DNA from: Xenophilus sp. Marseille-Q4582
Lineage (GTDB): Bacteria > Pseudomonadota > Gammaproteobacteria > Burkholderiales > Burkholderiaceae_C
Direction: 5' to 3'
DNA length: 64,000 nucleotides
NCBI RefSeq assembly: GCF_916700565.1
Contig: NZ_CAKAKO010000006.1
Span: 124,001 to 188,000, forward strand
Made by a program: the position numbers and the translations under genes. The notes below the pieces were generated by a model. It saw only the letters and a list, made by a program, of their open reading frames with translations, was not told the origin of the DNA and did not search any database. This document shows, one piece after another, positions 1 to 64,000 of this stretch. Position 1 is the first letter of the stretch. Each line of letters starts with the position of its first letter.

Positions 1-321
1 ATCGCGGGCGAGGCTCGCCTGGACGAGTGCATCGATGACCGTCCAGACGGCATCGGTTTCGCCTGCCGTGCCCACGCCCAAGACCTGGAGCCGCTGGGCC
101 GTGCCGTCCTGGCGCTGCTGGCATGCATGGCCGGTCAGCAGCCCGCCGACGTCGGCTTGGATAACAGGCAATTCGTCATCGACCTGTCGGCGTTGCTGCA
201 CGGACAAGGCGACGCAACCCGGCGACTGAGCGACACCGCACTGGTCAAGCTGTTCCGGCTGCTGCGGCTGGCCCGCCGTCTGCTCGACCTGGACGCCGGC
301 GCTGCGGACCCTGGAACGTGA
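1..321 (+). CDS. C-terminal part of a ParB-like ICE partition protein (partial)
   Basis: The frame is open from the left edge to a TGA at 319-321, so 106 C-terminal residues are visible and the start lies outside the window. The end is helical and leucine/arginine-rich (ALVKLFRLLRLARRLLDL). No catalytic motif is in view. In ICEs of the PFGI-1/SPI-7 type the gene directly before DUF2857 encodes a ParB-family partition protein (TIGR03764), and the call rests mainly on that conserved order. The next gene starts 15 bp downstream, so the two are probably co-transcribed. Another replication-block protein cannot be excluded. Confidence 0.5.
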   Translation: MAGEARLDECIDDRPDGIGFACRAHAQDLEPLGRAVLALLACMAGQQPADVGLDNRQFVIDLSALLHGQGDATRRLSDTALVKLFRLLRLARRLLDLDAGAADPGT

Positions 322-336
322 CCGAGGGAGACCAGC

Positions 337-897
337 ATGTCCGCACCACACCCACTCAACCAGGCCGTCATCGCCCAGGCCCTCTATGACCTGCGCAATG
401 GGCAACTGCGCCGCTGCAAGCTGATGGGGTTTGGCGAGGAAGAGCTGGACGCCCTCAAGCATCCCGCGCTGATCAGCGTGCTGGCCAACGCCAACGTCTC
501 GTGGTGCTCGGTGACGGTCAACCGCGAAGTGCTCCGGCGTCTGCTCAGGCAGGCGCAGGATGTGGAGAAGGAGATCGCCACGGTCGATCGCATGCTGCGC
601 CTCGGCGCGAGCACCGAAATGGTCAGCCGCTTCTACGGCCTGACCCACCAGGAAGTGGCGCTTCGCCGCGAAATCCTCGGCCTGCCCAAGCGCAAGGGTC
701 GCCATCCCGTGCTGGACGAGAAGCAGGACACGGAGCTGTGGCGGCAATGGAAGGCCGTGACCAGCAGCAGGAACGTCGATCTCGAAGACGAAACCTCCAT
801 CCTCGATGCCGCCATGGACCTCGCCGAAGGCATGTCGCTGCCTCTGTCGGTGGTCTGGGCTTCGATCAAGAGCTGGGTCGATCAAGGATTGGGTTAA
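337..897 (+). CDS. DUF2857 family ICE protein (STY4526-like)
   Basis: This 186-residue soluble protein has no signal peptide. The N-terminus (residues 1-60) reads like an ALYDLRNGQLRRC-type helix pair. The middle (about 90-125) contains a probable helix-turn-helix around MVSRFYGLTHQEVALRREIL, followed by a basic LPKRKGRHP stretch, which suggests DNA binding. Length and position match DUF2857 proteins found between the ParB and STY4528 genes of clc/SPI-7-type ICEs. The AGGGAG ribosome binding site at 325-330 fixes the ATG. The next gene starts 2 bp after the stop, indicating one operon. The molecular function of the family is not established. Confidence 0.8.
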   Translation: MSAPHPLNQAVIAQALYDLRNGQLRRCKLMGFGEEELDALKHPALISVLANANVSWCSVTVNREVLRRLLRQAQDVEKEIATVDRMLRLGASTEMVSRFYGLTHQEVALRREILGLPKRKGRHPVLDEKQDTELWRQWKAVTSSRNVDLEDETSILDAAMDLAEGMSLPLSVVWASIKSWVDQGLG

Positions 898-899
898 CC

Positions 900-2162
900 A
901 TGGCCGTGGACGACACCGCACCACGTCGTGGCCCCATCGCACTCGCAGACCTGTTCGACGCTGCGCTGAAAGACCTTGTGCCCAAGCCCAACGCCGACGC
1001 GCCCCCGCCCACACCTACACCTGTCGCGATGCCCACTGGTCCGGCGTCTGGCGATGCCTTCCTGTTCAGCGGCAACCGGCACGAGACCGTACCGCGACGG
1101 CTGTTCCTCGACCGCCGCCTGACGCCGCTGGAGCGCAATGCCTGGCAGGTCTTCCGGCTGATGCTCAACGACGATGGCGTGACGGCGTTCCCGACGTATG
1201 AACAGCTTCGGCCCTGGCTGGCGTCGATGCCCTGCGCCGGGCAAGCCTCGCACGAAACCGTGGCGCGAGCACTGACGCTGCTGCGGCTGACTCGATGGCT
1301 GAGCCTGGTGCGGCGACGGCGCGACGCCAAGACCGGCCGCATCCTCGGCAACCTCTATGTCCTGCACGACGAGCCGCTGACCCCCTTTGAAGCGATGCAG
1401 CTCGACCCGGACTACCTGCAACTCGTCAGCCAGGCTCTCGGCCATTCGGCCAAAGCCGTGCAGATCGTAGGCCTGCACACCCTCAAGGAAATCGGCGAAG
1501 ACCCGATGCTGGCCGGGCGCACCCTGCCATCGAGGCTGCAAGTCCTGGCCGAACGCCTCGCCAGCCAGGGCGTCGGGGCGCACGAAAGTTATCCACAGGA
1601 GGACGCCACGCACGAATCCGAAGAAGGGGCGACGAGCCTTCTTCGGAGTCCTGACGATCCCACTTCGGAATACGAAGCAGGGTCGAAACCCGCGCCAGAG
1701 GCCTCTCTTCGGAATCCGAAGCAGGCCCGTACAGTACGTAGTAGTCGTATTAATGAAGTACGTACTACCGCGCAGGCACAAGCGCATGCGCGCGCGCTGG
1801 GCGACCTGCAATGGCCCAAACGCTTCGCGGAACTGAAGGCAGAGCAGCAGACAGGTGCGAGGGTGGCACTACAGCAGGTCGATGCTGCGCTGAGGCAGGC
1901 CGTGCTGGACGAATGGGCTGCACGATGCAGCAACCATGGCATCCGCAATCCTGCAGGGTATCTGTTCGGCATCATCCAGCGGGCCATCCATGGCGAGTTC
2001 AACGCCTGGGCCAAGAAGGACGCGCCATCGGCGCCCGTTGCGCCGAACGAGCGGCCGCTACCACCAGCACCGCCACCATCCCAGCCGCAGGGCAAGCCTG
2101 TGCCGCCAGAAGTCGCCAGGCAGCACATCGAGCGGCTGCGCAACCTGCTCGCCAGCAAGTGA
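900..2162 (+). CDS. STY4528 family ICE replication-region protein
   Basis: This 420-residue protein begins at the ATG at 900, two bases after the DUF2857 stop, although the frame is open further upstream. After a proline-rich linker (residues about 35-50), residues 60-170 form the conserved part, with PRRLFLDRRLTPLERNAWQV and a winged-helix-like stretch (HETVARALTLLRLTRWLSL). The C-terminal third is low-complexity and charged. The family is named for STY4528 of Salmonella SPI-7 and is annotated as a pathogenicity-island replication protein, but its activity has not been shown here. The gene is followed by a 315-bp spacer carrying two palindromes. Confidence 0.8.
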   Translation: MAVDDTAPRRGPIALADLFDAALKDLVPKPNADAPPPTPTPVAMPTGPASGDAFLFSGNRHETVPRRLFLDRRLTPLERNAWQVFRLMLNDDGVTAFPTYEQLRPWLASMPCAGQASHETVARALTLLRLTRWLSLVRRRRDAKTGRILGNLYVLHDEPLTPFEAMQLDPDYLQLVSQALGHSAKAVQIVGLHTLKEIGEDPMLAGRTLPSRLQVLAERLASQGVGAHESYPQEDATHESEEGATSLLRSPDDPTSEYEAGSKPAPEASLRNPKQARTVRSSRINEVRTTAQAQAHARALGDLQWPKRFAELKAEQQTGARVALQQVDAALRQAVLDEWAARCSNHGIRNPAGYLFGIIQRAIHGEFNAWAKKDAPSAPVAPNERPLPPAPPPSQPQGKPVPPEVARQHIERLRNLLASK

Positions 2163-2206
2163 GCGGGCCTGCAAGGTGGTGAAGTGGATGCCGGTGGCTT
2201 CCAGTA

Positions 2207-2229
2207 GAGCTATCCCCTGGGGATAGTTC
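2207..2229. repeat. Palindrome copy 1 (CTATCCCC-T-GGGGATAG)
   Basis: The core 2210-2226 is a perfect inverted repeat with 8-base arms around one T. The flanks GAG and TTC extend the symmetry with a single mismatch. The same core recurs at 2341 and 4359. It could be a protein-binding operator or an RNA hairpin; a one-base loop makes a DNA site more plausible. Confidence 0.75.
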
Positions 2230-2339
2230 CACTGACGGCTACACGTCGAACCGCTGCACGCCAGGCCTCGATCGCCTGCAGCGGGATCGGCCTTGTTCGC
2301 GCTGATCCGGGTGTGCAGCGTTCCTTGGCGCTCCATGGC

Positions 2340-2358
2340 GCTATCCCCAGGGGATAGC
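2340..2358. repeat. Palindrome copy 2 (CTATCCCC-A-GGGGATAG)
   Basis: The perfect core at 2341-2357 is extended by one G:C pair on each side. It lies 120 bp before the start codon of the PFL_4669-family gene and 131 bp from copy 1, measured between the core starts (2210 and 2341). Confidence 0.75.
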
Positions 2359-2477
2359 TCGCGACGCATGCACCCACCGCGCCGTGAACCGGGGACGGGC
2401 GGGTTTCGGTTTGTTGACTGACTGCCTTCCGCTACCTGCCGAAGCTGTCCGCTCTTTTCCAACAACGAGCGGACACC

Positions 2478-3260
2478 ATGGCAACCACCAACGAACCCCT
2501 GCAACTGAATCTCGGCTCCTTGCGCAGCGCGATGTCGCTGACGCTGCACACGCACCACGCCTCGCGCATCTGGCACGGCCGCGCCGCCGCCGAAGGGCGA
2601 CCGGGCATCGTCGGCCTGAACGGCTACATCGCCCAGATGAACAAGATGCGGCGCGGCTCGGAGCAGGACGACCCGTACAGCGACTTCTGGATGCTCCGCA
2701 TCGAGGACAAGCTCGACCAGACCAAGGCCACGCTGCAATCGCTGCGCGAACAGGTGGACCAGGCCCTGGCGAGCGTGCCGCCGGCACTCACCCTGGGCGA
2801 AAATCTCAACGTCCAGCCGGTCAAGCTGCCGCTGTTCGTCAATGCGCAGCTCGGCTTTGCCGCCGTGTACCTGCTCGCCGACTACGACGATATCGCCCGC
2901 AAGCTGATCCTCGCGCACCACACCGCGCTGATCGATCGCTCGACGCTCGAACGCTGGCTCAACGAAGGCGCGCATGCACTGCGCAGCCTGTTCTCGTTGG
3001 CCCAGCAGTACCGCTATTCGGGCTGCACCCGCGACGACTTCGCGGAGAAGAACGCAGCAGCACGCGCGGCGCTGGAGAAGTTCGGCGAGCTGCCGCAGGA
3101 CGTGCTGGAAGGCACGCGCCGCTCGAAGTTCGCGCCGCCCATCGTGCGCCGTGGCCTGCAGCAGCGCGGTGAGGCTCCTGCCGCAGCCGATGCCCCCACC
3201 GACGAGGCCACCACCACCGAGGCACCCGAGACCACTGCGGGCGAGGACGCGCAGGCATGA
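2478..3260 (+). CDS. PFL_4669 family integrating conjugative element protein
   Basis: This 260-residue soluble protein matches the TIGR03761/PFL_4669 family: an N-terminal block with LHTHHASRIWHGR (about residues 24-36), an INxYxxQMNK-like block (GLNGYIAQMNK), and a C-terminal RRSKFAPPIVRRG motif before a low-complexity Ala/Thr/Pro tail. No signal peptide or membrane segment is seen. The family sits between STY4528 and DUF3158/SSB genes in this ICE class and is thought to belong to DNA processing, but the activity is unknown. The next gene overlaps its stop by 4 bp (ATGA), indicating translational coupling. Confidence 0.85.
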   Translation: MATTNEPLQLNLGSLRSAMSLTLHTHHASRIWHGRAAAEGRPGIVGLNGYIAQMNKMRRGSEQDDPYSDFWMLRIEDKLDQTKATLQSLREQVDQALASVPPALTLGENLNVQPVKLPLFVNAQLGFAAVYLLADYDDIARKLILAHHTALIDRSTLERWLNEGAHALRSLFSLAQQYRYSGCTRDDFAEKNAAARAALEKFGELPQDVLEGTRRSKFAPPIVRRGLQQRGEAPAAADAPTDEATTTEAPETTAGEDAQA

Positions 3261-3784
3261 GCGACCCGAACTGCGACACCCGCTACTTCCGTCCGCTGCA
3301 ACAGACCGCCTTCATGCGGCTGGAACACGCCGCCTCTCTAAAAGGCCTTTTAAAGCCCTTTAAAGGTAAAGGGGACTTGGAGGCCTGGGCCAGCCAGTGC
3401 TTCGCCATGCGCGACGAGTTGATTGGCTTGGCGCAGCGACAGGTGCTGCCACAGGCCGCCGGGCATCCCTTCCACCTGCTGCCCATCGAACTGGCCCTGC
3501 AGACCACTGGCGCAGGCACGGCGTTTTTGCGCTGGCGCAAGCACGACAGGTCGGCCATGGGCGTGGCCCTGTGGCAGGAGCTGATGGCCAGCACCAGCAC
3601 GCCGGTCAACCTGCTGGCAGACCTGCACGCGATCGAGCTTCAGCGCATCACGCTGAACATGCAGATCAGCCTGTTGCACACCTTGGGCAGGCAGGCGCAG
3701 GAGTGCGCCAGCAAGGCGGCCGAGGCGGAAGGCGCCTACCTGCGCCGGCTCAAGTCCATTCCCGCCGCCATGCGCGATCGGTGA
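3257..3784 (+). CDS. DUF3158 family protein
   Basis: This 175-residue protein is translationally coupled to the preceding gene through an ATGA overlap. It is predominantly helical, with conserved-looking blocks LGTGAFLRWR-type (here GAGTAFLRWRKHDRSAMGVALW, about residues 90-111) and a helical C-terminus rich in Gln/Ala. No signal peptide is present. Length and position match DUF3158 proteins found between PFL_4669-family and SSB genes of this ICE class. Function is unknown; the SSB/topoisomerase neighbourhood suggests a role in element DNA metabolism. Confidence 0.75.
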   Translation: MSDPNCDTRYFRPLQQTAFMRLEHAASLKGLLKPFKGKGDLEAWASQCFAMRDELIGLAQRQVLPQAAGHPFHLLPIELALQTTGAGTAFLRWRKHDRSAMGVALWQELMASTSTPVNLLADLHAIELQRITLNMQISLLHTLGRQAQECASKAAEAEGAYLRRLKSIPAAMRDR

Positions 3785-3857
3785 TTGCGCCAGGTATCCC
3801 AGCACGCGCCCGACGCCGACCAGGTGCGGGTATTTCAACCACCACGGAGATCACACC

Positions 3858-4310
3858 ATGAGCACGCATTTTTCTGGCGAGGGCAACATCGGCTCGCCAC
3901 CGGAGTACCGCGAATTCCCCAACGGCAACGACGAGCCGCGGCGCTTATTGCGGCTGAACGTTTATTTCGACAACCCCGTCCCCACCAAGGGCGGCGACTT
4001 CGAGGACCGCGGCGGTTTCTGGGCGCCGGTGGAAATCTGGCACCGCGACGCCGCGCACTGGAAGGACCTGTACCAGAAAGGCATGCGCGTGCTGGTCGTC
4101 GGCCGCATGGAGCGCGAACCCTGGACGGACAACGAGGATCAGCCGCGCGAGACCTGGCAGATCAACGCGCGCAGCGTCGGCATCCTGCCGTTCCGCATCG
4201 AGTCCGTGACCCTCAGCCCCAGGCAGCAGGAGACCGCACAGGACGTGCAGCCGAAACCCCAGCCCGCCCAGGAACCGACCGCGCCGAAGGAGCCGAAGCG
4301 CAGGAAGTGA
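3858..4310 (+). CDS. ssb: Single-stranded DNA-binding protein, ICE-encoded type
   Basis: This 150-residue protein has an OB-fold-like N-terminal two thirds (residues 1-115) with RLLRLNVYFDN, GFWAPVEIW and RVLVVGRMERE blocks typical of the SSB carried by SPI-7/clc-type ICEs. It should coat single-stranded element DNA during transfer or replication. The C-terminus is lysine/proline-rich and ends PKEPKRRK; the acidic tip that recruits partner proteins in chromosomal SSB is absent. A GGAG ribosome binding site precedes the ATG. It is probably part of the same transcript as the upstream DUF3158 gene (73-bp gap). Confidence 0.85.
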   Translation: MSTHFSGEGNIGSPPEYREFPNGNDEPRRLLRLNVYFDNPVPTKGGDFEDRGGFWAPVEIWHRDAAHWKDLYQKGMRVLVVGRMEREPWTDNEDQPRETWQINARSVGILPFRIESVTLSPRQQETAQDVQPKPQPAQEPTAPKEPKRRK

Positions 4311-4355
4311 CCCGACATGGGGCGGCGGCGGTTGTCCGTCGCCCCATGCCCTCGC

Positions 4356-4378
4356 GAGCTATCCCCAGGGGATAGCTC
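4356..4378. repeat. Palindrome copy 3, perfect 11-base arms
   Basis: GAGCTATCCCC and its exact complement GGGGATAGCTC flank a single central A, making the longest and only fully perfect copy of the three. It lies 46 bp after the ssb stop codon and 206 bp before topB, so it could serve as an operator for topB or as a transcript-end hairpin of the ssb operon. Confidence 0.8.
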
Positions 4379-4583
4379 CATCAACGTCCACCAACTTCCA
4401 CGCGCCCCCGAAAATCGCGACTCCCGGCCCACGTACCCCCGGCCGCACGCTACTCCCCTCCCAGCCATCCCACCCCGTGAAAGTGGTCGCCACCGCATGC
4501 GGCTTGTTTGCTGCTGCCCCTGGTGGCGCTCGGCATCCTCGATTCCAGCAACTCCATGAACCACGGAATTCGGATGGACGGAC

Positions 4584-6596
4584 ATGCGGCTGTTTTTGTG
4601 CGAGAAGCCCTCCCAGGGCAAGGACATAGGCCGGATTCTCGGCGCGACGCAGCGCGGTGAAGGCTGTCTCAGCGGCTCCGGCGTCACCGTCACCTGGTGC
4701 ATCGGCCATCTCGTGGAAGCGGCAACCCCCGAGGTCTATGACGCGGCCCTCAAGCGCTGGTCGCTGGAGCAGTTGCCCATCATTCCCCAGCAATGGCGGG
4801 TCGAGGTCAAACCGAAGACTGCCACGCAATTCAAGGTCGTCAAGGCGCTTCTGGCAAAGGCGACCCATCTGGTCATCGCCACCGATGCCGACCGCGAGGG
4901 CGAGCTGATCGCCCGCGAGATCATCGACCTGTGCGGCTACCGCGGTTCCATTGAACGCCTGTGGCTGTCCGCGCTCAACGATGCGTCCATCCGCACCGCG
5001 CTCGGCAAGCTGCGGCCATCGTCCGACACGCTGCCGATGTACTACTCGGCGCTGGCGCGCTCACGCGCCGACTGGCTGGTGGGCATGAACCTCAGCCGGT
5101 TGTTCACCGTGCTCGGGCGGCAGGCGGGCTATGACGGCGTGCTCTCGGTCGGGCGCGTCCAGACGCCGACGCTCAAGCTCGTCGTGGACCGCGACCGCGA
5201 GATCGCGGCCTTCAAGTCGGTGCCGTTCTGGGCCATCGACGTGTCCCTGTCCGCGGGCGGTCAGGCTTTCAGCGCGCAGTGGGTTCCGCCCGATGGCTGC
5301 ACCGACGACGCCGGCCGCTGCTTGCACCAGCCCATCGCCCAGCAGGCCGCGCAGCAGATCCGCGCCGCAGGTGCTGCCCAGGTGGTGTCGGTCGAAACCG
5401 AGCGCGTGCGCGAAGGCCCGCCGCTGCTGTTCGACCTGGGAACGCTCCAGGAGGTTTGTTCCAAGCAGCTTGGGCTGGATGTTCAAGAGACGCTGGAGAT
5501 CGCCCAGGCCCTGTACGAGACCCACAAGGCCACGACGTACCCGCGTTCGGATTCCGGTTACCTGCCCGAAAGCATGTTCGCCGAGGTGCCCACGGTTCTC
5601 GACAGTCTGCTCAAGACCGATCCTTCGCTGCGCCCGATCATGGACCAGCTCGACCGCTCCCAGCGCTCGCGCGCCTGGAACGACGGCAAAGTGACGGCGC
5701 ACCACGGCATCATTCCCACCTTGGAACCCGCGAACCTCTCGGCCATGAGCGAGAAGGAACTGGCGGTGTACCGGCTGATCCGCGCGCACTACCTGGCGCA
5801 GTTCCTCCCTCACCACGAGTTCGACCGCACGATCGCCGAGCTGTCCTGCGGCCAGCAGAAGCTGGTGGCCACCGGAAAGCAGGTGGCCGCCCAGGGTTGG
5901 CGCCTGGTGCTGGCCGAGCCGCAAGCGGACGAGGACAGGGAAACCACCGCGCGCAGCCAGGTACTCCCCGCGCTGCGCCAGGGCATGGCGTGCCAGGTGG
6001 CCGAGGCCGAGATCAAGGCGCTCAAGACGATGCCGCCCAAGCCCTACACGCAAGGCGAACTGGTCAAATCCATGAAGGGGGTCGCCAAGCTGGTGACAGA
6101 CCCGCGCCTGAAGCAGAAGCTCAAGGATACGGTCGGCATCGGCACCGAGGCGACACGGGCCAACATCATCAGCGGGCTGATCACCCGCGGCTACATCGTG
6201 AAGAAGGGGCGCTCCATTCGCGCATCGGATGCGGCGTTCACCTTAATCGATGCCGTACCCGCGGCGATTGCCGACCCCGGAACCACCGCCGTGTGGGAAC
6301 AGGCGCTCGACATGATCGAGGCCGGACAACTCACCCTGGACGTGTTCATCGGCAAGCAGGCCGCATGGATTTCGCAACTGATCGCGCAGTACGGCAGCAC
6401 CTCGCTGTCCATCAAGGTTCCCCAGGGGCCTGCTTGTCCGCAGTGCGGCGCACCGACGCGCCAACGCACCGGCAAGACCGGCCCCTTCTGGTCGTGCAGT
6501 CGCTACCCCGACTGCAAAGGCACGCTGCCGGTCGAAACCGGCGCGTCCAAGCGCGGTGCCTCGCGCCCGCGCAGTAGCGGCCGCAAAGGCTCTTGA
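4584..6596 (+). CDS. topB: DNA topoisomerase III
   Basis: This 670-residue type IA topoisomerase relaxes negatively supercoiled DNA and decatenates it. The Toprim domain starts at once (LFLCEKPSQGKDI) and has the acidic DADREGE motif at residues 101-107. The catalytic tyrosine is Y319 in TTYPRSDSGYL. The C-terminus carries one zinc-ribbon-like unit (CPQCG ... CSRYPDC, about residues 613-640), which is usual for ICE- and plasmid-borne TopB. The gene follows ssb, as in other clc/SPI-7-type ICEs. The start ATG has only a weak purine stretch upstream, so translation may be modest. Confidence 0.95.
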   Translation: MRLFLCEKPSQGKDIGRILGATQRGEGCLSGSGVTVTWCIGHLVEAATPEVYDAALKRWSLEQLPIIPQQWRVEVKPKTATQFKVVKALLAKATHLVIATDADREGELIAREIIDLCGYRGSIERLWLSALNDASIRTALGKLRPSSDTLPMYYSALARSRADWLVGMNLSRLFTVLGRQAGYDGVLSVGRVQTPTLKLVVDRDREIAAFKSVPFWAIDVSLSAGGQAFSAQWVPPDGCTDDAGRCLHQPIAQQAAQQIRAAGAAQVVSVETERVREGPPLLFDLGTLQEVCSKQLGLDVQETLEIAQALYETHKATTYPRSDSGYLPESMFAEVPTVLDSLLKTDPSLRPIMDQLDRSQRSRAWNDGKVTAHHGIIPTLEPANLSAMSEKELAVYRLIRAHYLAQFLPHHEFDRTIAELSCGQQKLVATGKQVAAQGWRLVLAEPQADEDRETTARSQVLPALRQGMACQVAEAEIKALKTMPPKPYTQGELVKSMKGVAKLVTDPRLKQKLKDTVGIGTEATRANIISGLITRGYIVKKGRSIRASDAAFTLIDAVPAAIADPGTTAVWEQALDMIEAGQLTLDVFIGKQAAWISQLIAQYGSTSLSIKVPQGPACPQCGAPTRQRTGKTGPFWSCSRYPDCKGTLPVETGASKRGASRPRSSGRKGS

Positions 6597-7133
6597 CCGA
6601 CCCCGTTTCCCGAGAGCCGTGCCCGCCATCGGCGGCGTGGCCAATGTCCCGCACGCCCTGCGGGATGCCCAGCGCGCAACGCCTTCTCTTGTCCGTGTGC
6701 GCGTCCCGCCCAGCCGTACCCGGCTGCGGGACCTGAAGGTAGCTTCTCCGCGAACCATGCTCGGGGTTTCCCGGCGCCTTCTGTTGATCTGCATTTTTCC
6801 GCCCCTGCGAAGGGTCCCCCGATGGCTTGCCAGGCTGCGAGCCACCCGGAGACCCTTCACGGTCAGCGGTATTCGATGCCGTGCCCAACGGCGAAAAACT
6901 GGGCTCCTTTTGTGCGCGGATGTGCGCCAGAAGATACCGGCGCCAACCACGACATGCGCCGGGTGCGATTGCTGACAGCAGACGGTTCTAGCGACGACCG
7001 GGCCTGCCAATCAGCCCACGGGTGGTTCTGTCCTCCCGAGCCGAAGGCCGCTGGGCCTTCGGCGCCTTTCTCCTGCCGATCAACGTCCCGGCCCGGCCAA
7101 ACGGTCCAGGGCCACACGAACAGGAGACACGCC
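6597..7133 (+). other. 537-bp spacer with strong hairpins upstream of the methyltransferase
   Basis: No believable gene is present: the open frames that cross it lack ribosome binding sites and protein-like composition. Hairpins are dense. GTCCCG (6703-6708) plus CAGCCG (6711-6716) pair with CGGCTG plus CGGGAC (6721-6732). AAGGGTC (6810-6816) pairs with GACCCTT (6851-6857), enclosing TGGCT/AGCCA. A 9-bp perfect stem CCGAAGGCC/GGCCTTCGG (7041-7062) is followed by a short pyrimidine run. The spacer is probably a long structured leader or holds transcript ends between topB and the methyltransferase gene. Confidence 0.5.
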
Positions 7134-8744
7134 ATGAACCCGCAACCTCGCACCCCACGCGGTGCGCCCCAGCCCGCGCCACTGCTGTACGGCAGCGTGT
7201 GCAGCGGCATCGAGGCCGTGAGCCTCGCCTGGCAACCCCTCGGCCTCGAAGCCGCATGGTTTGCCGAGATCGAGCCGTTCCCGAGCGCCGTGCTCGCCCA
7301 CCGTTACCCCCGCGTGCCCAATTTGGGCGGCATGACCGCGATCGCCCGCCAGGTGCGTGCCGGCACCGTGCCGGCGCCCGACATCCTGGTCGGCGGCACG
7401 CCGTGCCAGTCGTTCAGCGTTGCAGGTAGCCGCCGCGGGCTGGATGACCCGCGCGGAGCCCTTTCCCTTGCCTATGTGGAGCTTGCAAATGCCATCGACC
7501 AAACCCGCCATCAAGACCGCCGCCCGGCGGCAACGCTCGTCTGGGAAAACGTCCCAGGCGTCCTCAACGACCGCAGCAATGCCTTCGGGCATTTCCTGGG
7601 CGCATTGGCCGGAGAAAGCCGTGCGCTCCAGCCGCCAGGGGAAAAATGGGCGCACGCTGGTTGTGTGTCTGGACCCCGCCGCCGCATCGCCTGGCGCGTG
7701 CTCGACGCTCAATATTTCGGCGTCGCCCAACGCCGCAAGCGCGTGTTTCTTGTGGCAAGTGGTGGAGATGACCTCGATCCCGCAGAAGTACTTTTTGAGC
7801 GCGCAGGCCTGCTCGGGGATTCTTGTGCGGGCCGCGCGCCGTGGCAAGAAGTTGCCAGCGCTGCTGGACCGGGTACTGAATCAGCAGGCGCAGGCCTCGC
7901 AGGATTCGCAGGACTGAAGCAGTTCTACGGCAAGGTCACGACGACGTTCGGATTCAGCGGCGGCATTGGCCCCGTCGATGTGGCGGCATGCCTCATAGCC
8001 GCTGGCCCTAAGCACGACATTCGCACCGAGACGTTCATGGTGCAGTCGGTCGCTGGCAGCATCGCCCACACCCTCGACACCGCCAACAACGGCAAGGGCA
8101 GCAGCGAGGATGGCACCGGCAAGGGAGTTCCGATCATCGCCTTCACCGCTCAGGGCAGCGGCGCCGATGCCACGCTCGACCTGACGCCGACGCTGCGCGC
8201 TGGCGGCCACCGCAACAGCCATGCGAACGCGGGTGTCGTGCCCGCGATTGCCTTCGCGCAGAACAATCGCGGTGAAGTGCGCTTCGAGTCAGGTCATGGC
8301 CAGGTCGCTTGCACCGTCCTGTCCAACGGCAAGCCGGGCTACGGGGTGCCGATGGTGGCCTGCGTGTCCCTGCGCGGCCGGGAGCAGGGTCTTGCCGCCG
8401 AGTTGGGCGGCAACGTATCGGCCGCCCTGCGCACCAGCGGCGGGGGCGCGGACAAGCCCCATGTGCTGACCCCCGACTTCGAGGCGCATTTCCGCTACGA
8501 CTGGAACGACCCCGGCCCCGGCGACTGGTCGCATTGGCGCGTGCGGCGGCTGATGCCCGTGGAGTGCGAGCGGCTGCAAGGCATGCCCGACGACTACACG
8601 CTGATCCCGTACCGCGGCAAGCCCGCTGCAGATGCTCCGCGCTACAAGGCGATCGGCAACTCCATGGCCGTCCCGTGCATGGCGTGGCTGGGCCAGCGCC
8701 TGGTGCAGTACCTGCACAAGACGGGCTCGACCGCTTCGGATTGA
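7134..8744 (+). CDS. DNA (cytosine-5) methyltransferase
   Basis: This 536-residue enzyme transfers a methyl group from S-adenosylmethionine to C5 of cytosine in DNA. The motifs appear in order: SAM-binding SVCSGIEAVSLAW (21-33), catalytic PCQSFSVAG with Cys91, ENV (138-140), QRRKRVF (199-205) and the C-terminal GNSMAVP of motif X. A long middle region (about 210-480) is the target-recognition part. The AGGAGA site at 7121-7126 supports the ATG at 7134. No restriction endonuclease gene is adjacent, so it is a solitary methyltransferase that may protect the element from host restriction. Confidence 0.9.
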   Translation: MNPQPRTPRGAPQPAPLLYGSVCSGIEAVSLAWQPLGLEAAWFAEIEPFPSAVLAHRYPRVPNLGGMTAIARQVRAGTVPAPDILVGGTPCQSFSVAGSRRGLDDPRGALSLAYVELANAIDQTRHQDRRPAATLVWENVPGVLNDRSNAFGHFLGALAGESRALQPPGEKWAHAGCVSGPRRRIAWRVLDAQYFGVAQRRKRVFLVASGGDDLDPAEVLFERAGLLGDSCAGRAPWQEVASAAGPGTESAGAGLAGFAGLKQFYGKVTTTFGFSGGIGPVDVAACLIAAGPKHDIRTETFMVQSVAGSIAHTLDTANNGKGSSEDGTGKGVPIIAFTAQGSGADATLDLTPTLRAGGHRNSHANAGVVPAIAFAQNNRGEVRFESGHGQVACTVLSNGKPGYGVPMVACVSLRGREQGLAAELGGNVSAALRTSGGGADKPHVLTPDFEAHFRYDWNDPGPGDWSHWRVRRLMPVECERLQGMPDDYTLIPYRGKPAADAPRYKAIGNSMAVPCMAWLGQRLVQYLHKTGSTASD

Positions 8745-8784
8745 TCGGCGACGCAGCCTGCGGGCCACTCCATTCTCCCTCTTG

Positions 8785-8840
8785 CATTGCCGATGGTTCG
8801 GCAACAGCCCGTAGCCAGGGTGTCAAGGCTGCCGCGGGTT
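8785..8840 (+). promoter_or_regulatory. Three-hairpin leader element, copy 1
   Basis: Hairpin 1 pairs TTGCCGA (8787-8793) with TCGGCAA (8798-8804). Hairpin 2 pairs GTAGCC (8811-8816) with GGCTGC (8827-8832), with one G-U. A third weaker stem starts at GCGGG. The element ends about 150 bp before the start codon of the next gene. It is the most divergent of five copies. Confidence 0.55.
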
Positions 8841-8987
8841 TCACCCACGCCACCCGCCAGTTCGCCTCGGCATCTCACCGGCGAACGCTGCCCACTGGGC
8901 ATCGATGCCTCATTTCTCCAACCCACGGGATGGCCGCCACGTCCCGTCAGGAGCATGTCGCCACCCGGTCGATCTCAGGACTTCCCC

Positions 8988-9545
8988 ATGGACAACATCA
9001 CCAAGCAAGACCGCATTACGCTGAAGAACCTCAAGGTGGCCGACTTCGCCAGCGAGGAAACACTGTGCTTCAACGCAACCGTCGTGTTCGACGGTACTCC
9101 CATCGCCGAGGCCCGCAACGACGGCCACGGCGGCTCGACGTTCCTGCGCGCGCTCAATGGCAAGGCGGCGCTGCTGGCTCAGGCCGAAACCTTCGCCAAG
9201 GGACTGCCGCCTGCGCCGCTCGACCTCGGCCAGGAGGGTGAAGACCCTCACTACATCGACATGACGCTCGACTTCCTGGTCGATGAACTGGCCGATGCCA
9301 TGCACGCAGAACGCAAGGTGCGAGCCGCGTTCAACCGCGACATCGGCAACAAGGTGCTGTTCATCAAGGACGGCAAACTGCTGTTCATCAAAGGCATCAA
9401 GCTCAAGGCCATCGCCGACCGCAAGGCGTACTTCGCTTCGCTGCGCGCCAGGCAGGCCCAGCCCATCGTCATCCTCGCCGAGCTTTCGCCCGAGCAGGCA
9501 TTTGACCTGTGGAAGCAGCATGTCCTGGGCGACAAGCCCGACTGA
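8988..9545 (+). CDS. Conserved ICE protein of unknown function
   Basis: I do not recognise this 185-residue family. The N-terminal half looks beta-rich (ITLKNLKVADFASEETLCFNATVVFDG) and contains ARNDGHGG, a polar glycine motif also seen in phage and plasmid orphan proteins. The C-terminal half is helical and charged, with no signal peptide or membrane segment. The frame is open further upstream, but the AGGA site (8977-8980) and composition favour the ATG at 8988. It stands alone: a three-hairpin leader precedes it and an intrinsic terminator follows 25 bp after the stop. Confidence 0.75.
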   Translation: MDNITKQDRITLKNLKVADFASEETLCFNATVVFDGTPIAEARNDGHGGSTFLRALNGKAALLAQAETFAKGLPPAPLDLGQEGEDPHYIDMTLDFLVDELADAMHAERKVRAAFNRDIGNKVLFIKDGKLLFIKGIKLKAIADRKAYFASLRARQAQPIVILAELSPEQAFDLWKQHVLGDKPD

Positions 9546-9570
9546 CCCAGCGCCACCGCACCCTCCTGAC

Positions 9571-9598
9571 AGCCCTGCACTCGTGCAGGGCTTTTTCT
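9571..9598 (+). terminator. Intrinsic terminator
   Basis: AGCCCTGCAC (9571-9580) pairs perfectly with GTGCAGGGCT (9583-9592), followed by TTTTCTTT. It ends the transcript of the 8988 gene. Confidence 0.85.
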
Positions 9599-9683
9599 TT
9601 CTCCGAGCCCAGCAATCGGGGCTGGACCGGATGCCGTTTTCCAACTGACGCGGCACGGCCCGCGCACGAAGCTGCCCGCATGT

Positions 9684-9740
9684 TCGCTGATTCCGGTCAG
9701 CACATGCCAGCAGCCAGGGTTCCAGGCTGCCGCGGGTCTC
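9684..9740 (+). promoter_or_regulatory. Three-hairpin leader element, copy 2
   Basis: Hairpin 1 pairs GCTGA (9686-9690) with TCAGC (9697-9701). The linker CACATGCCA follows. Hairpin 2 pairs GCAGCC (9710-9715) with GGCTGC (9725-9730). Hairpin 3 pairs GCGGG with CCCGC around TCTCT. The downstream gene starts about 140 bp later. Confidence 0.65.
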
Positions 9741-9877
9741 TCCCGCGTTGCCCACCAGTCCGCATCGCATCAGGTCTGCGGACGCGCGTCCCCGTGACGT
9801 CGATGCTTTTTATCCACCGCGTGCGGGAGCTGCCATCCCGTGAGGGACAAGGCCCCGCTTTTCCAAGGAGCCCGTCC

Positions 9878-10090
9878 ATGTCCCAGCAAGCCTCTTTTGG
9901 CGAATTAGCCTCGACCTACTGCGGCAAGTTCCTGCCGCTCGAAGTCCTGCAAAGCGCCGCCGGTCACTACATCGGCACGCGCGATACCGAAGGCCCTGTT
10001 TCGCGGGAATCCCGCGAGTACTTCCGCAGCTATGCCGCGGCTCAACGTGCCCTCGAAAGAGGCGGCTGGTCCCAGCTCGCCATTCCCTGA
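9878..10090 (+). CDS. Small ICE protein of unknown function
   Basis: This 70-residue soluble protein is not recognised. It starts at an ATG 8 bp after a good AAGGAG site; the same frame is open upstream but has no second plausible start. The sequence is mixed helix with many Ser/Arg/Glu (SRESREYFRSYAAAQRALERGG) and no cysteine pairs or signal peptide. It is the first gene of a likely pair with the 130-residue gene 21 bp downstream. A three-hairpin leader precedes it. Confidence 0.7.
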   Translation: MSQQASFGELASTYCGKFLPLEVLQSAAGHYIGTRDTEGPVSRESREYFRSYAAAQRALERGGWSQLAIP

Positions 10091-10111
10091 TCCAACTGGA
10101 GGAATCACGTC

Positions 10112-10504
10112 ATGAACCAGCTACTGCCCCGGGAAGTTGTCGATCAGATCATGCGGGAAGAACAGCATTTCGCTGCCGCGCCCCAAGCCTTCTTCGAGGC
10201 CTGGAAGCGCGGTGTCGAGATCGCTGGCCCCGAATGGTTCGGTGACGGCACCCGTGAAGGTCTGAACCAGGCCAAGAGCAAGTGGGATCTGCGTCCCAAC
10301 ATGCTGCGGCTCAACGACGCCCTCGGCGTCCTGAGCAGCGGCGAACGCATGTTCCTGTCTGCCATGGTCAGCTTCTACAACGCGCGTGAGGGCGGTGCCA
10401 TGCTCAAGCGCTGCCACTTCCACGGGCTGTCGGACTTCGACGGTCTCGACCTGCAACGCCGCAAGGTCATCGCCGACCTGCTCGTGAACTACAACGGTTG
10501 GTGA
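10112..10504 (+). CDS. Conserved ICE protein of unknown function
   Basis: This 130-residue soluble protein has a GGAGGA ribosome binding site 21 bp after the previous stop, so the two are probably co-transcribed. It is helical and acidic at the N-terminus (REVVDQIMREEQHFAAAPQAFFEAW) with two histidine/cysteine-containing stretches near the end (LKRCHFHGLSDFDGLDL). No known domain, signal peptide or membrane segment is visible. Similar small proteins occur between topB and the helicase gene in related ICEs, but no function is known. Confidence 0.7.
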   Translation: MNQLLPREVVDQIMREEQHFAAAPQAFFEAWKRGVEIAGPEWFGDGTREGLNQAKSKWDLRPNMLRLNDALGVLSSGERMFLSAMVSFYNAREGGAMLKRCHFHGLSDFDGLDLQRRKVIADLLVNYNGW

Positions 10505-10543
10505 GCCGGTCTCCGGCACACCACTGTCTTTCGTTCCCCCCGA

Positions 10544-10644
10544 GAGGGACATGCGCCCAAAAGGCCATGTCCCTCAATTTCTTCTCCATCACCCTGCGGA
10601 TGCCATCGTCCGCATGGGCTGGCTCCGCTTTCTCGAAAGGAGCC
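10544..10644 (+). promoter_or_regulatory. Leader with a strong hairpin and a hairpin over the ribosome binding site
   Basis: GAGGGACATG (10544-10553) pairs perfectly with CATGTCCCTC (10566-10575), followed by AATTTCTTC. Downstream, GGCTCC (10621-10626) plus CTTTC pair with GAAAG plus GAGCC (up to 10644). The second stem includes the AAAGGAG Shine-Dalgarno sequence (10636-10642) of the gene at 10648. Confidence 0.65.
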
Positions 10645-10647
10645 ACC

Positions 10648-11334
10648 ATGGCGAACAACTACTACGAAGGCACGGGCGTTCTCGTGCTGGAGCGTGTCAC
10701 CCCCGTCATCAAGGCGCTGTTCGGCGCCTTCGCGCTGAACGAAGGCCATCCCGGCAACGGGCAGGCCTACATCGCCCAGATCGCCGAGACCAATGATCCG
10801 CGCTGGACGGATGTGCTGGACGGCCTGGAAGACCTGGCCGCACAACTCGGCATCCCCATGCCCGACGACGAAGAGTTGTCGATTCCACCTCTGCTCGAAC
10901 GGCTGGCCGCGCACTTCGGTGCCGAGCAGGACGCGGAGCTGGAGAACCTGATCGAGCACCACAAGTTCGAGGACAGCGCCGACCTGGAAGCCTTGCTTCT
11001 GATCGCTTCCTGCTTCGATGACGGCCATCGCCTGACCGCCATCCAGTTCGAAGGCTGCTGGCATTGCAGCAGGCCGAGGCTGTTCGAGTTCGGCGGCAAC
11101 GGCTGCTACCTGAGCCGCGAGGTCCAGGTCTTCAGAACGTCCTCGCAGGCGCTCCAACTCGGCGACCAACTGCGCAAGACGATCCTGTCCGCCGACATCG
11201 AAGAGGCCTCGGCATTGATCGCGCTGGAGGCCGCCAACCTGCTCGCAGGCATCAACGACGAGCAGTTCCGCCTGAATGTGCGCCGTCGCGTCGCCGACCG
11301 ACTGGCCCAGATGCCAACGATCAGCGCCGCCTGA
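10648..11334 (+). CDS. Conserved ICE protein of unknown function
   Basis: This 228-residue acidic protein is not recognised. The N-terminal part resembles a short regulatory or binding domain (VITPxIKALFGAFxL-like, residues 15-30). A middle stretch has a Cys-X2-Cys (CWHCSRPRL, about residues 139-147) and a GNGCYLSREVQVF block, perhaps a metal-binding or structural site. The C-terminus is helical. The ATG at 10648 is preceded by AAAGGAG, which is buried in a hairpin. No membrane segments are seen. The next gene starts 80 bp downstream after another hairpin. Confidence 0.7.
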   Translation: MANNYYEGTGVLVLERVTPVIKALFGAFALNEGHPGNGQAYIAQIAETNDPRWTDVLDGLEDLAAQLGIPMPDDEELSIPPLLERLAAHFGAEQDAELENLIEHHKFEDSADLEALLLIASCFDDGHRLTAIQFEGCWHCSRPRLFEFGGNGCYLSREVQVFRTSSQALQLGDQLRKTILSADIEEASALIALEAANLLAGINDEQFRLNVRRRVADRLAQMPTISAA

Positions 11335-11362
11335 CGCATTTTCCATTTTCAACCCACCGGGT

Positions 11363-11413
11363 CCAATTCCCGGTGGCGGGAATTGGCTCCATTATTCAAT
11401 CTGGAGAGTTCCC
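11363..11413 (+). promoter_or_regulatory. Competing hairpins masking the ribosome binding site
   Basis: CCAATTCCC (11363-11371) pairs with GGGAATTGG (11378-11386). Alternatively GGGAA plus CTCC (11387-11390) can pair with GGAG (11403-11406) plus TTCCC (11409-11413), covering the Shine-Dalgarno of the gene at 11415. Both use GGGAA, so they exclude each other. Confidence 0.55.
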
Positions 11414-11414
11414 A

Positions 11415-12152
11415 ATGTCCCAGAAACCCAATCCCTTTCACCGTGGCTACTGGAATCTGAAAATCGTCCGCACGCTGTGCATCAGCTACGAGGACGGAAG
11501 CCCGCATGTCTGGCGCAACATCCACGCGAGCCAGCAACACCTCTCCGACGAGGAACTGGTTTCATCGTCCTGCATCGTCGCCAACGATTTCGCCGTGGTC
11601 AGCGATGGCCGCGAAGCCGTGAACGCCGAGGTACTGGCCGAATGCGATGCCGGTGAAGGCGTCAGCGGCGAAGGTGTGATCGGTGCCGTGGTCTATGCCA
11701 TCCATGGCGAGGACTTCGACGGCCGCCCAGTCCACGTCGGTGACGCCTATTCGGCCGAGGCCGCGCGGGAAGCGATGCAGCGCCTGAGTTTCGAGACCGG
11801 CTACTACAGCCGGTGCTGGGAAATCAGCCGTGAGCACATCACGGTCGATAGCTGGCACTACCTCGCCGGCCTGGCGGACATCGCCACGCCGGAGGCCATG
11901 TTGTTCATCGCCTTCCGTGTGCCGTACAGCCCGGCGATCGGCGTCAAGCTGATTTCCACGCCCTGGACGGACCAGAACCTGGAGCACGCCGAGGGCATCA
12001 CCGCCGAGCAGCTTCGACAGGAGCACCGGAACAAGGGCATGCCGGACGACCTGGCGAACATCCTTGAACTGGCTGGCCAGGCCGATGTGCGCATCCTCAT
12101 CCTCGATGCAGACGCACCCGCGTTGCTGGGCCTGCCGCTGGCCGAGGGCTAG
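11415..12152 (+). CDS. Conserved ICE protein of unknown function
   Basis: This 245-residue acidic soluble protein is not recognised. The first 130 residues look like an alpha/beta domain (NLKIVRTLCISYEDGSPHVW ... FAVVSDGREAVNAEVLAEC). The second half contains a VFRVPYSP-type strand (FIAFRVPYSPAIGVKLIST) and ends with a helical acidic tail. No signal peptide, membrane segment or catalytic motif is apparent. The ATG at 11415 follows TGGAG. It is a stand-alone gene with a hairpin leader on each side, like its neighbours. Confidence 0.7.
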   Translation: MSQKPNPFHRGYWNLKIVRTLCISYEDGSPHVWRNIHASQQHLSDEELVSSSCIVANDFAVVSDGREAVNAEVLAECDAGEGVSGEGVIGAVVYAIHGEDFDGRPVHVGDAYSAEAAREAMQRLSFETGYYSRCWEISREHITVDSWHYLAGLADIATPEAMLFIAFRVPYSPAIGVKLISTPWTDQNLEHAEGITAEQLRQEHRNKGMPDDLANILELAGQADVRILILDADAPALLGLPLAEG

Positions 12153-12193
12153 CAGCCGCGCGACACGCGGGTCTTCCTCTTTGTCCCCTCATG

Positions 12194-12223
12194 CCAGCCC
12201 GTCTCCCCCAAGAGTCGGGCTGG
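12194..12223 (+). promoter_or_regulatory. Intergenic hairpin followed by a T-rich run
   Basis: CCAGCCCG (12194-12201) pairs with CGGGCTGG (12216-12223). TCCATTTTCAT follows, and the AGGAG site of the next gene is only 12 bp further on. It could be a weak terminator or an mRNA-stability hairpin. Confidence 0.55.
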
Positions 12224-12246
12224 TCCATTTTCATAGGAGCAACCTC

Positions 12247-12525
12247 ATGTTCCCCAACCTCATTTCGCGCGCACCGGACTTCGAGCACCAGCTCGGAGCC
12301 TGCGTCAACGCCATGAGCCAGGACGACGCCATCGGCCAGATCCTGGTATTCGAGCGCACGCACGGCACGCTGCACATGCGCCATATCGCCGGCGCCGACT
12401 TGGTGGACACCGACATTGACGACTACGAGATGGTCGTCTTCGACGGTGGCAACACCGGCGGCGACACGTGGAAGCATGTGTTCTTCCCGCGTCAGCGCGA
12501 ACACTACTTCGTGTACCAAGCCTGA
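12247..12525 (+). CDS. Small acidic ICE protein of unknown function
   Basis: This 92-residue protein starts at an ATG preceded by AGGAG (12235-12239). It is strongly acidic (DLVDTDIDDYEMVVFDGG) and has a beta-rich core, with VFERTHGTLHMRHI and a final FFPRQREHYFVYQA. Small acidic proteins of mobile elements often act by mimicking DNA, but there is no specific evidence for that here. It ends just before an intrinsic terminator, so it is the last gene of its transcript. Confidence 0.65.
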   Translation: MFPNLISRAPDFEHQLGACVNAMSQDDAIGQILVFERTHGTLHMRHIAGADLVDTDIDDYEMVVFDGGNTGGDTWKHVFFPRQREHYFVYQA

Positions 12526-12532
12526 TCCAACC

Positions 12533-12556
12533 AGCCCCTTTCGAGGGGCCTTTTTC
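12533..12556 (+). terminator. Intrinsic terminator
   Basis: GCCCC (12534-12538) pairs with GGGGC (12545-12549), and CTTTTTCTT follows directly. It lies 8 bp after the stop of the 12247 gene. Confidence 0.75.
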
Positions 12557-12644
12557 TTGTCCCCAGCGCGGGAAACCGGGTGCGGCGCAGTGCCGTTTCA
12601 TGCGGGCGGGTAGCCCGGCCCAGGGCCATCCTTGCCCCCATGTT

Positions 12645-12710
12645 CGTCGGCGTTGCCGACACATGCCCAGGCAGCCGAGACCTTCGAGGCTGCAAGCACG
12701 GGAAACCGCG
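12645..12710 (+). promoter_or_regulatory. Three-hairpin leader element, copy 3
   Basis: Hairpin 1 pairs GTCGGC (12646-12651) with GCCGAC (12655-12660) around a GTT loop. The linker ACATGCCC follows. Hairpin 2 pairs GCAGCC (12671-12676) with GGCTGC (12688-12693). A short third stem CGG/CCG closes a GAAA loop. The next start codon is about 100 bp downstream. Confidence 0.7.
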
Positions 12711-12752
12711 CTGGTTGTTTCTTCCTACGGACGCACCGCGTCCATCCACCCA

Positions 12753-12809
12753 CAAGGGACCTCTCCCTTGCGGGCGGGGAATCCCTTGTTCTTCCTCAAG
12801 GAGATTCCC
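12753..12809 (+). promoter_or_regulatory. Two-state leader switch over the ribosome binding site
   Basis: CAAGGGA (12753-12759) can pair with either of two identical TCCCTTG copies, at 12764-12770 or 12782-12788. The second copy is also the anti-Shine-Dalgarno strand: GGGAAT plus CCTTG (12777-12788) pair with CAAGG plus ATTCCC (12797-12809). That stem buries the AAGGAG site up to the start codon at 12810. The two states exclude each other, as in expression-platform switches. Confidence 0.6.
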
Positions 12810-13613
12810 ATGGACCGTTCCCTCATCAAATCCATGATGCCTTCGCTTGTCGCAGGCCATGTGCCCCGCAACGTGCGGTCGTTCAAGTATCGCGTGTTCG
12901 ATGATCAGCCGCAGTCCTCGACGCTGGGCTTCGCCATCGACCCCCAGCCCTTCGACGGCAAGGTGGTCGCGGCCAGCGACGACGCCATCGTCGTCAAGCT
13001 CAAGCCCAGCGAGTTCGCGGTGCTCGACCCCCACCTGGTGACCACCCTTCCCAGCGAAGGCGCCAAGGTGCATGTCCAACCGTATGCCCGCCGCCGCTTC
13101 GACGGCCTGCGCGCGGACACCCCGGAAGTAATCACCGAGAAGACCGCGGACGGTGTTCCCTACACCATCACCAGGCACATCCTCGGCTCCGCGCCTGCCA
13201 AGCTGCCCATCCCCGAGCCGCAGTGCATGGAACTGGGACAGCTCATCCAGCAGTTGGAGGAAATGCCGGCTCCCGATGGGTTCCGGCGCATCACCCACAT
13301 GCTGGTCGATGCGGGTGCCCGCGACTTCACCTGGGTCGATCCGAAGCCGTCCAAGATCATCGAGACACCCCCGGCGATCAGCTTCTCGGTTTCGACCTCG
13401 AAGTTCGAGGGCCAGGTGACGATCCTCTACGACCGCGGCGGCGACACCTACGCGGTGGAACTGAGCCGCGACGGCGAACTGGTCGATCGGCACGACGAGG
13501 TGTATTTCGACATGCTCGGTGAAGTGCTGGAGCGGCTTATCGACGACGGGCACTGGCGTCTGATCGACGTGAGCGTCATCGACGCCAAGGCAACCAAGCG
13601 GCGCTACGGCTGA
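12810..13613 (+). CDS. Conserved ICE protein of unknown function
   Basis: This 267-residue soluble protein is not recognised. Residues 10-120 look beta-rich (FKYRVFDDQPQSSTLGFAID ... AKVHVQPYARRRFDGLR) and may form an OB- or SH3-like barrel. A second domain (about 130-265) has alternating strands and helices ending in a basic AKATKRRYG tail. No signal peptide or membrane segment is present. The ATG at 12810 directly follows a stem that contains its AAGGAG site. The gene is between a three-hairpin leader and an intrinsic terminator, so it is monocistronic or starts a short transcript. Confidence 0.7.
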   Translation: MDRSLIKSMMPSLVAGHVPRNVRSFKYRVFDDQPQSSTLGFAIDPQPFDGKVVAASDDAIVVKLKPSEFAVLDPHLVTTLPSEGAKVHVQPYARRRFDGLRADTPEVITEKTADGVPYTITRHILGSAPAKLPIPEPQCMELGQLIQQLEEMPAPDGFRRITHMLVDAGARDFTWVDPKPSKIIETPPAISFSVSTSKFEGQVTILYDRGGDTYAVELSRDGELVDRHDEVYFDMLGEVLERLIDDGHWRLIDVSVIDAKATKRRYG

Positions 13614-13641
13614 CCGCAGCCTACCGGCGACTTGCCCCCAT

Positions 13642-13676
13642 AGGCCTTCCATCCATTCGGGTGGAGGGCCTTTTTC
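13642..13676 (+). terminator. Intrinsic terminator placed directly before the next ribosome binding site
   Basis: A 13-bp stem (13642-13654 with 13659-13671, two G-U pairs, loop ATTC) is followed by TTTTTC. The AGGAG of the next gene begins at 13680, so the gene at 13692 has no room for a promoter of its own after it. Readthrough or regulated antitermination is implied. Confidence 0.75.
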
Positions 13677-13691
13677 TTCAGGAGATCAACC

Positions 13692-14045
13692 ATGTCACTG
13701 CGATTCAAAGGTTCCGACCTGCGCCCCGTGCTGGCCGAGGCCGTTGCCAACCAATGCCGCGTCGTCCTCGCCAAGGACCAGGGCGTGTACTTCCTCGCCG
13801 AGCAGGGAGAGCGCCGTCCCGATGGCCGCGTGAAGCTGCTGGCCTATGCCGTCGGCTGCAACCCGGATACCGACCCGTTTGACGGCTGGTGGGAACTGGC
13901 GCGTGCCGAGCTGGGTGGCGACGACTTCGGCGAGTTCTTCGATCCGAAGGAAGGCGTCTTCGCCCGCATCCTGCGCGGCATGGACGATCTGATGCTATCC
14001 GCCACCACGACGCACCTGTCGCTGGAGGTGGTGCCATCGATGTAG
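13692..14045 (+). CDS. DUF3085-like ICE protein
   Basis: This 117-residue protein begins with LRFKGSDLRPVLAEAVANQC and continues with a GVYFLAEQG strand, a YAVGCNPDTDPFDGWWELARAELGGDD block and a FDPKEGVF stretch. The CNP...WWELARAELGGDDF pattern is what I recall of DUF3085 proteins of conjugative elements; I hold this assignment with moderate confidence. It is acidic and soluble. The AGGAG site at 13680 supports the ATG. Function is unknown. It lies between two intrinsic terminators 17 bp upstream and 24 bp downstream. Confidence 0.6.
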   Translation: MSLRFKGSDLRPVLAEAVANQCRVVLAKDQGVYFLAEQGERRPDGRVKLLAYAVGCNPDTDPFDGWWELARAELGGDDFGEFFDPKEGVFARILRGMDDLMLSATTTHLSLEVVPSM

Positions 14046-14069
14046 TGCGAATACCACTGTCCCCTCACG

Positions 14070-14096
14070 GCCCCCTTCATGGGGGCTTCTTTTTTT
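14070..14096 (+). terminator. Intrinsic terminator
   Basis: GCCCCC (14070-14075) pairs with GGGGGC (14081-14086), followed by TTC and eight T residues. It ends the transcript of the DUF3085-like gene. Confidence 0.85.
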
Positions 14097-14185
14097 GCGG
14101 CGCTGGCGGCATGGACAAAGGGAAGCGTCCGGATGCCGATTGATTACTGCCGCGCGCGCGAAGCCCGTCCATGCTGCCCCCATGC

Positions 14186-14260
14186 CTGCTGACGTTGTCA
14201 GCGACATGCCAGGCAACCATCGGTCTTCGAGGTTGCCGCGCAGTTTCCACTGCGTGACCG
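14186..14260 (+). promoter_or_regulatory. Three-hairpin leader element, copy 4, upstream of the DUF3577 gene
   Basis: Hairpin 1 pairs GCTGAC (14188-14193) with GTCAGC (14197-14202) around GTT. The linker GACATGCCA follows. Hairpin 2 pairs GGCAACC (14212-14218) with GGTTGCC (14231-14237). Hairpin 3 pairs CGCAG with CTGCG. I recall a candidate structured RNA called the DUF3577 motif reported upstream of this gene family; this copy may belong to it. Confidence 0.7.
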
Positions 14261-14377
14261 AGCCAGCTCGCACCGCATCCATCCGCGAGCGGCCACCAGT
14301 CCTGGTGGCGGATGCTTTCGCCTTATCAACCCACCGCGGGGTTACGCACCTTTCCCCGCATGCGTGGGGCCGGTGTG

Positions 14378-14400
14378 TCTCCGCTTCATCCCAATGGAGA
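14378..14400 (+). promoter_or_regulatory. Hairpin over the ribosome binding site of the DUF3577 gene
   Basis: TCTCC (14378-14382) pairs with GGAGA (14396-14400), which is the Shine-Dalgarno of the gene at 14407. Confidence 0.5.
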
Positions 14401-14406
14401 TTCACC

Positions 14407-15324
14407 ATGAGCACCACGTCCAACGAGAAATCGTATTTCGACCTCCACACCTCGGGCATCGGCTACATCCAGCGTGTCCGCGAGGTTCCCGTCCGGGGCG
14501 GCCGCCGTGCGCAGCCCTTCCTGGCATGCACCATCGCCGCGCTGGTCGGCTCCGCCAAGGACCCCAGCTACCGCTACTTCGACGTCAAGGTCTCGGGTGC
14601 CGAGGCCAAGAAACTGGTCGAGCGCTACATCGGCGTTGACGATCCCAAGCAGCGGCCGCTGGTGCGCTTCCGCCTCGGCGACCTCTGGGGCGATGCGTAC
14701 ATCCGCGACAAGGGTGAGCACAAGGGCCAGGCCGCCGCGTCTCTGAAGGCGCGACTGCTGAAGGCCGAGCCGCTTGACCGGGCCGAACTGGCTTCGATCA
14801 AGCTGCACGAGCTGATCACCCGCGGCATCGGCTACCTCAGCCGCCCGAAGGACGTCTCCCCCAAGGATGGCGATCCGTTCCTGTCGTGCTGCGTCGCGGC
14901 GCTGGCCGGACCTGTCGGTGAACCGGAATATCGGTACTTCGACACCATCGTCGCCACCCCTGAAGCCGAGCACCTGGTTCGCCGGTGCGTGCAGGCCATC
15001 GAAGGGGACCGCAAGGTGCTGATCGCCTTCCGTCTGAACGACATGAAGATCGATCCGTACATCCGCACCAAGGGCGAGCGCGCCGGGGAACCGGGAGCGA
15101 GCCTGGAATCGACGCTGGTCCACATCGGTCTCATCAAGATCGACGGCACCCAGGTCTATCCGACGAGCCAGGCGCAAGCCGAGGCGCCGCAAGCCGAGGA
15201 CGCACCCGCGCCCGAAGCCGAGGTTGCCGCCGACACCGCTGCCGACCAGCCTGTCGAGCCCGCCGTGCGCGAGCCCGCAGGTGAAGTCGAGGAGCAGGAG
15301 CCGGCATTGGCTGCTTCGTTCTGA
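14407..15324 (+). CDS. STY4534 family ICE replication protein (DUF3577), internally duplicated
   Basis: This 305-residue protein matches the DUF3577/STY4534 family. It contains two homologous halves. Residues 8-115 hold SGIGYIQRVREV, PFLACTIAAL, YRYFDVKVS and PYIRDKGE-like blocks. Residues 137-250 hold RGIGYLSRPKDV, PFLSCCVAAL, YRYFDTIVA and PYIRTKGERAG. The last 55 residues are an Ala/Glu/Pro low-complexity tail. The order of motifs suggests two copies of one fold that may bind nucleic acid; the family is annotated as ICE replication protein without biochemical proof here. The leader carries element copy 4. Confidence 0.85.
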   Translation: MSTTSNEKSYFDLHTSGIGYIQRVREVPVRGGRRAQPFLACTIAALVGSAKDPSYRYFDVKVSGAEAKKLVERYIGVDDPKQRPLVRFRLGDLWGDAYIRDKGEHKGQAAASLKARLLKAEPLDRAELASIKLHELITRGIGYLSRPKDVSPKDGDPFLSCCVAALAGPVGEPEYRYFDTIVATPEAEHLVRRCVQAIEGDRKVLIAFRLNDMKIDPYIRTKGERAGEPGASLESTLVHIGLIKIDGTQVYPTSQAQAEAPQAEDAPAPEAEVAADTAADQPVEPAVREPAGEVEEQEPALAASF

Positions 15325-15332
15325 TCCGGCAT

Positions 15333-15372
15333 GGCCCCTCACGGGGCCTTGCCTTTTTCCTATTCCCCAAGG
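15333..15372 (+). promoter_or_regulatory. Terminator-like hairpin overlapping an anti-Shine-Dalgarno pairing
   Basis: GGCCCC (15333-15338) pairs with GGGGCC (15343-15348), followed by TTGCCTTTTT. Alternatively CCTTG (15347-15351) can pair with CAAGG (15368-15372), covering the AAGGAG of the DUF3275 gene. The two pairings share bases 15347-15348. Confidence 0.55.
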
Positions 15373-15381
15373 AGAACCATC

Positions 15382-16071
15382 ATGGCAGTCACATCGGCGC
15401 CCGACCAATCGGGTTCGCCCATCACCGTCCCAGGCCAACTCACGCTGCGCACGATCCGCGGAAGAAACGGCCCTTTCAACGTCGGCCGACTTGTCACCCC
15501 CATCGGCAAGTTCGCGGTGAAGGATGCGGAGCTGGAGCAGTACCCCGAAGGCAAGTACGACGGGGAGTTCGTCATCCGCTACATCTTCCCGAAGTCCTAT
15601 CCCGTCGGCGACGGCATGCGGTTCGAGATCCGTGCCAACCTGGACGGGATGACGCTCAACGGCATCGACAAACTGAGCCGTGACGAGGCACGCAGCTTCA
15701 CCACCCAGGAAGTCGATCCGCTCGATGAAGAACTGGGCGCGCAGCCTGCGTCAACGCCGGCCAAGCCCGCCAAGGCATCCAGACCCGCCAAGCCCGCATC
15801 CGTGCAGGCGTCCGCGGACCCGCTGATCGATACCACGCCTTTTGGTGTGGATGCCCCGCCGCCCGCTGCGGCTGCTGCCCCCGGCAGCACCGAAGATGGC
15901 GACGCCGCGCTGTTCGGGCTGCTCTGGCCGCTGGGAGAGTCCGTGAAACTGGATTCGACCATCGACCGCCGCACCCTGCGCGCGCAGATCGCCCGCCTGG
16001 GTGAACTGGGCTACGCGCTGGACTTCAAGACGCAGGAGTGGAGCCGCCAGGCCGAACTGCAACCTGCGTGA
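15382..16071 (+). CDS. DUF3275 family protein
   Basis: This 229-residue protein has the DUF3275 signature in its first 120 residues: ITVPGQLTLRTIRGRNGPFNVG, IGKFAVKDAELEQYPEGKY and a GEFVIRYIFP strand. A proline/alanine-rich linker (about 130-180) leads to a C-terminal helical domain (LFGLLWPLGESVKLDSTIDR ... RAQIARLGELGYALD). It is soluble, with no signal peptide. An AAGGAG site precedes the ATG. DUF3275 proteins are typical of this ICE class, and their function is unknown. It lies 57 bp after the DUF3577 gene and may be read from the same transcript if the hairpin between them is passed. Confidence 0.85.
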   Translation: MAVTSAPDQSGSPITVPGQLTLRTIRGRNGPFNVGRLVTPIGKFAVKDAELEQYPEGKYDGEFVIRYIFPKSYPVGDGMRFEIRANLDGMTLNGIDKLSRDEARSFTTQEVDPLDEELGAQPASTPAKPAKASRPAKPASVQASADPLIDTTPFGVDAPPPAAAAAPGSTEDGDAALFGLLWPLGESVKLDSTIDRRTLRAQIARLGELGYALDFKTQEWSRQAELQPA

Positions 16072-16117
16072 TCGCAGACGCCGCATCCGCGGTGTTCTTG
16101 ATCCATCCGCCGGGGTT

Positions 16118-16157
16118 CCTTCCCCATGCGGGGGAGGCTCCGACTTTCTTCTGGAGG
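16118..16157 (+). promoter_or_regulatory. Hairpin leader with masked ribosome binding site
   Basis: CCTTCCCC (16118-16125) pairs with GGGGGAGG (16130-16137). Immediately after, CTCC (16138-16141) can pair with GGAG (16153-16156), the Shine-Dalgarno of the gene at 16166. Confidence 0.5.
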
Positions 16158-16165
16158 TCTCCATC

Positions 16166-16489
16166 ATGTCCACCATCGCTTGCGATGCACCTCATTGCAC
16201 GCTGGACGAACCCGCGTGGCGCGCTGTCTGCAAGACGGCCGCCGAGCACGCCCAGCGTGGTTGCGGCCTGTCCTGGGATCACTGGGTCACGCTTTTCAGT
16301 TCGGAGATCGACGCGCAAGCCAGTCGGTTGCCGGAAACCCAGCGGGCTCAGGCCCTGGAAATCGCGACCCAGGAATGGGACTACGCAACCCCTGCCGAAC
16401 GGCAGGAAACGCAGGAGTGGAACGCTGCGAACGGCTACTGCTCCCATGGCATCGAACTGGGCTACTGCCCAGCCGGTTGCGGCTCCTAG
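16166..16489 (+). CDS. Small cysteine-containing ICE protein of unknown function
   Basis: This 107-residue protein carries seven cysteines: C-X4-C near the start (IACDAPHCTLDE), two in the middle helix region and C-X7-C-X3-C at the end (YCSHGIELGYCPAGCGS). The end also has a histidine, so a metal-binding knuckle is possible. The rest is helical with many Glu/Gln/Trp. It is soluble and not recognised. The ATG follows CTGGAGG, which is part of a hairpin. Confidence 0.65.
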   Translation: MSTIACDAPHCTLDEPAWRAVCKTAAEHAQRGCGLSWDHWVTLFSSEIDAQASRLPETQRAQALEIATQEWDYATPAERQETQEWNAANGYCSHGIELGYCPAGCGS

Positions 16490-16536
16490 TCCGCACCGGA
16501 CTCCATCGCCGCACGCGCGGCATTCCATCACCCGCT

Positions 16537-16586
16537 GGGGGCTCTCCCCCACGGGGAGGCCTCCGGCTCGATTCTTCAGGAGGCCT
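16537..16586 (+). promoter_or_regulatory. Mutually exclusive hairpins and perfect anti-Shine-Dalgarno stem
   Basis: AGGCCTCC (16557-16564) pairs perfectly with GGAGGCCT (16579-16586), locking the AGGAGG site of the gene at 16590. Upstream, CTCCCC pairs with GGGGAG (ending 16558), and that pairing uses bases of the first arm. A further GGGGG/CCCCC stem (16537-16550) competes with it. Confidence 0.6.
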
Positions 16587-16589
16587 TTC

Positions 16590-16997
16590 ATGGGCTGGTA
16601 TTTCTCCCCCCAATCGCGGTCTGAACTGATCGCGGAACTGATCGCACCGCAAGAGACCGAGCGCGCCAGCGTCAAGGTCATCGCCCACGCGCTGCGCGGC
16701 AACGTCCTGTGGTCCGTCACGGAAGTGACGGCCAAGGTCGAAGGCGTGCATCGTCATCTGGCGCCAGGCCAATCCCTGCGCTACATCCGCTGCGATCTTC
16801 TCGAACGCAGCGGCGACCAGTGGGGCTACAAGCCACTGGACGAGTCCATGCACCCGTACTACTACACGTGCCCGCTGTCCTATCTGGACCTCGCACCAGA
16901 GCAGTCCGCCGACTGGCGTGCAGGCGTTCGCGCCTACCACGCGCGGCGGCGCACACCCACGGCACCTGCGGCACCCACCGCAGCGCTGATGGCCTGA
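16590..16997 (+). CDS. Conserved ICE protein beginning MGWYF (DUF6927-like)
   Basis: This 135-residue protein opens with MGWYFSPQSRSELIAELIAP and has a central alpha/beta part with YIRCDLLERSGDQWGYKPLDESMHPYYYTCPLSYLDL. I recall the MGWYF opening and the GYKPMDES-P-YY-CPLSYLD pattern from proteins labelled DUF6927 in conjugative elements, with limited certainty. It is soluble, with an alanine/proline-rich tail. The Shine-Dalgarno AGGAGG is masked by a perfect 8-bp stem. Function unknown. Confidence 0.7.
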   Translation: MGWYFSPQSRSELIAELIAPQETERASVKVIAHALRGNVLWSVTEVTAKVEGVHRHLAPGQSLRYIRCDLLERSGDQWGYKPLDESMHPYYYTCPLSYLDLAPEQSADWRAGVRAYHARRRTPTAPAAPTAALMA

Positions 16998-17013
16998 GCC
17001 AGGAGGAACCGAC

Positions 17014-17274
17014 ATGGACCCGATCCTGGCTGCGCTTCCGCCCTCGCTGTTGAAGCTCGTTGAAGGGAGTTTGTCCAACGACGAAGTTTCTTCCGACGAG
17101 GAAATGCTGGAGTACTTCATCAGCAACGGCCTCACCGAGGCACAGGCACGGCAGGCACTGACCCACCGCGACCAGTACCTCAACAACATCTACCTGGAGG
17201 GCTTCACGCCAATCACTTCGGTAGATGAGGCGCTTCACTTCAACCCGCACACCCGGCAGTTCGAGCCGGACTGA
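17014..17274 (+). CDS. Small acidic ICE protein of unknown function
   Basis: This 86-residue acidic protein has a GGAGGA site in a 16-bp gap after the previous gene, so the two are probably co-transcribed. It is helical with two blocks (LLKLVEGSLSNDEVSSDEEM and LTEAQARQALTHRDQYLNNIYLEG) and no cysteine, signal peptide or membrane segment. I do not recognise the family. A hairpin follows the stop codon. Confidence 0.65.
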   Translation: MDPILAALPPSLLKLVEGSLSNDEVSSDEEMLEYFISNGLTEAQARQALTHRDQYLNNIYLEGFTPITSVDEALHFNPHTRQFEPD

Positions 17275-17292
17275 GCGGCTTTCTTCCACCCC

Positions 17293-17313
17293 CTGGGGCA
17301 GTACTTGCCCCAG
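17293..17313 (+). promoter_or_regulatory. Intergenic hairpin
   Basis: CTGGGGCA (17293-17300) pairs perfectly with TGCCCCAG (17306-17313), loop GTACT. No T-run follows. It sits between two co-directional genes, like the other hairpins of this block. Confidence 0.55.
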
Positions 17314-17350
17314 CGGGCGGTGCTGTTCCCGTTCATCCGAGGACACCACC

Positions 17351-18001
17351 ATGCCCGAAAACACTTCTTCCACCACGCTGTATCGCATCGACGAATGCTC
17401 CGACGTGATGGCCGATGCTTGCGTCGGCGATGACCAGGGCAATCTGATCTTCCTGTCGATCTGGGCGCGCGACACCGCCGTCCAGCAGTTCCTCGCTCGT
17501 CTGACCCTCGGGCGCGACGAACAGGGCCTGGACCAGTTCCACGTCATCACCGACCAGGGCGGCAGCGTCCCGGTGTTCGTCAGCAACGTCGATCGTCTGG
17601 AAAAGCGCATGACCCGCGCCTACCGGCGAACGCTGTTCGGTTCGCTGTCCAACGTGTGGCTGTTCGACCGCCGCTGCGTCAAGCCCGACAAGGCCAACGC
17701 CAGCGCACTGGCATTGCTGCCCAAGGGCAGCGCCCACCGGCTTGACCGCCTGTGGATGCTGGTGCGGGACACCTGCCCACTGCCGCTGCTCGACCACTGG
17801 CGCGAAACCGTGCTGGAGCTGCTACAGACCCGCGAGATGCTGGCCCGTCTTCCGTTCGCCCTCGGGTCGCTGGAAGGCCATCGGCTCGCCATCGACGTGC
17901 CGGCGCTGACCCTGGCGCTGGGCTCCCTGATCCGCAGTGACGTGCTCACCGCCTATCCGTATCCGGCCAAGATTTGGACGCCGGAAGCGGTAGCGGCTTG
18001 A
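17351..18001 (+). CDS. Conserved ICE protein of unknown function
   Basis: This 216-residue protein is not recognised. The N-terminal 90 residues look like an alpha/beta sandwich (LIFLSIWARDTAVQQFLARLTLG, FHVITDQGGSVPVFV). The middle has a basic RMTRAYRRTLFG helix, and the C-terminal half contains HRLDRLWMLVRDTCPLPLLDHW and a final acidic-to-hydrophobic helix. No signal peptide is present. Its ATG follows CGAGGAC. It lies between two hairpin-bearing spacers and just upstream of a DNA methyltransferase-like gene. Confidence 0.7.
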   Translation: MPENTSSTTLYRIDECSDVMADACVGDDQGNLIFLSIWARDTAVQQFLARLTLGRDEQGLDQFHVITDQGGSVPVFVSNVDRLEKRMTRAYRRTLFGSLSNVWLFDRRCVKPDKANASALALLPKGSAHRLDRLWMLVRDTCPLPLLDHWRETVLELLQTREMLARLPFALGSLEGHRLAIDVPALTLALGSLIRSDVLTAYPYPAKIWTPEAVAA

Positions 18002-18011
18002 CCCGCCCGCG

Positions 18012-18033
18012 AGAGCACGCCAAGGCGTGCTTT
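18012..18033 (+). promoter_or_regulatory. Intergenic hairpin followed by short T-run
   Basis: AGCACGC pairs with GCGTGCT around CAAG (18014-18031), with TT following. It lies 30 bp before the AGGAG site of the next gene. Confidence 0.45.
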
Positions 18034-18065
18034 CGCACTTCATCCCCGCCAACCAGGAGACTTCC

Positions 18066-19175
18066 ATGGCCCTCATGTTCCCGCGGCTCGCCCGCAATTT
18101 CTCCAAGAACGGGTACTACCCGACCGACGAACCCACGCTCGAAAGAGCCCTCAACGCACTGATGCCCAGCGATGGCCCGATGTGCATCCTCGATCCCTGC
18201 GCCGGCGAAGGCGTGGCGATCGCCGAAGCCGCTCATGCTCTCGGGCGCGAGCAAGCCAAGGCGTTCGCCGTCGAGTTCGACGCGGAGCGGGCACGCCATG
18301 CCCGCGGCCTGGTCGATCATTGCCTGCACGCGGACCTGATGGACACGATGATCTCAAAGCAGTCGTTCGGGCTGCTCTGGCTCAACCCACCGTATGGCGA
18401 TCTGTCCAAGGACGTCAACGGCAACATCGGCTATCAGGGCCAGGGCCGTGCCCGCTTCGAGAAGCTCTTCTATCAGCGCAGCCTCTCGCTATTGCAGTAT
18501 GGCGGCGTGCTGGTCTTCATCGTCCCTGGCTACGTGCTCGACGCCGAGCTGGTCGGCTGGCTGACACGCCACTACACGGACCTACGCATCTACCGAGCGG
18601 TGGAAACGCAGTTCAAGCAGGTGGTGATCTTCGGCCGCAGGGTGCGCCAGCGCGAGCTGGCACCCGATGGTCTCAAGGCCGTGCGCAATCTGCTGCTGCA
18701 GATCGGGCTTGGTGAAGTCGAAGCCGAGGAACTGCCGAGCGAATGGCCGTTCCTGCCGTACATCGTCCCCGCCAGTCCGGCCGAGCCGGAGCATTTCTTC
18801 CGCGTGACGATGGAGCCAGAGCAGTTCGCCGATGAAGTCGGCCGGCTGCAAGGCCTCTGGCCGTCGCAGGACACGCACCTGGGGGCCGCGCAGCAGTCGC
18901 TGCGTCCACCGGCGCGTGCCTTGTCCCACTGGCATCTCGCCCTGGCTCTGGCCGCGGGCGCGATCTCGGGGGTTGTGCGCTCCAAGACCGGGCGCGTGCT
19001 CGTCGTCAAAGGTGACACCCACAAGGACAAGACGCTCCAGCGGGAATTCACCGAACGCGAAGACGGCTCCATCGCCGAGACCCGCATCCTCACCGACAAG
19101 TTCGTGCCCGTCATCCGCGCGTGGGACATGACGCCCGGCTCCGCCACGCGGGGCGAGGTGTTGACCATCCGCTGA
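18066..19175 (+). CDS. DUF6094-type SAM-dependent methyltransferase
   Basis: This 369-residue protein has a Rossmann-type methyltransferase core. Motif I is ILDPCAGEGVAIAEAA (about residues 41-56) and the catalytic motif IV is NPPYGD (about 108-113), the pattern of N6-adenine-type DNA or RNA methyltransferases. The first residues (MFPRLARNFSKNGYYPTDE) match what I know of DUF6094 proteins of mobile elements. The C-terminal 130 residues lack recognised motifs. The AGGAGA site supports the internal ATG at 18066 over one 39 bp upstream. It is close to a helicase gene; the pair may act together on DNA, which is inference. Confidence 0.8.
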   Translation: MALMFPRLARNFSKNGYYPTDEPTLERALNALMPSDGPMCILDPCAGEGVAIAEAAHALGREQAKAFAVEFDAERARHARGLVDHCLHADLMDTMISKQSFGLLWLNPPYGDLSKDVNGNIGYQGQGRARFEKLFYQRSLSLLQYGGVLVFIVPGYVLDAELVGWLTRHYTDLRIYRAVETQFKQVVIFGRRVRQRELAPDGLKAVRNLLLQIGLGEVEAEELPSEWPFLPYIVPASPAEPEHFFRVTMEPEQFADEVGRLQGLWPSQDTHLGAAQQSLRPPARALSHWHLALALAAGAISGVVRSKTGRVLVVKGDTHKDKTLQREFTEREDGSIAETRILTDKFVPVIRAWDMTPGSATRGEVLTIR

Positions 19176-19250
19176 TCGCTTCTCTACCGCTGACGGTCAC
19201 CGTCGGCTTCCTCCACCCACCGGGGTCCAGTCGCCCCGAGGGGGCGCCGT

Positions 19251-19273
19251 GGCCCCTTCATCTTCAAGGAGCC
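19251..19273 (+). promoter_or_regulatory. Anti-Shine-Dalgarno hairpin
   Basis: GGC plus CCTT (19251-19258) pair with AAGG plus GCC (19266-19273), which covers the AAGGAG of the gene at 19279. The upstream CGCCCC/GGGGCG hairpin lies directly before it. Confidence 0.5.
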
Positions 19274-19278
19274 TTTCC

Positions 19279-19590
19279 ATGGCAGCCCAAGCACTTCCCA
19301 TCGGCCAAGCATCGAGCCGGCGCTTCTTCCCTGGCGAGACCGTCGTGACCTGTGGCGTTGACGCCCTGGTCCAGCAGGGCCGGCTCAACCCGGTGCCGTA
19401 TCTGCACCGCCACCTCAATGGCGACTGGGGCGACCTCGACGACTACGACAAGCGGCAGAACGATGCCGCGCTGGAGTCCGGCGAGGACCGCCTTTTCTCT
19501 TCCTACCAGGTCGCACCCGGCCTGCAGCTTTGGATTATCACCGAATGGGATCGCAGCGTGACCACGCTGCTACTGCCCAGCGAGTACTGA
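19279..19590 (+). CDS. Small ICE protein of unknown function
   Basis: This 103-residue protein begins with a short basic stretch (ASSRRFFPGETVVTCGVDALVQQG) and ends in a beta-rich segment (LQLWIITEWDRSVTTLLLPSEY). The middle is acidic (WGDLDDYDKRQNDAALESGEDR). It is soluble, contains one cysteine and has no recognised domain. The start is chosen at the ATG after AAGGAG. A related family seems to accompany the helicase gene in this ICE class, by position only. Confidence 0.65.
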   Translation: MAAQALPIGQASSRRFFPGETVVTCGVDALVQQGRLNPVPYLHRHLNGDWGDLDDYDKRQNDAALESGEDRLFSSYQVAPGLQLWIITEWDRSVTTLLLPSEY

Positions 19591-19634
19591 TCTCTCCCAG
19601 ACGACGGCCGCCTGCCGTCTCTTCATCCCACCAC

Positions 19635-19672
19635 GGGGCATGCCATCGCCCCGCGGGGGTGGTGCATGCCCC
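19635..19672 (+). promoter_or_regulatory. Long intergenic hairpin before the helicase gene
   Basis: GGGGCATGC (19635-19643) pairs perfectly with GCATGCCCC (19664-19672), and an inner CGCCCC/GGGGTG pairing extends it. ATTTTCTTT follows. The TTGGAG site and start codon come within 20 bp, so this resembles a terminator fused to a leader. Confidence 0.6.
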
Positions 19673-19692
19673 ATTTTCTTTGGAGCATCACC

Positions 19693-21972
19693 ATGTCCCT
19701 CGATCTCGAAACCACTGCCGCTGAAGCCGCGCCCGTACAGGGCGAACTGCTCGATGCGGAATCTTCCCCTCTGACCCTGAGCCTTCAGGATTTCGTCGGC
19801 GAGTTCGGCGACGAACTGCTCGACGCCCTCAACAGCGCGAACCCGCCGGTCTATAACGGCCAGCCGCAGGCGCACCGGCAACTCGTCGTCGCCAGCCTCA
19901 AGCGCAAGCTGTTTCCGGCCCAGGCCGAAGTCGTCCACGCCGCCGCCGAGCTGCTGATCGACCGTGGCGAACGCGCCGCGATCGTCAATGGCGAAATGGG
20001 CTGCGGCAAGACGACCGTCGGCATCGCCACGGCCGCCGTGCTCAACGCCGAAGGCTATCGCCGCACCCTGGTTCTTTCGCCGCCGCACCTTGTTTACAAG
20101 TGGCGGCGCGAGATCCAGGAGACGGTGGCAGGCGCCAAGGTGTGGGTGCTCAACGGGCCGGACACGCTCATCAAGCTCATCAAGCTGCGCGAGCAGTTGA
20201 ATGTCCAGCCCACGGGCCAGGAGTTCTTCGTCTTGGGCCGGGTCAGGATGCGGATGGGGTTCCACTGGAAGCCCGTCTTCACCCAGCGGCGCACCCGTCA
20301 CGGCAACGTGGCGGCGTGCCCGGACTGCGGCACGGTCATCACCGACCTCGACGGCGAGCCGGTCAATCCGGTCGCGCTCCAAGCCGAGGAATACCGCAGG
20401 AAGTGCAGCCATTGCGCCGCCCCCCTGTGGACGCTGATCCGCCCGCGCAGCCTGTCCGGCAGCGACCAGTCCTCGGCCGTGCTGAAAGCCCTCAAGCGCA
20501 TCCCGACGATCGGGGAAGTCACCGCGCAGAAGCTGATGCAGAAGTTCGGCGAAGGCTTCCTCGCGTCGATGCTGGGCGACAACATCCATGAGTTCATCAA
20601 CCTCATGGACGGCAACGGCGAACTGGTCTTCTCTGACCGCCAGGCGCATCGCATGGAAAGAGCGATGGCGAACATGGAGTTCGGCTTCGGCGAAGGCGGC
20701 TACCAGCCGTCCGAGTTCATCAAGCGCTACCTGCCTCAAGGCACGTTCGACCTGTGCATCGCGGACGAGGCCCACGAGTACAAGAACGGTGGCAGTGCCC
20801 AGGGCCAGGCCATGGGCGTGCTGGCGGCGAAGGCTCGCAAGACCTTGCTGCTGACAGGCACGCTGATGGGCGGCTACGGGGACGACCTGTTCTACCTGCT
20901 GTTCCGAGCCCTGCCTGGGCGGATGATCGAAGACGGCTACCGCCCGACCACGAGCGGCAGCATGACCTCGGCGGCCATGGCGTTCATGAGGGACCACGGG
21001 GTCCTCAAGGACATCTACTCCGAAAGCACCGGCACGGCGCACAAGACGGCCAGGGGCACCAAGGTATCGGTGCGCACGGTCAAGGCTCCCGGCTTCGGGC
21101 CGAAAGGGGTCTTGCGGTGCATCCTGCCGTTCACGATCTTCCTCAAGCTCAAGGACATCGGCGGCAACGTCCTGCCGCCGTATGACGAGGAGTTCCGTGA
21201 AGTCGCAATGGACACGGCGCAAGCCGCGGCCTACCGCGACCTGGCGGGTCGGCTGACCGCGGAGCTGAAACAGGCTCTGGCGCGACGCGATACGACGCTG
21301 CTGGGTGTGGTGCTCAACGTGCTGCTGGCCTGGCCGGACTGCTGCTTCCGGTCGGAAACCGTGGTGCATCCGCGCACGCGCAACACCTTGGCGTTCGTCC
21401 CGGCTCAGTTCAACGAGTTTGAGGTGACGCCGAAAGAGCGCGAGCTGATCGACATCTGCAAAGAAGAGAAGGCGCAGGGCCGCAAGGTCCTGGCCTACAC
21501 GGTCTATACCGGCACGCGCGACACCACGTCGCGCTTGAAGGTGCTGCTGGAGCAGGAAGGTTTTCGGGTGGCGGTGCTGCGCGCAAGCGTGGACGCCAGC
21601 CGCCGCGAGGACTGGATCGCCGAGCAACTGGACCGTGGCATCGACGTGCTCATCACCAACCCCGAGCTGGTCAAGACGGGCTTGGACCTGTTGGACTTCC
21701 CGACGATCGTTTTCATGCAGTCGGGCTACAACGTGTACTCGCTCCAGCAGGCGGCACGCCGCTCCTGGCGCATCGGACAGAAACAGCCGGTGCGCGTGAT
21801 CTACCTCGGCTACGCCGGTTCCTCGCAGATGACCTGCCTGGAGCTGATGGCCAAGAAGATCATGGTCTCGCAGTCCACCTCGGGCGACGTGCCCGAATCG
21901 GGCCTGGATGTGCTCAACCAGGACGGTGATTCCGTCGAGGTCGCGCTGGCCCGGCAACTGGTCGCCGCCTGA
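19693..21972 (+). CDS. SNF2/DEAD-like helicase
   Basis: This 759-residue superfamily 2 helicase should be an ATP-driven DNA translocase. Motif I is GEMGCGKTTVG (residues 100-110, Lys106). Motif II is DEAH in CIADEAHEYKNGG (about residue 355). The C-terminal lobe has the SNF2-type motif VI in LQQAARRSWRIGQKQPVRV (about 690-710). Between the lobes two Cys pairs (CPDC about 210 and CSHC about 238) form a probable zinc ribbon. The start is the ATG after TTGGAGC. It belongs to the ICE core gene set next to the DUF6094 methyltransferase. Its role in transfer is not established. Confidence 0.85.
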   Translation: MSLDLETTAAEAAPVQGELLDAESSPLTLSLQDFVGEFGDELLDALNSANPPVYNGQPQAHRQLVVASLKRKLFPAQAEVVHAAAELLIDRGERAAIVNGEMGCGKTTVGIATAAVLNAEGYRRTLVLSPPHLVYKWRREIQETVAGAKVWVLNGPDTLIKLIKLREQLNVQPTGQEFFVLGRVRMRMGFHWKPVFTQRRTRHGNVAACPDCGTVITDLDGEPVNPVALQAEEYRRKCSHCAAPLWTLIRPRSLSGSDQSSAVLKALKRIPTIGEVTAQKLMQKFGEGFLASMLGDNIHEFINLMDGNGELVFSDRQAHRMERAMANMEFGFGEGGYQPSEFIKRYLPQGTFDLCIADEAHEYKNGGSAQGQAMGVLAAKARKTLLLTGTLMGGYGDDLFYLLFRALPGRMIEDGYRPTTSGSMTSAAMAFMRDHGVLKDIYSESTGTAHKTARGTKVSVRTVKAPGFGPKGVLRCILPFTIFLKLKDIGGNVLPPYDEEFREVAMDTAQAAAYRDLAGRLTAELKQALARRDTTLLGVVLNVLLAWPDCCFRSETVVHPRTRNTLAFVPAQFNEFEVTPKERELIDICKEEKAQGRKVLAYTVYTGTRDTTSRLKVLLEQEGFRVAVLRASVDASRREDWIAEQLDRGIDVLITNPELVKTGLDLLDFPTIVFMQSGYNVYSLQQAARRSWRIGQKQPVRVIYLGYAGSSQMTCLELMAKKIMVSQSTSGDVPESGLDVLNQDGDSVEVALARQLVAA

Positions 21973-22024
21973 TCCCCACGCCAACGCCGGCCTCGCGCCG
22001 CCGGCTTTCCATTGTTCCCACCTT

Positions 22025-22068
22025 GCAGCCACGCCCACGGTCTCCGTGGACGTGGCTGCGCATTTTTC
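22025..22068 (+). promoter_or_regulatory. Long hairpin with T-run before the 22086 gene
   Basis: GCAGCCACG (22025-22033) pairs with CGTGGCTGC (22051-22059), enclosing a second perfect stem CCACGG/CCGTGG with a TCT loop. GCATTTTTCATT follows. Terminator-like, yet the AAGGAG of the next gene begins only about 14 bp beyond. Confidence 0.65.
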
Positions 22069-22085
22069 ATTCCAAGGAGATTTCC

Positions 22086-22955
22086 ATGAACACCCATACC
22101 CAATCCACGCCCGAAAACGTGAAGGCCCGCCTGACGCTGGACGTGACCTGTTTGCTCAACGGCGAGGCCGCGTCGGAAATACTGGCACGGCTGCAACGCA
22201 TGTGGGTCCGCGCCATCGGCGAGAGGTTGCTAATCGATGAGACCGCCGCGAAGGTGGATGTTTGGTCGATCGAGGTGACCGAGTTGCCCTCGGCGACTAA
22301 CAGCGATGCGCTCGAAGCCGAGATCGCCGCCTTCATGCAGCAACGCATCGGGGACGGCAACCTCTGTGCAGAGGACATTCCCTTGCGCCTGGCGAGCTAT
22401 GGCCTGATGGCCCCCGAGGATTTCATCGACGAAATGCGCGAGCGCATGGGCATGGAAGACGACGCCCCCACGGGCCGAGCCGTCATCCCCTCGACCGAAC
22501 CTGCCGACGGCGGTGAGATCGAGATGCAAGTCGCGGTCGTCTGCATCGGTGCCTCCGGTAGCCCCAACGTGCCGGTCTTCAAGGTCAGGATCACCCAGGA
22601 GGAATACGACCTGGGTATCCACTACGACAAGGCCAGGGACCTGGCCGAAGAGGCCCGGTACGAAGGGCCGTTCATCTGCTTCGACGCCGCCGAATATGGC
22701 CCCATCCTGTCGGCCGCCCGCGAACTTGGCCTCGTTCCGCAGGTCGTCGTGGTCGATATGACCGACGGCCAGATCCACTCCATCCGCTGCGACAGCGGCG
22801 AGATCAAGGTCATCTGCTACGACACCAGCGACACTGACGAGTATTCGGCGGCGGTGGCGAACCGGCCGCTCGGCGAGAACGGGCAGTTCGTGCGCTGCTG
22901 GTCGCACACCCAACTGGCACGGGTCGATCCCGGCCTGAAGCTGGCTCGGGATTGA
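22086..22955 (+). CDS. Conserved ICE protein of unknown function
   Basis: This 289-residue acidic protein is not recognised. The first 130 residues look helical (ARLTLDVTCLLNGEAASEILARLQRMWVRAIGER, written here only as a description of a helix pair at residues 14-47). The second half has alternating strands and helices (QVAVVCIGASGSPNVPVFKV, IHYDKARDLAEEARYEGPFI), with ICFDAAEYGPILSAARELGL near residue 200. No signal peptide or catalytic motif is clear. It follows the helicase gene behind a strong hairpin and ends the orphan-gene block at two terminator hairpins. Confidence 0.65.
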   Translation: MNTHTQSTPENVKARLTLDVTCLLNGEAASEILARLQRMWVRAIGERLLIDETAAKVDVWSIEVTELPSATNSDALEAEIAAFMQQRIGDGNLCAEDIPLRLASYGLMAPEDFIDEMRERMGMEDDAPTGRAVIPSTEPADGGEIEMQVAVVCIGASGSPNVPVFKVRITQEEYDLGIHYDKARDLAEEARYEGPFICFDAAEYGPILSAARELGLVPQVVVVDMTDGQIHSIRCDSGEIKVICYDTSDTDEYSAAVANRPLGENGQFVRCWSHTQLARVDPGLKLARD

Positions 22956-23003
22956 TCGGGCGAAGCCCGATGCGTTTTCACAGGCCCCTTCGGGGGCCTT
23001 TTC
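22956..23003 (+). terminator. Tandem terminator hairpins
   Basis: TCGGGC (22956-22961) pairs with GCCCGA (22965-22970), followed by TGCGTTTTC. AGGCCCC (22982-22988) then pairs with GGGGGCCT, followed by TTTCC. They separate the orphan-gene block from the transfer operon. Confidence 0.8.
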
Positions 23004-23045
23004 CTTTGGAGGGAGGCTGCCGGGAAATCGGGCGCTGCCTGGTTC

Positions 23046-23095
23046 GCATTGTTTGCTGCCGCTCGTGGCCCGAGCGGCGATGGTGAGGGCTCGAT
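23046..23095 (+). promoter_or_regulatory. Shared promoter-like element of the transfer operons, copy 1
   Basis: GCATTGTTTGCTGCC (23046-23060) is nearly identical to sequences at 30271 and 39625, each 55-70 bp before the first gene of a transfer operon. A second similar patch, GGGCTCGATGTTTCAGG, lies about 43 bp downstream of the first box. These may be an activator box and the -10 region of an ICE-specific promoter. Confidence 0.45.
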
Positions 23096-23113
23096 GTTTC
23101 AGGACGACGCGCC

Positions 23114-23713
23114 ATGTGCCCCTCTCCACCTTGGTTTCACCATCCCGAACGCCGTCTGCTGGCGGGTTTTCTCGGCCTGCTTTGGTCGGTGCTGGCTGGC
23201 GGCTGCGCGACGACGAGCGCGCCGGTCGCGCCCGACACCATCGAGGAAGTCTCGGCCGCACCCGTACCCGAGGCGCCCGAATACATCCCCGTTGTGCGCT
23301 ACGGCCGCTACACCCTCGTGGAACTGGCACCGACAGCAGCGCAGCGCGACCTGCTGTTGCAGACCATCGACGTGTCGATGCCCGAGGATGCACGCGCTAC
23401 GGTCGGCGACGGGCTACGGCATGTGCTCAAGCGCAGCGGTTACGGCTTGTGCCAGACGACGCACGCGGTGATCGAGCTGTACGCACTGCCGCTGCCGGCG
23501 GCCCACCTGCACCTCGGCCCCATGACCCTGCGGGATGCGCTGCTCACCCTGGCTGGTTCGGCCTGGGAACTGCACGCGGATGACCGCGCGCGGCAAATCT
23601 GCTTCGAGCGGCCCGGCGACAGCATGACCGCCGACAACGTACCCGCGCCGCCTGCCACCGAGGCGGTGCAGACGTTCCCGCTGGCGCCCGCGGCATCGGG
23701 AGGCCAGCCATGA
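23114..23713 (+). CDS. pilL: PilL N-terminal domain transfer lipoprotein
   Basis: This 199-residue exported protein matches the N-terminal PilL family of ICE transfer regions (TIGR03748). A hydrophobic signal segment (residues 12-29) ends in a lipobox, LAGGC with Cys31, so it should be an outer-membrane lipoprotein. Residues 60-180 hold the conserved domain with YTLVELAPTAAQRDLL, VGDGLRHVLKRSGYGLC and MTLRDALLTLAGSAW, a secretin-like N-domain pattern. It opens the transfer operon after an AGGA site. The next gene overlaps it by 4 bp. Confidence 0.85.
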   Translation: MCPSPPWFHHPERRLLAGFLGLLWSVLAGGCATTSAPVAPDTIEEVSAAPVPEAPEYIPVVRYGRYTLVELAPTAAQRDLLLQTIDVSMPEDARATVGDGLRHVLKRSGYGLCQTTHAVIELYALPLPAAHLHLGPMTLRDALLTLAGSAWELHADDRARQICFERPGDSMTADNVPAPPATEAVQTFPLAPAASGGQP

Positions 23714-24351
23714 ACGCCCCGCAGCCCGCCCATCGTTCAACGGCCGCCGTGGTGGTGCAGAGCCTGATGTGGCTCTGGCTGATCGGCCTCAGTGTCCTCG
23801 TTGCCCTCGGCTACCAGACGATGAACGACCAGGCCGACCAGGAGCGCCTCGATTCCCGCCTGCAACGCCTCGAAGCGCAGGCAACAGGCCTGGCCGAGAC
23901 CGTCGAGGCCATCCAGCAGCGTCCAGCCGTCGCCACGGCGGCAGACCTCAAAGACACCCGCCAAATCCTGGAAGCACGCGCGGCCCAGGTCGAGAAATCG
24001 CTGAGCGCCTATGCCTCCGCCGACGACCTTCAGGCACTGCGCGCCGAAGTCGAGCAAATCAAGGCGCGGCAGACCGCTGCGCGCGCCGCTGCACCCGCCC
24101 AGCCGCGCACCAGGAACAAGCCCACCGCCAAGCCCGAACCGACGCCGCTCCCGTTCCGCATCGTCGGTGCCGAACTGCGTGCCGGCGAGCGCAGCGTGTC
24201 CGTCGCGCCGAGCAATGGCGACTTCACGCCCGACCAGCTTCAGGTGCTGCTACCCGGCGATGCGGTCGGCCCGTGGCGCTTGCAGGCCGTCGAGGGCAGC
24301 ACTGCGGTGTTCCAGGCCGGCGACCAGACCCGCCACGTGGCGATCCCCTGA
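23710..24351 (+). CDS. Membrane-anchored coiled-coil transfer protein
   Basis: This 213-residue protein starts in an ATGA overlap with pilL. One transmembrane helix (about residues 13-35) is followed by a long coiled coil (about 40-125, with repeated LxxLEAQ and AEVEQIKARQ heptads), an Ala/Pro-rich linker and a compact C-terminal domain (PFRIVGAELRAGERSVSV ... GPWRLQAVEGSTAVFQ). The architecture resembles a PilP/PilN-like periplasmic connector. I recognise the position, between pilL and PFL_4693-family genes, but no named family. Confidence 0.7.
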   Translation: MNAPQPAHRSTAAVVVQSLMWLWLIGLSVLVALGYQTMNDQADQERLDSRLQRLEAQATGLAETVEAIQQRPAVATAADLKDTRQILEARAAQVEKSLSAYASADDLQALRAEVEQIKARQTAARAAAPAQPRTRNKPTAKPEPTPLPFRIVGAELRAGERSVSVAPSNGDFTPDQLQVLLPGDAVGPWRLQAVEGSTAVFQAGDQTRHVAIP

Positions 24352-24365
24352 ACGGAGCACACCAC

Positions 24366-25091
24366 ATGAAGCCGTCGATCATCCTTTCCGCGCTTCTGCT
24401 GGCGTCCACCCAGTTGCCCGCGTGGGCGCAGCAATCCGCCACGGCTCCCGCCCGCAATGCGCAGAGTCAGGAACGCCCGCTGGTCGCCCGCATTCTGGAC
24501 GACCGGGTGGCGAGCGACTGGGGCCTTCAACCTCAGGAGTGGGCGCGCTATCGCGAACTGATGGACGGTCCACTGGGCATCTATTCGCCCAACCTGGACC
24601 CGCTGTCGGCCCTGGGCATCGAGGCGCGTACCGAAGAGGAACGGCGACGCTACGCCGAGCTGCAGGTGCAGGTCGAAGCGCGCCGCGTGGAGAAACTGCT
24701 CGCTTATCAGCGGGCCTATGACGAGGCCTGGCAGCGCCTGAACCCCGGGATGCAGCGGGTGAACCTGCCGGACGACAAGCCGGTCGCCGGGGCCACGCGC
24801 GGCTCCGGCCGCACGGCAGTGTTCGTGAAAGATAACTGCGTGGCCTGCGGCCAGCTCGTGCAGCGCCTGCAATCCTCGGGCGCCGAATTCGACCTGTACA
24901 TGGTCGGCAGCCGCCAGGACGACGCGCGCATCCGCGATTGGGCCAAGCGCGCGAACGTCGATCCGGCGCGCGTGCGCAGCGGCAGCATCACGCTCAACCA
25001 CGACGGCGGCCGCTGGTTGACCTTGGGGGTACCCGGCGACCTGCCGGCGGTCGTGCGCGAGGTGAACGGCCAATGGCAGCGCCAGCCATAG
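24366..25091 (+). CDS. PFL_4693 family integrating conjugative element protein
   Basis: This 241-residue periplasmic protein (TIGR03759) has a signal peptide cleaved after AWA (residue 21). A helical domain (about 45-135, DWGLQPQEWARYRELMDGP, LDPLSALGIEAR) precedes a thioredoxin-like domain with CVAC at residues 158-161 and RSGSITLNHDGG. The Cys pair may be redox active or structural. The gene is in the first transfer operon, 14 bp after the previous stop, and overlaps the next gene by 19 bp. Confidence 0.85.
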   Translation: MKPSIILSALLLASTQLPAWAQQSATAPARNAQSQERPLVARILDDRVASDWGLQPQEWARYRELMDGPLGIYSPNLDPLSALGIEARTEEERRRYAELQVQVEARRVEKLLAYQRAYDEAWQRLNPGMQRVNLPDDKPVAGATRGSGRTAVFVKDNCVACGQLVQRLQSSGAEFDLYMVGSRQDDARIRDWAKRANVDPARVRSGSITLNHDGGRWLTLGVPGDLPAVVREVNGQWQRQP

Positions 25092-25663
25092 CCGCCCCCC
25101 TGCGCACACTGGTGCTCGCCGCTGGCCTATGCGCCTGCGTCGCCCAAGCCCAGGAGGTTCCGCCACCGGCCTACCAGCTCGCCGCGCAGCGCGCAGGCAT
25201 CCCCTCGACGGTGCTCTACGCCGTGGCCTTGCAGGAGAGTGGCATCCGCCGTAACGGACGCATCGTCCCGTGGCCGTGGTCCCTCAACGTCGCCGGCCAA
25301 TCACGCCGCTATGCGACCCGCGCCGATGCCTGCGCGGGTTTGCAGCAGGCGATGCGCTCCACGCCGCACACGCGCATCGACGCGGGCCTGGGCCAGATCA
25401 ACCTCGGCTACCACCAGCAGCGCTACGCCAGCGCCTGCGACCTGCTCGACCCGTACCGGAATCTCGCCATCGCTGCCGAGATCCTGCGCGAGCAACACGC
25501 CCCCGGCGAGGACTGGTTGCTGGCGATGGGCCGCTACCACCGCCCCGCGGGTGGCGAGCCCGCCGCCCGCTACCGGCGCAGCGTGTCGCGCCACCTCGCC
25601 CGGGTGCAGGGCGCACGCCCAACCGCCGCGGTTCTCGCCGCACGCAAGGAGACATCCCCATGA
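25073..25663 (+). CDS. Lytic transglycosylase of the transfer apparatus
   Basis: This 196-residue SLT-domain protein should cleave peptidoglycan to let the secretion channel through the wall. A signal peptide covers residues 1-27 (ends AQAQ). The catalytic glutamate is E55 in YAVALQESGIR, and the typical GLGQINLGY and NLAIAAEILRE motifs follow (about residues 101-140). The ATG at 25073 overlaps the end of the preceding gene by 19 bp, and the stop overlaps the next ATG by 4 bp, so translation is coupled throughout. Confidence 0.9.
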   Translation: MAAPAIAAPLRTLVLAAGLCACVAQAQEVPPPAYQLAAQRAGIPSTVLYAVALQESGIRRNGRIVPWPWSLNVAGQSRRYATRADACAGLQQAMRSTPHTRIDAGLGQINLGYHQQRYASACDLLDPYRNLAIAAEILREQHAPGEDWLLAMGRYHRPAGGEPAARYRRSVSRHLARVQGARPTAAVLAARKETSP

Positions 25664-26199
25664 CGACATCCCATCTGGCCTTGCGTGGCCTGCTCGTACT
25701 GCTGGCGGGTCTGCCGCTGGCCTCGCTTGCCGGCGAGCCGCTGATCGTGGTCGAAGACCGCGGCGGCGCGTCGGCGCTGCCGTACTACGAAGCCCTGAAC
25801 CTCCAGCCGCGCACCAACGCACCGGCCCGGCCGCCGATCCCGACGCCCCAGGTTCCCGCCACGCCGGCGGACGAGGCCGCGATGCTGCCGGTGCGCAGCG
25901 CCAAGCTCACCCCCGGCACCGTCCCGCGGCGTGTCATCGAGGCTCCGGGTCTGCGGCCTTTCGTTGTCGTCGGCGACGACGAGGCATCTCGGGCCTGGCT
26001 GCGCAGCCAGGCAGCCGCGCTGCGCGAGCGCGGCGCGGTCGGTCTGGTGGTCAACGTCGAGACCGTGCAGGGCCTGGCGCGGCTGCGCACCCTGGTGCCC
26101 GGCGTACCCCTCGCGCCCATGTCCGGCGACGACCTGGCCGAGCGCCTGGGCCTGCGGCACTACCCGGTGCTGATCACAGCCACCGGCATCGAGCAATGA
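25660..26199 (+). CDS. PFL_4695 family integrating conjugative element protein
   Basis: This 179-residue exported protein (TIGR03765) has a signal peptide of about 24 residues (LLAGLPLASLAG). The mature part contains LIVVEDRGGASALPYYEALNL, a proline-rich linker and a C-terminal block ERGAVGLVVNVETVQGLARL ... LAERLGLRHYPVLIT. It lies between the transglycosylase and TraD genes, the standard location. Its exact role in the apparatus is unknown. Confidence 0.85.
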   Translation: MTTSHLALRGLLVLLAGLPLASLAGEPLIVVEDRGGASALPYYEALNLQPRTNAPARPPIPTPQVPATPADEAAMLPVRSAKLTPGTVPRRVIEAPGLRPFVVVGDDEASRAWLRSQAAALRERGAVGLVVNVETVQGLARLRTLVPGVPLAPMSGDDLAERLGLRHYPVLITATGIEQ

Positions 26200-26203
26200 A
26201 GCC

Positions 26204-28396
26204 ATGTCGGGGAAACAGCCGGTCGAGGTACTGCTTCGCCCAGCGGTGGAGCTATACACCGTTGCCGCATGCGCGGGCGCCGCGTTTCTGTCCCTGGTGG
26301 CCCCATGGTCGCTCGCGCTGAGCCCGTCCATGGGCGTCGGCAGCGCGCTGGCGTTCGGCGCCTACGGTGCCATCCGCTACCGCGATGCCCGCGTCATCCT
26401 GCGCTACCGGCGCAACATCCGCCGCCTGCCGCGCTACGTGATGACCAGCAAGGACGTGCCGGTCAGCCAGCAGCGGCTGTTCGTGGGGCGCGGGTTCCTG
26501 TGGGAGCAGAAGCACACCCATAGGCTCATGCAAACGTACCGGCCGGAGTTCCGCCGCTACGTCGAGCCCACACCAGCCTACCGGCTGGCGCGACGGCTGG
26601 AAGAACGGCTGGAGTACGCGCCGTTCCCGCTGTCCCGGCTGTCGAAACTCACCGGCTGGGACGTACCTTTCAACCCGGTGCGGCCGTTGCCGCCTGTGGG
26701 CGGCCTGCCGCGCCTGCACGGCATCGAACCCGAGGAGATGGACGTCAGCCTGCCGCTGGGCGAGCGCGTCGGCCACTCGCTGGTGCTGGGCACGACGCGC
26801 GTCGGCAAGACCCGGCTGGCCGAACTATTCGTGACCCAGGACATCCGGCGCGTGAACGCCGCGGGCGAGCACGAGGTGGTGATCGTCATTGACCCCAAGG
26901 GCGATGCCGATCTCCTGAAGCGGATGTACGTCGAGGCTAAGCGCGCCGGCCGCGAAGGCGAGTTCTACGTCTTCCACCTGGGATGGCCGGACATCTCCGC
27001 GCGCTACAACGCCGTGGGGCGATTCGGGCGTATATCGGAAGTCGCCACCCGCGTTGCGGGGCAGCTTTCCGGTGAAGGCAACTCGGCCGCCTTCCGAGAG
27101 TTTGCGTGGCGGTTCGTCAACATCATTGCCCGCGCCCTGGTGGAGCTGGGACAGCGGCCCGACTACATGCTGATCCAACGGCACGTCATCAACATCGACG
27201 CGCTGTTCATCGAGTACGCCCAGCATTACTTCGCCAAGACCGAGCCCAGGGCCTGGGAGGTGATCGTCCAGATCGAGGCCAAGCTCAACGAGAAGAACAT
27301 CCCGCGCAACATGATCGGGCGCGAGAAGCGCGTGGTGGCGCTGGAGCAGTACCTCTCGCAGGCGCGCAACTACGACCCGGTGCTGGATGGCCTGCGCTCG
27401 GCGGTTCGCTACGACAAGACGTACTTCGACAAGATCGTCGCATCGCTGCTGCCGCTGCTGGAGAAGCTCACTAGCGGCAAGATCGCGCAGCTCCTGGCCC
27501 CGAACTACTCCGACCTGGCCGACCCGCGCCCGATCTTCGACTGGATGCAGATCATCCGTAAGAGGGCCATCGTCTATGTGGGCCTGGATGCGCTCTCCGA
27601 CGCCGAGGTCGCCACCGCGGTCGGCAACTCGATGTTCAGCGATCTCGTGTCGGTCGCCGGGCATATCTACAAGCATGGGATCGACGATGGCCTGCCGGGC
27701 GCATCGGCCGGTGCGCGCGTGCCGATCAACGTCCATGCCGACGAGTTCAACGAATTGATGGGCGACGAGTTCATCCCGCTGATCAACAAGGGCGGCGGTG
27801 CCGGCCTGCAAGTCACTGCGTACACGCAGACCCTGTCGGACATCGAGGCCCGCATCGGCAACCGCGCGAAGGCAGGCCAGGTGATCGGGAATTTCAACAA
27901 CCTGTTCATGCTGCGCGTGCGCGAGACCGCGACCGCCGAACTGCTGACCCGGCAATTGCCGAAGGTCGAGGTCTATACGACCACCATCGTCAGCGGCGCG
28001 ACCGACAGCTCGGACATTCGCGGGGCGACGGATTTCACGTCGAACACTCAGGACCGCATCAGCATGTCCAGCGTGCCGATGATCGAGCCGTCGCACGTCG
28101 TCGGCCTGCCGAAAGGCCAGTGCTTCGCGTTGCTGCAGGGCGGCCAGCTTTGGAAAGTGCGCATGCCGCTGCCGGCGCCGGACCCGGACGAAGTGATGCC
28201 GGCAGACTTGCAGCAACTGGCCGGGTACATGCGCCAGAGCTACAGCGAAGCGACGCAGTGGTGGGAGTTCACCAGTTCCCCCGCCTTGCAGGACACGGGC
28301 CTGCCCGACGACCTGCTGGATGACGCCGCTGCGGCCGAACCTCCCGCGGTGGCCATTGCCACCGACGAGGACACCGGCAACAAGGCCTCGCCATGA
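26204..28396 (+). CDS. traD: Type IV coupling protein, SXT/TOL subfamily
   Basis: This 730-residue VirD4/TraD-type ATPase (TIGR03743) links the relaxosome to the secretion channel. Two membrane segments lie at residues 16-60. Walker A is GTTRVGKTR (196-204, Lys202) and Walker B is VVIVIDPKGD (225-234). The C-terminal lobe has NVHADEFNELMGDEF (about 509-523) and ATAELLTRQLPKVEVYT. The C-terminal tail is acidic, as needed for relaxase contact. It starts 4 bp after the previous stop and overlaps the next gene by 4 bp. Confidence 0.93.
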   Translation: MSGKQPVEVLLRPAVELYTVAACAGAAFLSLVAPWSLALSPSMGVGSALAFGAYGAIRYRDARVILRYRRNIRRLPRYVMTSKDVPVSQQRLFVGRGFLWEQKHTHRLMQTYRPEFRRYVEPTPAYRLARRLEERLEYAPFPLSRLSKLTGWDVPFNPVRPLPPVGGLPRLHGIEPEEMDVSLPLGERVGHSLVLGTTRVGKTRLAELFVTQDIRRVNAAGEHEVVIVIDPKGDADLLKRMYVEAKRAGREGEFYVFHLGWPDISARYNAVGRFGRISEVATRVAGQLSGEGNSAAFREFAWRFVNIIARALVELGQRPDYMLIQRHVINIDALFIEYAQHYFAKTEPRAWEVIVQIEAKLNEKNIPRNMIGREKRVVALEQYLSQARNYDPVLDGLRSAVRYDKTYFDKIVASLLPLLEKLTSGKIAQLLAPNYSDLADPRPIFDWMQIIRKRAIVYVGLDALSDAEVATAVGNSMFSDLVSVAGHIYKHGIDDGLPGASAGARVPINVHADEFNELMGDEFIPLINKGGGAGLQVTAYTQTLSDIEARIGNRAKAGQVIGNFNNLFMLRVRETATAELLTRQLPKVEVYTTTIVSGATDSSDIRGATDFTSNTQDRISMSSVPMIEPSHVVGLPKGQCFALLQGGQLWKVRMPLPAPDPDEVMPADLQQLAGYMRQSYSEATQWWEFTSSPALQDTGLPDDLLDDAAAAEPPAVAIATDEDTGNKASP

Positions 28397-29154
28397 AGGA
28401 CGCCGCCTCGACTGCACAACGGGAGCAGAACCAGCGCCAGGGCCTGATCGTCGGCACCATCACCTTGCCGTTCCGGCTGCTCGGGGTGCTGATCGGCTCG
28501 CTGCTGTTCTCGATCGTCGTGGAGTGCGTCGGCATGCACCTGTTCTGGAAGGACCAGGGCTGGCGGCACTCGCAGCAGATGTTGCAGTACGAACTGGGGC
28601 ACCTGTCCAGCCACTTCACGCGCAGCGTCGTCGTGCAGGAGCCGGGGCGCACCGCGCACGAACTGGTGGATACCGGCTACGAATGGGTATTCGTTCGCTC
28701 CGGGCTGCTGGAGCGCATGAGCCAGACCGCCGAGCGCGCCCGCGCGCCGAGCCACGGGAGGATCCAGGACGGGGGGCGCAACTTTCGCTACTACATCAGC
28801 CAGGTCTATGTCTGGACCGAGAACTACCTGATTGCCGCGGCCTTCACCACCCTCACGTTTCTGGTGCGCCTGCTGGTTCTGGTGCTCACGTTGCCGCTGA
28901 TCTGCACCGCGGCGTTCGTCGGCCTGATCGACGGTCTTGTGCGGCGGGACGTGCGCCGGTTCGGCGCAGGCCGGGAATCCGGCTTCATCTACCACCGCGC
29001 GAAGGCGAGCCTGATGCCGCTGGCCGTGCTGCCGTGGGTCACGTACCTGGCCTTGCCGATCTCTGTGCATCCACTGCTGATCCTGCTGCCCAGCGCAGCC
29101 TTGCTGGGACTGGCCGTGAGCCTGACTGCGGGCAGCTTCAAAAAATACTTGTGA
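28393..29154 (+). CDS. PFL_4697 family ICE membrane protein
   Basis: This 253-residue integral membrane protein (TIGR03747) is translationally coupled to traD by ATGA. It has two N-terminal segments (residues 20-45), a cytoplasmic or periplasmic middle part (ELVDTGYEWVFVRSGLLERM), then hydrophobic helices at about 145-175 and 205-245. The family always follows the TraD gene in these ICEs. Its stop codon marks the end of the operon; an AT-rich foreign insertion follows. Confidence 0.85.
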   Translation: MKDAASTAQREQNQRQGLIVGTITLPFRLLGVLIGSLLFSIVVECVGMHLFWKDQGWRHSQQMLQYELGHLSSHFTRSVVVQEPGRTAHELVDTGYEWVFVRSGLLERMSQTAERARAPSHGRIQDGGRNFRYYISQVYVWTENYLIAAAFTTLTFLVRLLVLVLTLPLICTAAFVGLIDGLVRRDVRRFGAGRESGFIYHRAKASLMPLAVLPWVTYLALPISVHPLLILLPSAALLGLAVSLTAGSFKKYL

Positions 29155-29200
29155 TGACAGAGAAACCAGATCATTAGGCAACTCATTCAGTATTTCTTAT

Positions 29201-30130
29201 TTATTGAATTTGCTGACCAAGGATTTTCTCGCGATACATATTGGCCAAATGGCGCGCCCTCATGCTCCACTGCTCTGTAATCTTTGGGAAATCTGTTGCG
29301 CCGCGCCCATCCATTCCTTGCAATGTAACGTAGCCCTGCCCATCCTGTCCGCGTACAAAAGCTATGTAGTTATATATTGAATCTCGAAATTCAGTGAGAG
29401 CATAAAAGAAGGCATCGCCAGCCGGAAGCGCACGAGATAAGTCAATGCGACCTTGGGCATATAAAAAATCATTGACACCCTTCATTCCCCATCCTACCCG
29501 ATCCAACTCAATGTAAAGATTGTCCACGGCGTCATAATGCACAGATGGAATGTAACCACATGAAAAGTCCCATGTTTCGAGCCAGTCGAGAAAGTCAGAC
29601 CTGAAATATGAAGGAACAATATTTTGAAGTGTGGCTATGGAATCCGCCATCTGCTGAGGCGTTAATGCGCTCCTGGCAACTTGAAATGCTGATGGGAAAA
29701 TTCTCTTACAGACATCTTGTGGGATAAAACTAATATCAGAAATTTCACCCCAATAGACCACGTGAACCGGAAAAATCGATCCATCCAGCCTTTTGTGTTG
29801 AGTGCCATGGAACTGATGATGATTTATGCTGGTATGGCGATTTGCCGTTGTGAAAATCACATAACAACCAATCGGCTCAGGGAAGGAATCGGTCTTACTC
29901 AACTCAGCCGTAACGTCTGTAGAGTTTAGTTGATTAACAAATTTTGCCTGCCCAAACACTGAGTAGCCGCCAACGGCAGGAAAAATGTCAATGCCATGCT
30001 GCCTTTGCCCATTTCCGCCGTATCTTCTGAATTGCACGTCATACCTCATATTCCGCGCGACCCAGTCCCTCATGAGGTAGCAGCAAATTTCCTCAAAATC
30101 TTGATCAGTTCTAAAGGTCAGTCCTTGCAT
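29201..30130 (-). CDS. Putative PD-(D/E)xK (Mrr-like) nuclease protein, candidate defence gene
   Basis: This 309-residue protein is transcribed against the transfer genes and is clearly AT-richer than them. The start at 30130 follows AGGAT; upstream in-frame codons lack a site. Residues 1-110 resemble restriction-endonuclease-like folds: a helix DFEEICCYLM, then YGGNGQRQHGIDIF with a candidate catalytic Asp (about 53) and GQAKF, a Q-x-K variant of (D/E)xK (about 66-70). Similar GQxQxGID...QxK motifs occur in effector nucleases of antiphage systems. Residues 140-309 are helical with no recognised domain and no Walker motif. Host or phage defence is inference. Confidence 0.6.
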   Translation of the reverse strand: MQGLTFRTDQDFEEICCYLMRDWVARNMRYDVQFRRYGGNGQRQHGIDIFPAVGGYSVFGQAKFVNQLNSTDVTAELSKTDSFPEPIGCYVIFTTANRHTSINHHQFHGTQHKRLDGSIFPVHVVYWGEISDISFIPQDVCKRIFPSAFQVARSALTPQQMADSIATLQNIVPSYFRSDFLDWLETWDFSCGYIPSVHYDAVDNLYIELDRVGWGMKGVNDFLYAQGRIDLSRALPAGDAFFYALTEFRDSIYNYIAFVRGQDGQGYVTLQGMDGRGATDFPKITEQWSMRARHLANMYREKILGQQIQ

Positions 30131-30270
30131 TTTTATCCTGGATCTTTGTAAGAGCGTTGATATTTTGCCACGCGGCCGGTGGAAATTCCCTTCTTGAATT
30201 CTGGCCTGACGACCACTCCCTGAGCGAACTGGACGCACGCTGCCAATCAAACCGATCAGCGCAGTTTCCT

Positions 30271-30323
30271 ATTGTTTGCTGCCTGCAGTCACCCTGAACT
30301 CCACCATCGCACTATTCTGATCA
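30271..30323 (+). promoter_or_regulatory. Shared promoter-like element of the transfer operons, copy 2
   Basis: ATTGTTTGCTGCC (30271-30283) repeats the box at 23048. CACTATTCTGATCAC lies about 40 bp downstream and resembles TACTGCTCTGATCA near 39663. TATTCT (30313-30318) would be an acceptable -10 box. Confidence 0.5.
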
Positions 30324-30338
30324 CACAGGAATGGCGCG

Positions 30339-30719
30339 ATGTTGGCTCCGATCTGGCAGCGCGCCGCGCATCGCGGCGTGCCCATTTTTCTCGTGACGGC
30401 CCTGCTGCTGGGTCAGTCCCCGATGGCGTTGGCCGAGTCCCCCGCACAGCGCCAGGAGCTGGTCGCCGCGCTGCGCCAACTCGACGCGCTGGAGCGCACC
30501 GTCGCCGACAGCGCCGCGCGTGCCCCCATCCAGCCGGGCGAGCGCTACCACTTCGATTACCCGCGGTTGCTGGCTGACTTGGCGCGCGTGCGCGCCGGCA
30601 TCCAGGCCCATCTCACACCGTCGCGTGCCCAGCCGCGCGACCCCTCCGAACTGGCCAGCGACTACCGCACCGAGCGGTCCGCTTCGCCATCGCCGACGAC
30701 TACGGAAGCCAAGCCATGA
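30339..30719 (+). CDS. RAQPRD family ICE protein
   Basis: This 126-residue protein contains the family signature RAQPRD itself (in PSRAQPRDPSELASDYR, about residues 94-110), defining TIGR01690. A signal peptide of about 32 residues (VTALLLGQSPMALAES) implies periplasmic location. The mature part is helical. It opens the second transfer operon after AGGA and behind the shared promoter-like element, and overlaps the next gene by 4 bp. The function is unknown. Confidence 0.9.
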   Translation: MLAPIWQRAAHRGVPIFLVTALLLGQSPMALAESPAQRQELVAALRQLDALERTVADSAARAPIQPGERYHFDYPRLLADLARVRAGIQAHLTPSRAQPRDPSELASDYRTERSASPSPTTTEAKP

Positions 30720-30949
30720 ACGGCGCCCAGGTCTCGGCATTTCAAGCCAACAGCGGCATCGCGCCTTCGGCGATGGCGACCGTCCTGGTCGGCGCCGTGT
30801 TCGCGGTGCTCCTCGTCTGGGGCGTCTGGGCCATCCGAACGGCCTACGTGGGGTGGTCCGAGAGCCGCCTCAACCAGCGCCAGTTCCTCGGCGTCTGCAT
30901 CCGCTTCGTCGCGATGTACCTCGTCCTGAGCTTCTTCCTCCTCTCCTGA
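30716..30949 (+). CDS. PFL_4701 family small ICE membrane protein
   Basis: This 77-residue protein (TIGR03758) has two transmembrane helices (about residues 20-42 and 57-77) separated by a short basic loop (GWSESRLNQRQF). It is translationally coupled to the RAQPRD gene. Together with the next two genes it forms the pilin-like group of the G-type secretion system. Confidence 0.85.
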   Translation: MNGAQVSAFQANSGIAPSAMATVLVGAVFAVLLVWGVWAIRTAYVGWSESRLNQRQFLGVCIRFVAMYLVLSFFLLS

Positions 30950-30965
30950 CCTGAAAGGCACGACC

Positions 30966-31325
30966 ATGCAAAACCGCATCCTCCATTCCCGCCTTGCCCA
31001 GCGCGCCGCTGTGGCACTGGGCTCCGCCGCGCTGCCCGCGCTGTCGTTCGCGCAAGGCTTGCCGCAGTTGGAAAACCCGACCCGCGGCACCGGCAACGGC
31101 ATCATGGAAACGATCAGGAACTACGGCTACGACATCATCATGCTCGTAGCCCTCCTGGTCGTGGCGTCGATGTTCATCGGCGTCTGCTACCACGCCTACG
31201 GCACCTACGCGGAAATCCACACCGGCCGCAAGACCTGGGGCCAGTTTGGCCTCACCGTCGCGATCGGTGCCGTGCTGCTCGTGATCGGCATCTGGCTGCT
31301 CACCGAAGCCACCGGCATCCTGTAA
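30966..31325 (+). CDS. PFL_4702 family ICE membrane protein (pilin-like)
   Basis: This 119-residue protein (TIGR03745) has a signal peptide ending in LSFAQ (about residue 30), an exported loop LPQLENPTRGTGNGIMETIRNYG and two hydrophobic helices (about 58-80 and 95-117). The layout is that of TrbC/VirB2-like pilins, so it may build the transfer pilus. It lies 16 bp after the previous stop behind GAAAGG. Confidence 0.85.
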   Translation: MQNRILHSRLAQRAAVALGSAALPALSFAQGLPQLENPTRGTGNGIMETIRNYGYDIIMLVALLVVASMFIGVCYHAYGTYAEIHTGRKTWGQFGLTVAIGAVLLVIGIWLLTEATGIL

Positions 31326-31337
31326 GGCGAGGCCGGT

Positions 31338-31748
31338 ATGTCCGAGCAGCAGCACGTCCGTGCGGACGGGACGGTCACGTTCCTTCCGCATCGGCTCAAC
31401 CGCCACCCTGTTGTCGTGCGCGGCCTCACCGCCGACGAACTGTGGATCTGCTGCGGCCTGTCCGGCGCCGCCGGCCTGCTGGTCGGCGCGCCGCTGTCCT
31501 GGGTGTTCCGCACGATCGCCATCGCGCCGACGTTCGTCGTCCTGGGCGTGGCCCTGGGCGTCTTCATCGGCGGCGGCATCCTGCGCCGGCTCAAGCGCGG
31601 GCGCCCCGACACCTGGCTGTACCGGCAACTGCAATGGCGCATCGCCACGCGCCATCCACTGATGGCGGGATGGGTAGGCGGCCACGTGCTGATCTCGCGC
31701 TCCGGCTTCTGGTCCACCCGAAGGTCCGTTGCAAGGGGGGCACGATGA
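31338..31748 (+). CDS. TIGR03750 family transfer region protein
   Basis: This 136-residue protein contains the conserved RVTFLPHRLNRHPVVVRGLT-type N-terminus (residues 10-30), two closely spaced transmembrane helices (about 38-78) and a basic LKRGRPDTWLYRQLQWR segment. It resembles TrbD/VirB3-type small membrane proteins that cooperate with the VirB4 ATPase. The next ATG lies inside its stop (ATGA overlap). Confidence 0.85.
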   Translation: MSEQQHVRADGTVTFLPHRLNRHPVVVRGLTADELWICCGLSGAAGLLVGAPLSWVFRTIAIAPTFVVLGVALGVFIGGGILRRLKRGRPDTWLYRQLQWRIATRHPLMAGWVGGHVLISRSGFWSTRRSVARGAR

Positions 31749-32437
31749 GCCGCTTCAAGAACGAGATCACCCACCTGCAGGCGCACATCAAGACGCTTCG
31801 CCTGGGTGCTGGTGCGCTGGTCATCGTCGCCCTGGTCATGGGCGGTGGCTGGTGGAGCGCGCCGCGCGACCTGACCATCCACGTCCCGCCCGACCTGCGC
31901 TCGGGCAGTACCCGCAAGTGGTGGGAAGTGCCGCCCGAATCGGTCTATGCGTTCACGTTCTACGTGTTCCAGACCCTCAACCGCTGGCCGACGAACGGCG
32001 AAGAGGACTATCCGCGCAACCTCCACACGCTCTCGCCGTACCTTACCCCGTCCTGCCAGGCCTTCCTGCGCGCGGACTACGACTACCGCCGTTCCACGGG
32101 CGAGCTGCGCCAGCGCGTGCGCGGGATTTATGAGATCCCCGGCCGCGGCTACGGCGACGACCCCACGGCGCGCGTGCGCGTGGTCTCCGACCGCGACTGG
32201 GTGGTGACGCTCGACATCACCGCCGACGAGTACTACGGCGCCGAGCAGGTCAAGCGCGCGCTCGTGCGCTACCCGGTGAAGGTCACGCGGGTGGACGTCG
32301 ATCCCGCCCGCAACCCCTTCGGCCTGGCGCTGGACTGCTACGACGGCGCGCCCCAGCGCATCAGCGCACCGGAGCCGACTCGCCCGGCACCTGGCGGCCT
32401 GTCTCCGCAAGCGCCCCAAGGAGGAAACACCCCATGA
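31745..32437 (+). CDS. PFL_4703 family ICE protein (TraE/VirB8-like)
   Basis: This 230-residue protein (TIGR03746) has a cytoplasmic N-terminus, one membrane segment (about residues 20-40) and a periplasmic domain with YAFTFYVFQTLNRWPTNGE, LTPSCQAFLRADY and GRGYGDDPTARVRVVSDRDW. The single-pass layout and position match TraE/VirB8-type assembly factors. It is coupled to the genes on both sides by 4-bp overlaps. Confidence 0.85.
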   Translation: MSRFKNEITHLQAHIKTLRLGAGALVIVALVMGGGWWSAPRDLTIHVPPDLRSGSTRKWWEVPPESVYAFTFYVFQTLNRWPTNGEEDYPRNLHTLSPYLTPSCQAFLRADYDYRRSTGELRQRVRGIYEIPGRGYGDDPTARVRVVSDRDWVVTLDITADEYYGAEQVKRALVRYPVKVTRVDVDPARNPFGLALDCYDGAPQRISAPEPTRPAPGGLSPQAPQGGNTP

Positions 32438-33351
32438 AGCATCCTGTACTCGTGCTGCTGGGGCTGCTGGCCGTGGCCGCGGCACCCGTCTCCCATGCTG
32501 TGGAGATTCTGCGGTGGGAACGCATGCCGCTGGCGGTGCCGCTGAAGGTCGGCCAGGAGCGCATCGTGTTCATCGACCGGAACGTCCGCGTGGGCGTGCC
32601 CGCAGGCGTGGGCGAACGCCTGCGCGTGCAGAGCGCAGGTGGCGCGGTGTACCTGCGCGCCAGCGAGCCGATCGAGCCCACGCGGCTGCAATTGCAGGAC
32701 GCCGACACGGGCGCGCTGATCCTGCTCGACATTGCGGCCGAGCCGCCCAAAGACGGCGAAGCCGAGCTGGAGCCGGTGCGCATCGTCGAGGGCAGCAGCA
32801 CCCCTGCGCGCTACGGCGATCAGCCAGGCGGTGCCGATGAGGCCCCGGCACGCGCCCAGGACCAAGCAGGTACGCGGGCGACCCGGCGCGAAACCCCGGT
32901 TCCGGTCGTCCTGACGCGCTTCGCCGCGCAGAACCTCTACGCGCCGCTGCGCACTGTGGAGTCGCTGCCTGGCGTCATGCGGGTGAACCTGCGCCGTGAC
33001 CTCGACCTCGGCACGCTGATGCCGACGCTGCCGGTGCGCGCGGTCGCGCTCGCGTCGTGGCGTCTGGAAGACCAGTGGGTCACGGCCGTGCGCCTGACCA
33101 ACAGCAGCAGCGGCTGGGTCACGCTCGACCCGCGCGTGCTGCAAGGCGATTTCCTCACCGCCACCTTCCAGCACGAAGCGCTCGGACCGCGCGGGACGCC
33201 CGAGGACACGACCGTCCTGTACCTGGTGACGCGCGGGCACGGCCTCGCGCAATCGCTGCTGCCGGCGATCCACCGCTTCGACCCGGCCGTGCATCTGCCG
33301 CAGCGGGAAGCTGAAGCCGACGATGGCAAGGAGGCCCGCCATGCGCAGTAA
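32434..33351 (+). CDS. PFL_4704 family ICE protein (TraK/VirB9-like)
   Basis: This 305-residue exported protein (TIGR03749) has a 22-residue signal peptide (LLAVAAAPVSHA) and beta-rich domains: EILRWERMPLAVPLKVGQER, VYLRASEPIEPTRLQLQD and a C-terminal block with TAVRLTNSSSGWVTLDPR and FLTATFQHEALGPRG. This is the pattern of TraK/VirB9-type core-complex proteins. Its stop overlaps the next gene by 11 bp. Confidence 0.85.
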   Translation: MKHPVLVLLGLLAVAAAPVSHAVEILRWERMPLAVPLKVGQERIVFIDRNVRVGVPAGVGERLRVQSAGGAVYLRASEPIEPTRLQLQDADTGALILLDIAAEPPKDGEAELEPVRIVEGSSTPARYGDQPGGADEAPARAQDQAGTRATRRETPVPVVLTRFAAQNLYAPLRTVESLPGVMRVNLRRDLDLGTLMPTLPVRAVALASWRLEDQWVTAVRLTNSSSGWVTLDPRVLQGDFLTATFQHEALGPRGTPEDTTVLYLVTRGHGLAQSLLPAIHRFDPAVHLPQREAEADDGKEARHAQ

Positions 33352-34759
33352 CGGCTTGCTCAAGTGGCTGATGATCCCGGTCGCCTTGCTGGTGCTGTTC
33401 GTTGCCATCCGGCTGTTCTCCGGTGGAAGCACGTCGGCACCGCCCGCCGCGGATGCTGGCTCCAAGCTCACGCCCGAGGAAATGAAGGCGTTGGGCATCG
33501 AAGGCGATACCCCGCGCGATACCGTGGCAACGCTCGTCGCCCAGGTGAAACAGTTGCGCACCGAGCTTCAGACCGCGCTGACCGACAACAAGTCGCAGCG
33601 CGAGGAAAACCAGCGGCTGCGCCAGCGGGAGAACTCCATTGATCAGCGCATCAATTCGGCCCTCGAATCCGAGCGCTCCAACCTGCGCCGCGACCAGGAA
33701 CAGGCGGCCAGCGCGCGCCAGCAGACCGAGGGGCTGCTCGCCGACCTGCAGCGGCGCCTGGACAGCATTGGCGGGCGCGGCGGCGGTCACGCTGATCTGC
33801 CGGTGGGCCTGGGGCTGCGCGGCGGCGACGAGGCCGGCATGGAAGGCGGCATGCGCTGGGTCGAACCGGACGACGCGAAGAAGGCCGAGGGCCGCAATGG
33901 CAGTCGTGGCGCAGGCAGCGGCATGAGCTTCCCGACGAGCTTCGGCCCGGCACAAAGCACACTGGAAACCACCGCGGAAACCGTGGCGAACGCCGGCGCA
34001 GGTGCGGCAGGCGTCAAGAGCGCCAAGCCGGTCTATACCGTGCCGACCAACTCGACACTGATGGGCTCCGTGGCGATGACGGCGCTGATTGGGCGCGTGC
34101 CGATCGACGGGACGGTGAACGATCCGTACCCCTTCAAGGTGCTGGTCGGGCCGGACAATCTGACTGCCAACGGCATCGACATTCCCGACGTGGCCGGCGC
34201 GGTGTTCTCCGGAACCGCATCGGGCGACTGGACGCTCTCGTGCGTGCGCGGCCAGGTTCGCAGCATCACCTTCGTCTTCAACGACGGCACGATCCGCACG
34301 ATTCCCGAAGACCGCGAAGGCAACCAGCAGAACAACCAGCAGCGCGACGGCCTGGGCTGGATCAGCGACCCGCACGGCATCCCGTGCGTCAGCGGCGAAC
34401 GGCGCAGCAACGCCCAGCAGTACCTCGGGTCGCAAGCTCTGATCACCGCGGCCGGAGCCGGCGTGGCCTCGCTCATCGAGAGCGACAGCGGCCGCATGTC
34501 CTACGTCGGCTCGGACGGCGCCATCGGCACCGTGGGCATCAGCGGCAAGGAAGCAGTCGGCCAGATCCTCGCGGGCGGCGTCCGGGACATGTCGACCTGG
34601 GTCAACAAGCTCTACGGACAGGCTTTCGCCGCCGTCTATGTGCAGCCAGGCGCCAAGGTCGCCGTCCACCTCGAAAAGCCGCTGGCCATCGATCACGACC
34701 CCGAAGGCCGGCGCGTCGATCACCGTGCAGGAGAAAGCCATGCGCTCGAACTCGATTAA
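33341..34759 (+). CDS. PFL_4705 family ICE protein (TraB/VirB10-like)
   Basis: This 472-residue protein (TIGR03752) has an inner-membrane helix (residues 7-25), a coiled coil (about 65-140, with QREENQRLRQRENSI heptads), a glycine-rich linker and a periplasmic domain with TNSTLMGSVAMTALIGRVP and VEGDWTLSCVRGQ-type motifs. It would span the periplasm as the VirB10/TraB component. AAGGAGG before 33341 selects this ATG over one 18 bp upstream. The next gene overlaps by 20 bp. Confidence 0.88.
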   Translation: MRSNGLLKWLMIPVALLVLFVAIRLFSGGSTSAPPAADAGSKLTPEEMKALGIEGDTPRDTVATLVAQVKQLRTELQTALTDNKSQREENQRLRQRENSIDQRINSALESERSNLRRDQEQAASARQQTEGLLADLQRRLDSIGGRGGGHADLPVGLGLRGGDEAGMEGGMRWVEPDDAKKAEGRNGSRGAGSGMSFPTSFGPAQSTLETTAETVANAGAGAAGVKSAKPVYTVPTNSTLMGSVAMTALIGRVPIDGTVNDPYPFKVLVGPDNLTANGIDIPDVAGAVFSGTASGDWTLSCVRGQVRSITFVFNDGTIRTIPEDREGNQQNNQQRDGLGWISDPHGIPCVSGERRSNAQQYLGSQALITAAGAGVASLIESDSGRMSYVGSDGAIGTVGISGKEAVGQILAGGVRDMSTWVNKLYGQAFAAVYVQPGAKVAVHLEKPLAIDHDPEGRRVDHRAGESHALELD

Positions 34760-35180
34760 GGGCCTCGCGCTGGCCGCGGCCGTCGCCGTGCTCAGCGGTT
34801 GCGCCACCAGCAAGGAAGAACTGCTGACCCATAGCGACCGCACCATGATGGACATCTGGCAGCAGGAAACGGGTGGCGGCGGCAGTGGCACCGGCCAGGT
34901 CGCGCGCCGGCAGTTGCTCGACGCGCGCCAGAGCCTGCGCCGGCCGCTGACCGACGCCGATGTGCAGGCTGCGCCCGTCGAGCAGATGCGCTACACGCGC
35001 ACGGCGCGCAACGAGGTTTATCGCCAGTTCCAGCGCCTGCCCAACCCCGATCTCGTCATGTATGTGTACCCGCACCTGGCGGGCACGGACCCCGTGCCGG
35101 TTCCGGGCTACACGACGGTCTTCCCCCTGTACCAGCGCGTGCAGTACGCCATGCCCGGTGAACGGCTGGAGGACTATTGA
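34740..35180 (+). CDS. TIGR03751 family transfer region lipoprotein (TraV/VirB7-like)
   Basis: This 146-residue protein has a lipoprotein signal peptide with lipobox LSGC (Cys21). The mature part is short and rich in Arg/Gln, with VEQMRYTRTARNEVYRQFQRLPNPDL and a VPVPGYTTVFPLYQR motif. It should sit in the outer membrane as the VirB7/TraV-type partner of the TraB/TraK-like core proteins encoded just upstream. Its stop codon overlaps the ATG of the ATPase gene by one base. Confidence 0.87.
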   Translation: MRSNSIKGLALAAAVAVLSGCATSKEELLTHSDRTMMDIWQQETGGGGSGTGQVARRQLLDARQSLRRPLTDADVQAAPVEQMRYTRTARNEVYRQFQRLPNPDLVMYVYPHLAGTDPVPVPGYTTVFPLYQRVQYAMPGERLEDY

Positions 35181-38056
35181 TGCGCTGGGAACTTCCCTGG
35201 CCGAAGCTGGCCGCATCCGGCACCGGCGACGAAGAGAAGCCGGACGGCTGGCAGCGCCACGTCGAGGCCTTGCGCCAGGCCGGCGTCCCTGAACCCGGCG
35301 CAGCGGTCCAGGGCCGCAGGCCGGCGACGGTAGCCGACGAGCAGGCGCTGTACGACGTCGCGCCGTCGTTCGCGGAACTGCTGCCTTGGGTGGAGTTCTT
35401 GCCGCAGTCGAAGTCCATGCTGCTGGAGGATGGGCAGTCGGTCGCTGCCTTCTACGAGCTGGTGCCGCTGGGCACCGAGGGGCGGGAGCCCGGCTGGCTC
35501 GCGCATGCCCGCGATGCCTTGGAGAACGCGCTCCAGGACTCGTTCGATGAGCTGGACGAAAACCCCTGGGTACTCCAGCTCTATGCCCAGGACGAGCCCA
35601 GCTTCGACCAGTACATGCAGACCCTGCGCGACTACGTGCAGCCGCGTGCCCGCGGCACCGCTTTCACCGAGTTCTACTTGCGCTTCTTCGGCCACCACCT
35701 GCGCGCGGTCGCCAAGCCGGGCGGCCTGTTCGAGGACACGGTGGTCACGCGGCTGCGCTGGCGCGGCCAGACGCGGCGGGTGCGCATGGTGATCTATCGC
35801 CGTGCAACTGGGCAGGCAAGCCGCCGCGGCCAGACGCCCGAGCAGATGCTGAACATCGTCTGCGACCGCCTGTGCGGCGGCCTGGCGAACGCCGGCATCC
35901 AGGCACGGCGCATGGTCGCAGCCGACGTCCACGACTGGCTGCTGCGGTGGTTCAATCCGCGCCCGGCGATGCTTGGACCGAGTGCAGAGGACCGGGAGCG
36001 CTTCTACGCGCTGGCGCGCTACCCCGACAGCACCGAAGAAAGCGAGGCCGGCGAAATCGAGCTGGCGAGCGGGCGGGATTTCAGCCAGCGGCTGTTCTTC
36101 GGCCAGCCACGCTCCGACGTGGAGCACGGCACCTGGTATTTCGACGGCATGCCGCACCGCGTGCTGATCACCGACCGGCTGCGCATGCCGCCCGGCACCG
36201 GACACCTGACCGGCGAGACCCGCAAAGGGGATGCCATCAACACGCTGTTCGACCAGATGCCGGAAGACACCTTGCTGTGTCTCACGATGGTCGCCACGCC
36301 GCAGGATGTCCTGGAAGCGGATCTCAACCACCTGGCGAAGAAGGCCGTGGGCGAGACGCTGGCGTCGGAGCAGACGTTGAAGGACGTGCAGGAAGCCCGC
36401 TCCCTCATCGGCAGCGCACACAAGCTCTACCGGGGGACGCTGGCATTCTACCTGCGCGGACGCGACGAAGCGGAACTGGACCGGCGCGGCCTGGACCTGG
36501 CGAACGTGATGCTCAATGCTGGCTTGCAGCCGGTGCGCGAGGACGACGAGGTGGCGCCGCTCAACAGCTACTTGCGGTGGCTGCCATGCTGCTACAACCC
36601 CGGCCAGGATCGGCGCAAGTGGTACACCCAACTGATGTTCGCTCAGCACGCGGCGAACCTGTCGCCGGTGTGGGGCCGCGCTCAAGGTACGGGGCACCCG
36701 GGCATCACGATGTTCAACCGCGGTGGCGGGCCGATCACCTTCGACCCGCTCAGCCGCCTGGATCGGCAGATGAACGCCCATCTGTTCCTGTTCGGCCCCA
36801 CCGGCTCCGGCAAGAGCGCCACGCTCAACAACCTCTTGAATCAGGTCACGGCCATCTACCGACCGCGGCTGTTCATCGTGGAGGCTGGCAACAGCTTCGG
36901 CCTGTTCAGCGACTTCGCACGCATGCTCGGGCTGACGGTAAACCGGGTCAAGCTGGCCCCAGGTTCGGGCATCAGCCTCGCGCCATTCGCAGACGCGCGT
37001 CGGCTGATCGAGACGCCCAGCGACGTGCAGACGCTCGACGCCGACGCGCTGGATGAAGACCCGCCACCAGATGCCTCGGCCATGGAGGCGGACGAGCAGC
37101 GCGACGTGCTCGGCGAACTGGAGATCACGGCGCGGCTGATGATCACGGGCGGAGAGGACAAGGAGGAAGCCCGGATGACGCGGGCTGACCGCTCGCTGAT
37201 CCGTCAGTGCATCCTCGACGCCGCCGAGCACTGCGTGGCCGACAAACGCACGGTGCTTACGCGCGACGTGCGCAACGCGTTGCGCGCCCGCGGCCAGGAC
37301 CCGACGCTGCCCGAAATGCGCCGCGTGCGGCTGCTGGAGATGGCGGATGCGATGGACATGTTCTGTCAAGGCACGGACGGCGAAATGTTCGACCGCGACG
37401 GCACGCCGTGGCCCGAAGCCGACATCACCTTGGTTGACCTCGCGACATACGCCCGCGAGGGCTACAACGCGCAGCTCTCCATCGCTTACATCAGCCTGAT
37501 CAGCACGGTGAACAACATCGCCGAGCGCGACCAATACCTGGGACGCCCGATCATCAACGTCACCGACGAAGGCCACATCATCACGAAGAACCCGCTGCTC
37601 GCGCCCTACGTCGTGAAAATTACAAAGATGTGGAGGAAATTGGGGGCCTGGTTCTGGCTCGCGACGCAGAACATCGACGACCTGCCGCGCGCCGCGGAGC
37701 CCATGCTCAACATGATCGAGTGGTGGATCTGTCTCAGCATGCCGCCCGATGAAGTTGAGAAGATCGCGCGGTTCCGCGAACTCTCGCCCGCGCAGAAGGC
37801 GCTGATGCTTTCGGCGCGCAAGGAAGCGGGGAAATTCACCGAAGGCGTCATCCTCTCCAAGAGCATGGAAGTGCTGTTCCGCGCCGTGCCGCCGTCCCTG
37901 TACCTCGCCCTCGCGCAGACAGAACCCGAGGAGAAGGCCGAACGCTACCAGCTCATGCAGCAGTACGGCTGCACCGAACTGGAAGCGGCTTTCAAGGTGG
38001 CCGAGAAGATCGACCAGGCCCGCGGCATCGAGTCGCCGGCCCTGGAACTGTCGTAA
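35180..38056 (+). CDS. traC: Conjugative transfer ATPase, PFL_4706/TraC family (VirB4-like)
   Basis: This 958-residue protein (TIGR03744) powers assembly of the channel and pilus. The N-terminal 450 residues form the VirB4-type domain (GHLTGETRKGDAINTLFDQM, RGTLAFYLRGRD). Walker A is FGPTGSGKSATL at about residue 540. Walker B is INVTDEGH at about 795. The C-terminal lobe ends with AERYQLMQQYGCTELEAAFKVAE. The ATG at 35180 overlaps the lipoprotein stop; a TTG one codon earlier is possible but unnecessary. No membrane helix is visible. Confidence 0.93.
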   Translation: MRWELPWPKLAASGTGDEEKPDGWQRHVEALRQAGVPEPGAAVQGRRPATVADEQALYDVAPSFAELLPWVEFLPQSKSMLLEDGQSVAAFYELVPLGTEGREPGWLAHARDALENALQDSFDELDENPWVLQLYAQDEPSFDQYMQTLRDYVQPRARGTAFTEFYLRFFGHHLRAVAKPGGLFEDTVVTRLRWRGQTRRVRMVIYRRATGQASRRGQTPEQMLNIVCDRLCGGLANAGIQARRMVAADVHDWLLRWFNPRPAMLGPSAEDRERFYALARYPDSTEESEAGEIELASGRDFSQRLFFGQPRSDVEHGTWYFDGMPHRVLITDRLRMPPGTGHLTGETRKGDAINTLFDQMPEDTLLCLTMVATPQDVLEADLNHLAKKAVGETLASEQTLKDVQEARSLIGSAHKLYRGTLAFYLRGRDEAELDRRGLDLANVMLNAGLQPVREDDEVAPLNSYLRWLPCCYNPGQDRRKWYTQLMFAQHAANLSPVWGRAQGTGHPGITMFNRGGGPITFDPLSRLDRQMNAHLFLFGPTGSGKSATLNNLLNQVTAIYRPRLFIVEAGNSFGLFSDFARMLGLTVNRVKLAPGSGISLAPFADARRLIETPSDVQTLDADALDEDPPPDASAMEADEQRDVLGELEITARLMITGGEDKEEARMTRADRSLIRQCILDAAEHCVADKRTVLTRDVRNALRARGQDPTLPEMRRVRLLEMADAMDMFCQGTDGEMFDRDGTPWPEADITLVDLATYAREGYNAQLSIAYISLISTVNNIAERDQYLGRPIINVTDEGHIITKNPLLAPYVVKITKMWRKLGAWFWLATQNIDDLPRAAEPMLNMIEWWICLSMPPDEVEKIARFRELSPAQKALMLSARKEAGKFTEGVILSKSMEVLFRAVPPSLYLALAQTEPEEKAERYQLMQQYGCTELEAAFKVAEKIDQARGIESPALELS

Positions 38057-38069
38057 ACCGGAGAACGCC

Positions 38070-38855
38070 ATGGAACAGAAACGTCCTTCCATTCCGATGC
38101 AGGTCCAGGCGTTCCGCCGTCGCCGCTGGCGGCCTCGCTGGCCCTGGGTATTGGCTGCTGCGCTGGTCGCGCTGCTGCTGATCTGGCTGGTGTCCCGGAC
38201 GCCCGGCGAATCCTCAGCGCCGTCGCGCGCGCCGGTCAGCACGGCGCAGGTCGCTGGGCCACCCTGGCAGATGGGCAACCCGGAAGGCCGTTTCACGCTG
38301 ACGCTCTATGCCGACCTGGAATGCCCGTTCTGCCGGGAGTATTTCCCGCAGCTCAAGCGCTGGGTCGGCAACAACACCGACGTGGCGCTGCAATGGCATC
38401 ACCAGCCGCTGGCCGCGCACGAGCCTGCCGCGTCGGCCGAGGCACGTCTGGCCGAGTGCGCCGCCGAAGCGGGCGGGCATGCGGCGTTCTGGCAGGCGGT
38501 CGAATGGGTCTATGCCCACACGCGCAGCGACGGCCAGGGCTTGCCCGATGGCTTGCGTTACCCCGAAACAACGTCAGCCATCGAACAGTGCATGGCTAGC
38601 GAGCGCCCCAACGTGGCCATCCGCGCGCAGGCCGCGGAAGCCACCAAGAGCGGCGTGACCGCCACGCCGTCGCTGCGACTGCTCGATCGCCAGACGGGCC
38701 AGGCCATCCTGTTGCAGGGGCCGATCGAGGGCGATGCCTTGCTCTCGGCCATGGACCTGCTGGCGGCCGGGGAAATGGCCAGCGACGCGCCGGGTTCGCC
38801 CGCCACCCCCACATCCGAAATGCCTGCCGACGTTGTCGGCGACATGCCCAGGTAG
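38070..38855 (+). CDS. Membrane-anchored DsbA/DsbG-like thiol oxidoreductase
   Basis: This 261-residue protein has one N-terminal membrane anchor (residues 25-43) after a basic cytoplasmic start, then a thioredoxin-fold domain with ECPFCREYFP (Cys85, Cys88) and a cis-proline motif VTATPSLRL (about 195). It should handle disulfide bonds of periplasmic transfer proteins such as the cysteine-rich TraU-like protein downstream. The last 35 coding bases overlap hairpin 1 of leader element copy 5, and the stop TAG lies in hairpin 2. Confidence 0.85.
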   Translation: MEQKRPSIPMQVQAFRRRRWRPRWPWVLAAALVALLLIWLVSRTPGESSAPSRAPVSTAQVAGPPWQMGNPEGRFTLTLYADLECPFCREYFPQLKRWVGNNTDVALQWHHQPLAAHEPAASAEARLAECAAEAGGHAAFWQAVEWVYAHTRSDGQGLPDGLRYPETTSAIEQCMASERPNVAIRAQAAEATKSGVTATPSLRLLDRQTGQAILLQGPIEGDALLSAMDLLAAGEMASDAPGSPATPTSEMPADVVGDMPR

Positions 38856-38900
38856 CCCTCGGTCTTGAAGGCTACGGCGCGGCTCGCCGCGCTGACCGCT
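38821..38900 (+). promoter_or_regulatory. Three-hairpin leader element, copy 5
   Basis: Hairpin 1 pairs GCCGAC (38826-38831) with GTCGGC (38835-38840) around GTT. The linker GACATGCCC follows. Hairpin 2 pairs GTAGCC (38852-38857) with GGCTAC (38870-38875). Hairpin 3 pairs GCGCGG with CCGCGC. The element starts inside the preceding coding sequence, and the next gene begins about 140 bp downstream. Confidence 0.7.
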
Positions 38901-38983
38901 ACCCGTTCGCTTTCGCATCCTGGCCGCGAACAATCACCGCCGCGCGGTGATGGATGCACCTTGTTCCGCTGTTTCCATCCCCA

Positions 38984-39031
38984 GGAGGGCTTGCCCTCCC
39001 AGGGTGGCGCCCTCCGCTCACTTTCTGGAGG
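38984..39031 (+). promoter_or_regulatory. Two-state leader switch over the ribosome binding site
   Basis: GGAGGGC (38984-38990) can pair with either of two GCCCTCC copies, at 38993-38999 or 39009-39015. The second copy includes CCTCC, which can instead pair with the Shine-Dalgarno GGAGG (39027-39031) of the RadC-like gene. This is the same layout as at 12753-12809. Confidence 0.6.
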
Positions 39032-39037
39032 TCCGCC

Positions 39038-39532
39038 ATGTCTCTCGTCGCCAACGACTCCTGCGTGGAGCCACGTTTTGCCCCCATGTCCCAATCCGAT
39101 GACTGGATCATCCGGCAAGCCATCGCGCTGCTGGAGCAGCGGGTCTTCAAGAAGGGGCCATCCCTGGAGAGGCCTGCCGCCGTCAAGGACTACCTGCGCC
39201 TGAAACTGGCCGCCGAGCCCAATGAAGTCTTCGCCATCGTGTTCCTCAACAGCATGCACGAGGTGCTGGCCTACGAGCCGATGTTCAGAGGCACGATCCA
39301 TTCGACCTCGGTGCATGCGCGTCCGATCGTGCAGCGTGCCTTGGAACTGAATGCGGCAGCGGTCATTTTTTCTCACCAACACCCTTCGGGCTGCACGGAG
39401 CCGTCGAGCGCGGACCGTGCGTTGACCCAAACGCTGAGGGCCGCGTTGTCGCTGATCGACGTGAGGGTGCTGGATCACCTCATCGTCGGCCAGGGCACGC
39501 CGTACTCGTTCGCGGAATCCGGCCTGCTGTAG
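39038..39532 (+). CDS. RadC-like JAB/MPN domain protein
   Basis: This 164-residue protein is the JAB-like domain of RadC without the N-terminal helix-hairpin-helix part, as usual for ICE copies. The metal motif is seen as FSHQHPSGCTEPSSAD (about residues 109-124), together with EVFAIVFLNSMHEVLAYEPMFRGTI. CTGGAGG precedes the ATG. It is followed by an intrinsic terminator, so it forms a separate unit inside the transfer region. The biochemical activity of RadC-like proteins is unresolved. Confidence 0.87.
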   Translation: MSLVANDSCVEPRFAPMSQSDDWIIRQAIALLEQRVFKKGPSLERPAAVKDYLRLKLAAEPNEVFAIVFLNSMHEVLAYEPMFRGTIHSTSVHARPIVQRALELNAAAVIFSHQHPSGCTEPSSADRALTQTLRAALSLIDVRVLDHLIVGQGTPYSFAESGLL

Positions 39533-39557
39533 CGACGGCATCGGCTCCCTGATCCAC

Positions 39558-39583
39558 GCGGAGGCTTCGGCCTCCGCTTTTTC
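39558..39583 (+). terminator. Intrinsic terminator
   Basis: GCGGAGGC (39558-39565) pairs perfectly with GCCTCCGC (39570-39577) around TTCG, followed by TTTTTC. It ends the RadC-like unit before the next transfer operon. Confidence 0.9.
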
Positions 39584-39624
39584 ATGGGCGCGAGACAAGC
39601 AGGTATGCGGGCAGTGCGCGATGC

Positions 39625-39676
39625 GCATTGTTTGTTGGGGCCGCGTCGGCTTCGCGTTTGACTACTGCTCTGATCA
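39625..39676 (+). promoter_or_regulatory. Shared promoter-like element of the transfer operons, copy 3
   Basis: GCATTGTTTGTTGGG (39625-39639) repeats the box at 23046. TACTGCTCTGATCA (39663-39676) resembles the patch at 30309-30323 at a similar distance. It lies directly upstream of the PFL_4709-family gene and after a terminator, where a promoter is required. Confidence 0.5.
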
Positions 39677-39694
39677 ACTTCAAGGGCACGCGAC

Positions 39695-40141
39695 ATGACA
39701 GCATCCCTTTCCAGGTTCGCGCCGGGCTGGCGAACCCTCGGCCGGGCCGTGGCGCTGCCGGCAGCCCTGGCCGTTTTCAGCCCGGCCACCTTCGCCGCCG
39801 ACGTGGTGGTCGTCACCGACAGCCGCCACCCGGTCAAGACCATGGGCGGCGAGCGGCTGATCGAGCTGGACGAAGCCCACAGGATTGAAGCGGAGCTTTC
39901 CGCGGGACTGCCCACCGACCCCGAACAGGCGACGGCCATCGTCAAGCGCCGGCTGAATGGCGGCGGTGCCGATCTGCAGCGACGCATCGCTTCCGCATAC
40001 CAAGGCGTTACCGACGCATGGAGCCTCGGCATCACCAGCCTCCCGGCCGTGGTGGTGGACAGGCGCTATGTGGTCTATGGCGAGCCGGATGTGGCTCGCG
40101 CTGTCGCGCGCATCGAGCAGCACCGGAGGACCCAGCCGTGA
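39695..40141 (+). CDS. PFL_4709 family ICE protein (DUF1525)
   Basis: This 148-residue exported protein (TIGR03757) has a signal peptide of about 34 residues (LAVFSPATFAAD). The mature domain contains VVVVTDSRHPVK, RLIELDEAHRIEAEL and a C-terminal LPAVVVDRRYVVYGEPDVARAV, a thioredoxin-like pattern related to TrbC of F-type systems. It begins the third transfer operon. Its stop overlaps the GTG start of the next gene (GTGA). Confidence 0.85.
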   Translation: MTASLSRFAPGWRTLGRAVALPAALAVFSPATFAADVVVVTDSRHPVKTMGGERLIELDEAHRIEAELSAGLPTDPEQATAIVKRRLNGGGADLQRRIASAYQGVTDAWSLGITSLPAVVVDRRYVVYGEPDVARAVARIEQHRRTQP

Positions 40142-41085
40142 CCCGACCATTCGACCTGATGCGCCGCCTGCGCGCTGGCGTGGCTTCGTTGCTGCTGCTC
40201 AGCGCCACGGGCAGCTACGCCCTCAATACAGCGACCATCATCGGCTCGGTGGCATCGCCCGATTGCCTCGAATACCGCGTCGTCGGCATCTGCTACTGGC
40301 TCTACTGCACATGGACGGGCTGCACCGTGCGCACGTCGATCAAGGTGCGCCACTACATCCCCGATGCAGTGGTGTCGTCGTACTCGAATACCGGAGAAAA
40401 CCCCTGGGTCGAAGTCCAGGCAATGAGCACGCCCAACCCGTCCGCCCAAGCTGGCGGCGACGGAACGACGAACGAGGATCACGAAAACAGCCTCGCCAAA
40501 TTCAAGAACGCGGATGTCATCGGTCACCCCGGCGCAGAGGTGTTCAACCAGTTCGTCTCTTCGTCAGGCTACTTCTGTGAGGGCGCGGGCACGGCGTTTA
40601 TGCCGTACTTGCTCAGCACCCTGGATACGCTGGCCTGGCGCTACAACGTGCCCGAGATGGCCTACCCGGAAGCGCTGATTCCGGGCCGGCGCGAAGTCGG
40701 TGCCCGTACCACGATGAATCTCTGGGGCAACGTGTATCCCCGTGGCGGCTTCCTGCACCAGACCGACGACTTCAAGGCCGGCGCAGTGGTGGCCCAGCGT
40801 GCGGGCGATGTGGTCACGCGCCGCGGGCAGATCCACGTCTATCAGCCGTTGCTTGCCAACTCCCGTGACGGCTACTGGCCGGCCGGCGCGCTGATGGAGG
40901 GCGATGCCTCGACCGGCAAGTGGCAAGAACTCACGCCCGTCCTGTCCTCGTCCTGCACGGTCTTCCCGCGCAGCGGCTTCCTTACCCAGGCCCAGCAAGG
41001 CGACTACGCATGGGCGCTGTGGCGGCCGTATGCCTGCTGCGAGCGCCGGGGCCAGGTGTTCCTGGGCAGCGTCGATTTCCTCTGA
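40138..41085 (+). CDS. PFL_4710 family ICE protein (TraU-like)
   Basis: This 315-residue exported protein (TIGR03756) starts at a GTG inside the preceding stop codon; no ATG has a suitable site. A signal peptide covers about residues 1-28 (LLLLSATGSYA). The mature protein is rich in Cys and Trp (SPDCLEYRVVGICYWLYC, GYFCEGAG, RPYACCERRGQ), as in TraU, which is needed for mating-pair function. The nearby Dsb-like protein may oxidise these cysteines. Confidence 0.87.
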   Translation: MTRPFDLMRRLRAGVASLLLLSATGSYALNTATIIGSVASPDCLEYRVVGICYWLYCTWTGCTVRTSIKVRHYIPDAVVSSYSNTGENPWVEVQAMSTPNPSAQAGGDGTTNEDHENSLAKFKNADVIGHPGAEVFNQFVSSSGYFCEGAGTAFMPYLLSTLDTLAWRYNVPEMAYPEALIPGRREVGARTTMNLWGNVYPRGGFLHQTDDFKAGAVVAQRAGDVVTRRGQIHVYQPLLANSRDGYWPAGALMEGDASTGKWQELTPVLSSSCTVFPRSGFLTQAQQGDYAWALWRPYACCERRGQVFLGSVDFL

Positions 41086-41094
41086 GGGGGTGCC

Positions 41095-42492
41095 ATGAAG
41101 TTCCGTCCTGCATTCAATCCGTTCTCCCGCCGGGTACGTCGCACGGAGATCGTCCTGGCACTGGCCGGCGCGCTCGCGCTGGGCAGCGGCGTGGCCTGGG
41201 GTCAACTGGGATACCAGACCAGCGGCAGCGTCATCGGCGATGACGTCATGTACTCGATCGGTGGCGGCAACGCCGTGTCGATGGGACGTGCAGCCGGCAT
41301 GCGCTCCATCGGTGTCGGCGTGGGTTGGAACAGCAACTTGATCTGCGGCGACATGAGCATCCAGACCACGTTGAAGAACCAACTTAACGGCATTACCAAC
41401 GGCTTCCAGCAAATCATGTCGTCGGTGATCCAGAGTGCCACCAGTGCGGTGGCATCGTTGCCCGCACTGATCATCCAGCGGGCCGATCCCGGTCTGTACA
41501 ACCTGCTCACCAATGGCGTGCTGCAGGCGCGGCTGGATTTCGACCGCAGCAAGCTGACGTGCCGTGCCATGGCCGAGAAGATGGCCGAAACGGCGGGCGG
41601 CCAACTCGGCTGGAGCCAGATGGCCGAAGGGCTGGCGCTGCGCGATGCCGTGTCGAGCACGGATGCGGTCTCGGCCATCGAGCAGGCCGAGACGCGCCGC
41701 GGCAATGACGGCGTGCCGTGGGTCGGGGGCAGCAACGCGGGCGGCTCCGGCCAGCCCGCGATCAAGGTCGTCGGCGATGTCACCCGCGCTGGCTACAACC
41801 TGGTCAACGGCCGCGGCGTGACCGACACCTCGTCCATTGCGCCGGCCAGTTGCAGCAGTCTCTCGTGCCAGACCTGGACCTCGCCGCAGGCTGCCGTCGA
41901 GTGGGCCACGCGCGTGCTCGGCGAGAAGGAGCAGCGCACGTGCGATGCCTGCACCAAGACCGAGACGACGCCGGGCGTCGGGCTCACGCCGCTGATCCAG
42001 GAGGAGTACGACGCCAAGCTGCAGGCGCTCCAGGACCTGGTAACCAAGGCCAAGAACACGACGCCGGAGAACCTGCGCGAAGCTGGCAGTGCGTCGCTGC
42101 CGATCACGCGCGGCGTGATCGAGGCGCTGCGCGACGAGCCCGACCAGCACCTGCTGTCGCAGCGCCTCGCGTCCGAGGTCGCGCTGGCATCCGTGCTGGA
42201 GAAAGCGCTGCTGCTGCAGCGCACGCTGCTCACGGGCAAGAAGGAGCCCAACGTCGCGGCGAACGAACTTGCCGTGGAGGCGGTGAACCACGAGAGCGAC
42301 ACGCTCGACCGTGAGATTCGCAACCTCAAGACCGAACTGGAGCTGCGGCGCGAACTGGCGAACAACTCGCCCATGGCGATCATCCAGCGCCACGGCGCGC
42401 GCGCGGCCGGTTCGCGCGGCATCTACGAGGGCGATCCTGTGCCGGACCGTCTCGACCAGCTCCAGAAGGGCAATCCGGGGAGTCGGCCATGA
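41095..42492 (+). CDS. PFL_4711 family ICE protein
   Basis: This 465-residue exported protein (TIGR03755) has a signal peptide ending in VAWG (about residue 36). The mature part contains LGYQTSGSVIGDDVMYSIGG, GVGWNSNLICGDM, a cysteine pair region (CSSLSCQTW, CDACTKTE) and long helices in the last 150 residues. The helical C-terminus resembles TraH-type proteins. It overlaps the next gene by 4 bp and is part of the third transfer operon. Confidence 0.85.
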   Translation: MKFRPAFNPFSRRVRRTEIVLALAGALALGSGVAWGQLGYQTSGSVIGDDVMYSIGGGNAVSMGRAAGMRSIGVGVGWNSNLICGDMSIQTTLKNQLNGITNGFQQIMSSVIQSATSAVASLPALIIQRADPGLYNLLTNGVLQARLDFDRSKLTCRAMAEKMAETAGGQLGWSQMAEGLALRDAVSSTDAVSAIEQAETRRGNDGVPWVGGSNAGGSGQPAIKVVGDVTRAGYNLVNGRGVTDTSSIAPASCSSLSCQTWTSPQAAVEWATRVLGEKEQRTCDACTKTETTPGVGLTPLIQEEYDAKLQALQDLVTKAKNTTPENLREAGSASLPITRGVIEALRDEPDQHLLSQRLASEVALASVLEKALLLQRTLLTGKKEPNVAANELAVEAVNHESDTLDREIRNLKTELELRRELANNSPMAIIQRHGARAAGSRGIYEGDPVPDRLDQLQKGNPGSRP

Positions 42493-42860
42493 GCCCGGCG
42501 CGCATGGCCTGGCGGCCGCTGCGCTGGTTGTTCAGCCGGCGCGCGGCGAAGACGCTGCTGTGGCTGGTGCTTATCGTTGCCGCCGCAGTGGGGGCGAACG
42601 TCGCGGGCATCAACCTGGTCGGCAGCGTTGCAGGCTGGGAACGGTGGCTGGCGGCCTCCGCAGGGTATTTCTTCATCTGGCGGCTGTGCGTGTACGCGGC
42701 AACGGCCTATGGATGGTTCTGGATGCGCCGCCGGGTGCTGGCCCGCGAAGACCAAAGCGGGACAGATGGGCAGGCGCGGCGCCGGCTGATCCGTACCGAG
42801 GTCGCCGGCGTCGTCGCCATCGTCGCGCTGGAAGCCAGCCTGTTGATGCAGGCCGCTTGA
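42489..42860 (+). CDS. Small ICE membrane protein of unknown function
   Basis: This 123-residue protein is coupled by a 4-bp overlap to the preceding gene. It has hydrophobic segments at about residues 22-45, 52-75 and 102-120 and a highly basic N-terminus and middle loop (RRAAKT, WMRRRVLARED). The family is conserved by position between the PFL_4711 and TraG-N genes in this ICE class, but I know no function. Confidence 0.75.
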   Translation: MSPARMAWRPLRWLFSRRAAKTLLWLVLIVAAAVGANVAGINLVGSVAGWERWLAASAGYFFIWRLCVYAATAYGWFWMRRRVLAREDQSGTDGQARRRLIRTEVAGVVAIVALEASLLMQAA

Positions 42861-42875
42861 GGGGAGATCGGGGCC

Positions 42876-44396
42876 ATGACGCTCTTCACGACCGACTATC
42901 TGGAGTACTACCTCACCCTCGTGTCCTGGATCGTCAACAACGGTATCTGGGCCGTGCTGGTGTCCAGCGGGGTGTTCGCGCTGCCTTTCGTCGCCATCGT
43001 CGTGCAGGAGTGGCTGAAGGCCCGCGCGGAAGGCGCTGACGAGGGCAACAAAGGCGTTCTGAGTGCCGCCCGTATCGAGAACCGGGTGTTCGTCGCGATC
43101 GTGGTGGTGATGTTCGCGGGCATTCCGTTCATCGACGTGGACCTCAGCACCATCCAGTACGACAGCTCGCGCTCGGCGCAGTGCCAGGTCAGCGTGCCGC
43201 AGCCCACGGAAACCGGCTGGTCGCAGTCCTTCAGCACCATCAACAACCAGTCGGCGAAGGTGCCGGTCTGGTGGGCTTTCATGCACGCGCTCTCGCGCGC
43301 CGTCACGAGCGCCTCGGTAGCGGCGATCCCGTGCGGTACGGACCTGCGGCAGATGAGGATGGAGATCGACGCGACCCGCATTGACGACCCGGTACTGGCT
43401 CAGGAGGTCGCGGACTTCTCGCGGGATTGCTATGGGCCTGCGCGGGCCAAATTGTTCATGCAGCGCCCGGATCTCGATGAGCAGCAGATGCACGACGTAA
43501 CCTGGATCGGCTCGCGCTTTTTCACGGACACGGGTGGCTACTACGACAGCTACCGCTCCAGCACGGCGCGCGAGGCATGGCCCTATGACGACACCCGCGA
43601 TGCAGGCCTCGCGCAGGTTGCCAATGGTGGCGGCTACCCGACCTGCAGGCAGTGGTGGTCAGACGGCAGCAACGGCCTGCGCGCGCGGCTGCTGGGGCAA
43701 GTGGACCCGACCCTGCTGAATCGCCTGGCGGGCTGGGCCGGGTTCCTCAGCCGGGCCGAGGTGGACGATTCGGTGATCCGCGCCATCGCGTCACCGCGGC
43801 AGCAGAAACTGAACCAGGGCAGCGTCTATACGGACTACGGCGGCCAGATCGACAAGACCCTGCCGAACATCGTGACGCGCGCCACGGGCGACGTGGGGAT
43901 GGCAGTCGGCGCGATTGCCGCGTTTCCTGCCATGGATGTCGTGCGCCAATCCCTGCCCATGATCCTCGCCTTACTGAAGATGGCGCTGGTCATCTGCATC
44001 CCGCTCGTGCTGGTTGTGGGCACCTACGACCTGAAGACGGTCGTCACCGTCAGCGTCGTGCAGTTCGCGCTGTTCTTCACGGACTTCTGGTTCCAGCTCG
44101 CACGCTGGATCGATTCAACGATTCTGGACGCGCTTTATGGCTGGGGCTTTGGCTGGAACCGGCCGCACACCAACTTTGACCCGCTGGTAGGGTTGAACAA
44201 CGCCTTCGGCGACATGCTCCTGATGTTCGTCATGGGCACGATGTTCCTGGTTCTGCCGGGATTCTGGCTGGCGAGCCTTACCTGGGTTGGGATTCGGGCC
44301 GGGCACGTCATCCAGGGACTTTCCGATGGCAGCAAGAGCGCCGGCCAAGCTGGCGGCAAGGGTGCCGGGGCGCTCACCGGAGGAAAACTGAAATAG
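42876..44396 (+). CDS. traG: TraG N-terminal domain protein
   Basis: This 506-residue integral membrane protein matches the TraG-N family, which acts in mating-pair stabilisation. It has helices near residues 12-50 and 65-88, a long periplasmic part (about 90-350) with several cysteines (AAIPCGTDLRQM, GGYPTCRQWW) and a cluster of helices at about 360-480. The C-terminus is glycine/lysine-rich. GGGGAG precedes the ATG. It is the last gene of the transfer operon; the next genes face it from the minus strand. Confidence 0.88.
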   Translation: MTLFTTDYLEYYLTLVSWIVNNGIWAVLVSSGVFALPFVAIVVQEWLKARAEGADEGNKGVLSAARIENRVFVAIVVVMFAGIPFIDVDLSTIQYDSSRSAQCQVSVPQPTETGWSQSFSTINNQSAKVPVWWAFMHALSRAVTSASVAAIPCGTDLRQMRMEIDATRIDDPVLAQEVADFSRDCYGPARAKLFMQRPDLDEQQMHDVTWIGSRFFTDTGGYYDSYRSSTAREAWPYDDTRDAGLAQVANGGGYPTCRQWWSDGSNGLRARLLGQVDPTLLNRLAGWAGFLSRAEVDDSVIRAIASPRQQKLNQGSVYTDYGGQIDKTLPNIVTRATGDVGMAVGAIAAFPAMDVVRQSLPMILALLKMALVICIPLVLVVGTYDLKTVVTVSVVQFALFFTDFWFQLARWIDSTILDALYGWGFGWNRPHTNFDPLVGLNNAFGDMLLMFVMGTMFLVLPGFWLASLTWVGIRAGHVIQGLSDGSKSAGQAGGKGAGALTGGKLK

Positions 44397-44407
44397 CGCG
44401 AGGCCGG

Positions 44408-44773
44408 TCAGTCGTCGGTGTACAACTCGTGCGACGTGTCGTTGTACAGGTTGGGATCGTAGCCCGGCGTCTTGCGCAGCTCGGTGAGGTCGGTGAAAGG
44501 CCACTCGTCCTCATCCGAAGTATTTGCAGCAGCAGCCCATCCCGCCGCCGCAACGCCCAGCATCACGAGTGCAAACCAAAACGCAACGTAGAGCAGCACC
44601 CCCAGTACAGCCAGCTTGGCTACCCACACGAGCGCGGTAGCGCCAGCTCGCGGCATGCCCTTGGACACCAACCAGTTCGACGCCCGCCGTTCGCGTCGCG
44701 CATAGGCACGCCATCCGCGGCCAAAGGCGCGGCCGAGGCGTTCTGCGGTGCTGGTGCGGGTCGTCGTGTTCAT
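44408..44773 (-). CDS. DUF3742 family protein
   Basis: This 121-residue protein starts with MNTTTRTSTAERLGRAFGRGWRAYARRERRASNWL, here given as two motifs for reference: TAERLGRAFGRGWRAY and RERRASNWLVSKGMPR. One or two membrane helices follow (about 45-85), and the tail is acidic (SDEDEWPFTDLTELRKTPGYDPNLYND is split across residues 91-117). This pattern is characteristic of DUF3742 in clc-type ICEs. AGGAG precedes the ATG at 44773. It converges on traG. Function is unknown. Confidence 0.85.
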   Translation of the reverse strand: MNTTTRTSTAERLGRAFGRGWRAYARRERRASNWLVSKGMPRAGATALVWVAKLAVLGVLLYVAFWFALVMLGVAAAGWAAAANTSDEDEWPFTDLTELRKTPGYDPNLYNDTSHELYTDD

Positions 44774-44857
44774 GGTCGTCTCCTGCTGTTGAGGAATGCC
44801 TATTCCAGTTTGCTCCACTTCATTCGGTTTGCGGCTTCAATGTGTTTTCTTGCTGCT

Positions 44858-45490
44858 TCAGGACGCTTCGTCATCCGGCCCCACCGGGCCGGGGTCGGGT
44901 TCAACGCCGATGCGGTAGGTAACAACGAAACGCGGCCAGTCCACATGGTCCACCAGGTCGATGTCCTCGATGACGCCAACCTTCGCTCCCGCACGCTCGA
45001 ACAGGGCGATGCTCTTGGCGGGATAGTTGTTGCGCGACGGATAGAGCACCCCGTCGAACAGCGCCTGGCCATCATCTCCGAGCATCGCATGCACCTGGGC
45101 GGACACCCGCTGCGTGTGCGTGTAGTCGCGGCTGGCCAACTGCTCCAGGTTCAGGCCGAAGTAGCCCGCCATGACGCCCTGCGCCGTGAGATCGGCCAGA
45201 AACACGTCGTCCATCACGCCTACTGCGCGCACCATCCGGGCTTGGACTTCTTTCAGCGCGATCGAGCGTTGCGTGTCCGCAAGCCACTGGTGCTTGTGAA
45301 ACACCGACTCCATCAGCGCCGTGGGCAGGTCGCGCCCCAGGTAGAGCACGCCGTAGGCCCCCGCTGGGTCATCGTAGCGATTCGTGCTGCTGCGGCCATA
45401 GTACAGCGGGCTGCCCCGATAGACGACGCGGCTCACATGCTGGAGCAGTTCACCGGCATCGATCAGGAACGAAGGCAGCTCGTGGCTCAT
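44858..45490 (-). CDS. RES-domain toxin (NAD+-degrading family)
   Basis: This 210-residue protein has the RES domain. The conserved Arg is in VVYRGSPLYYGRSSTNRYDDP (about residues 23-43), the Glu in DLPTALMESVFH (about 61) and the C-terminal Ser in FDGVLYPSRNNY (about 153). Proteins of this family deplete NAD+ and are partnered by Xre/MbcA-type antitoxins. The upstream gene on the same strand, 12 bp away, encodes such a partner. It probably works as an addiction module that stabilises the ICE. Confidence 0.87.
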   Translation of the reverse strand: MSHELPSFLIDAGELLQHVSRVVYRGSPLYYGRSSTNRYDDPAGAYGVLYLGRDLPTALMESVFHKHQWLADTQRSIALKEVQARMVRAVGVMDDVFLADLTAQGVMAGYFGLNLEQLASRDYTHTQRVSAQVHAMLGDDGQALFDGVLYPSRNNYPAKSIALFERAGAKVGVIEDIDLVDHVDWPRFVVTYRIGVEPDPGPVGPDDEAS

Positions 45491-45502
45491 GGCGGTCTCG
45501 CT

Positions 45503-46129
45503 TCAATGCACCTGGACGCCCAGCACGTTGAACACGGCCTCGGCCACGTCATCGATCGTGCCATGCGTCACCGCATCCACGGGCGAGCGACCACCCAGGC
45601 CTTCGAGGGGTTCGGACAGCGCGCGGTAGATCGTCCAGTGGTCGATGCCCTCGACCTCCTGGAGCACGGTTTGGGTCAACTGCTGCTTCACCGGGTCGAG
45701 CTGCCAGTCGGGCAGCTTCTGGCCGCGCGGCCCCACGTTCAGCGCCAGCAGCCGACGGGCGAGGATGTCCTTGTAGATTTGCTGGCGCGACTTGTCCGCC
45801 AGCTTGGCGAACTCGGCAGGCGGCAGGTTGTCCGGCTGGTTGAAGGCTTCCAGCAGCAAGGCGCGGCCTCGCTGGACATCGGTTTCAGCCGGTGTCCAGC
45901 GCGTGTCGGAGCGCAACGCGGCCGCCTTGCGCTGCAAGGCCTGCGCCACCGTTTCACCTTCCAGGTTGGCGGGCAGCGTCACCGCCTCCACGCGCTCGTG
46001 GATGAACGCCTGCAACTCAGCCGCGAACGCCGGTGCATCCCGGATTTCGACGGTATCGGCGAAGCGTCGCACATCCTCCACCGTGACTCGCGGCAGCCGG
46101 TCGGCAATGAATTCGATCGCAGTGGGCAT
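45503..46129 (-). CDS. Xre/MbcA/ParS-type antitoxin with extended N-terminus
   Basis: This 208-residue protein is the first gene of the toxin-antitoxin pair. Its C-terminal 60 residues (WTIYRALSEPLEGLGGRSPVDAV and IDDVAEAVFNVLGV) match the toxin-binding MbcA/ParS/DUF2384 domain. Residues 80-140 contain a helix-turn-helix-like part (FAKLADKSRQQIYKDILARRLLAL). The first 75 residues are an extra helical segment. It should neutralise the RES toxin and repress the operon; four 9-bp direct repeats lie over the promoter. Confidence 0.8.
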   Translation of the reverse strand: MPTAIEFIADRLPRVTVEDVRRFADTVEIRDAPAFAAELQAFIHERVEAVTLPANLEGETVAQALQRKAAALRSDTRWTPAETDVQRGRALLLEAFNQPDNLPPAEFAKLADKSRQQIYKDILARRLLALNVGPRGQKLPDWQLDPVKQQLTQTVLQEVEGIDHWTIYRALSEPLEGLGGRSPVDAVTHGTIDDVAEAVFNVLGVQVH

Positions 46130-46162
46130 GGTCAGCTCCCAGGTAGGTTTGAGACAGGATTC

Positions 46163-46198
46163 ACTCTAGTCTCCTTTGTCGCATTTGTCAACTTAGTC
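46163..46198 (-). promoter_or_regulatory. Toxin-antitoxin promoter with four 9-bp direct repeats
   Basis: On the minus strand a TTGACA -35 box (46186-46191) and a TAGAGT -10 box (46163-46168) are separated by 17 bp. The same 36 bp consist of four consecutive 9-bp units each beginning GAC(T/A)A: GACTAAGTT, GACAAATGC, GACAAAGGA, GACTAGAGT. Such iterations over a promoter suggest cooperative binding of the antitoxin. Confidence 0.7.
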
Positions 46199-46445
46199 GC
46201 CCGGGTGGGAGCCTACCTGGCGGTGTAGCGCCCCGGCAGCATAGGCCGGGGCCCAGCGCCAGGTCGCCGTCTAATCCATTCGTGCGGGTTCCGCATTGAC
46301 GCTGGAGCCGCAGCCCAGGCCCCGCTATACCGAAACGGTTAAAGGCCAAAGGGTCGAAACGGCAAGGGAATGGGGTGCAAGGGGAAAGGCCCTACCTTGA
46401 AAAGGCCAAAAGGCCTCCCGCCCGGCCCGCCATCAGGACACCGAC
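46199..46445 (+). promoter_or_regulatory. Region upstream of the relaxase gene, candidate oriT
   Basis: This 247-bp region contains no gene. It has a GCCCCGG/CCGGGGC inverted repeat (about 46230-46253), two CGAAACGG repeats (near 46331 and 46355) and several AAAGGCC repeats (near 46340, 46384, 46400 and 46407). In related ICEs the transfer origin lies upstream of traI, so the repeats may bind relaxosome proteins. No nick site can be identified from sequence alone. Confidence 0.35.
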
Positions 46446-48317
46446 ATGCTCTCCCTGTTCCAGCGAAAACGGCCCCCGGTCGCTGCCGCGCCGTCGCCAG
46501 CACCCGCCACCGACCTCCCGAAAGGGTTGATGCGGCCGGAGTCGGCCGCATCGTTGCTCGCCACCCCGCGCCGGCAGAAGCTGCTGGAACACATCTGGCA
46601 GCGCACCTCGCTTTCGCGCAAGCAGTTCGCCTCCCTGTACCGCGCGCCGCTGGAGCGCTACGCCGAGCTGGTCCAGGCCTTCCCGGCTTCCGAAGCGCAT
46701 CACCATGCCTACCCGGGCGGCATGCTCGACCATGGCCTCGAAATCGTCGCCTACAGCCTAAAGCTGCGGCAGTCCCATCTGCTGCCCATCGGGGCCAGCC
46801 CCGAAGACCAGGCGGCGCAGGCCGAAGCCTGGACTGCGGCCGTCGCCTATGCCGCACTGCTCCATGACATCGGCAAGGTGGCCGTCGATCTGCACGTCGA
46901 GCTGGCCGACGGCAGCACCTGGCACCCATGGCACGGCCCGCTGCGCCAACCGTACCGCTTCCGCTACCGCGACGACCGCGAGTACCGGCTTCATAGCGCC
47001 GCGACAGGCTTGCTGTACCAGCAATTGCTCAATCGCGATCTGCTGGACTGGCTCAGTGGCTATCCATCCTTGTGGGCGCCGCTGCTCTACGTCTTGGCTG
47101 GGCAGTACGAGCACGCCGGGGTTCTGGGCGAGCTTGTCGTGCAGGCCGACCGCGCCTCCGTCGCCCAGGAGCTGGGCGGCGATCCCGCGCGCGCCATGGC
47201 CGCGCCCAAGCACTCGCTCCAACGCAAGCTGGTCAACGGGCTGCGCTACCTGCTCAAGGAAGAGCTGAAACTGAACCAGCCGGAGGCCTCCGATGGCTGG
47301 CTCACCGAGGACGCGCTGTGGCTGGTGAGCAAGACAGTCTCGGACAAGCTGCGCGCGCACCTGCTGTCCCAGGGGGTCGATGGCATCCCCGCGAACAACA
47401 CGGCCGTGTTCAACGTGCTACAGGATCATGCCATGTTGCAGCCCACCGCCTCCGGCAAGGCCATCTGGCGCGCAACTATTACCAGTGAGAGTGGCTGGTC
47501 CCATGCCTTCACGCTCCTGCGCCTGGCCCCGGCGCTGATCTGGGAGCCCTCGGAGCGACCCAGCCCATTTGCGGGAACCGTGACCGTGGACAACGCCGGC
47601 GAGGCCGAGGACGGGCCGCGCCCGTCCGCACCCGACGCTGCATTGCTACCTGGAGCAGCGGTGGCAACGGAGAAGGAGCCCGCAGCAAGCAGCCGTCCAG
47701 ATCAGTCGGGCGGAAGTCACGCCATACCTCCCAGCACGCAGCGCAATCCGGCCGACCCACTGGAAAGCATGCTGGCGATGTTCGAGACAACGCCTGAGCC
47801 GGAGCAGTCCGTCGAAGCCCCGCCAGAGGGTGCCGACGATGCAGCGGTGCCGCTCGACCCTCCCGCATCGGCCCCAGGTCCTTCGGCGCCGACCGCCGCG
47901 CCTGCGCCGCACGATTTCGCCTCATTTACCGGGCGGCCATCGGGCGAGCATTTCATGGCCTGGCTGAAACAGGCCGTCCAGACCCGCAAGCTCATCATCA
48001 ATGACGCCAAGGCCCTGGTACATACCGTGTCCGACACGGTTTACCTGATCAGCCCTGGTGTTTTCCAGCGCTACGCACAAGAGCATCCAACCATTGGGCC
48101 GCTTGCGAAGGACGCGGCCCTGCAGGACTGGCAGTGGGTGCAGAAGCGCTTTGAAAAACTCGGACTCCACAGGAAACAGCCATCGGGTCTGAACATCAGG
48201 ACGTGCGAGGTCATGGGACCGCGCAAAACGCGCCAGGTGCATGGCTATTTGCTCGAAGACCCATCGCACATATTCGATGCCGTTCCACCGAACAATCCTT
48301 ATCTGTCGCTCAAATAG
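46446..48317 (+). CDS. traI: MobH-type relaxase TraI
   Basis: This 623-residue relaxase (TIGR03760) nicks the transfer origin and leads the strand into the recipient. The MobH signature HHHAYPGGMLDHGLE is at residues 85-99, and an HD motif LLHDIGK follows at 139-145, typical of the HD-hydrolase fold of MobH relaxases. A C-terminal DUF1528-like domain covers about residues 500-620 (GEHFMAWLKQAVQTRKLIIN), separated by an Ala/Pro-rich linker (385-490). It is the last backbone gene in the window. Confidence 0.93.
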   Translation: MLSLFQRKRPPVAAAPSPAPATDLPKGLMRPESAASLLATPRRQKLLEHIWQRTSLSRKQFASLYRAPLERYAELVQAFPASEAHHHAYPGGMLDHGLEIVAYSLKLRQSHLLPIGASPEDQAAQAEAWTAAVAYAALLHDIGKVAVDLHVELADGSTWHPWHGPLRQPYRFRYRDDREYRLHSAATGLLYQQLLNRDLLDWLSGYPSLWAPLLYVLAGQYEHAGVLGELVVQADRASVAQELGGDPARAMAAPKHSLQRKLVNGLRYLLKEELKLNQPEASDGWLTEDALWLVSKTVSDKLRAHLLSQGVDGIPANNTAVFNVLQDHAMLQPTASGKAIWRATITSESGWSHAFTLLRLAPALIWEPSERPSPFAGTVTVDNAGEAEDGPRPSAPDAALLPGAAVATEKEPAASSRPDQSGGSHAIPPSTQRNPADPLESMLAMFETTPEPEQSVEAPPEGADDAAVPLDPPASAPGPSAPTAAPAPHDFASFTGRPSGEHFMAWLKQAVQTRKLIINDAKALVHTVSDTVYLISPGVFQRYAQEHPTIGPLAKDAALQDWQWVQKRFEKLGLHRKQPSGLNIRTCEVMGPRKTRQVHGYLLEDPSHIFDAVPPNNPYLSLK

Positions 48318-48367
48318 CCGACTAAGAGGGGAAGTGCCACACGTTCTGTTTGAACGGGTGGCAGGCT

Positions 48368-49306
<939 letters not shown>

Positions 49307-49414
49307 TCACGGTCTTGAGCTTTGCGTGCAGACGCGTCCACAACAGCGCTTACAGGGTCCGACCGGGGTCCGCACCGGCGACTCCGCCCGTGACCACGGT
49401 CTTCCTTCAGCGGC

Positions 49415-49672
49415 TCACTGAAGACCGAGCGCCTTCATCAGCCTCGGCTTCTGGCTCGCGAAGGTGCCATAGAAGACCTCGTCGCCGACGATCGTGATCG
49501 GGGCCACGCGCACGCCGGTTCGTGACTTGGCCTCCGCGGAAATCTTCGGGTCGGTCAGGTCGCGCTCTTCAAACGCGATGCCCTGCTGGGACAACCACTC
49601 CTTTAGTGCCCGGCAGTCCGGGCAAGTTGGAGTGCTATAGATGAGGATGCGCGGGGTGTTGGCTTGGTTCAT
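49415..49672 (-). CDS. Glutaredoxin-like protein
   Basis: This 85-residue protein has the glutaredoxin fold with CPDC at residues 15-18 (IYSTPTCPDCRALKEWL), a VAPITIVGDEVFYG cis-proline segment and a short C-terminal helix. It could reduce disulfides or mixed thiols in the cytoplasm. It follows the DUF305 gene on the same strand after 10 bp, so it is the second gene of a two-gene operon. The start at 49672 is chosen because it lies after a GAAGG stretch and gives the usual length. Confidence 0.85.
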   Translation of the reverse strand: MNQANTPRILIYSTPTCPDCRALKEWLSQQGIAFEERDLTDPKISAEAKSRTGVRVAPITIVGDEVFYGTFASQKPRLMKALGLQ

Positions 49673-49682
49673 GGTCGTGCCT

Positions 49683-50384
49683 TCACTTGCCCCGAGCGAC
49701 AAGCCAACTCTTCATCATGGCGATCTCGCCTTCCTGCGCGGAGATGACCTCCTGAGCCAACTTGCGGACCTCCGGGTTCTTGCCGTACTGCAGCGCCACC
49801 TTGGCCATGTCGATCGCACCCTGGTGGTGCGGGATCATGCCGCGCATGAAGTCCACATCGGCGTCGCCGCTGAAGTCGATCATCATGTCCGCATGCATGC
49901 GGTCGTTGCCGGCACGGTAGGCGGCCGTCGAGGCATCGCCCGAGCTGCCGGCCGCCGCCTGCTGGCCGTTGTCGCCCAGCCACTTGTTCATCATGGCGAT
50001 CTCGCCTTCCTGCACGGTGATGACCTCCTGGGCCAGCTTGTGAACCTCCGGGTCCTTGCCGTACTGCAGCGCCACCTTGGCCATGTCGATCGCGCCCTGG
50101 TGGTGCGGGATCATGCCACGCATGAAATCGACGTCGGCGTTGCCAGTGAACTGCGCTCCCATCCCGGCGTGCATCTGGTCGTTCACGGCGCGATACGCGG
50201 TCGTGGAAGGACTGTCATTGGCCGAGGCGCTGGAGGGCATCGCGTGCCCTTGGTGACCTCCGCCCGCACTGGCCTGCATCGCTTCACCCGACGGGACGAC
50301 CACCTTCTTCTGGACGGCCATCAGGCCGGCGGCGACCACGACGGCGCCCGCAATGAACAAGAGGCTGAACTTGTTGACCTTCAT
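49683..50384 (-). CDS. Tandem DUF305 protein (CopM-like)
   Basis: This 233-residue exported protein has an N-terminal membrane anchor or signal segment (residues 5-24) and two nearly identical DUF305 domains (about 65-135 and 155-230), each with [20 protein letters not shown]. The His- and Met-rich motifs fit metal binding, and the related CopM binds copper. A MerR-type promoter upstream supports metal control. The glutaredoxin gene follows in the same operon. The function in copper or silver handling is an inference. Confidence 0.87.
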
Positions 50385-50416
50385 GAAAAAACTCCTTGAA
50401 TGAGGTTGATGGGTTC

Positions 50417-50447
50417 ACTGTAGGGCCTCCCATTGTTGGAAGGTCAA
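50417..50447 (-). promoter_or_regulatory. MerR/CueR-type promoter with a 19-bp spacer
   Basis: On the minus strand TTGACC (50442-50447) and TACAGT (50417-50422) are separated by exactly 19 bp, the extended spacing that MerR-family regulators untwist. The spacer has a CCTTCC...GGGAGG imperfect dyad like CueR operators. It is 33 bp upstream of the DUF305 start codon. No cueR-like gene is adjacent. Confidence 0.75.
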
Positions 50448-50564
50448 GCCCTTATTTCGCCCGTCACTTGGCGCTGCACGGCGGTGTGCCCATGCCCATT
50501 TCAGTTGCAAGTAATTCTCAACAAAGGTAGGATGTTAGGACGTTAATAGCGAGAGTCCAGGATC

Positions 50565-50975
50565 ATGTCCCAGCAACCGAAAGTTCACGACACCAGCGAT
50601 TTCCCCATCGTCCGCTTCGACGGCGCAAGCATCTACAACGGATACAGCAGCGCCTGGTGCGCGGAAATGGATGAACTCGTCGCCTGCGGAAAGCCCTTCG
50701 TGCTTATCTACGTCGCGGGAGGGCCAGAAGAGACTCTCGACGATCGCGCTCAGCGCGGCGTCTGGCTGAAGACTCACAAGGAGACGCTTGGCGGCACATT
50801 GCTCGCGCTCATCCACGTCGAACCGGATTCGGATAAGCGAGCCCAGTTGGAGGCCATGCTGCCAAAGCTCGTCCAGGCTTTCGGTACACCGCAGTCCACC
50901 CGGGCCACCCACGCCGATGCCGAGGCGCTGGCCCGGTATGTCCTGGCGGGTGGTCGCGTCGAAGATTCGATATGA
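50565..50975 (+). CDS. Conserved protein of unknown function
   Basis: This 136-residue soluble protein has an alpha/beta pattern: FPIVRFDGASIYNGYSSAWC (12-31), PFVLIYVAGGPEETLDDR (44-61), and a LLALIHVEPDSDKRAQL block (80-96), followed by a helical C-terminus. It looks like a small STAS- or nucleotide-like fold, but I do not recognise the family. CCAGGA precedes the ATG. It is transcribed away from the DUF305 operon, so the 180 bp between them probably hold two promoters. Confidence 0.6.
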   Translation: MSQQPKVHDTSDFPIVRFDGASIYNGYSSAWCAEMDELVACGKPFVLIYVAGGPEETLDDRAQRGVWLKTHKETLGGTLLALIHVEPDSDKRAQLEAMLPKLVQAFGTPQSTRATHADAEALARYVLAGGRVEDSI

Positions 50976-51130
50976 ACAGCACCGTCCGGTCGCTGTAGCG
51001 CACCAAGGGCCTATCCATGAGGACCGGCTACCGCGTGCTCTCCGGGAAACAACCCGCGTTCCGATCAACGGGGCCGGCGACCGGCTGCTCGATGGAAAGC
51101 GGCATTGCCAGCGCGGGAGTCGCGCTCGGA

Positions 51131-51826
51131 TCAACCCGATTTCTCAAGTGCCGCAATCAGCGGAGCGACCACGTTCCGCACAGCCGCCGCAGCTGCTTCT
51201 CCATCCTGGCGCTCGATAGCATCCACGATCGCCTCATGGGTCGCGAGACCCGGCTCGGGCAGTTCCTTGTCCTTCAGCGCAGTCAGCGTGTTCATGCGGA
51301 CCGAGTTCGCGAAGTAGCGGTACAGCTCAGCCAGCGCGCCGTTGCCGCACATCCCGGCGATCGCGCAGTGGAAAGCCGTATCGGCCTCGGCAAAGGCCGC
51401 GCTCGATGCGTGTTGCTCCTGCTCGCCGCGGGCCTTCAACAGTCGGCGCAGCAGCCCAACGTCCGCCTTGGACCGATGCACCGCGGCCAACCTGGCCGCC
51501 TCGGTTTCCAGCATGCAGCGCAACGCGAAGTGCTCTCGCAAGCCGGAACGCCCGACACGGCGCATGACCTCGGCCGGATCGATATTGGTTCGCACGTAGG
51601 TGCCATCACCCTGGCGGACTTCCAGGACCTGGCCGTGCGAGAGCACGCGAATGGCTTCCCGCACCGTGTTGCGGCCAACCTCCAGCATCTCGGCCAGTTC
51701 CTGCTCCCTGGGGATGCGCTCGCCGACCTTCCAGGCGCCTCCCTCGATCTGGCCGCGGATCAGCTCAATCGTCGAATCGACGAGCGAACGCCGCGGCGCC
51801 TGTGGGAGTGTGAAGCGGTTATTCAT
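51131..51826 (-). CDS. GntR/FadR family transcriptional regulator with FCD domain
   Basis: This 231-residue repressor has a GntR winged helix at residues 10-75 (GERIPREQELAEMLEVGRNTVREAIRVL and VRQGDGTYVR) and a helical FCD ligand domain (about 90-225; FHCAIAGMCGNGALAELYRYF, THEAIVDAIERQD) that usually binds a metal and an organic acid. The internal ATG at 51826 is chosen because the winged helix begins 10 residues later; upstream extension lacks protein-like sequence. Its site may be the palindrome at 51891. The controlled gene is not known. Confidence 0.85.
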   Translation of the reverse strand: MNNRFTLPQAPRRSLVDSTIELIRGQIEGGAWKVGERIPREQELAEMLEVGRNTVREAIRVLSHGQVLEVRQGDGTYVRTNIDPAEVMRRVGRSGLREHFALRCMLETEAARLAAVHRSKADVGLLRRLLKARGEQEQHASSAAFAEADTAFHCAIAGMCGNGALAELYRYFANSVRMNTLTALKDKELPEPGLATHEAIVDAIERQDGEAAAAAVRNVVAPLIAALEKSG

Positions 51827-51890
51827 CGCGGTTCTCAAATGACGTAGAGACGGGAGCCCATCGGACCTCGATTGTAGCAACTCAGGCCTT

Positions 51891-51913
51891 ATACATAGGA
51901 TGATTCTATGTAT
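51891..51913. promoter_or_regulatory. 23-bp palindrome, candidate operator
   Basis: ATACATAG (51891-51898) is repeated inverted as CTATGTAT (51906-51913) around GATGATT. TTGACA follows at 51914-51919. It lies between the GntR gene and the divergent NTF2-like gene and is a candidate binding site for the GntR protein. Confidence 0.6.
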
Positions 51914-52025
51914 TTGACAAAAGAGCAATTGCCGACGGCCTGTGCTTCGTTGCGCGCGACATGCGATTTTCCACCACGCCCGTGCGAGCGGGATTTTTTT
52001 CAACACCTTTTGGAGTATTTCGACC

Positions 52026-52568
52026 ATGAACAACATGCAGCACGCCCTGTCATTCAGGCCCCTTCGTTCTTCAGACGGCTTGCGCTGCCGTCCGGTGCAG
52101 GCTTTGGGAGCGATATTCCTCGGGCTGGCTTCACTCGCCTATAGCGTCACGTCGCAGGCGGCAGATGAGCCAGAGAACGTGAAGGTGGTCCGGCAATACC
52201 TTGACGCCTGGAATGGCGGGCGAACCGACGCGATGGAAAAAGTGCTCGATTCCAACGTCGTCTATTTCAATACCAGCAATGAAGCGTCCCGCACTGGGCC
52301 TCAAGCCATTACCGAAGTCTCGCAGTTTCTGATGAAAATCCTGCCCGACCGAAAAATGAAAATCCGTTCGCAGCCGGTTGCCTCCGGCGATGGTGTGGCG
52401 ATCGAGTGGGAATTCACCGCCACCAAGAACAGCAATGGCGGGACGTCGCCCTCCAGTTCGACCATCAGTTATTTCGGCGCGAGCTTCTTCCGTGTTTCGA
52501 ACGGAAAGATTGTCTATGCCAGCGACTACTACAACCACAACACCATGCAGAAGCAGCTTCAGCAGTAA
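52026..52568 (+). CDS. Exported NTF2/SnoaL-like protein
   Basis: This 180-residue protein has a signal peptide (residues about 20-46, ending SQAAD) and an NTF2-like domain with VKVVRQYLDAWNGGRTDAMEKVLDS (52-76), GPQAITEVSQFLMKILPD and GASFFRVSNGKIVYASDYYN near the end. SnoaL-type proteins are small-molecule isomerases or binding proteins, and the ligand is unknown here. GGAG precedes the ATG. It diverges from the GntR regulator and is a candidate target of it. Confidence 0.8.
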   Translation: MNNMQHALSFRPLRSSDGLRCRPVQALGAIFLGLASLAYSVTSQAADEPENVKVVRQYLDAWNGGRTDAMEKVLDSNVVYFNTSNEASRTGPQAITEVSQFLMKILPDRKMKIRSQPVASGDGVAIEWEFTATKNSNGGTSPSSSTISYFGASFFRVSNGKIVYASDYYNHNTMQKQLQQ

Positions 52569-52749
52569 CGTAAATCCGCAAACAGGAAATCACCGACATG
52601 TCCCGCTTCATCATGCACAAGCCCTCGGCGCCGCCAGCGCAGCGGTGAGGCAAGCGCTTTTCCTCAATCCAAGGTAATTGCGCTGGTGACTTGATGAATA
52701 TCTGACACGCCGGTTATCGAGCCTTGTCTCGATGAAATAGAAATCCCGA
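52569..52749 (+). other. Spacer with a truncated gene start
   Basis: A well-placed AGGAAA site is followed by an ATG at 52598 and a frame of only 16 codons (MSRFIMHKPSAPPAQR) ending at 52648. This looks like the remaining start of a lost gene in an operon with the NTF2-like gene. The rest of the spacer holds nothing recognisable. Confidence 0.35.
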
Positions 52750-53253
52750 ATGAAACTACCAACCACGAAGCAGGAACTCCTTGACAAGGTTCGCGCCAGC
52801 CACCGAAAGCTCGGGGTAGAAGCTGCCACCATTCCCGCCAGCCACTACCGGCACACGGCCATGATCTGGCAGGAGCCGCGCCTGCATACCAACGCTGCGA
52901 TGGTCCTGGTGGACGTCATCGTCTGGAACACGATGATCCTGCAGTTCGCGCATGATCGGACGCCTGGACCTTCGGCGTCCTTTTACTCGCCGAGTGCGAT
53001 GGCGCAGCGGGCCGAGCGTCTTTCTGCCGGCTTCCAGCGCCGTTTCGCGGGCAGAGACCTTCGCGAGCTGGAAGCCATGCTCACGGAGGGACAGGACCGG
53101 GTGCTCGACTGCGTGGCGCACCATTCGAACGCCTCGCTTTTCGATCCCGCGTTGAGCCCGATGAAGACCCTCGGGCGCAAGATCCAGTTCTTCACCTCCA
53201 CCGCCTACGACGACGCGCTGTCGAGGCTGCGCCAGTGGAAGCAGGTGCTGTAG
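52750..53253 (+). CDS. ClbS/DfsB-like four-helix-bundle protein
   Basis: This 167-residue soluble protein begins with TTKQELLDKVRASHRKLGVEAATIP, a ClbS/DfsB (DUF1706)-type start, has MVLVDVIVWNTMILQF in the second helix and ends STAYDDALSRLRQWKQVL, which matches the family end (SxxHYxxHxxxIRxW). ClbS of the colibactin cluster hydrolyses a cyclopropane warhead; the function of this copy is unknown. It runs toward the broken MFS gene. Confidence 0.65.
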   Translation: MKLPTTKQELLDKVRASHRKLGVEAATIPASHYRHTAMIWQEPRLHTNAAMVLVDVIVWNTMILQFAHDRTPGPSASFYSPSAMAQRAERLSAGFQRRFAGRDLRELEAMLTEGQDRVLDCVAHHSNASLFDPALSPMKTLGRKIQFFTSTAYDDALSRLRQWKQVL

Positions 53254-54102
53254 CGGCCGAGGCGACCCACTGCGCGGAGCGCCTCTTGCACCGCTCCGAT
53301 CAGACCGGAGCTGGCAGCGCCGGCTTTCGCGCGGCCTGCCACAGCAGCGGCACCAGGATCAGCGCCAGGGCCGGGAAGATCATCCAGTTGACCGCCTGCC
53401 AGCCCGAGCTGTGCAGGATCGATCCCGCGAGGAACGACACGGCCGCCGTGGCGGCGAAGACGAAGAAATCGTTCATGCCCTGCGCCTTGCTGCGCTCGGC
53501 CGGGGTGTGGCAATCGGTGACCATCGCCGTCGCGCCGATGAAGCTGAAGTTCCAGCCGATGCCCAGCAGCGCCAGCGAGCCCCAGAAGTGGGACAGGCCG
53601 AGCCCGCCCAGGGCCACCACCCCGGAGGCGGCGAGCAGCACCATGCCGACGGCGGTCACGCGCTCCTTGCCGTAGCGCACCATCAGTCGTCCTGTGAAAA
53701 AGCTCGGCCCGAACATCGCCAGCAGGTGCCACTGTATTCCTAGGGCGGCGTTGTCCACCGAATGCCCGTGGTTGACCATCGCCACCGGCGCGGCCGTCAT
53801 CACGAACGCCATCACCCCATAGGACACCACGCCCGCAGCCACGGCCAGCAGATAGCGCGGCATCGCCAAGAGCTGCAGCACCGTCCGACCGCTATCGGCG
53901 ACTGCTTCGGCCTGGGTCTGGCTCGGCGTGCGCAGCATCAGCAGGATCGGCAAGGCGATCAGCGGCAGCAGCGCCTGGCTGAGGAAGCTGCCAACGTAGG
54001 GCGTGCCCGCTACCGCATCGCGCGTGAAGATCACCAACTGCGGCCCGATGATGGCGCCCGCGAGACCGCCCACCATGACCCAGGAAATGGCCTTGGCCTT
54101 AA

Positions 54103-55423
54103 CAGGCCGTTGAAAAATCCCCTGCGAGCGTCCGCGTCGGCCGCTACGATCTGAAGCCATCCCGGAACAACTGCGACAAGAAAGATGAGAGGCAACCAAG
54201 ACTTCCAGGGGGCGATGTTTAGCTACATCAGCCTTGAAGAAAGAGTGCCAGCGGCACACCCGCTGCGCAAGTTGCGCGCCGTGGTGGATGCGCTGCTGTC
54301 GAGCATGAACAGCGAGTTCGAAGCGGTGTACGCCCGCCGTGGCCGCCCCTCGGTGCCGCCGGAGATGCTGCTCAAGGCCTTGCTGCTGCAAATCCTGTTC
54401 TCCATCCGCAGCGAACGCCAGCTGGTCGAGGCGGTCAACTACAACCTGCTGTACCGCTGGTTCGTGGGCCTGAACATTGAAGACAAGGTCTGGGACCACT
54501 CCACCTTCAGCGCCAACCGCGAACGCCTCTTCAACGAAGACCTGGCGCGCGCCTTCTTCGAGCGCGTCAAGCTCAGCGCCCAGTGGGGCCGGCTTGCCAG
54601 CGACGAACACTTCAGCGTGGACGGCACGCTGATTGAGGCCTGGGCCTCGCACAAGAGTTTCAAACGCAAAGACGACGACAGCGGCACGCCACCCGGACGC
54701 AACCCCGAGGTGAACTTCAAAGGGCAGGAGCGCTGCAACGACACCCACGCCAGCACCACCGATGCCGATGCCCGGCTGTTCAAGAAGAGCGCGGGCGACA
54801 AATCTCGCCTGTGCCACATGGGGCACATCCTCATGGAGAACCGCAACGGGCTGATCGTGGATGTGGAGATCACACATGCCAGTGGCACCGCCGAGCGCGA
54901 GGCGGCGCTGGCGCTGCTCAAACGCCGGGGAAACAAGAACAAGCGGGCCACGGTCGGGGCCGACAAAGGTTACGACAGCCAGGCCTTCATCAAGGGCTGC
55001 CTAAAGCTCAAAGTCACGCCACACGTGGCGGCCAAGGACAAGCACTCGGCGGTCGATGGCCGCATCCGGCGCCACGAGGGCTACAAGACCAGCCTCAAAG
55101 TGCGCAAGCGCATCGAGGAGGCCTTTGGCTGGATCAAGACAGTGGGTGGTCTGGCCAAGACCAAATTGATCGGTCAGGCCAAGCTCGCGGGCCAGGCGCT
55201 GCTGTGCTTTGCCACCTACAACCTGGTGCGCATGGGCAGTCTGGGCGGCTGGTGGGACGCGCATCATGCGTGAACCATGGGATACGTGCGCCCGGAACGG
55301 GCAAAACGGCCTGCAAACAGGCCGAAATGGCCGCTCCAATCGCTGCGCAGGCCAGTTTGGGCGATCCGTTTCTTCGAAATCCACGACCCTGGCGCGTTCG
55401 ATGAGCATTTTTTCAACGGCCTG
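54103..55423 (+). mobile_element. IS5-type insertion sequence
   Basis: The 1321-bp element has perfect 15-bp terminal inverted repeats CAGGCCGTTGAAAAA (54103-54117 and complement of 55409-55423). It is flanked by TTAA on both sides (54099-54102 and 55424-55427), a 4-bp target duplication typical of the IS5 group (YTAR). It carries one transposase gene and interrupts the MFS gene. Confidence 0.92.
54185..55273 (+). CDS. IS5 family DDE transposase
   Basis: This 362-residue transposase has an N-terminal helix-turn-helix-like domain (GRPSVPPEMLLKALLLQILF, residues 52-71) and DDE catalytic motifs: first Asp in FSVDGTLIEAW (about 147), second in GADKGYDSQAF (about 259) and Glu in RKRIEEAFGWIKT (about 317). 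The frame is intact, so the element may still be active. It fills most of the IS between the terminal repeats. Confidence 0.92.
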   Translation: MRGNQDFQGAMFSYISLEERVPAAHPLRKLRAVVDALLSSMNSEFEAVYARRGRPSVPPEMLLKALLLQILFSIRSERQLVEAVNYNLLYRWFVGLNIEDKVWDHSTFSANRERLFNEDLARAFFERVKLSAQWGRLASDEHFSVDGTLIEAWASHKSFKRKDDDSGTPPGRNPEVNFKGQERCNDTHASTTDADARLFKKSAGDKSRLCHMGHILMENRNGLIVDVEITHASGTAEREAALALLKRRGNKNKRATVGADKGYDSQAFIKGCLKLKVTPHVAAKDKHSAVDGRIRRHEGYKTSLKVRKRIEEAFGWIKTVGGLAKTKLIGQAKLAGQALLCFATYNLVRMGSLGGWWDAHHA

Positions 55424-55468
55424 TTAAGCGCGTCCTCGGCGGTGACGGCGGCTGCGAAGCAGTAGCCC

Positions 55469-55847
55469 ACAGCAGGAAATCGAACTATGAAACGAATAAC
55501 CCCTTTCCTTCTGGTCGCAGTACTCGGGGGCACTGAAGCAGGCCAGCGTGTCTACTCATCGCGCATGAATTGCCTGACAACCTTTCAAATTTAGAGAAGA
55601 TAAATTGAAGTTCTGACGGGAATTTCTCAGTAAAAGAATCCTATCTTTCTCGTCAACAGACTGAACGGCACCCCCTGAGTTTTTATGCATATATTCAAGA
55701 TCGGCAAATTCTTTAATGATTCACCACAAAAAAGGCGGGAAGCCCATTGAGCGATCCCGCCATAGCAAAAAACTCAAACATGCTCACATCAGGAAACTTT
55801 ACCCTGAAACGATCCCTTGAAATTTAAGCGCATAGTAATAATAAGAT
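55469..55847 (+). other. Spacer with a truncated gene start and AT-rich remainder
   Basis: From the end of MFS homology an AGGAAA site and ATG at 55487 start a 35-codon frame ending at 55594. It begins MKRITPFLLVAVLGG, a signal-peptide-like start as found in efflux periplasmic adaptors, then changes to unrelated sequence. It seems to be a relic of another gene cut by the rearrangement. The rest, 55595-55847, is AT-rich and holds no gene. Confidence 0.45.
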
Positions 55848-57302
55848 TTAGCCATTAGCCGAATCTTCCAAAGTTGGCGCACTGCTTGCTACGTTTTTAA
55901 GCGACTCCGCCATAGTGAAGTACGGAGACCACTGTTTTGCAAGTTGGTCAACCGTAAGTCCTGCGGAGATAATATAGGTTGCAGCTGCAATAACCTCTCC
56001 AGCAGATTCGCCTACCATATGAATACCCAGAATCCTTCCTGTCTCACGCTCGGATATCATCTTGATTATCCCTTTGTCGTGACGACTTACAATAGCACGT
56101 AGAACAAAGGAAACCGGAATTTCACGAACATCATAGGCAATTTGGGCCGCCTCAGCCTGCATAGGAGTCATGCCGACAGCAGCCATCTCGGGCGACGTGA
56201 AAATGACGCGGGGCAAGGCGGTGTAGTCTAGGGACCGAGGCTCGTTGCCCAGAGCATTGCTCGCGGCCACGGTCCCCTGCGCACTAGCGACATACACTAA
56301 TTGAGCCATACCAGTGACATCGCCCGCTGCCCAGATGCGAGGATTTGAGGTTCGCAGATGTTCGTCCACAATTATTTCGCCTCGATCGCCCCTGGACACA
56401 TTGACAGCATCCAAGTTGAGTCCTTCAGTTGCCGGACGGCGCCCCGTCGCTATGAGAATCTTATGGGCGAAAATTTGCTGAGTACGTCCTTCGGCGACGA
56501 CAGTTGCAAGCACCCCGCTCTCGTGTGGTACGACGTTTGTCAGATTGGCGCCAGTATGGAACATGATGCCCTCCGCTGACAGCGCCTGCTCCAGTGCCGC
56601 AGAAATCGCGGGATCCTCGAACGGTGCAATTCGAGGAGCTATCTCGACCACTTCAACCTTGCTGCCCAGTCGAGCGAACAATTGACCTTGCTCCAGACCG
56701 ATCGCATTGCCGCCGACGACCAGCATGGACTCAGGCACCTGCTCAAGGGACATGGCCGAGCCGGAAGTGAGAAAGTCCACCTCACTGAGGCCAGGAATGG
56801 AAGGAATGAATGGCGCTGCCCCACTGGCGATCAGTACCTGCTTGGCGTACACCAGGTTTGTGTTTCCGTCTGAGTCCGCGACGACGAGCGCTACGATATC
56901 TGGCTCATCTGACGCTACAAAGGTCGCCTTGCCGCGAAATACCGCAATACCTGCATCCTTGGGTGCTTGTACATGGAAAGACTGCCGGAAGTGCCCGATC
57001 ATTTGATCTTTATCTCTGACAAGCAAAGACAAGTCGACAGGCCCGGCCGAGGTCGCTATACCTGGGAACTTCCCATGCGCAGCAGACATGCGAGCAGAAG
57101 CCGCCGCAAGCAACGTCTTTGAAGGAACGCATCCTACATTGAGACAGGTCCCTCCTGCCAACCCCTGTTCGATCATGGCGACTGTTTTGTCGAGCCTACG
57201 TGCTTCGTTCGCTGCGGCTCTAGCCGCCGAACCGGAACCTATCGTGACTAGATCATAGATGACGGAGGGCTGTTGTGCGGAAGCCGCTGTTGTCGTGTTC
57301 AT
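55848..57302 (-). CDS. Mercuric-reductase-like FAD/NAD(P) disulfide oxidoreductase
   Basis: This 484-residue flavoprotein has FAD-binding GSGSAARAAANEARR (22-36), the redox pair GGTCLNVGCVPSK (Cys53, Cys58), an NAD(P) motif VVGGNAIGLEQGQLFARLG (about 197-215) and IWAAGDVTGMAQLVYVAS. The dimerisation end PYFTMAESLKN resembles MerA, but the C-terminal Cys-Cys pair and the N-terminal metal domain of MerA are absent. Mercury reduction is therefore doubtful; the substrate is unknown. Base composition is lower in GC than the ICE core. It diverges from a TetR gene with two operators between. Confidence 0.85.
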   Translation of the reverse strand: MNTTTAASAQQPSVIYDLVTIGSGSAARAAANEARRLDKTVAMIEQGLAGGTCLNVGCVPSKTLLAAASARMSAAHGKFPGIATSAGPVDLSLLVRDKDQMIGHFRQSFHVQAPKDAGIAVFRGKATFVASDEPDIVALVVADSDGNTNLVYAKQVLIASGAAPFIPSIPGLSEVDFLTSGSAMSLEQVPESMLVVGGNAIGLEQGQLFARLGSKVEVVEIAPRIAPFEDPAISAALEQALSAEGIMFHTGANLTNVVPHESGVLATVVAEGRTQQIFAHKILIATGRRPATEGLNLDAVNVSRGDRGEIIVDEHLRTSNPRIWAAGDVTGMAQLVYVASAQGTVAASNALGNEPRSLDYTALPRVIFTSPEMAAVGMTPMQAEAAQIAYDVREIPVSFVLRAIVSRHDKGIIKMISERETGRILGIHMVGESAGEVIAAATYIISAGLTVDQLAKQWSPYFTMAESLKNVASSAPTLEDSANG

Positions 57303-57332
57303 AAAAGAAGCCTCAAGGAAATTGCAAAGAAA

Positions 57333-57375
57333 GAGACAGATCGGTCTCCTTGAGGGATTGTAGACAACCCTGTCT
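57333..57375. promoter_or_regulatory. Pair of TetR-type operators
   Basis: GAGAC-AGATCG-GTCTC (57333-57348) and AGACA-ACCC-TGTCT (57362-57375) are two inverted repeats with related half sites, centred about 28 bp apart. They lie between the divergent flavoprotein and TetR genes, where TetR regulators usually bind. Confidence 0.7.
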
Positions 57376-57412
57376 CCTTGTGTCAACATGTCGCGTATGA
57401 ATCCTCACAACG

Positions 57413-57997
57413 ATGAATAACATCATGGACAAAAAAGAACAGTTAGTCGCAACTGCCTTTAACCTTTTTTATAAGTACGGCATTCATGCTGTTGGCATCA
57501 ATCGGGTACTTGAAGAGTCCGGCATTGCCAAGAAAACGCTATATAACCATTTCTCCAGCAAGGAAGATCTAATTGCTGCGACCGTCGAATATTGTGATCA
57601 GCAGTATTTCTCTTGGCTCGATTTGCGTTTGCACGAAGCGACGCCAGGTAGGGACGCCTTGTATGCCATGCTTGATGCTTTTGACGATCTGTTTCAGGGT
57701 CTCGATCAATCCAAGCCACTTTTCTTGGGTTGTTATTTCATTAATGTCAGCGCCGAATTCAGCAATCCGGATCATGATATACATAAGCTTTGCGCCCGAA
57801 ACAAAGAGGCTATGCTGCGATGGATCACACACCACACTTCACTTGTCATAACGTCCAGAGAATCGATAGTTCAAATCTCTGAAACAATTGCTATGTTGCT
57901 TGAAGGGGCGATTATTCAGGCTCACGTTCTTGGAGATCTGCACGCTGCTCGCAAAGCCAAAGCCGTGGTTAAACTGCTTCTTGATAAATCTAACTAA
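57413..57997 (+). CDS. TetR family transcriptional regulator
   Basis: This 194-residue repressor has a TetR helix-turn-helix at residues 18-50 (GINRVLEESGIAKKTLYNHFSSKEDLI, residues 28-54) and a helical ligand domain with FLGCYFINVSAEF (about 103-115). It probably represses its own gene and the divergent flavoprotein gene through the two operators between them. The gene is AT-rich compared with the ICE core, suggesting separate acquisition together with the flavoprotein gene. Confidence 0.9.
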   Translation: MNNIMDKKEQLVATAFNLFYKYGIHAVGINRVLEESGIAKKTLYNHFSSKEDLIAATVEYCDQQYFSWLDLRLHEATPGRDALYAMLDAFDDLFQGLDQSKPLFLGCYFINVSAEFSNPDHDIHKLCARNKEAMLRWITHHTSLVITSRESIVQISETIAMLLEGAIIQAHVLGDLHAARKAKAVVKLLLDKSN

Positions 57998-58013
57998 CTA
58001 ACTAACTAACTAA
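57990..58013. repeat. CTAA tetranucleotide repeat
   Basis: Six perfect tandem CTAA units run across the TetR stop codon (57995-57997). Change in copy number would not alter the protein, because the first units already hold the stop. Confidence 0.9.
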
Positions 58014-58160
58014 ATTCATCTGTCCATACAACTCTTTGACCATCAATAAAGGTGGAACGGCAAAGTAGCTTTCCGAAGTTTCAGCAGTGGAGACAAGTCG
58101 TGTAGTGCCGGAACGGGCCACTTATCGGCTTCCAGTCCTCGATCAATGCCCCAAGTCAAG

Positions 58161-59342
58161 TCAGTTGCAACCGTACCGCCCCTGCCACAGCAGCGGCACC
58201 AAGATCAGCGCCAAGGCCGGGAAGATCATCCAGTTGACCGCTTGCCAGCCCGAGCTATGCAGGATCGAGCCCGCGAGGAACGACACGGCCGCCGTGGCGG
58301 CGAAGACGAAGAAGTCGTTCATGCCCTGCGCCTTGCTGCGCTCGGCCGGGGTGTGGCAATCGGTGACCACCGCCGTCGCGCCGATGAAGCTGAAGTTCCA
58401 GCCGATGCCCAGCAGCGCCAGCGAGCCCCAGAAGTGGGACAGGCCGAGCCCGCCCAGGGCCACCACCCCGGAGGCGGCGAGCAGCACCATGCCCACGGCG
58501 GTCACGCGCTCCTTGCCGTAGCGCACCATCAGCCGCCCAGTGAAGAAGCTCGGCCCGAACATCGCCAGCAGGTGCCACTGGATGCCCAGGGCGGCGTTGT
58601 CCACCGAATGCCCGTGGTTGACCATCGCCACCGGCGCGGCGGTCATCACGAACGCCATCACCCCATAGGACACCACGCCCGCGGCCACGGCCAGCGCGTA
58701 GCGCGGCATCGCCAGGAGCTGCAGCACCGTGCGGCCGCTGTCGGCGGCGGCTTCGGCCGGGGTCTGGCGCGGCGTGCGCAGCATCAGCAAGATCGGCAGG
58801 GCGATCAGCGGCAGCAGCGCCTGGCTGAGGAAGCTGCCGACGTAGGGCGTGCCCGCTACCGCGTCGCGCGTGAAGATCACCAACTGCGGCCCGATGATGG
58901 CACCCGCGAGACCCCCCACCATCACCCAGGAAATCGCCTTGGCCTTGAGCGCGTCCTCGGCGGTGTCGGCGGCTGCGAAGCGGTAGCTCTGCACATACGC
59001 GCCGTAGAAGCCCGCCAGGAAGGTGCCGGCGCAGAAGATCCAGAACGAGGCCAGCATGATGCCCAGCGCGGCGATCAGGCCCGAGGCCACGCCGAAGCCG
59101 ACCCCGACCACGTATCCGTTGCGGCGGCCATGGCGCCGCATGATGAACGCCGCAGGCAAGGTGCCGATGGCAAGACCCAGGCCGAACAGGCTCACGGGCA
59201 AGGTGATCCAGGCCGAGTCCTTGGCAAGCTGCTGGCCGACCAGCCCGCCCAGCGACATCACGATGGGCGCGCTGGCGCCACCGAGCGCCTGCGCGGCGGT
59301 GAGAACGCCGATGTTTCGGCGCGTGATGCTCTGGTCGGTCAT
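58161..59342 (-). CDS. MFS transporter with altered C-terminus
   Basis: This 393-residue major-facilitator protein has about 12 membrane helices. The loop motif after helix 2 reads AAFIMRRHGRRNGY (64-77), and the central part is KAKAISWVMVGGLAGAIIG. It is a homologue of the broken copy at 53300-55468. The last residues (WQGRYGCN) replace the WQAARKPALPAPV end of the other copy, because homology stops near 58188; most of helix 12 remains. The substrate is unknown. It could follow the MerR gene in one transcript (91-bp gap). Confidence 0.88.
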   Translation of the reverse strand: MTDQSITRRNIGVLTAAQALGGASAPIVMSLGGLVGQQLAKDSAWITLPVSLFGLGLAIGTLPAAFIMRRHGRRNGYVVGVGFGVASGLIAALGIMLASFWIFCAGTFLAGFYGAYVQSYRFAAADTAEDALKAKAISWVMVGGLAGAIIGPQLVIFTRDAVAGTPYVGSFLSQALLPLIALPILLMLRTPRQTPAEAAADSGRTVLQLLAMPRYALAVAAGVVSYGVMAFVMTAAPVAMVNHGHSVDNAALGIQWHLLAMFGPSFFTGRLMVRYGKERVTAVGMVLLAASGVVALGGLGLSHFWGSLALLGIGWNFSFIGATAVVTDCHTPAERSKAQGMNDFFVFAATAAVSFLAGSILHSSGWQAVNWMIFPALALILVPLLWQGRYGCN

Positions 59343-59433
59343 GGGCGGTCTTTCTTGTTCGTTTGTCTGGCCGGAAATATTACACGCATGAATATATGTT
59401 CAGTTATCCGACCATGATTCGGCCATGCGATGC

Positions 59434-59826
59434 TCATGAACCGCCGCAACCTGGTCGCTCCTCGCAAATCTCCCGAGCGGCAGAAGGAACAGCCTGCCGT
59501 TCCAATGCGAGCAGGTGCTCTTTCACCCGGGTCAGTTGCGCCATGCGTTCCTCGACATAGGCGAGATGGTCCCGGACAGCCTGCGTCAGCAGCTCGGGTT
59601 CCGGGGACTCGCGATGCGTCCAGCCCAGCAAGTTGCGCATGTCATCCAGGCCGATGCCCGACGCGCGGTAGTTGCGAATCAGGTAAAGCCGCTCGACATG
59701 GGCCGGGCCATAGCGCCGGTAGTTGTTGCGGGACCGCTCGGGAGCGGGCAGCAGGCCCTCCCGTTCGTAGAACCTGATGTTCTCAGGGGGCGTGCCGGTC
59801 AAGCGCGCGAGTTCACCAATCCTCAT
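59434..59826 (-). CDS. MerR family transcriptional regulator
   Basis: This 130-residue regulator has the MerR winged helix (MRIGELARLTGTPPENIRFY, NNYRRYGPAHVERLYLIRNYR) and a dimerisation coiled coil (RDHLAYVEERMAQLTRVKEHL). It resembles the Cd/Pb-type (CadR/PbrR) branch but lacks a cysteine at the usual start of the coiled coil; only two cysteines remain near the end (EICEERPGCGG). The effector may be a metal or an organic compound. It follows the outer-membrane factor gene after 50 bp on the same strand. The start at 59826 is the standard MerR beginning. Confidence 0.85.
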   Translation of the reverse strand: MRIGELARLTGTPPENIRFYEREGLLPAPERSRNNYRRYGPAHVERLYLIRNYRASGIGLDDMRNLLGWTHRESPEPELLTQAVRDHLAYVEERMAQLTRVKEHLLALERQAVPSAAREICEERPGCGGS

Positions 59827-59876
59827 CCAGCTCTCCGCGCGCAGCGATGGGGGACGCCACCGCTGCGCGCCGGCCC

Positions 59877-61382
59877 TCATCCCGGCGACCGGGCGGACTG
59901 CTGCGCCGTGGCGCCCGATTGCACCGTGTGCTCAGTCCAGCCGCCGCCCAGCGCCTTGTACAGATGGATGAGGTTGTTCAGCCGCGTCAGGCGCGTGCGC
60001 ACCAGGGTCTGCTGCGTGCCGTAATGCGTGCGCTGCGCGTCGAGTACAGTGAGGTTGTCGTCCACGCCCTCCTGGAAGCGCTGCTCGGCCAGCTCGTAGG
60101 CCTTCTGGCTGGCCGCCACCAGGAGCTGCTCCGCGCGGATCTGCTCATCGAGCGTGCGCTTGCCCGCCAGGCCGTCGGCCACCTCGGCGAAGGCCGCCTG
60201 GATGGACTTCTCGTAGTTGGCGATCTCGATGCGCTTCTGTACGTGCGCCACGTCCAGGTTGGCGCGCAGCGCGCCGCCGCGGAAGATGGGCAGCGTGATC
60301 TGCGGCAGGAAGCTCCAGGCCCGCGAGCCCGAATCGAACAGGCCGTCCAGCGAAGCGCTGGCCGTGCCCGCCGAGCCCGTAAGGCTGATCGTCGGGAAGA
60401 ACGCGGCCCGCGCCGCGCCGATGTTGGCGTTGGCGCCGATCAGCATCTGCTCGGCGGCGCGGATGTCCGGCCGGCGCGCGAGCAGTTCGGACGGCAGGCC
60501 GCTCGGCAGGCCGGTCGGCACGATGTCGTCCGGCAGCGCCATGGCCTCGTCAAGCTGCCGGGACAGCTCCGGCGTCAGCGGCTGGCCCAACAGCAGCACC
60601 AGCGCGTTGCGGTCCTTGGCCGCCTGCCGTGTGTAGGCGGCATGGTTGGCCTCGGCGGTGCGCAACGCGATCTCTGCGCGGCGCAGGTCGAGCTGCGTGG
60701 AGTTGCCCGCTTCCACCAGTTGGGTGGTCAGCCCGTAGGAGCGCTTCTGCGTGGCGAGGGTGTCGCTCGTCAGGCGCAGCAGTTCCTGGTCGGCACGCAG
60801 CGTGAGGTAGGCGCTGGCCACCTCGGACACCAGGCTCATCTGCGTGGCGATGCGGGTCTCGTCGAGGGCCAGGTAGGACGCCAGCGCCCGGTCGCTGAGG
60901 CTGCGGATGCGGCCCCACAGGTCCAGTTCCCAGGCGGCCGTCACCCCGGCCACGTCGTAGCGCCGGAGCACGTCGCTTTGCCCCGTGGTGCTGAGGTCGG
61001 CCGGTACGCGCTCTGACGCGCCGCGGGCGGAAACGCCCAGGTTCGGCAGCATCTCGGCACGCTGGATACGGTACAGCGCCTGAGCCGCCTCCACGTTGAG
61101 CGCGGCCTTGCGCATGTCGCGGTTGTTCTCCAGTGAAATGCCGATCAACTGCTGCAGCAGCGGGTCGCGGAAGAAGTCCCGCCAGCCGATCTCGGCCATG
61201 ATCGCGTCGTCGGGCGTCGCGGCCGCCGGTTCCACATAGGCCGCGCCCAAGGGATAAGCCGTGTCGATCGGCGCTGCGGGCCGGTCATACTTCGGTGCCA
61301 TGGAGCAGCCAGTCAACGCCGCCGCGAGGGCGAGCGGCGCCAGCGTCCTGGCGGGTCGTGTGAATGCGAAAGATGTTTTCAT
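59877..61382 (-). CDS. RND efflux outer-membrane factor (OprM/NodT family)
   Basis: This 501-residue outer-membrane lipoprotein has a signal peptide with lipobox ALTGC (Cys26) and two OEP repeats with the typical WRDFFRDPLLQQLI (67-80), VTAAWELDLWGRIRSL, LRRAEIALRTAEANH and ELLARRPDIRAAE motifs. It forms the TolC-like exit channel of a tripartite pump. The RND pump gene lies 20 bp upstream on the same strand, so they form an operon. The frame is intact, although the pump gene is not. Confidence 0.92.
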   Translation of the reverse strand: MKTSFAFTRPARTLAPLALAAALTGCSMAPKYDRPAAPIDTAYPLGAAYVEPAAATPDDAIMAEIGWRDFFRDPLLQQLIGISLENNRDMRKAALNVEAAQALYRIQRAEMLPNLGVSARGASERVPADLSTTGQSDVLRRYDVAGVTAAWELDLWGRIRSLSDRALASYLALDETRIATQMSLVSEVASAYLTLRADQELLRLTSDTLATQKRSYGLTTQLVEAGNSTQLDLRRAEIALRTAEANHAAYTRQAAKDRNALVLLLGQPLTPELSRQLDEAMALPDDIVPTGLPSGLPSELLARRPDIRAAEQMLIGANANIGAARAAFFPTISLTGSAGTASASLDGLFDSGSRAWSFLPQITLPIFRGGALRANLDVAHVQKRIEIANYEKSIQAAFAEVADGLAGKRTLDEQIRAEQLLVAASQKAYELAEQRFQEGVDDNLTVLDAQRTHYGTQQTLVRTRLTRLNNLIHLYKALGGGWTEHTVQSGATAQQSARSPG

Positions 61383-61402
61383 GTCGTATGTCCTCCTGGC
61401 CG

Positions 61403-63640
61403 TCATGCGTGCTGGTCGGTCATGCCGACACGGGCATGGCGCGCTTCGCGGCGCAGCGCCAGCTTGCGCACCACGACGTAGAACACCGGCGTCAGCACCA
61501 GGCCGAATACCGTCACGCCCAGCATGCCGGCGAACACCGCGATGCCCATGGCGTGGCGCATCTCGGCGCCCGCACCGCTGGCCAGCACCAGCGGCACCAC
61601 GCCAGCGATGAAGGCGAACGACGTCATCAGGATCGGGCGCAGCCGCAAGCGCGCGGCTTCGAGCACGGCTGCCAGCGGATCGGCCCCTTCGCTTTCCTTC
61701 GCGCGGGCGAACTCCACGATCAGGATCGCGTTCTTGGCGGCCAGGCCGATCAGCACCACGAAACCGATCTGCGTGAAGATGTTGTTGTCCCCCCCAGAGA
61801 GCCAGACGCCGGCGATCGCCGAGAGCAGCGCCATGGGTGCAATCAGCAGCACAGCGAACGGCAGCGACCAACTGTTGTACTGGGCCGCCAGGAACAGGAA
61901 GGCGAGCAGCACCGCCAGCGCGAAGATATAGATAGCAGTATTGCCAACTCGCTTTTCCTGGAAAGTCAGGTCCGTCCATTCGTAGGTCATACCGTCAGGC
62001 AGCGATTCGCTCACGATCTTCTCAATCGCGGCGGTGGCCTGGCCGGATGAGTAGCCCGGCGCTGGCCCGCCGCTGATGTCCGCCGAGGGGAAGCCGTTGT
62101 AATGCATCACCCGGTCGGGGCCGGAACTGCGCTCGATGGTCGCGAACGCGCTCAGCGGGATCATGTCGCCCGCTGCATTGCGCACCTTGAGCATGCCTAT
62201 GTCCTCAGCCTGCATGCGGAACTGCGCATCGGCTTGGGCCATTACCCGGTAGGTGCGACCGAAGCGGTTGAAGTCGTTGACGTAGAGCGAGCCAAGGTTG
62301 ACCTGCAGGGTGTCGAACACCTCGGTCAGCGACACGCCCTGCGACTTGGCCTTCACCCGGTCGATGTCCACCTGCAACTGCGGCGCATTGGTCTGGAAGC
62401 TGGCGAGCATGTTCGCCAGCTCGGGCGCCTGCATGGCCTTGCCCATGATCTGGCCCTGTGCTTGTGCAAGCGCCTCGGGACCCAGGCCCGCCCGGTCCTC
62501 GATCTGCAGCTTAAAGCCGCCCATAGAACCCAGGCCCGGCACCGGCGGCGGCGGGAAGATGCCGACGAAGCCGTCCGGGATCTGGCTGAACTTGCCCATG
62601 AGCTTGCCCTGGATGGCGAAGGCCGACAGCGACGGGTCCTTGCGCTCATCGAAGGGCTTGAGCATGGCGAACATCAGCGCGGTGTTCGGCTGGTTCACCG
62701 GTCCATTGACCGACAGGCCCGGGAAGGCCACCACGCTCTCGACGCCCGGCTCAGCCAGTGCGATCTTGGTCATCTCCTTGACGACCGCCTCGGTGCGATC
62801 CAGCGAGGCGCCGGTCGGAAGCTGGGCGATGCCCACGAGGTAGTACTTGTCCTGGGCGGGCACGAAGCCCGCAGGCACCTTGTGGAAGCCCAGCCAGGTC
62901 AGGCCCAGGAAGCCGACGTAGAGCAGCAGCACGATGGCGCTGCCGCGCACCGCGCGGCGCACGCCCCCGACGTAGGAATTCGAGGCGCGGTCGAAGAAGC
63001 GGTTGAAGCGGCGGAAGAAGCCGCCGAACACGCCGTCGATGATGCGCGTGACGCGATCGGGCTTGGCCGCGCCGTGGTGCGGCTTGAGCAGGATGGCGGC
63101 CAGCGCTGGCGACAGCGTAAGCGAGTTGATCGCCGACAGGATGGTCGAGAACGCGATGGTTAGCGCGAACTGGCGATAGAACTCGCCCTGCAGCCCCGAC
63201 AGGAACGCCGAGGGGATGAAGACCGCTGCCAGCACCGAGGTGATGGCCAGGATCGGGCCAGTCACTTCATCCATCGCCTTGCGCGCCGCGTCCTTGGGTG
63301 ATTCGCCCAGCGCTATGTGGCGCTCCACGTTCTCCACCACCACGATGGCGTCATCCACCACGATGCCGATGGACAGCACCAGTCCGAACAGCGACAGTGT
63401 GTTCAGCGAGAAACCGAACATGTGCATCACCGCGAACGTGCCGACCAGCGAGACCGGCACGGCGATCAGCGGGATGATCGACGCGCGCCAGGATTGCAGG
63501 AACAGCACCACCACGATCACCACCAGGAAGATGGCCTCCAGCAGCGTGACGGCGACGGACTGGAGCGAGGCGCGCACGAAGACCGTGGGGTCGTAGGCGA
63601 TCCTATACTCAATGCCGTCGGGGAACTTATTGATTCGGCC
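61403..63640 (-). pseudogene. RND efflux pump (HAE-1 type) without its N-terminal 300 residues
   Basis: About 745 residues of an AcrB-like pump remain, from FPDGIEYRIAYDPTVFV to the natural C-terminus. The proton-relay aspartates in GIVVDDAIVVVENVER and the LTLSPALAAILLKPH motif are present. AcrB-type pumps have about 1040 residues, so transmembrane helix 1 and the first porter subdomain are missing. The break near 63640 coincides with the end of an IS630-type element. An active pump cannot be made from this copy unless the missing part exists elsewhere. Confidence 0.85.
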
Positions 63641-64000
63641 CTTGTGCACTTGAATTTATCTGCACCGCCCCCAACTCGGATTCATGCAAGCAACTGACAT
63701 GAGATCGTTGAGCCACGAAGCGCGGCATGAGCGCCGGGTTCAGGTCATCCGGCTACGCAAGGCCGGCAACACCTACGACAAGATCGCCGCGCTCACCGGC
63801 CTGAGTCGCACAGGCGTCTTCAACATCTGCAAACGCCATGAGGCGCTCGGTGCCAAGGCGCTGCACGACGCCATTGGCGGGCGCAAGCTCGGCGAAAACC
63901 GCTTGCTCGACCCCGCCCAGGAGGCCCTGGTGCGCAAGCTCATCGCCGACAAGACGCCCGATCAGCTCAAGATGCCCTACGCGCTGTGGACCCGCGCCGC
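63641..64000 (+). mobile_element. IS630-type insertion sequence, left end (partial)
   Basis: RND homology stops near 63640, and an IS630-type transposase begins 58 bp later and runs off the window. The region 63641-63698 should hold the terminal inverted repeat, but the other end is outside, so the exact boundary and the TA target duplication cannot be confirmed. Confidence 0.65.
63699..64000 (+). CDS. IS630 family transposase, N-terminal part (partial)
   Basis: From ATG 63699 the first 100 residues are visible: MRSLSHEARHERRVQVIRL, then a helix-turn-helix (GNTYDKIAALTGLSRTGVFN), a second helix-turn-helix-like part (GRKLGENRLLDPAQEALVRKLI) and TPDQLKMPYALWTRA. This is the standard DNA-binding half of IS630 transposases. 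The DDE domain lies beyond the right edge. Confidence 0.88.
   Translation, partial: MRSLSHEARHERRVQVIRLRKAGNTYDKIAALTGLSRTGVFNICKRHEALGAKALHDAIGGRKLGENRLLDPAQEALVRKLIADKTPDQLKMPYALWTRA

Follow-up and report, generated by a model that had tools for sequence, protein, structure and literature searches.

The radC RNA leaders of an ICEclc-like element: two pseudoknots, two architectural classes and a candidate SD-pairing hairpin

The window analysed here (a 64,000-nucleotide stretch of Xenophilus sp. Marseille-Q4582 DNA) carries genes of an integrative and conjugative element (ICE) resembling ICEclc, whose TraI_2/MobH relaxase is encoded at 46446..48317 (+), and holds five copies of a structured element, all on the + strand and each the putative leader of a gene on that strand. 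Copy 1 (8772..8908) precedes a gene of family 5 (8988..9545; 185 aa), copy 2 (9669..9806) a gene of family 3 (9878..10090; 70 aa, conserved in 16 aligned sequences) and copy 3 (12629..12775) a gene of family 2 (12810..13613; 267 aa, conserved). None of these three products has a Pfam match, and comparison of the PDB with structure models of the proteins encoded at 12810 (pLDDT 80.3) and 8988 (pLDDT 78.2) turned up no similar fold at E ≤ 0.001. Copy 4 (14171..14315) begins 236 nt upstream of the start of a family 1 gene (14407..15324) for a DUF3577/STY4534-family ICE replication protein (PF12101, 1.4e-90; NF040584, 1.7e-74), and copy 5 (38809..38957) lies within the transfer gene cluster, before the radC gene of family 0 (39038..39532; JAB domain, PF04002, 2.3e-40).

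All five copies are radC RNA (Rfam RF01754), a cis-regulatory candidate. They score 62.5, 81.1, 98.9, 122.8 and 133.7 bits in copy order against a gathering score of 40, with E-values from 2.7e-9 to 1.8e-25 that are far beyond chance, and no other Rfam 15 family matches the five sites at E-values up to 5. The original prediction had linked the element to a DUF3577 candidate RNA motif, a name that these matches do not support; a literature search on DUF3577 together with RNA motif found no paper, and such a model may be absent from Rfam 15. A search of the literature for work on the function of radC RNA likewise found no study. The three-hairpin element which that prediction had read from the sequence is real, with arms as described: GTCGGC/GCCGAC (12646-12651/12655-12660), GCTGAC/GTCAGC (14188-14193/14197-14202) and GCCGAC/GTCGGC (38826-38831/38835-38840) in hairpin 1, and GTAGCC/GGCTAC, GCAACC/GGTTGC and GCAGCC/GGCTGC in hairpin 2. 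The linker ACATGCC said to be common to the copies does not extend to the one at 8785, which carries AACAGCCC instead. The whole element measures 137-149 nt, with the three hairpins as its 5' part; the proposed distance of 100-170 nt to the start codon applies when counted from hairpin 3, and the full element ends 34-91 nt before it. One element is indeed shared before unrelated genes, as reportedly already stated for the radC motif. When the window was scanned with our own P1-P3 model, the five known copies alone were found (92.0, 75.1, 74.2, 45.7 and, for copy 1, 41.1 bits); as these five sat among the 55 sequences from which the model was built, the informative part of this result is the absence of a sixth copy. 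When 12 loci selected from relatives were compared, 29 of the 30 copies found by our model were also reported by Rfam, including members of both architectural classes described below.

At least 181 copies were collected and reduced to 127 distinct ones. The relatives came from a pattern scan, and the sample is thus capped at the matches listed and biased toward pattern-matching copies; the 138 pattern matches listed (three further matches at locus ends were omitted) were reduced to 46 at 90% identity, and with nine copies of the window's own genome these made up the 55 copies of the working alignments. A start lies downstream on the same strand in 176 of the 181 copies listed, the remaining five being within ~220 nt of a locus end, and in all 41 listed loci having more than one copy the copies share one strand. 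We considered whether the copies could be recent duplicates diverging by random drift, as their number per element might suggest. Copies before the same gene in different loci are on average 77-85% identical (four families), compared with 64% for copies before different genes inside one locus (90 pairs); this pattern, together with the compensatory changes in the helices, refutes recent duplication with drift.

The hairpins of the RF01754 consensus are present with compensatory changes, and two stretches outside the helices are conserved, CCCAG in the linker and UUCAA in the loop of hairpin 2. The loop of hairpin 2 also pairs with a segment just 3' of hairpin 3 to form a predicted pseudoknot (pseudoknot 1), which on the + strand of the window comprises GGGTG 8818-8822 with CACCC 8851-8855 in copy 1 (the 3' arm placed by hand, an earlier CACCC lying inside hairpin 3), GGGT 9717-9720 with GCCC 9750-9753 in copy 2, GACC 12679-12682 with GGTT 12713-12716 in copy 3, CGGTC 14221-14225 with GACCG 14256-14260 in copy 4 and CGGTC 38860-38864 with GACCG 38894-38898 in copy 5. 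In the 55 aligned copies, 46 cells of pseudoknot 1 are altered on both sides compared with 16.6 in shuffles, and in the 127 distinct copies it is the top two-pair stack of the alignment, equalled in none of 200 tree-aware nulls. In a G-test of single pairs with the tree-aware null, only one of all pairs reached E<0.05 and the best pair of pseudoknot 1 had E 0.25; because this test is too weak, statistics were taken at the level of helices, a choice made after the single-pair results had been seen.

Downstream of this core, radC RNA falls into two architectural classes, with and without a second pseudoknot composed of helices P4 and P5 at fixed spacing. Among the 123 unique 3' parts, this second pseudoknot is found in 81 of 81 listed copies of families 0, 1, 3, 5, 6 and 7 (class I; 2.7% in shuffles) and in 0 of 33 listed copies of families 2 and 4 (class II); the nine others, seven of them with both helices, belong to small or unassigned families. 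Copies 1, 2, 4 and 5 of the window are of class I, and copy 3 is assigned to class II through its membership of family 2. The second pseudoknot spans 8860..8909 in copy 1 (P4 8860-8866/8880-8886, P5 8869-8874/8904-8909), 9758..9806 in copy 2 (P4 9758-9764/9777-9783, P5 9767-9771/9802-9806, the 5' arm of P5 assigned manually to the second GCATC), 14266..14315 in copy 4 (P4 14266-14271/14285-14290, P5 14275-14280/14310-14315) and 38905..38957 in copy 5 (P4 38905-38910/38926-38931, P5 38915-38920/38952-38957, with hairpin P6 at 38934-38950 inside), in each case on the + strand. Against the tree-aware null, P4 and P6 are significant and P5 is not; within class II, none of the stacks in the 3' part reached significance, and in a freer search for crossing helices only 21 of 142 were above the shuffled 95th percentile.

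The original prediction had taken the changes in the stems as a sign of selection on either RNA or cruciform structure. Covariation above the tree-aware null at the level of helices supports selection on RNA structure. Read on the gene-sense strand, the helices contain 115 G-U cells compared with 20 A-C cells, and on the tree 60.7 events lead to G-U and 16.1 to A-C, while in unpaired columns C>T and G>A occur at similar rates. This excess argues for selection on RNA and against both a cruciform and a single-stranded DNA promoter. The latter possibility is exemplified by Frpo, which works through folding of the template strand (parts of PMC11541004), and there too a repeated structured element stands before establishment genes of conjugative DNA. 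On this reading, a fold in the incoming transferred strand would allow RNA polymerase to begin transcribing establishment genes within the recipient cell, and the genes near the copies include ssb, a methylase and radC; in 15 of the 18 radC-bearing contigs listed, moreover, a TraI_2 relaxase is encoded in the same orientation as the copies and 3' of every one of them, so that the copies all point to it, which is the orientation needed if the transfer origin lies there. A template-strand fold, however, predicts more A-C than G-U, and selection of that kind was not what we found: unlike in Frpo, as far as it is described in that source, the RNA-like pairing bias lies on the gene-sense strand. 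A further point against a Frpo-type element is that a conserved element lies upstream of families 1-5 and TTGACA-type sequences lie just upstream of families 6 and 7. We therefore regard this alternative as very improbable.

The conserved upstream element resembles a promoter and precedes three of the window copies, and weakly a fourth. On the + strand it is found at 9614..9642 before copy 2 (29.1 bits), at 12573..12601 before copy 3 (27.2 bits), at 14116..14144 before copy 4 (27.8 bits) and, within the shuffle range of up to 14.8 bits, at 8717..8745 before copy 1 (12.1 bits). These scores are partly by construction, since the profile was built from 69 sequences including the sites before copies 1, 2 and 3 and a relative (L073) identical to the site before copy 4. 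The same element also precedes genes without radC RNA. In ICEclc, a common 27-bp motif is reported for eight of nine bimodal promoters of transfer competence (parts of PMC9286271); the element described here is of similar length and recurs before several operons, and we infer that the two motifs may be the same.

In most gene families the Shine-Dalgarno (SD) sequence can be paired within a hairpin that ends where the start codon begins. This was assessed in 105 unique starts, kept after removal of copies without a start, with an SD score <4, outside families 0-7 or in duplicate; a few scripted starts in single-member families look wrong. The pairing energy of the SD averaged -14.95 with its own partner, -11.35 with partners of other families and -9.80 with shuffled ones, and at 93 of the 105 starts listed the own partner outdid the average of the partners taken from other families. 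As pairing potential only, this holds for all starts of families 0, 1, 2, 6 and 7 and for eight of nine of family 4, and not for family 3 (10/19) or family 5 (2/4). A strict anti-SD 4-mer occurs at 53 of the 105 starts compared with 24.8% in shuffles, and the median accessibility of the SD is 0.19 compared with 0.32 at 302 other starts in the same loci; only 5 of 108 stems were above the 95th percentile of the other starts. When families 0-3 were tested singly, covariation of the SD hairpin was detected in family 2 only, and the outer helix of family 4 (two copies) scored 0.0. In the window, the predicted SD-pairing hairpin reaches up to the start codon at 12777..12809 in copy 3 (GGGAATCCCTTG/CAAGGAGATTCCC; z -4.93 for 12745-12815), at 14372..14406 in copy 4 (GGTGTGTCTCC/GGAGATTCACC; z -2.30 for 14316-14412) and at 39006..39037 in copy 5 (GGCGCCCTCC/GGAGGTCCGCC; whole-stretch z -1.37, not significant alone). 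It is preceded by a linker hairpin, P7, at 12753..12770 in copy 3 (CAAGGGA/TCCCTTG) and at 38984..38999 in copy 5 (GGAGGG/CCCTCC), all on the + strand. In the folds of the copies starting at 9669 and 8772, no convincing SD hairpin appears. The earlier description of this locus contained neither the two pseudoknots nor the SD-pairing hairpin nor the common promoter-like element.

We looked for an alternative pairing common to every family and found none. A switch between the 3' arm of P4 and a downstream GUUC segment is seen, partly by eye, in some leaders and is absent from some families, and is for this reason not claimed. Pairing of the 5' arm of P7 in competition with the anti-SD segment appears possible by eye in several families. 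In family 3, a significant stack (0/200 nulls) joins the foot of P7 with a segment before the start codon, which is unexplained.

On the basis of what the sequences show, namely membership of RF01754, the core helices, the two pseudoknots, selection acting on the RNA strand, and SD-pairing potential in most families, we propose, with a probability of roughly 0.6, that radC RNA is a translational leader of ICE genes which answers a putative trans signal via the SD hairpin. The five copies would then be structured 5' leaders, that of the radC gene an intra-operon one, in which pseudoknot 1 locks the core hairpins P1-P3 and class I adds the pseudoknot of P4 with P5 that encloses P6; P7 and, in most families, the SD-pairing hairpin would follow up to the start codon. 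The SD hairpin would form and repress translation, a postulated element-wide or cellular signal would bind the core, and occupancy of the core would set the exposure of the SD, such that several genes of the element are translated together. The promoter-like element before three copies, and weakly four, would provide a first, transcriptional layer. A single putative trans-acting signal for the whole regulon, as the original prediction had suggested, is plausible.

A folded 5' end could also act passively, by shielding the mRNA or giving the ribosome a standby site (compare the tisB mRNA) without sensing any signal. The SD pairing and the strongly structured 5' part of most families would suit such a leader; conserved CCCAG and UUCAA outside the helices and two pseudoknots, however, seem to exceed the needs of protection, and we consider a passive role unlikely. 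If the translational leader does respond to a signal, it is quite conceivable, if short of probable, that the pseudoknotted core is bound by an RNA-binding protein of the element or host rather than by a small molecule, and that this protein controls whether the SD hairpin is open or closed, in a feedback on element genes. The several copies per element would fit one trans factor, and in the genomes sampled radC RNA accompanies a single type of mobile element, to judge by the 15 of 18 contigs with a TraI_2 relaxase; weakly against this, no dedicated RNA-binding regulator came up in Pfam scans of part of the window proteins, many of which have no match. SAM-II and preQ1 are translational riboswitches that combine a pseudoknotted core with SD control. 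The radC RNA shares with them a structured, conserved core with a pseudoknot, and SD control, proposed here from pairing potential, would be a further parallel; it differs in preceding mobile-element genes, in an SD hairpin separate from the core and in a ligand that is only postulated. More tentatively still, radC RNA could be an orphan class of translational riboswitch of conjugative elements, whose double-pseudoknot core would sense one metabolite or one marker of the state of a transfer-competent cell, and free the SD of several genes together as a second layer over the common promoter, classes I and II being two couplings of one sensor to the same output.

The family itself is known: radC RNA was first reported in 2010, and that report, in the parts that bear on it, agrees with the present element in sequence, in hairpins P1-P3 and P6 and in its place before genes including radC (Weinberg et al. 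2010, PMC2864571). The Rfam model of RF01754 contains no pair of pseudoknot 1 and no P4, has a helix of three pairs where P5 stands here, ends upstream of P7 and the SD hairpin, and makes no distinction between classes I and II. From the literature we looked at, the architecture and the downstream platform appear to be new. A revision with CaCoFold counts radC/RF01754 as one of the RNAs whose database structure lacks some covarying pairs (parts of PMC7657543); these pairs may or may not be the pseudoknots described here, and we therefore do not claim priority. Overall, the fuller architecture, which takes in both pseudoknots, the two classes and a candidate SD hairpin, makes radC RNA a testable model. 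If the proposed leader function is true, the bistable transfer programme known from ICEclc would gain a layer of control at translation, and a better model of radC RNA could aid the detection of such elements.

The window lies in an ICE (integrative and conjugative element) with TraC, TraU and TraG-like transfer genes and a MobH/TraI_2 relaxase (46446-48317), together with an AcaB-type regulator (2478), an SSB gene (3858) and a topoisomerase gene (4584). Five copies of the leader element are present on the + strand, each upstream of a different + strand gene: copy 1 (8772) before an unnamed 185-aa gene at 8988, copy 2 (9669) before a 70-aa gene at 9878, copy 3 (12629) before a 267-aa gene at 12810, copy 4 (14171) before a DUF3577 gene at 14407 and copy 5 (38809) before radC at 39038. 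All five matched Rfam RF01754 (radC RNA; 62.5-133.7 bits), and the element is a known family; searches of the open literature on radC RNA or RF01754 found no title on its function. The source genome has nine copies on two contigs, with a relaxase on each. Counting this genome, the RNA occurred in 2 of 369 genomes sampled from the taxonomic class and 12 of 250 from the taxonomic family. In 15 of the 18 radC-bearing contigs (13 genomes), the copies shared contig and strand with a TraI_2 relaxase located 3' of every one of them; of the remaining three contigs, two had no TraI_2 relaxase and in one it was ~280 kb away on the opposite strand.

Relatives were collected with a conserved-core pattern over species genomes (at least 116 loci, with Pseudomonas, Achromobacter, Stenotrophomonas and Zoogloea species among the matches listed) and a covariance model built from hairpins P1-P3 only, with no pseudoknot included. 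Among the matches listed, this model identified 95 copies across 60 loci and a further 86 in the window plus the remaining 56, giving at least 181 copies in total (at least 127 distinct). Among the same matches, each of the 41 multi-copy loci had every copy on one strand, and a start codon followed in 176 of 181 copies, at a median of 218 nt from the model start. Copies before the same gene in different loci were 77-85% identical in four downstream gene families (among the matches listed), compared with 64% for copies before different genes within one locus, and the copies are therefore, judged by sequence identity, old rather than the recent duplications that the original prediction had named as a refuting outcome. 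A Serratia locus (L117, 1190-7778) contains four copies, one of which precedes a 521-aa HATPase-domain protein.

The RF01754 model leaves both the loop of hairpin 2 and the segment 3' of hairpin 3 unpaired. These segments are complementary (GATC/GATC, GGTC/GACC, GACC/GGTC, GGGT/ACCC, GGGGC/GCCCC) and form pseudoknot 1. In 55 copies, 88.6% of its cells pair, and double changes numbered 46, compared with 16.6 in shuffled controls and at most 10 with the partner slid; the pairing score was 12.65 with a copy's own partner, 9.88 with other copies' partners and 9.21 with shuffled ones. A tree-aware null was made by replaying each column's inferred changes on the tree; against it, pseudoknot 1 supplied the top-ranked two-pair stack (47-81), whose level was reached by none of 200 nulls. 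No stack made only of other pairs was significant among the best 22 listed per length, and a three-pair stack that combined one other pair and two nested ones had E 0.025. Single pairs were weaker: by G-test, one in hairpin 1 reached E<0.05 and the strongest in pseudoknot 1 had E 0.25, while by covariation score the strongest pair of pseudoknot 1 had E 0.05.

The original prediction had allowed for selection on either RNA or cruciform structure. The 22 nested pairs, read as gene-sense sequence, contain 115 G-U and 20 A-C cells, and tree events away from Watson-Crick pairs led to G-U 60.7 times versus 16.1 to A-C (7.0 versus 2.0 in pseudoknot 1). Since unpaired columns change at rates of 0.052 (C>T), 0.045 (G>A), 0.083 (T>C) and 0.049 (A>G), the G-U excess is not explained by mutation bias and the selected fold is most likely that of the transcript.

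A second pseudoknot lies 3' of the core, where helices P4 (for example GTTCGC/GCGAAC, GTCCGC/GCGGAC, GCTCGC/GCGAGC, GATCGC/GCGATC) and P5 (GCATCC/GGATGC, GGCATC/GATGCC, GCATCG/CGATGC, GCTTCCG/CGGAAGC, GGCACC/GGTGCC) cross around hairpin P6. Among the matches listed, P4 and P5 at fixed spacing were found in all 81 unique copies before gene families 0, 1, 3, 5, 6 and 7 (class I) and in none of the 33 before families 2 and 4 (class II); 2.7% of shuffled sequences had both. By downstream family, the copy at 12629 belongs to class II and the other four window copies to class I. P4 and P6 passed the tree-aware null; P5 failed it, probably because it hardly varies and is misaligned in part. When crossing helices were sought with fewer constraints the picture was far less clear, 21 of 142 exceeding the 95th percentile of the shuffled controls. 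Extra radC pairs may already have been published in the supplement of PMC7657543.

Between RNA and gene, the Shine-Dalgarno sequence (SD) can pair with an upstream segment in families 0 (radC), 1 (DUF3577), 2, 6 and 7, as in GGTGTGTCTCC/GGAGATTCACC, GGCGCCCTCC/GGAGGTCCGCC and GGGAATCCCTTG/CAAGGAGATTCCC. Mean duplex energies were -14.95 for the own partner, compared with -11.35 for partners taken from other families and -9.80 for shuffled ones. Among the matches listed, 93 of 105 unique starts paired better with their own partner than the average over other families' partners, families 3 (10/19) and 5 (2/4) being weak. Median SD accessibility was 0.19, compared with 0.32 at 302 other starts in the same loci. 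Only 5 of 108 SD stems exceeded the 95th percentile of other-start controls, and when families 0-3 were tested separately the hairpin covaried in family 2 only (E 0.025-0.035). In predicted folds, three window copies form the linker hairpin P7 plus the SD hairpin (stretch z -1.37, -2.30 and -4.93), and those at 9669 and 8772 do not. The leaders of family 3 show a significant covarying stack between the P7 foot and the segment directly before the start codon, which may reflect an alternative pairing or come from the alignment. A translational switch is the best-supported function of the radC RNA, to which we assign a probability of about 0.6.

Upstream of the RNA, families 1-5 share a promoter-like element of about 26-29 nt that starts with AA, has GG a few bases later and ends in TGCCGATT; its window sites end 26-27 nt 5' of the Rfam start. 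It scored 29.1 bits at copy 2, 27.8 at copy 4 and 27.2 at copy 3, and was weak at copy 1 with 12.1 bits, the sites of copies 1-4, or an identical relative, being part of the profile's own building set. A C5-cytosine methylase gene (6822-8744), between the topoisomerase gene and copy 1, overlaps this weak element (8717-8745) with its end. No such element precedes copy 5, into which a thioredoxin/DsbA-like gene (38070-38855) runs, its stop codon (38853-38855) lying within hairpin 2; this TAG uses the U-A form of a covarying pair. Families 6 and 7, from two Pseudomonas species, have TTGACA-type sequences with a predicted transcription start near the RNA 5' end. In two Pseudomonas species (L086, 5553-6295; L142, 780-1501) the RNA precedes other small genes with TTGACA-type promoters, and the RNA's genes therefore extend beyond the usual set.

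Against a maximum of 14.8 bits in five shuffles, sites outside the profile and without the RNA were found on the + strand before the AcaB-type regulator region (2387-2415, 22.8 bits), before 23114 (23025-23053, 19.6 bits) and after radC, before transfer genes (39604-39632, 19.5 bits), with a weaker site outside the profile before topB (4480-4508, +, 14.9 bits) and another on the - strand (24430-24458, 18.2 bits). Because the element also precedes genes without the RNA, the set of genes behind it overlaps the set behind the RNA without being identical. Work on ICEclc describes a 27-bp motif common to eight of nine bimodal promoters (PMC9286271), a 14.5-kb transcript beginning at ORF81655 and, for that gene, a very weak primer-extension product ~250 bp upstream of the start codon (PMC2892462). 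Equated by gene order alone, the transcript would match the window run from 14407 to 29154, and the primer-extension product would fall at the RNA 5' end. This run is followed by a 349-aa reverse frame (29201-30250) passed over by a composition-based gene picker. The pseudoknots, two classes, RNA-strand selection and two flanking layers of the radC RNA come from this analysis, and the promoter-like sites that lack the RNA point to a wider promoter group.
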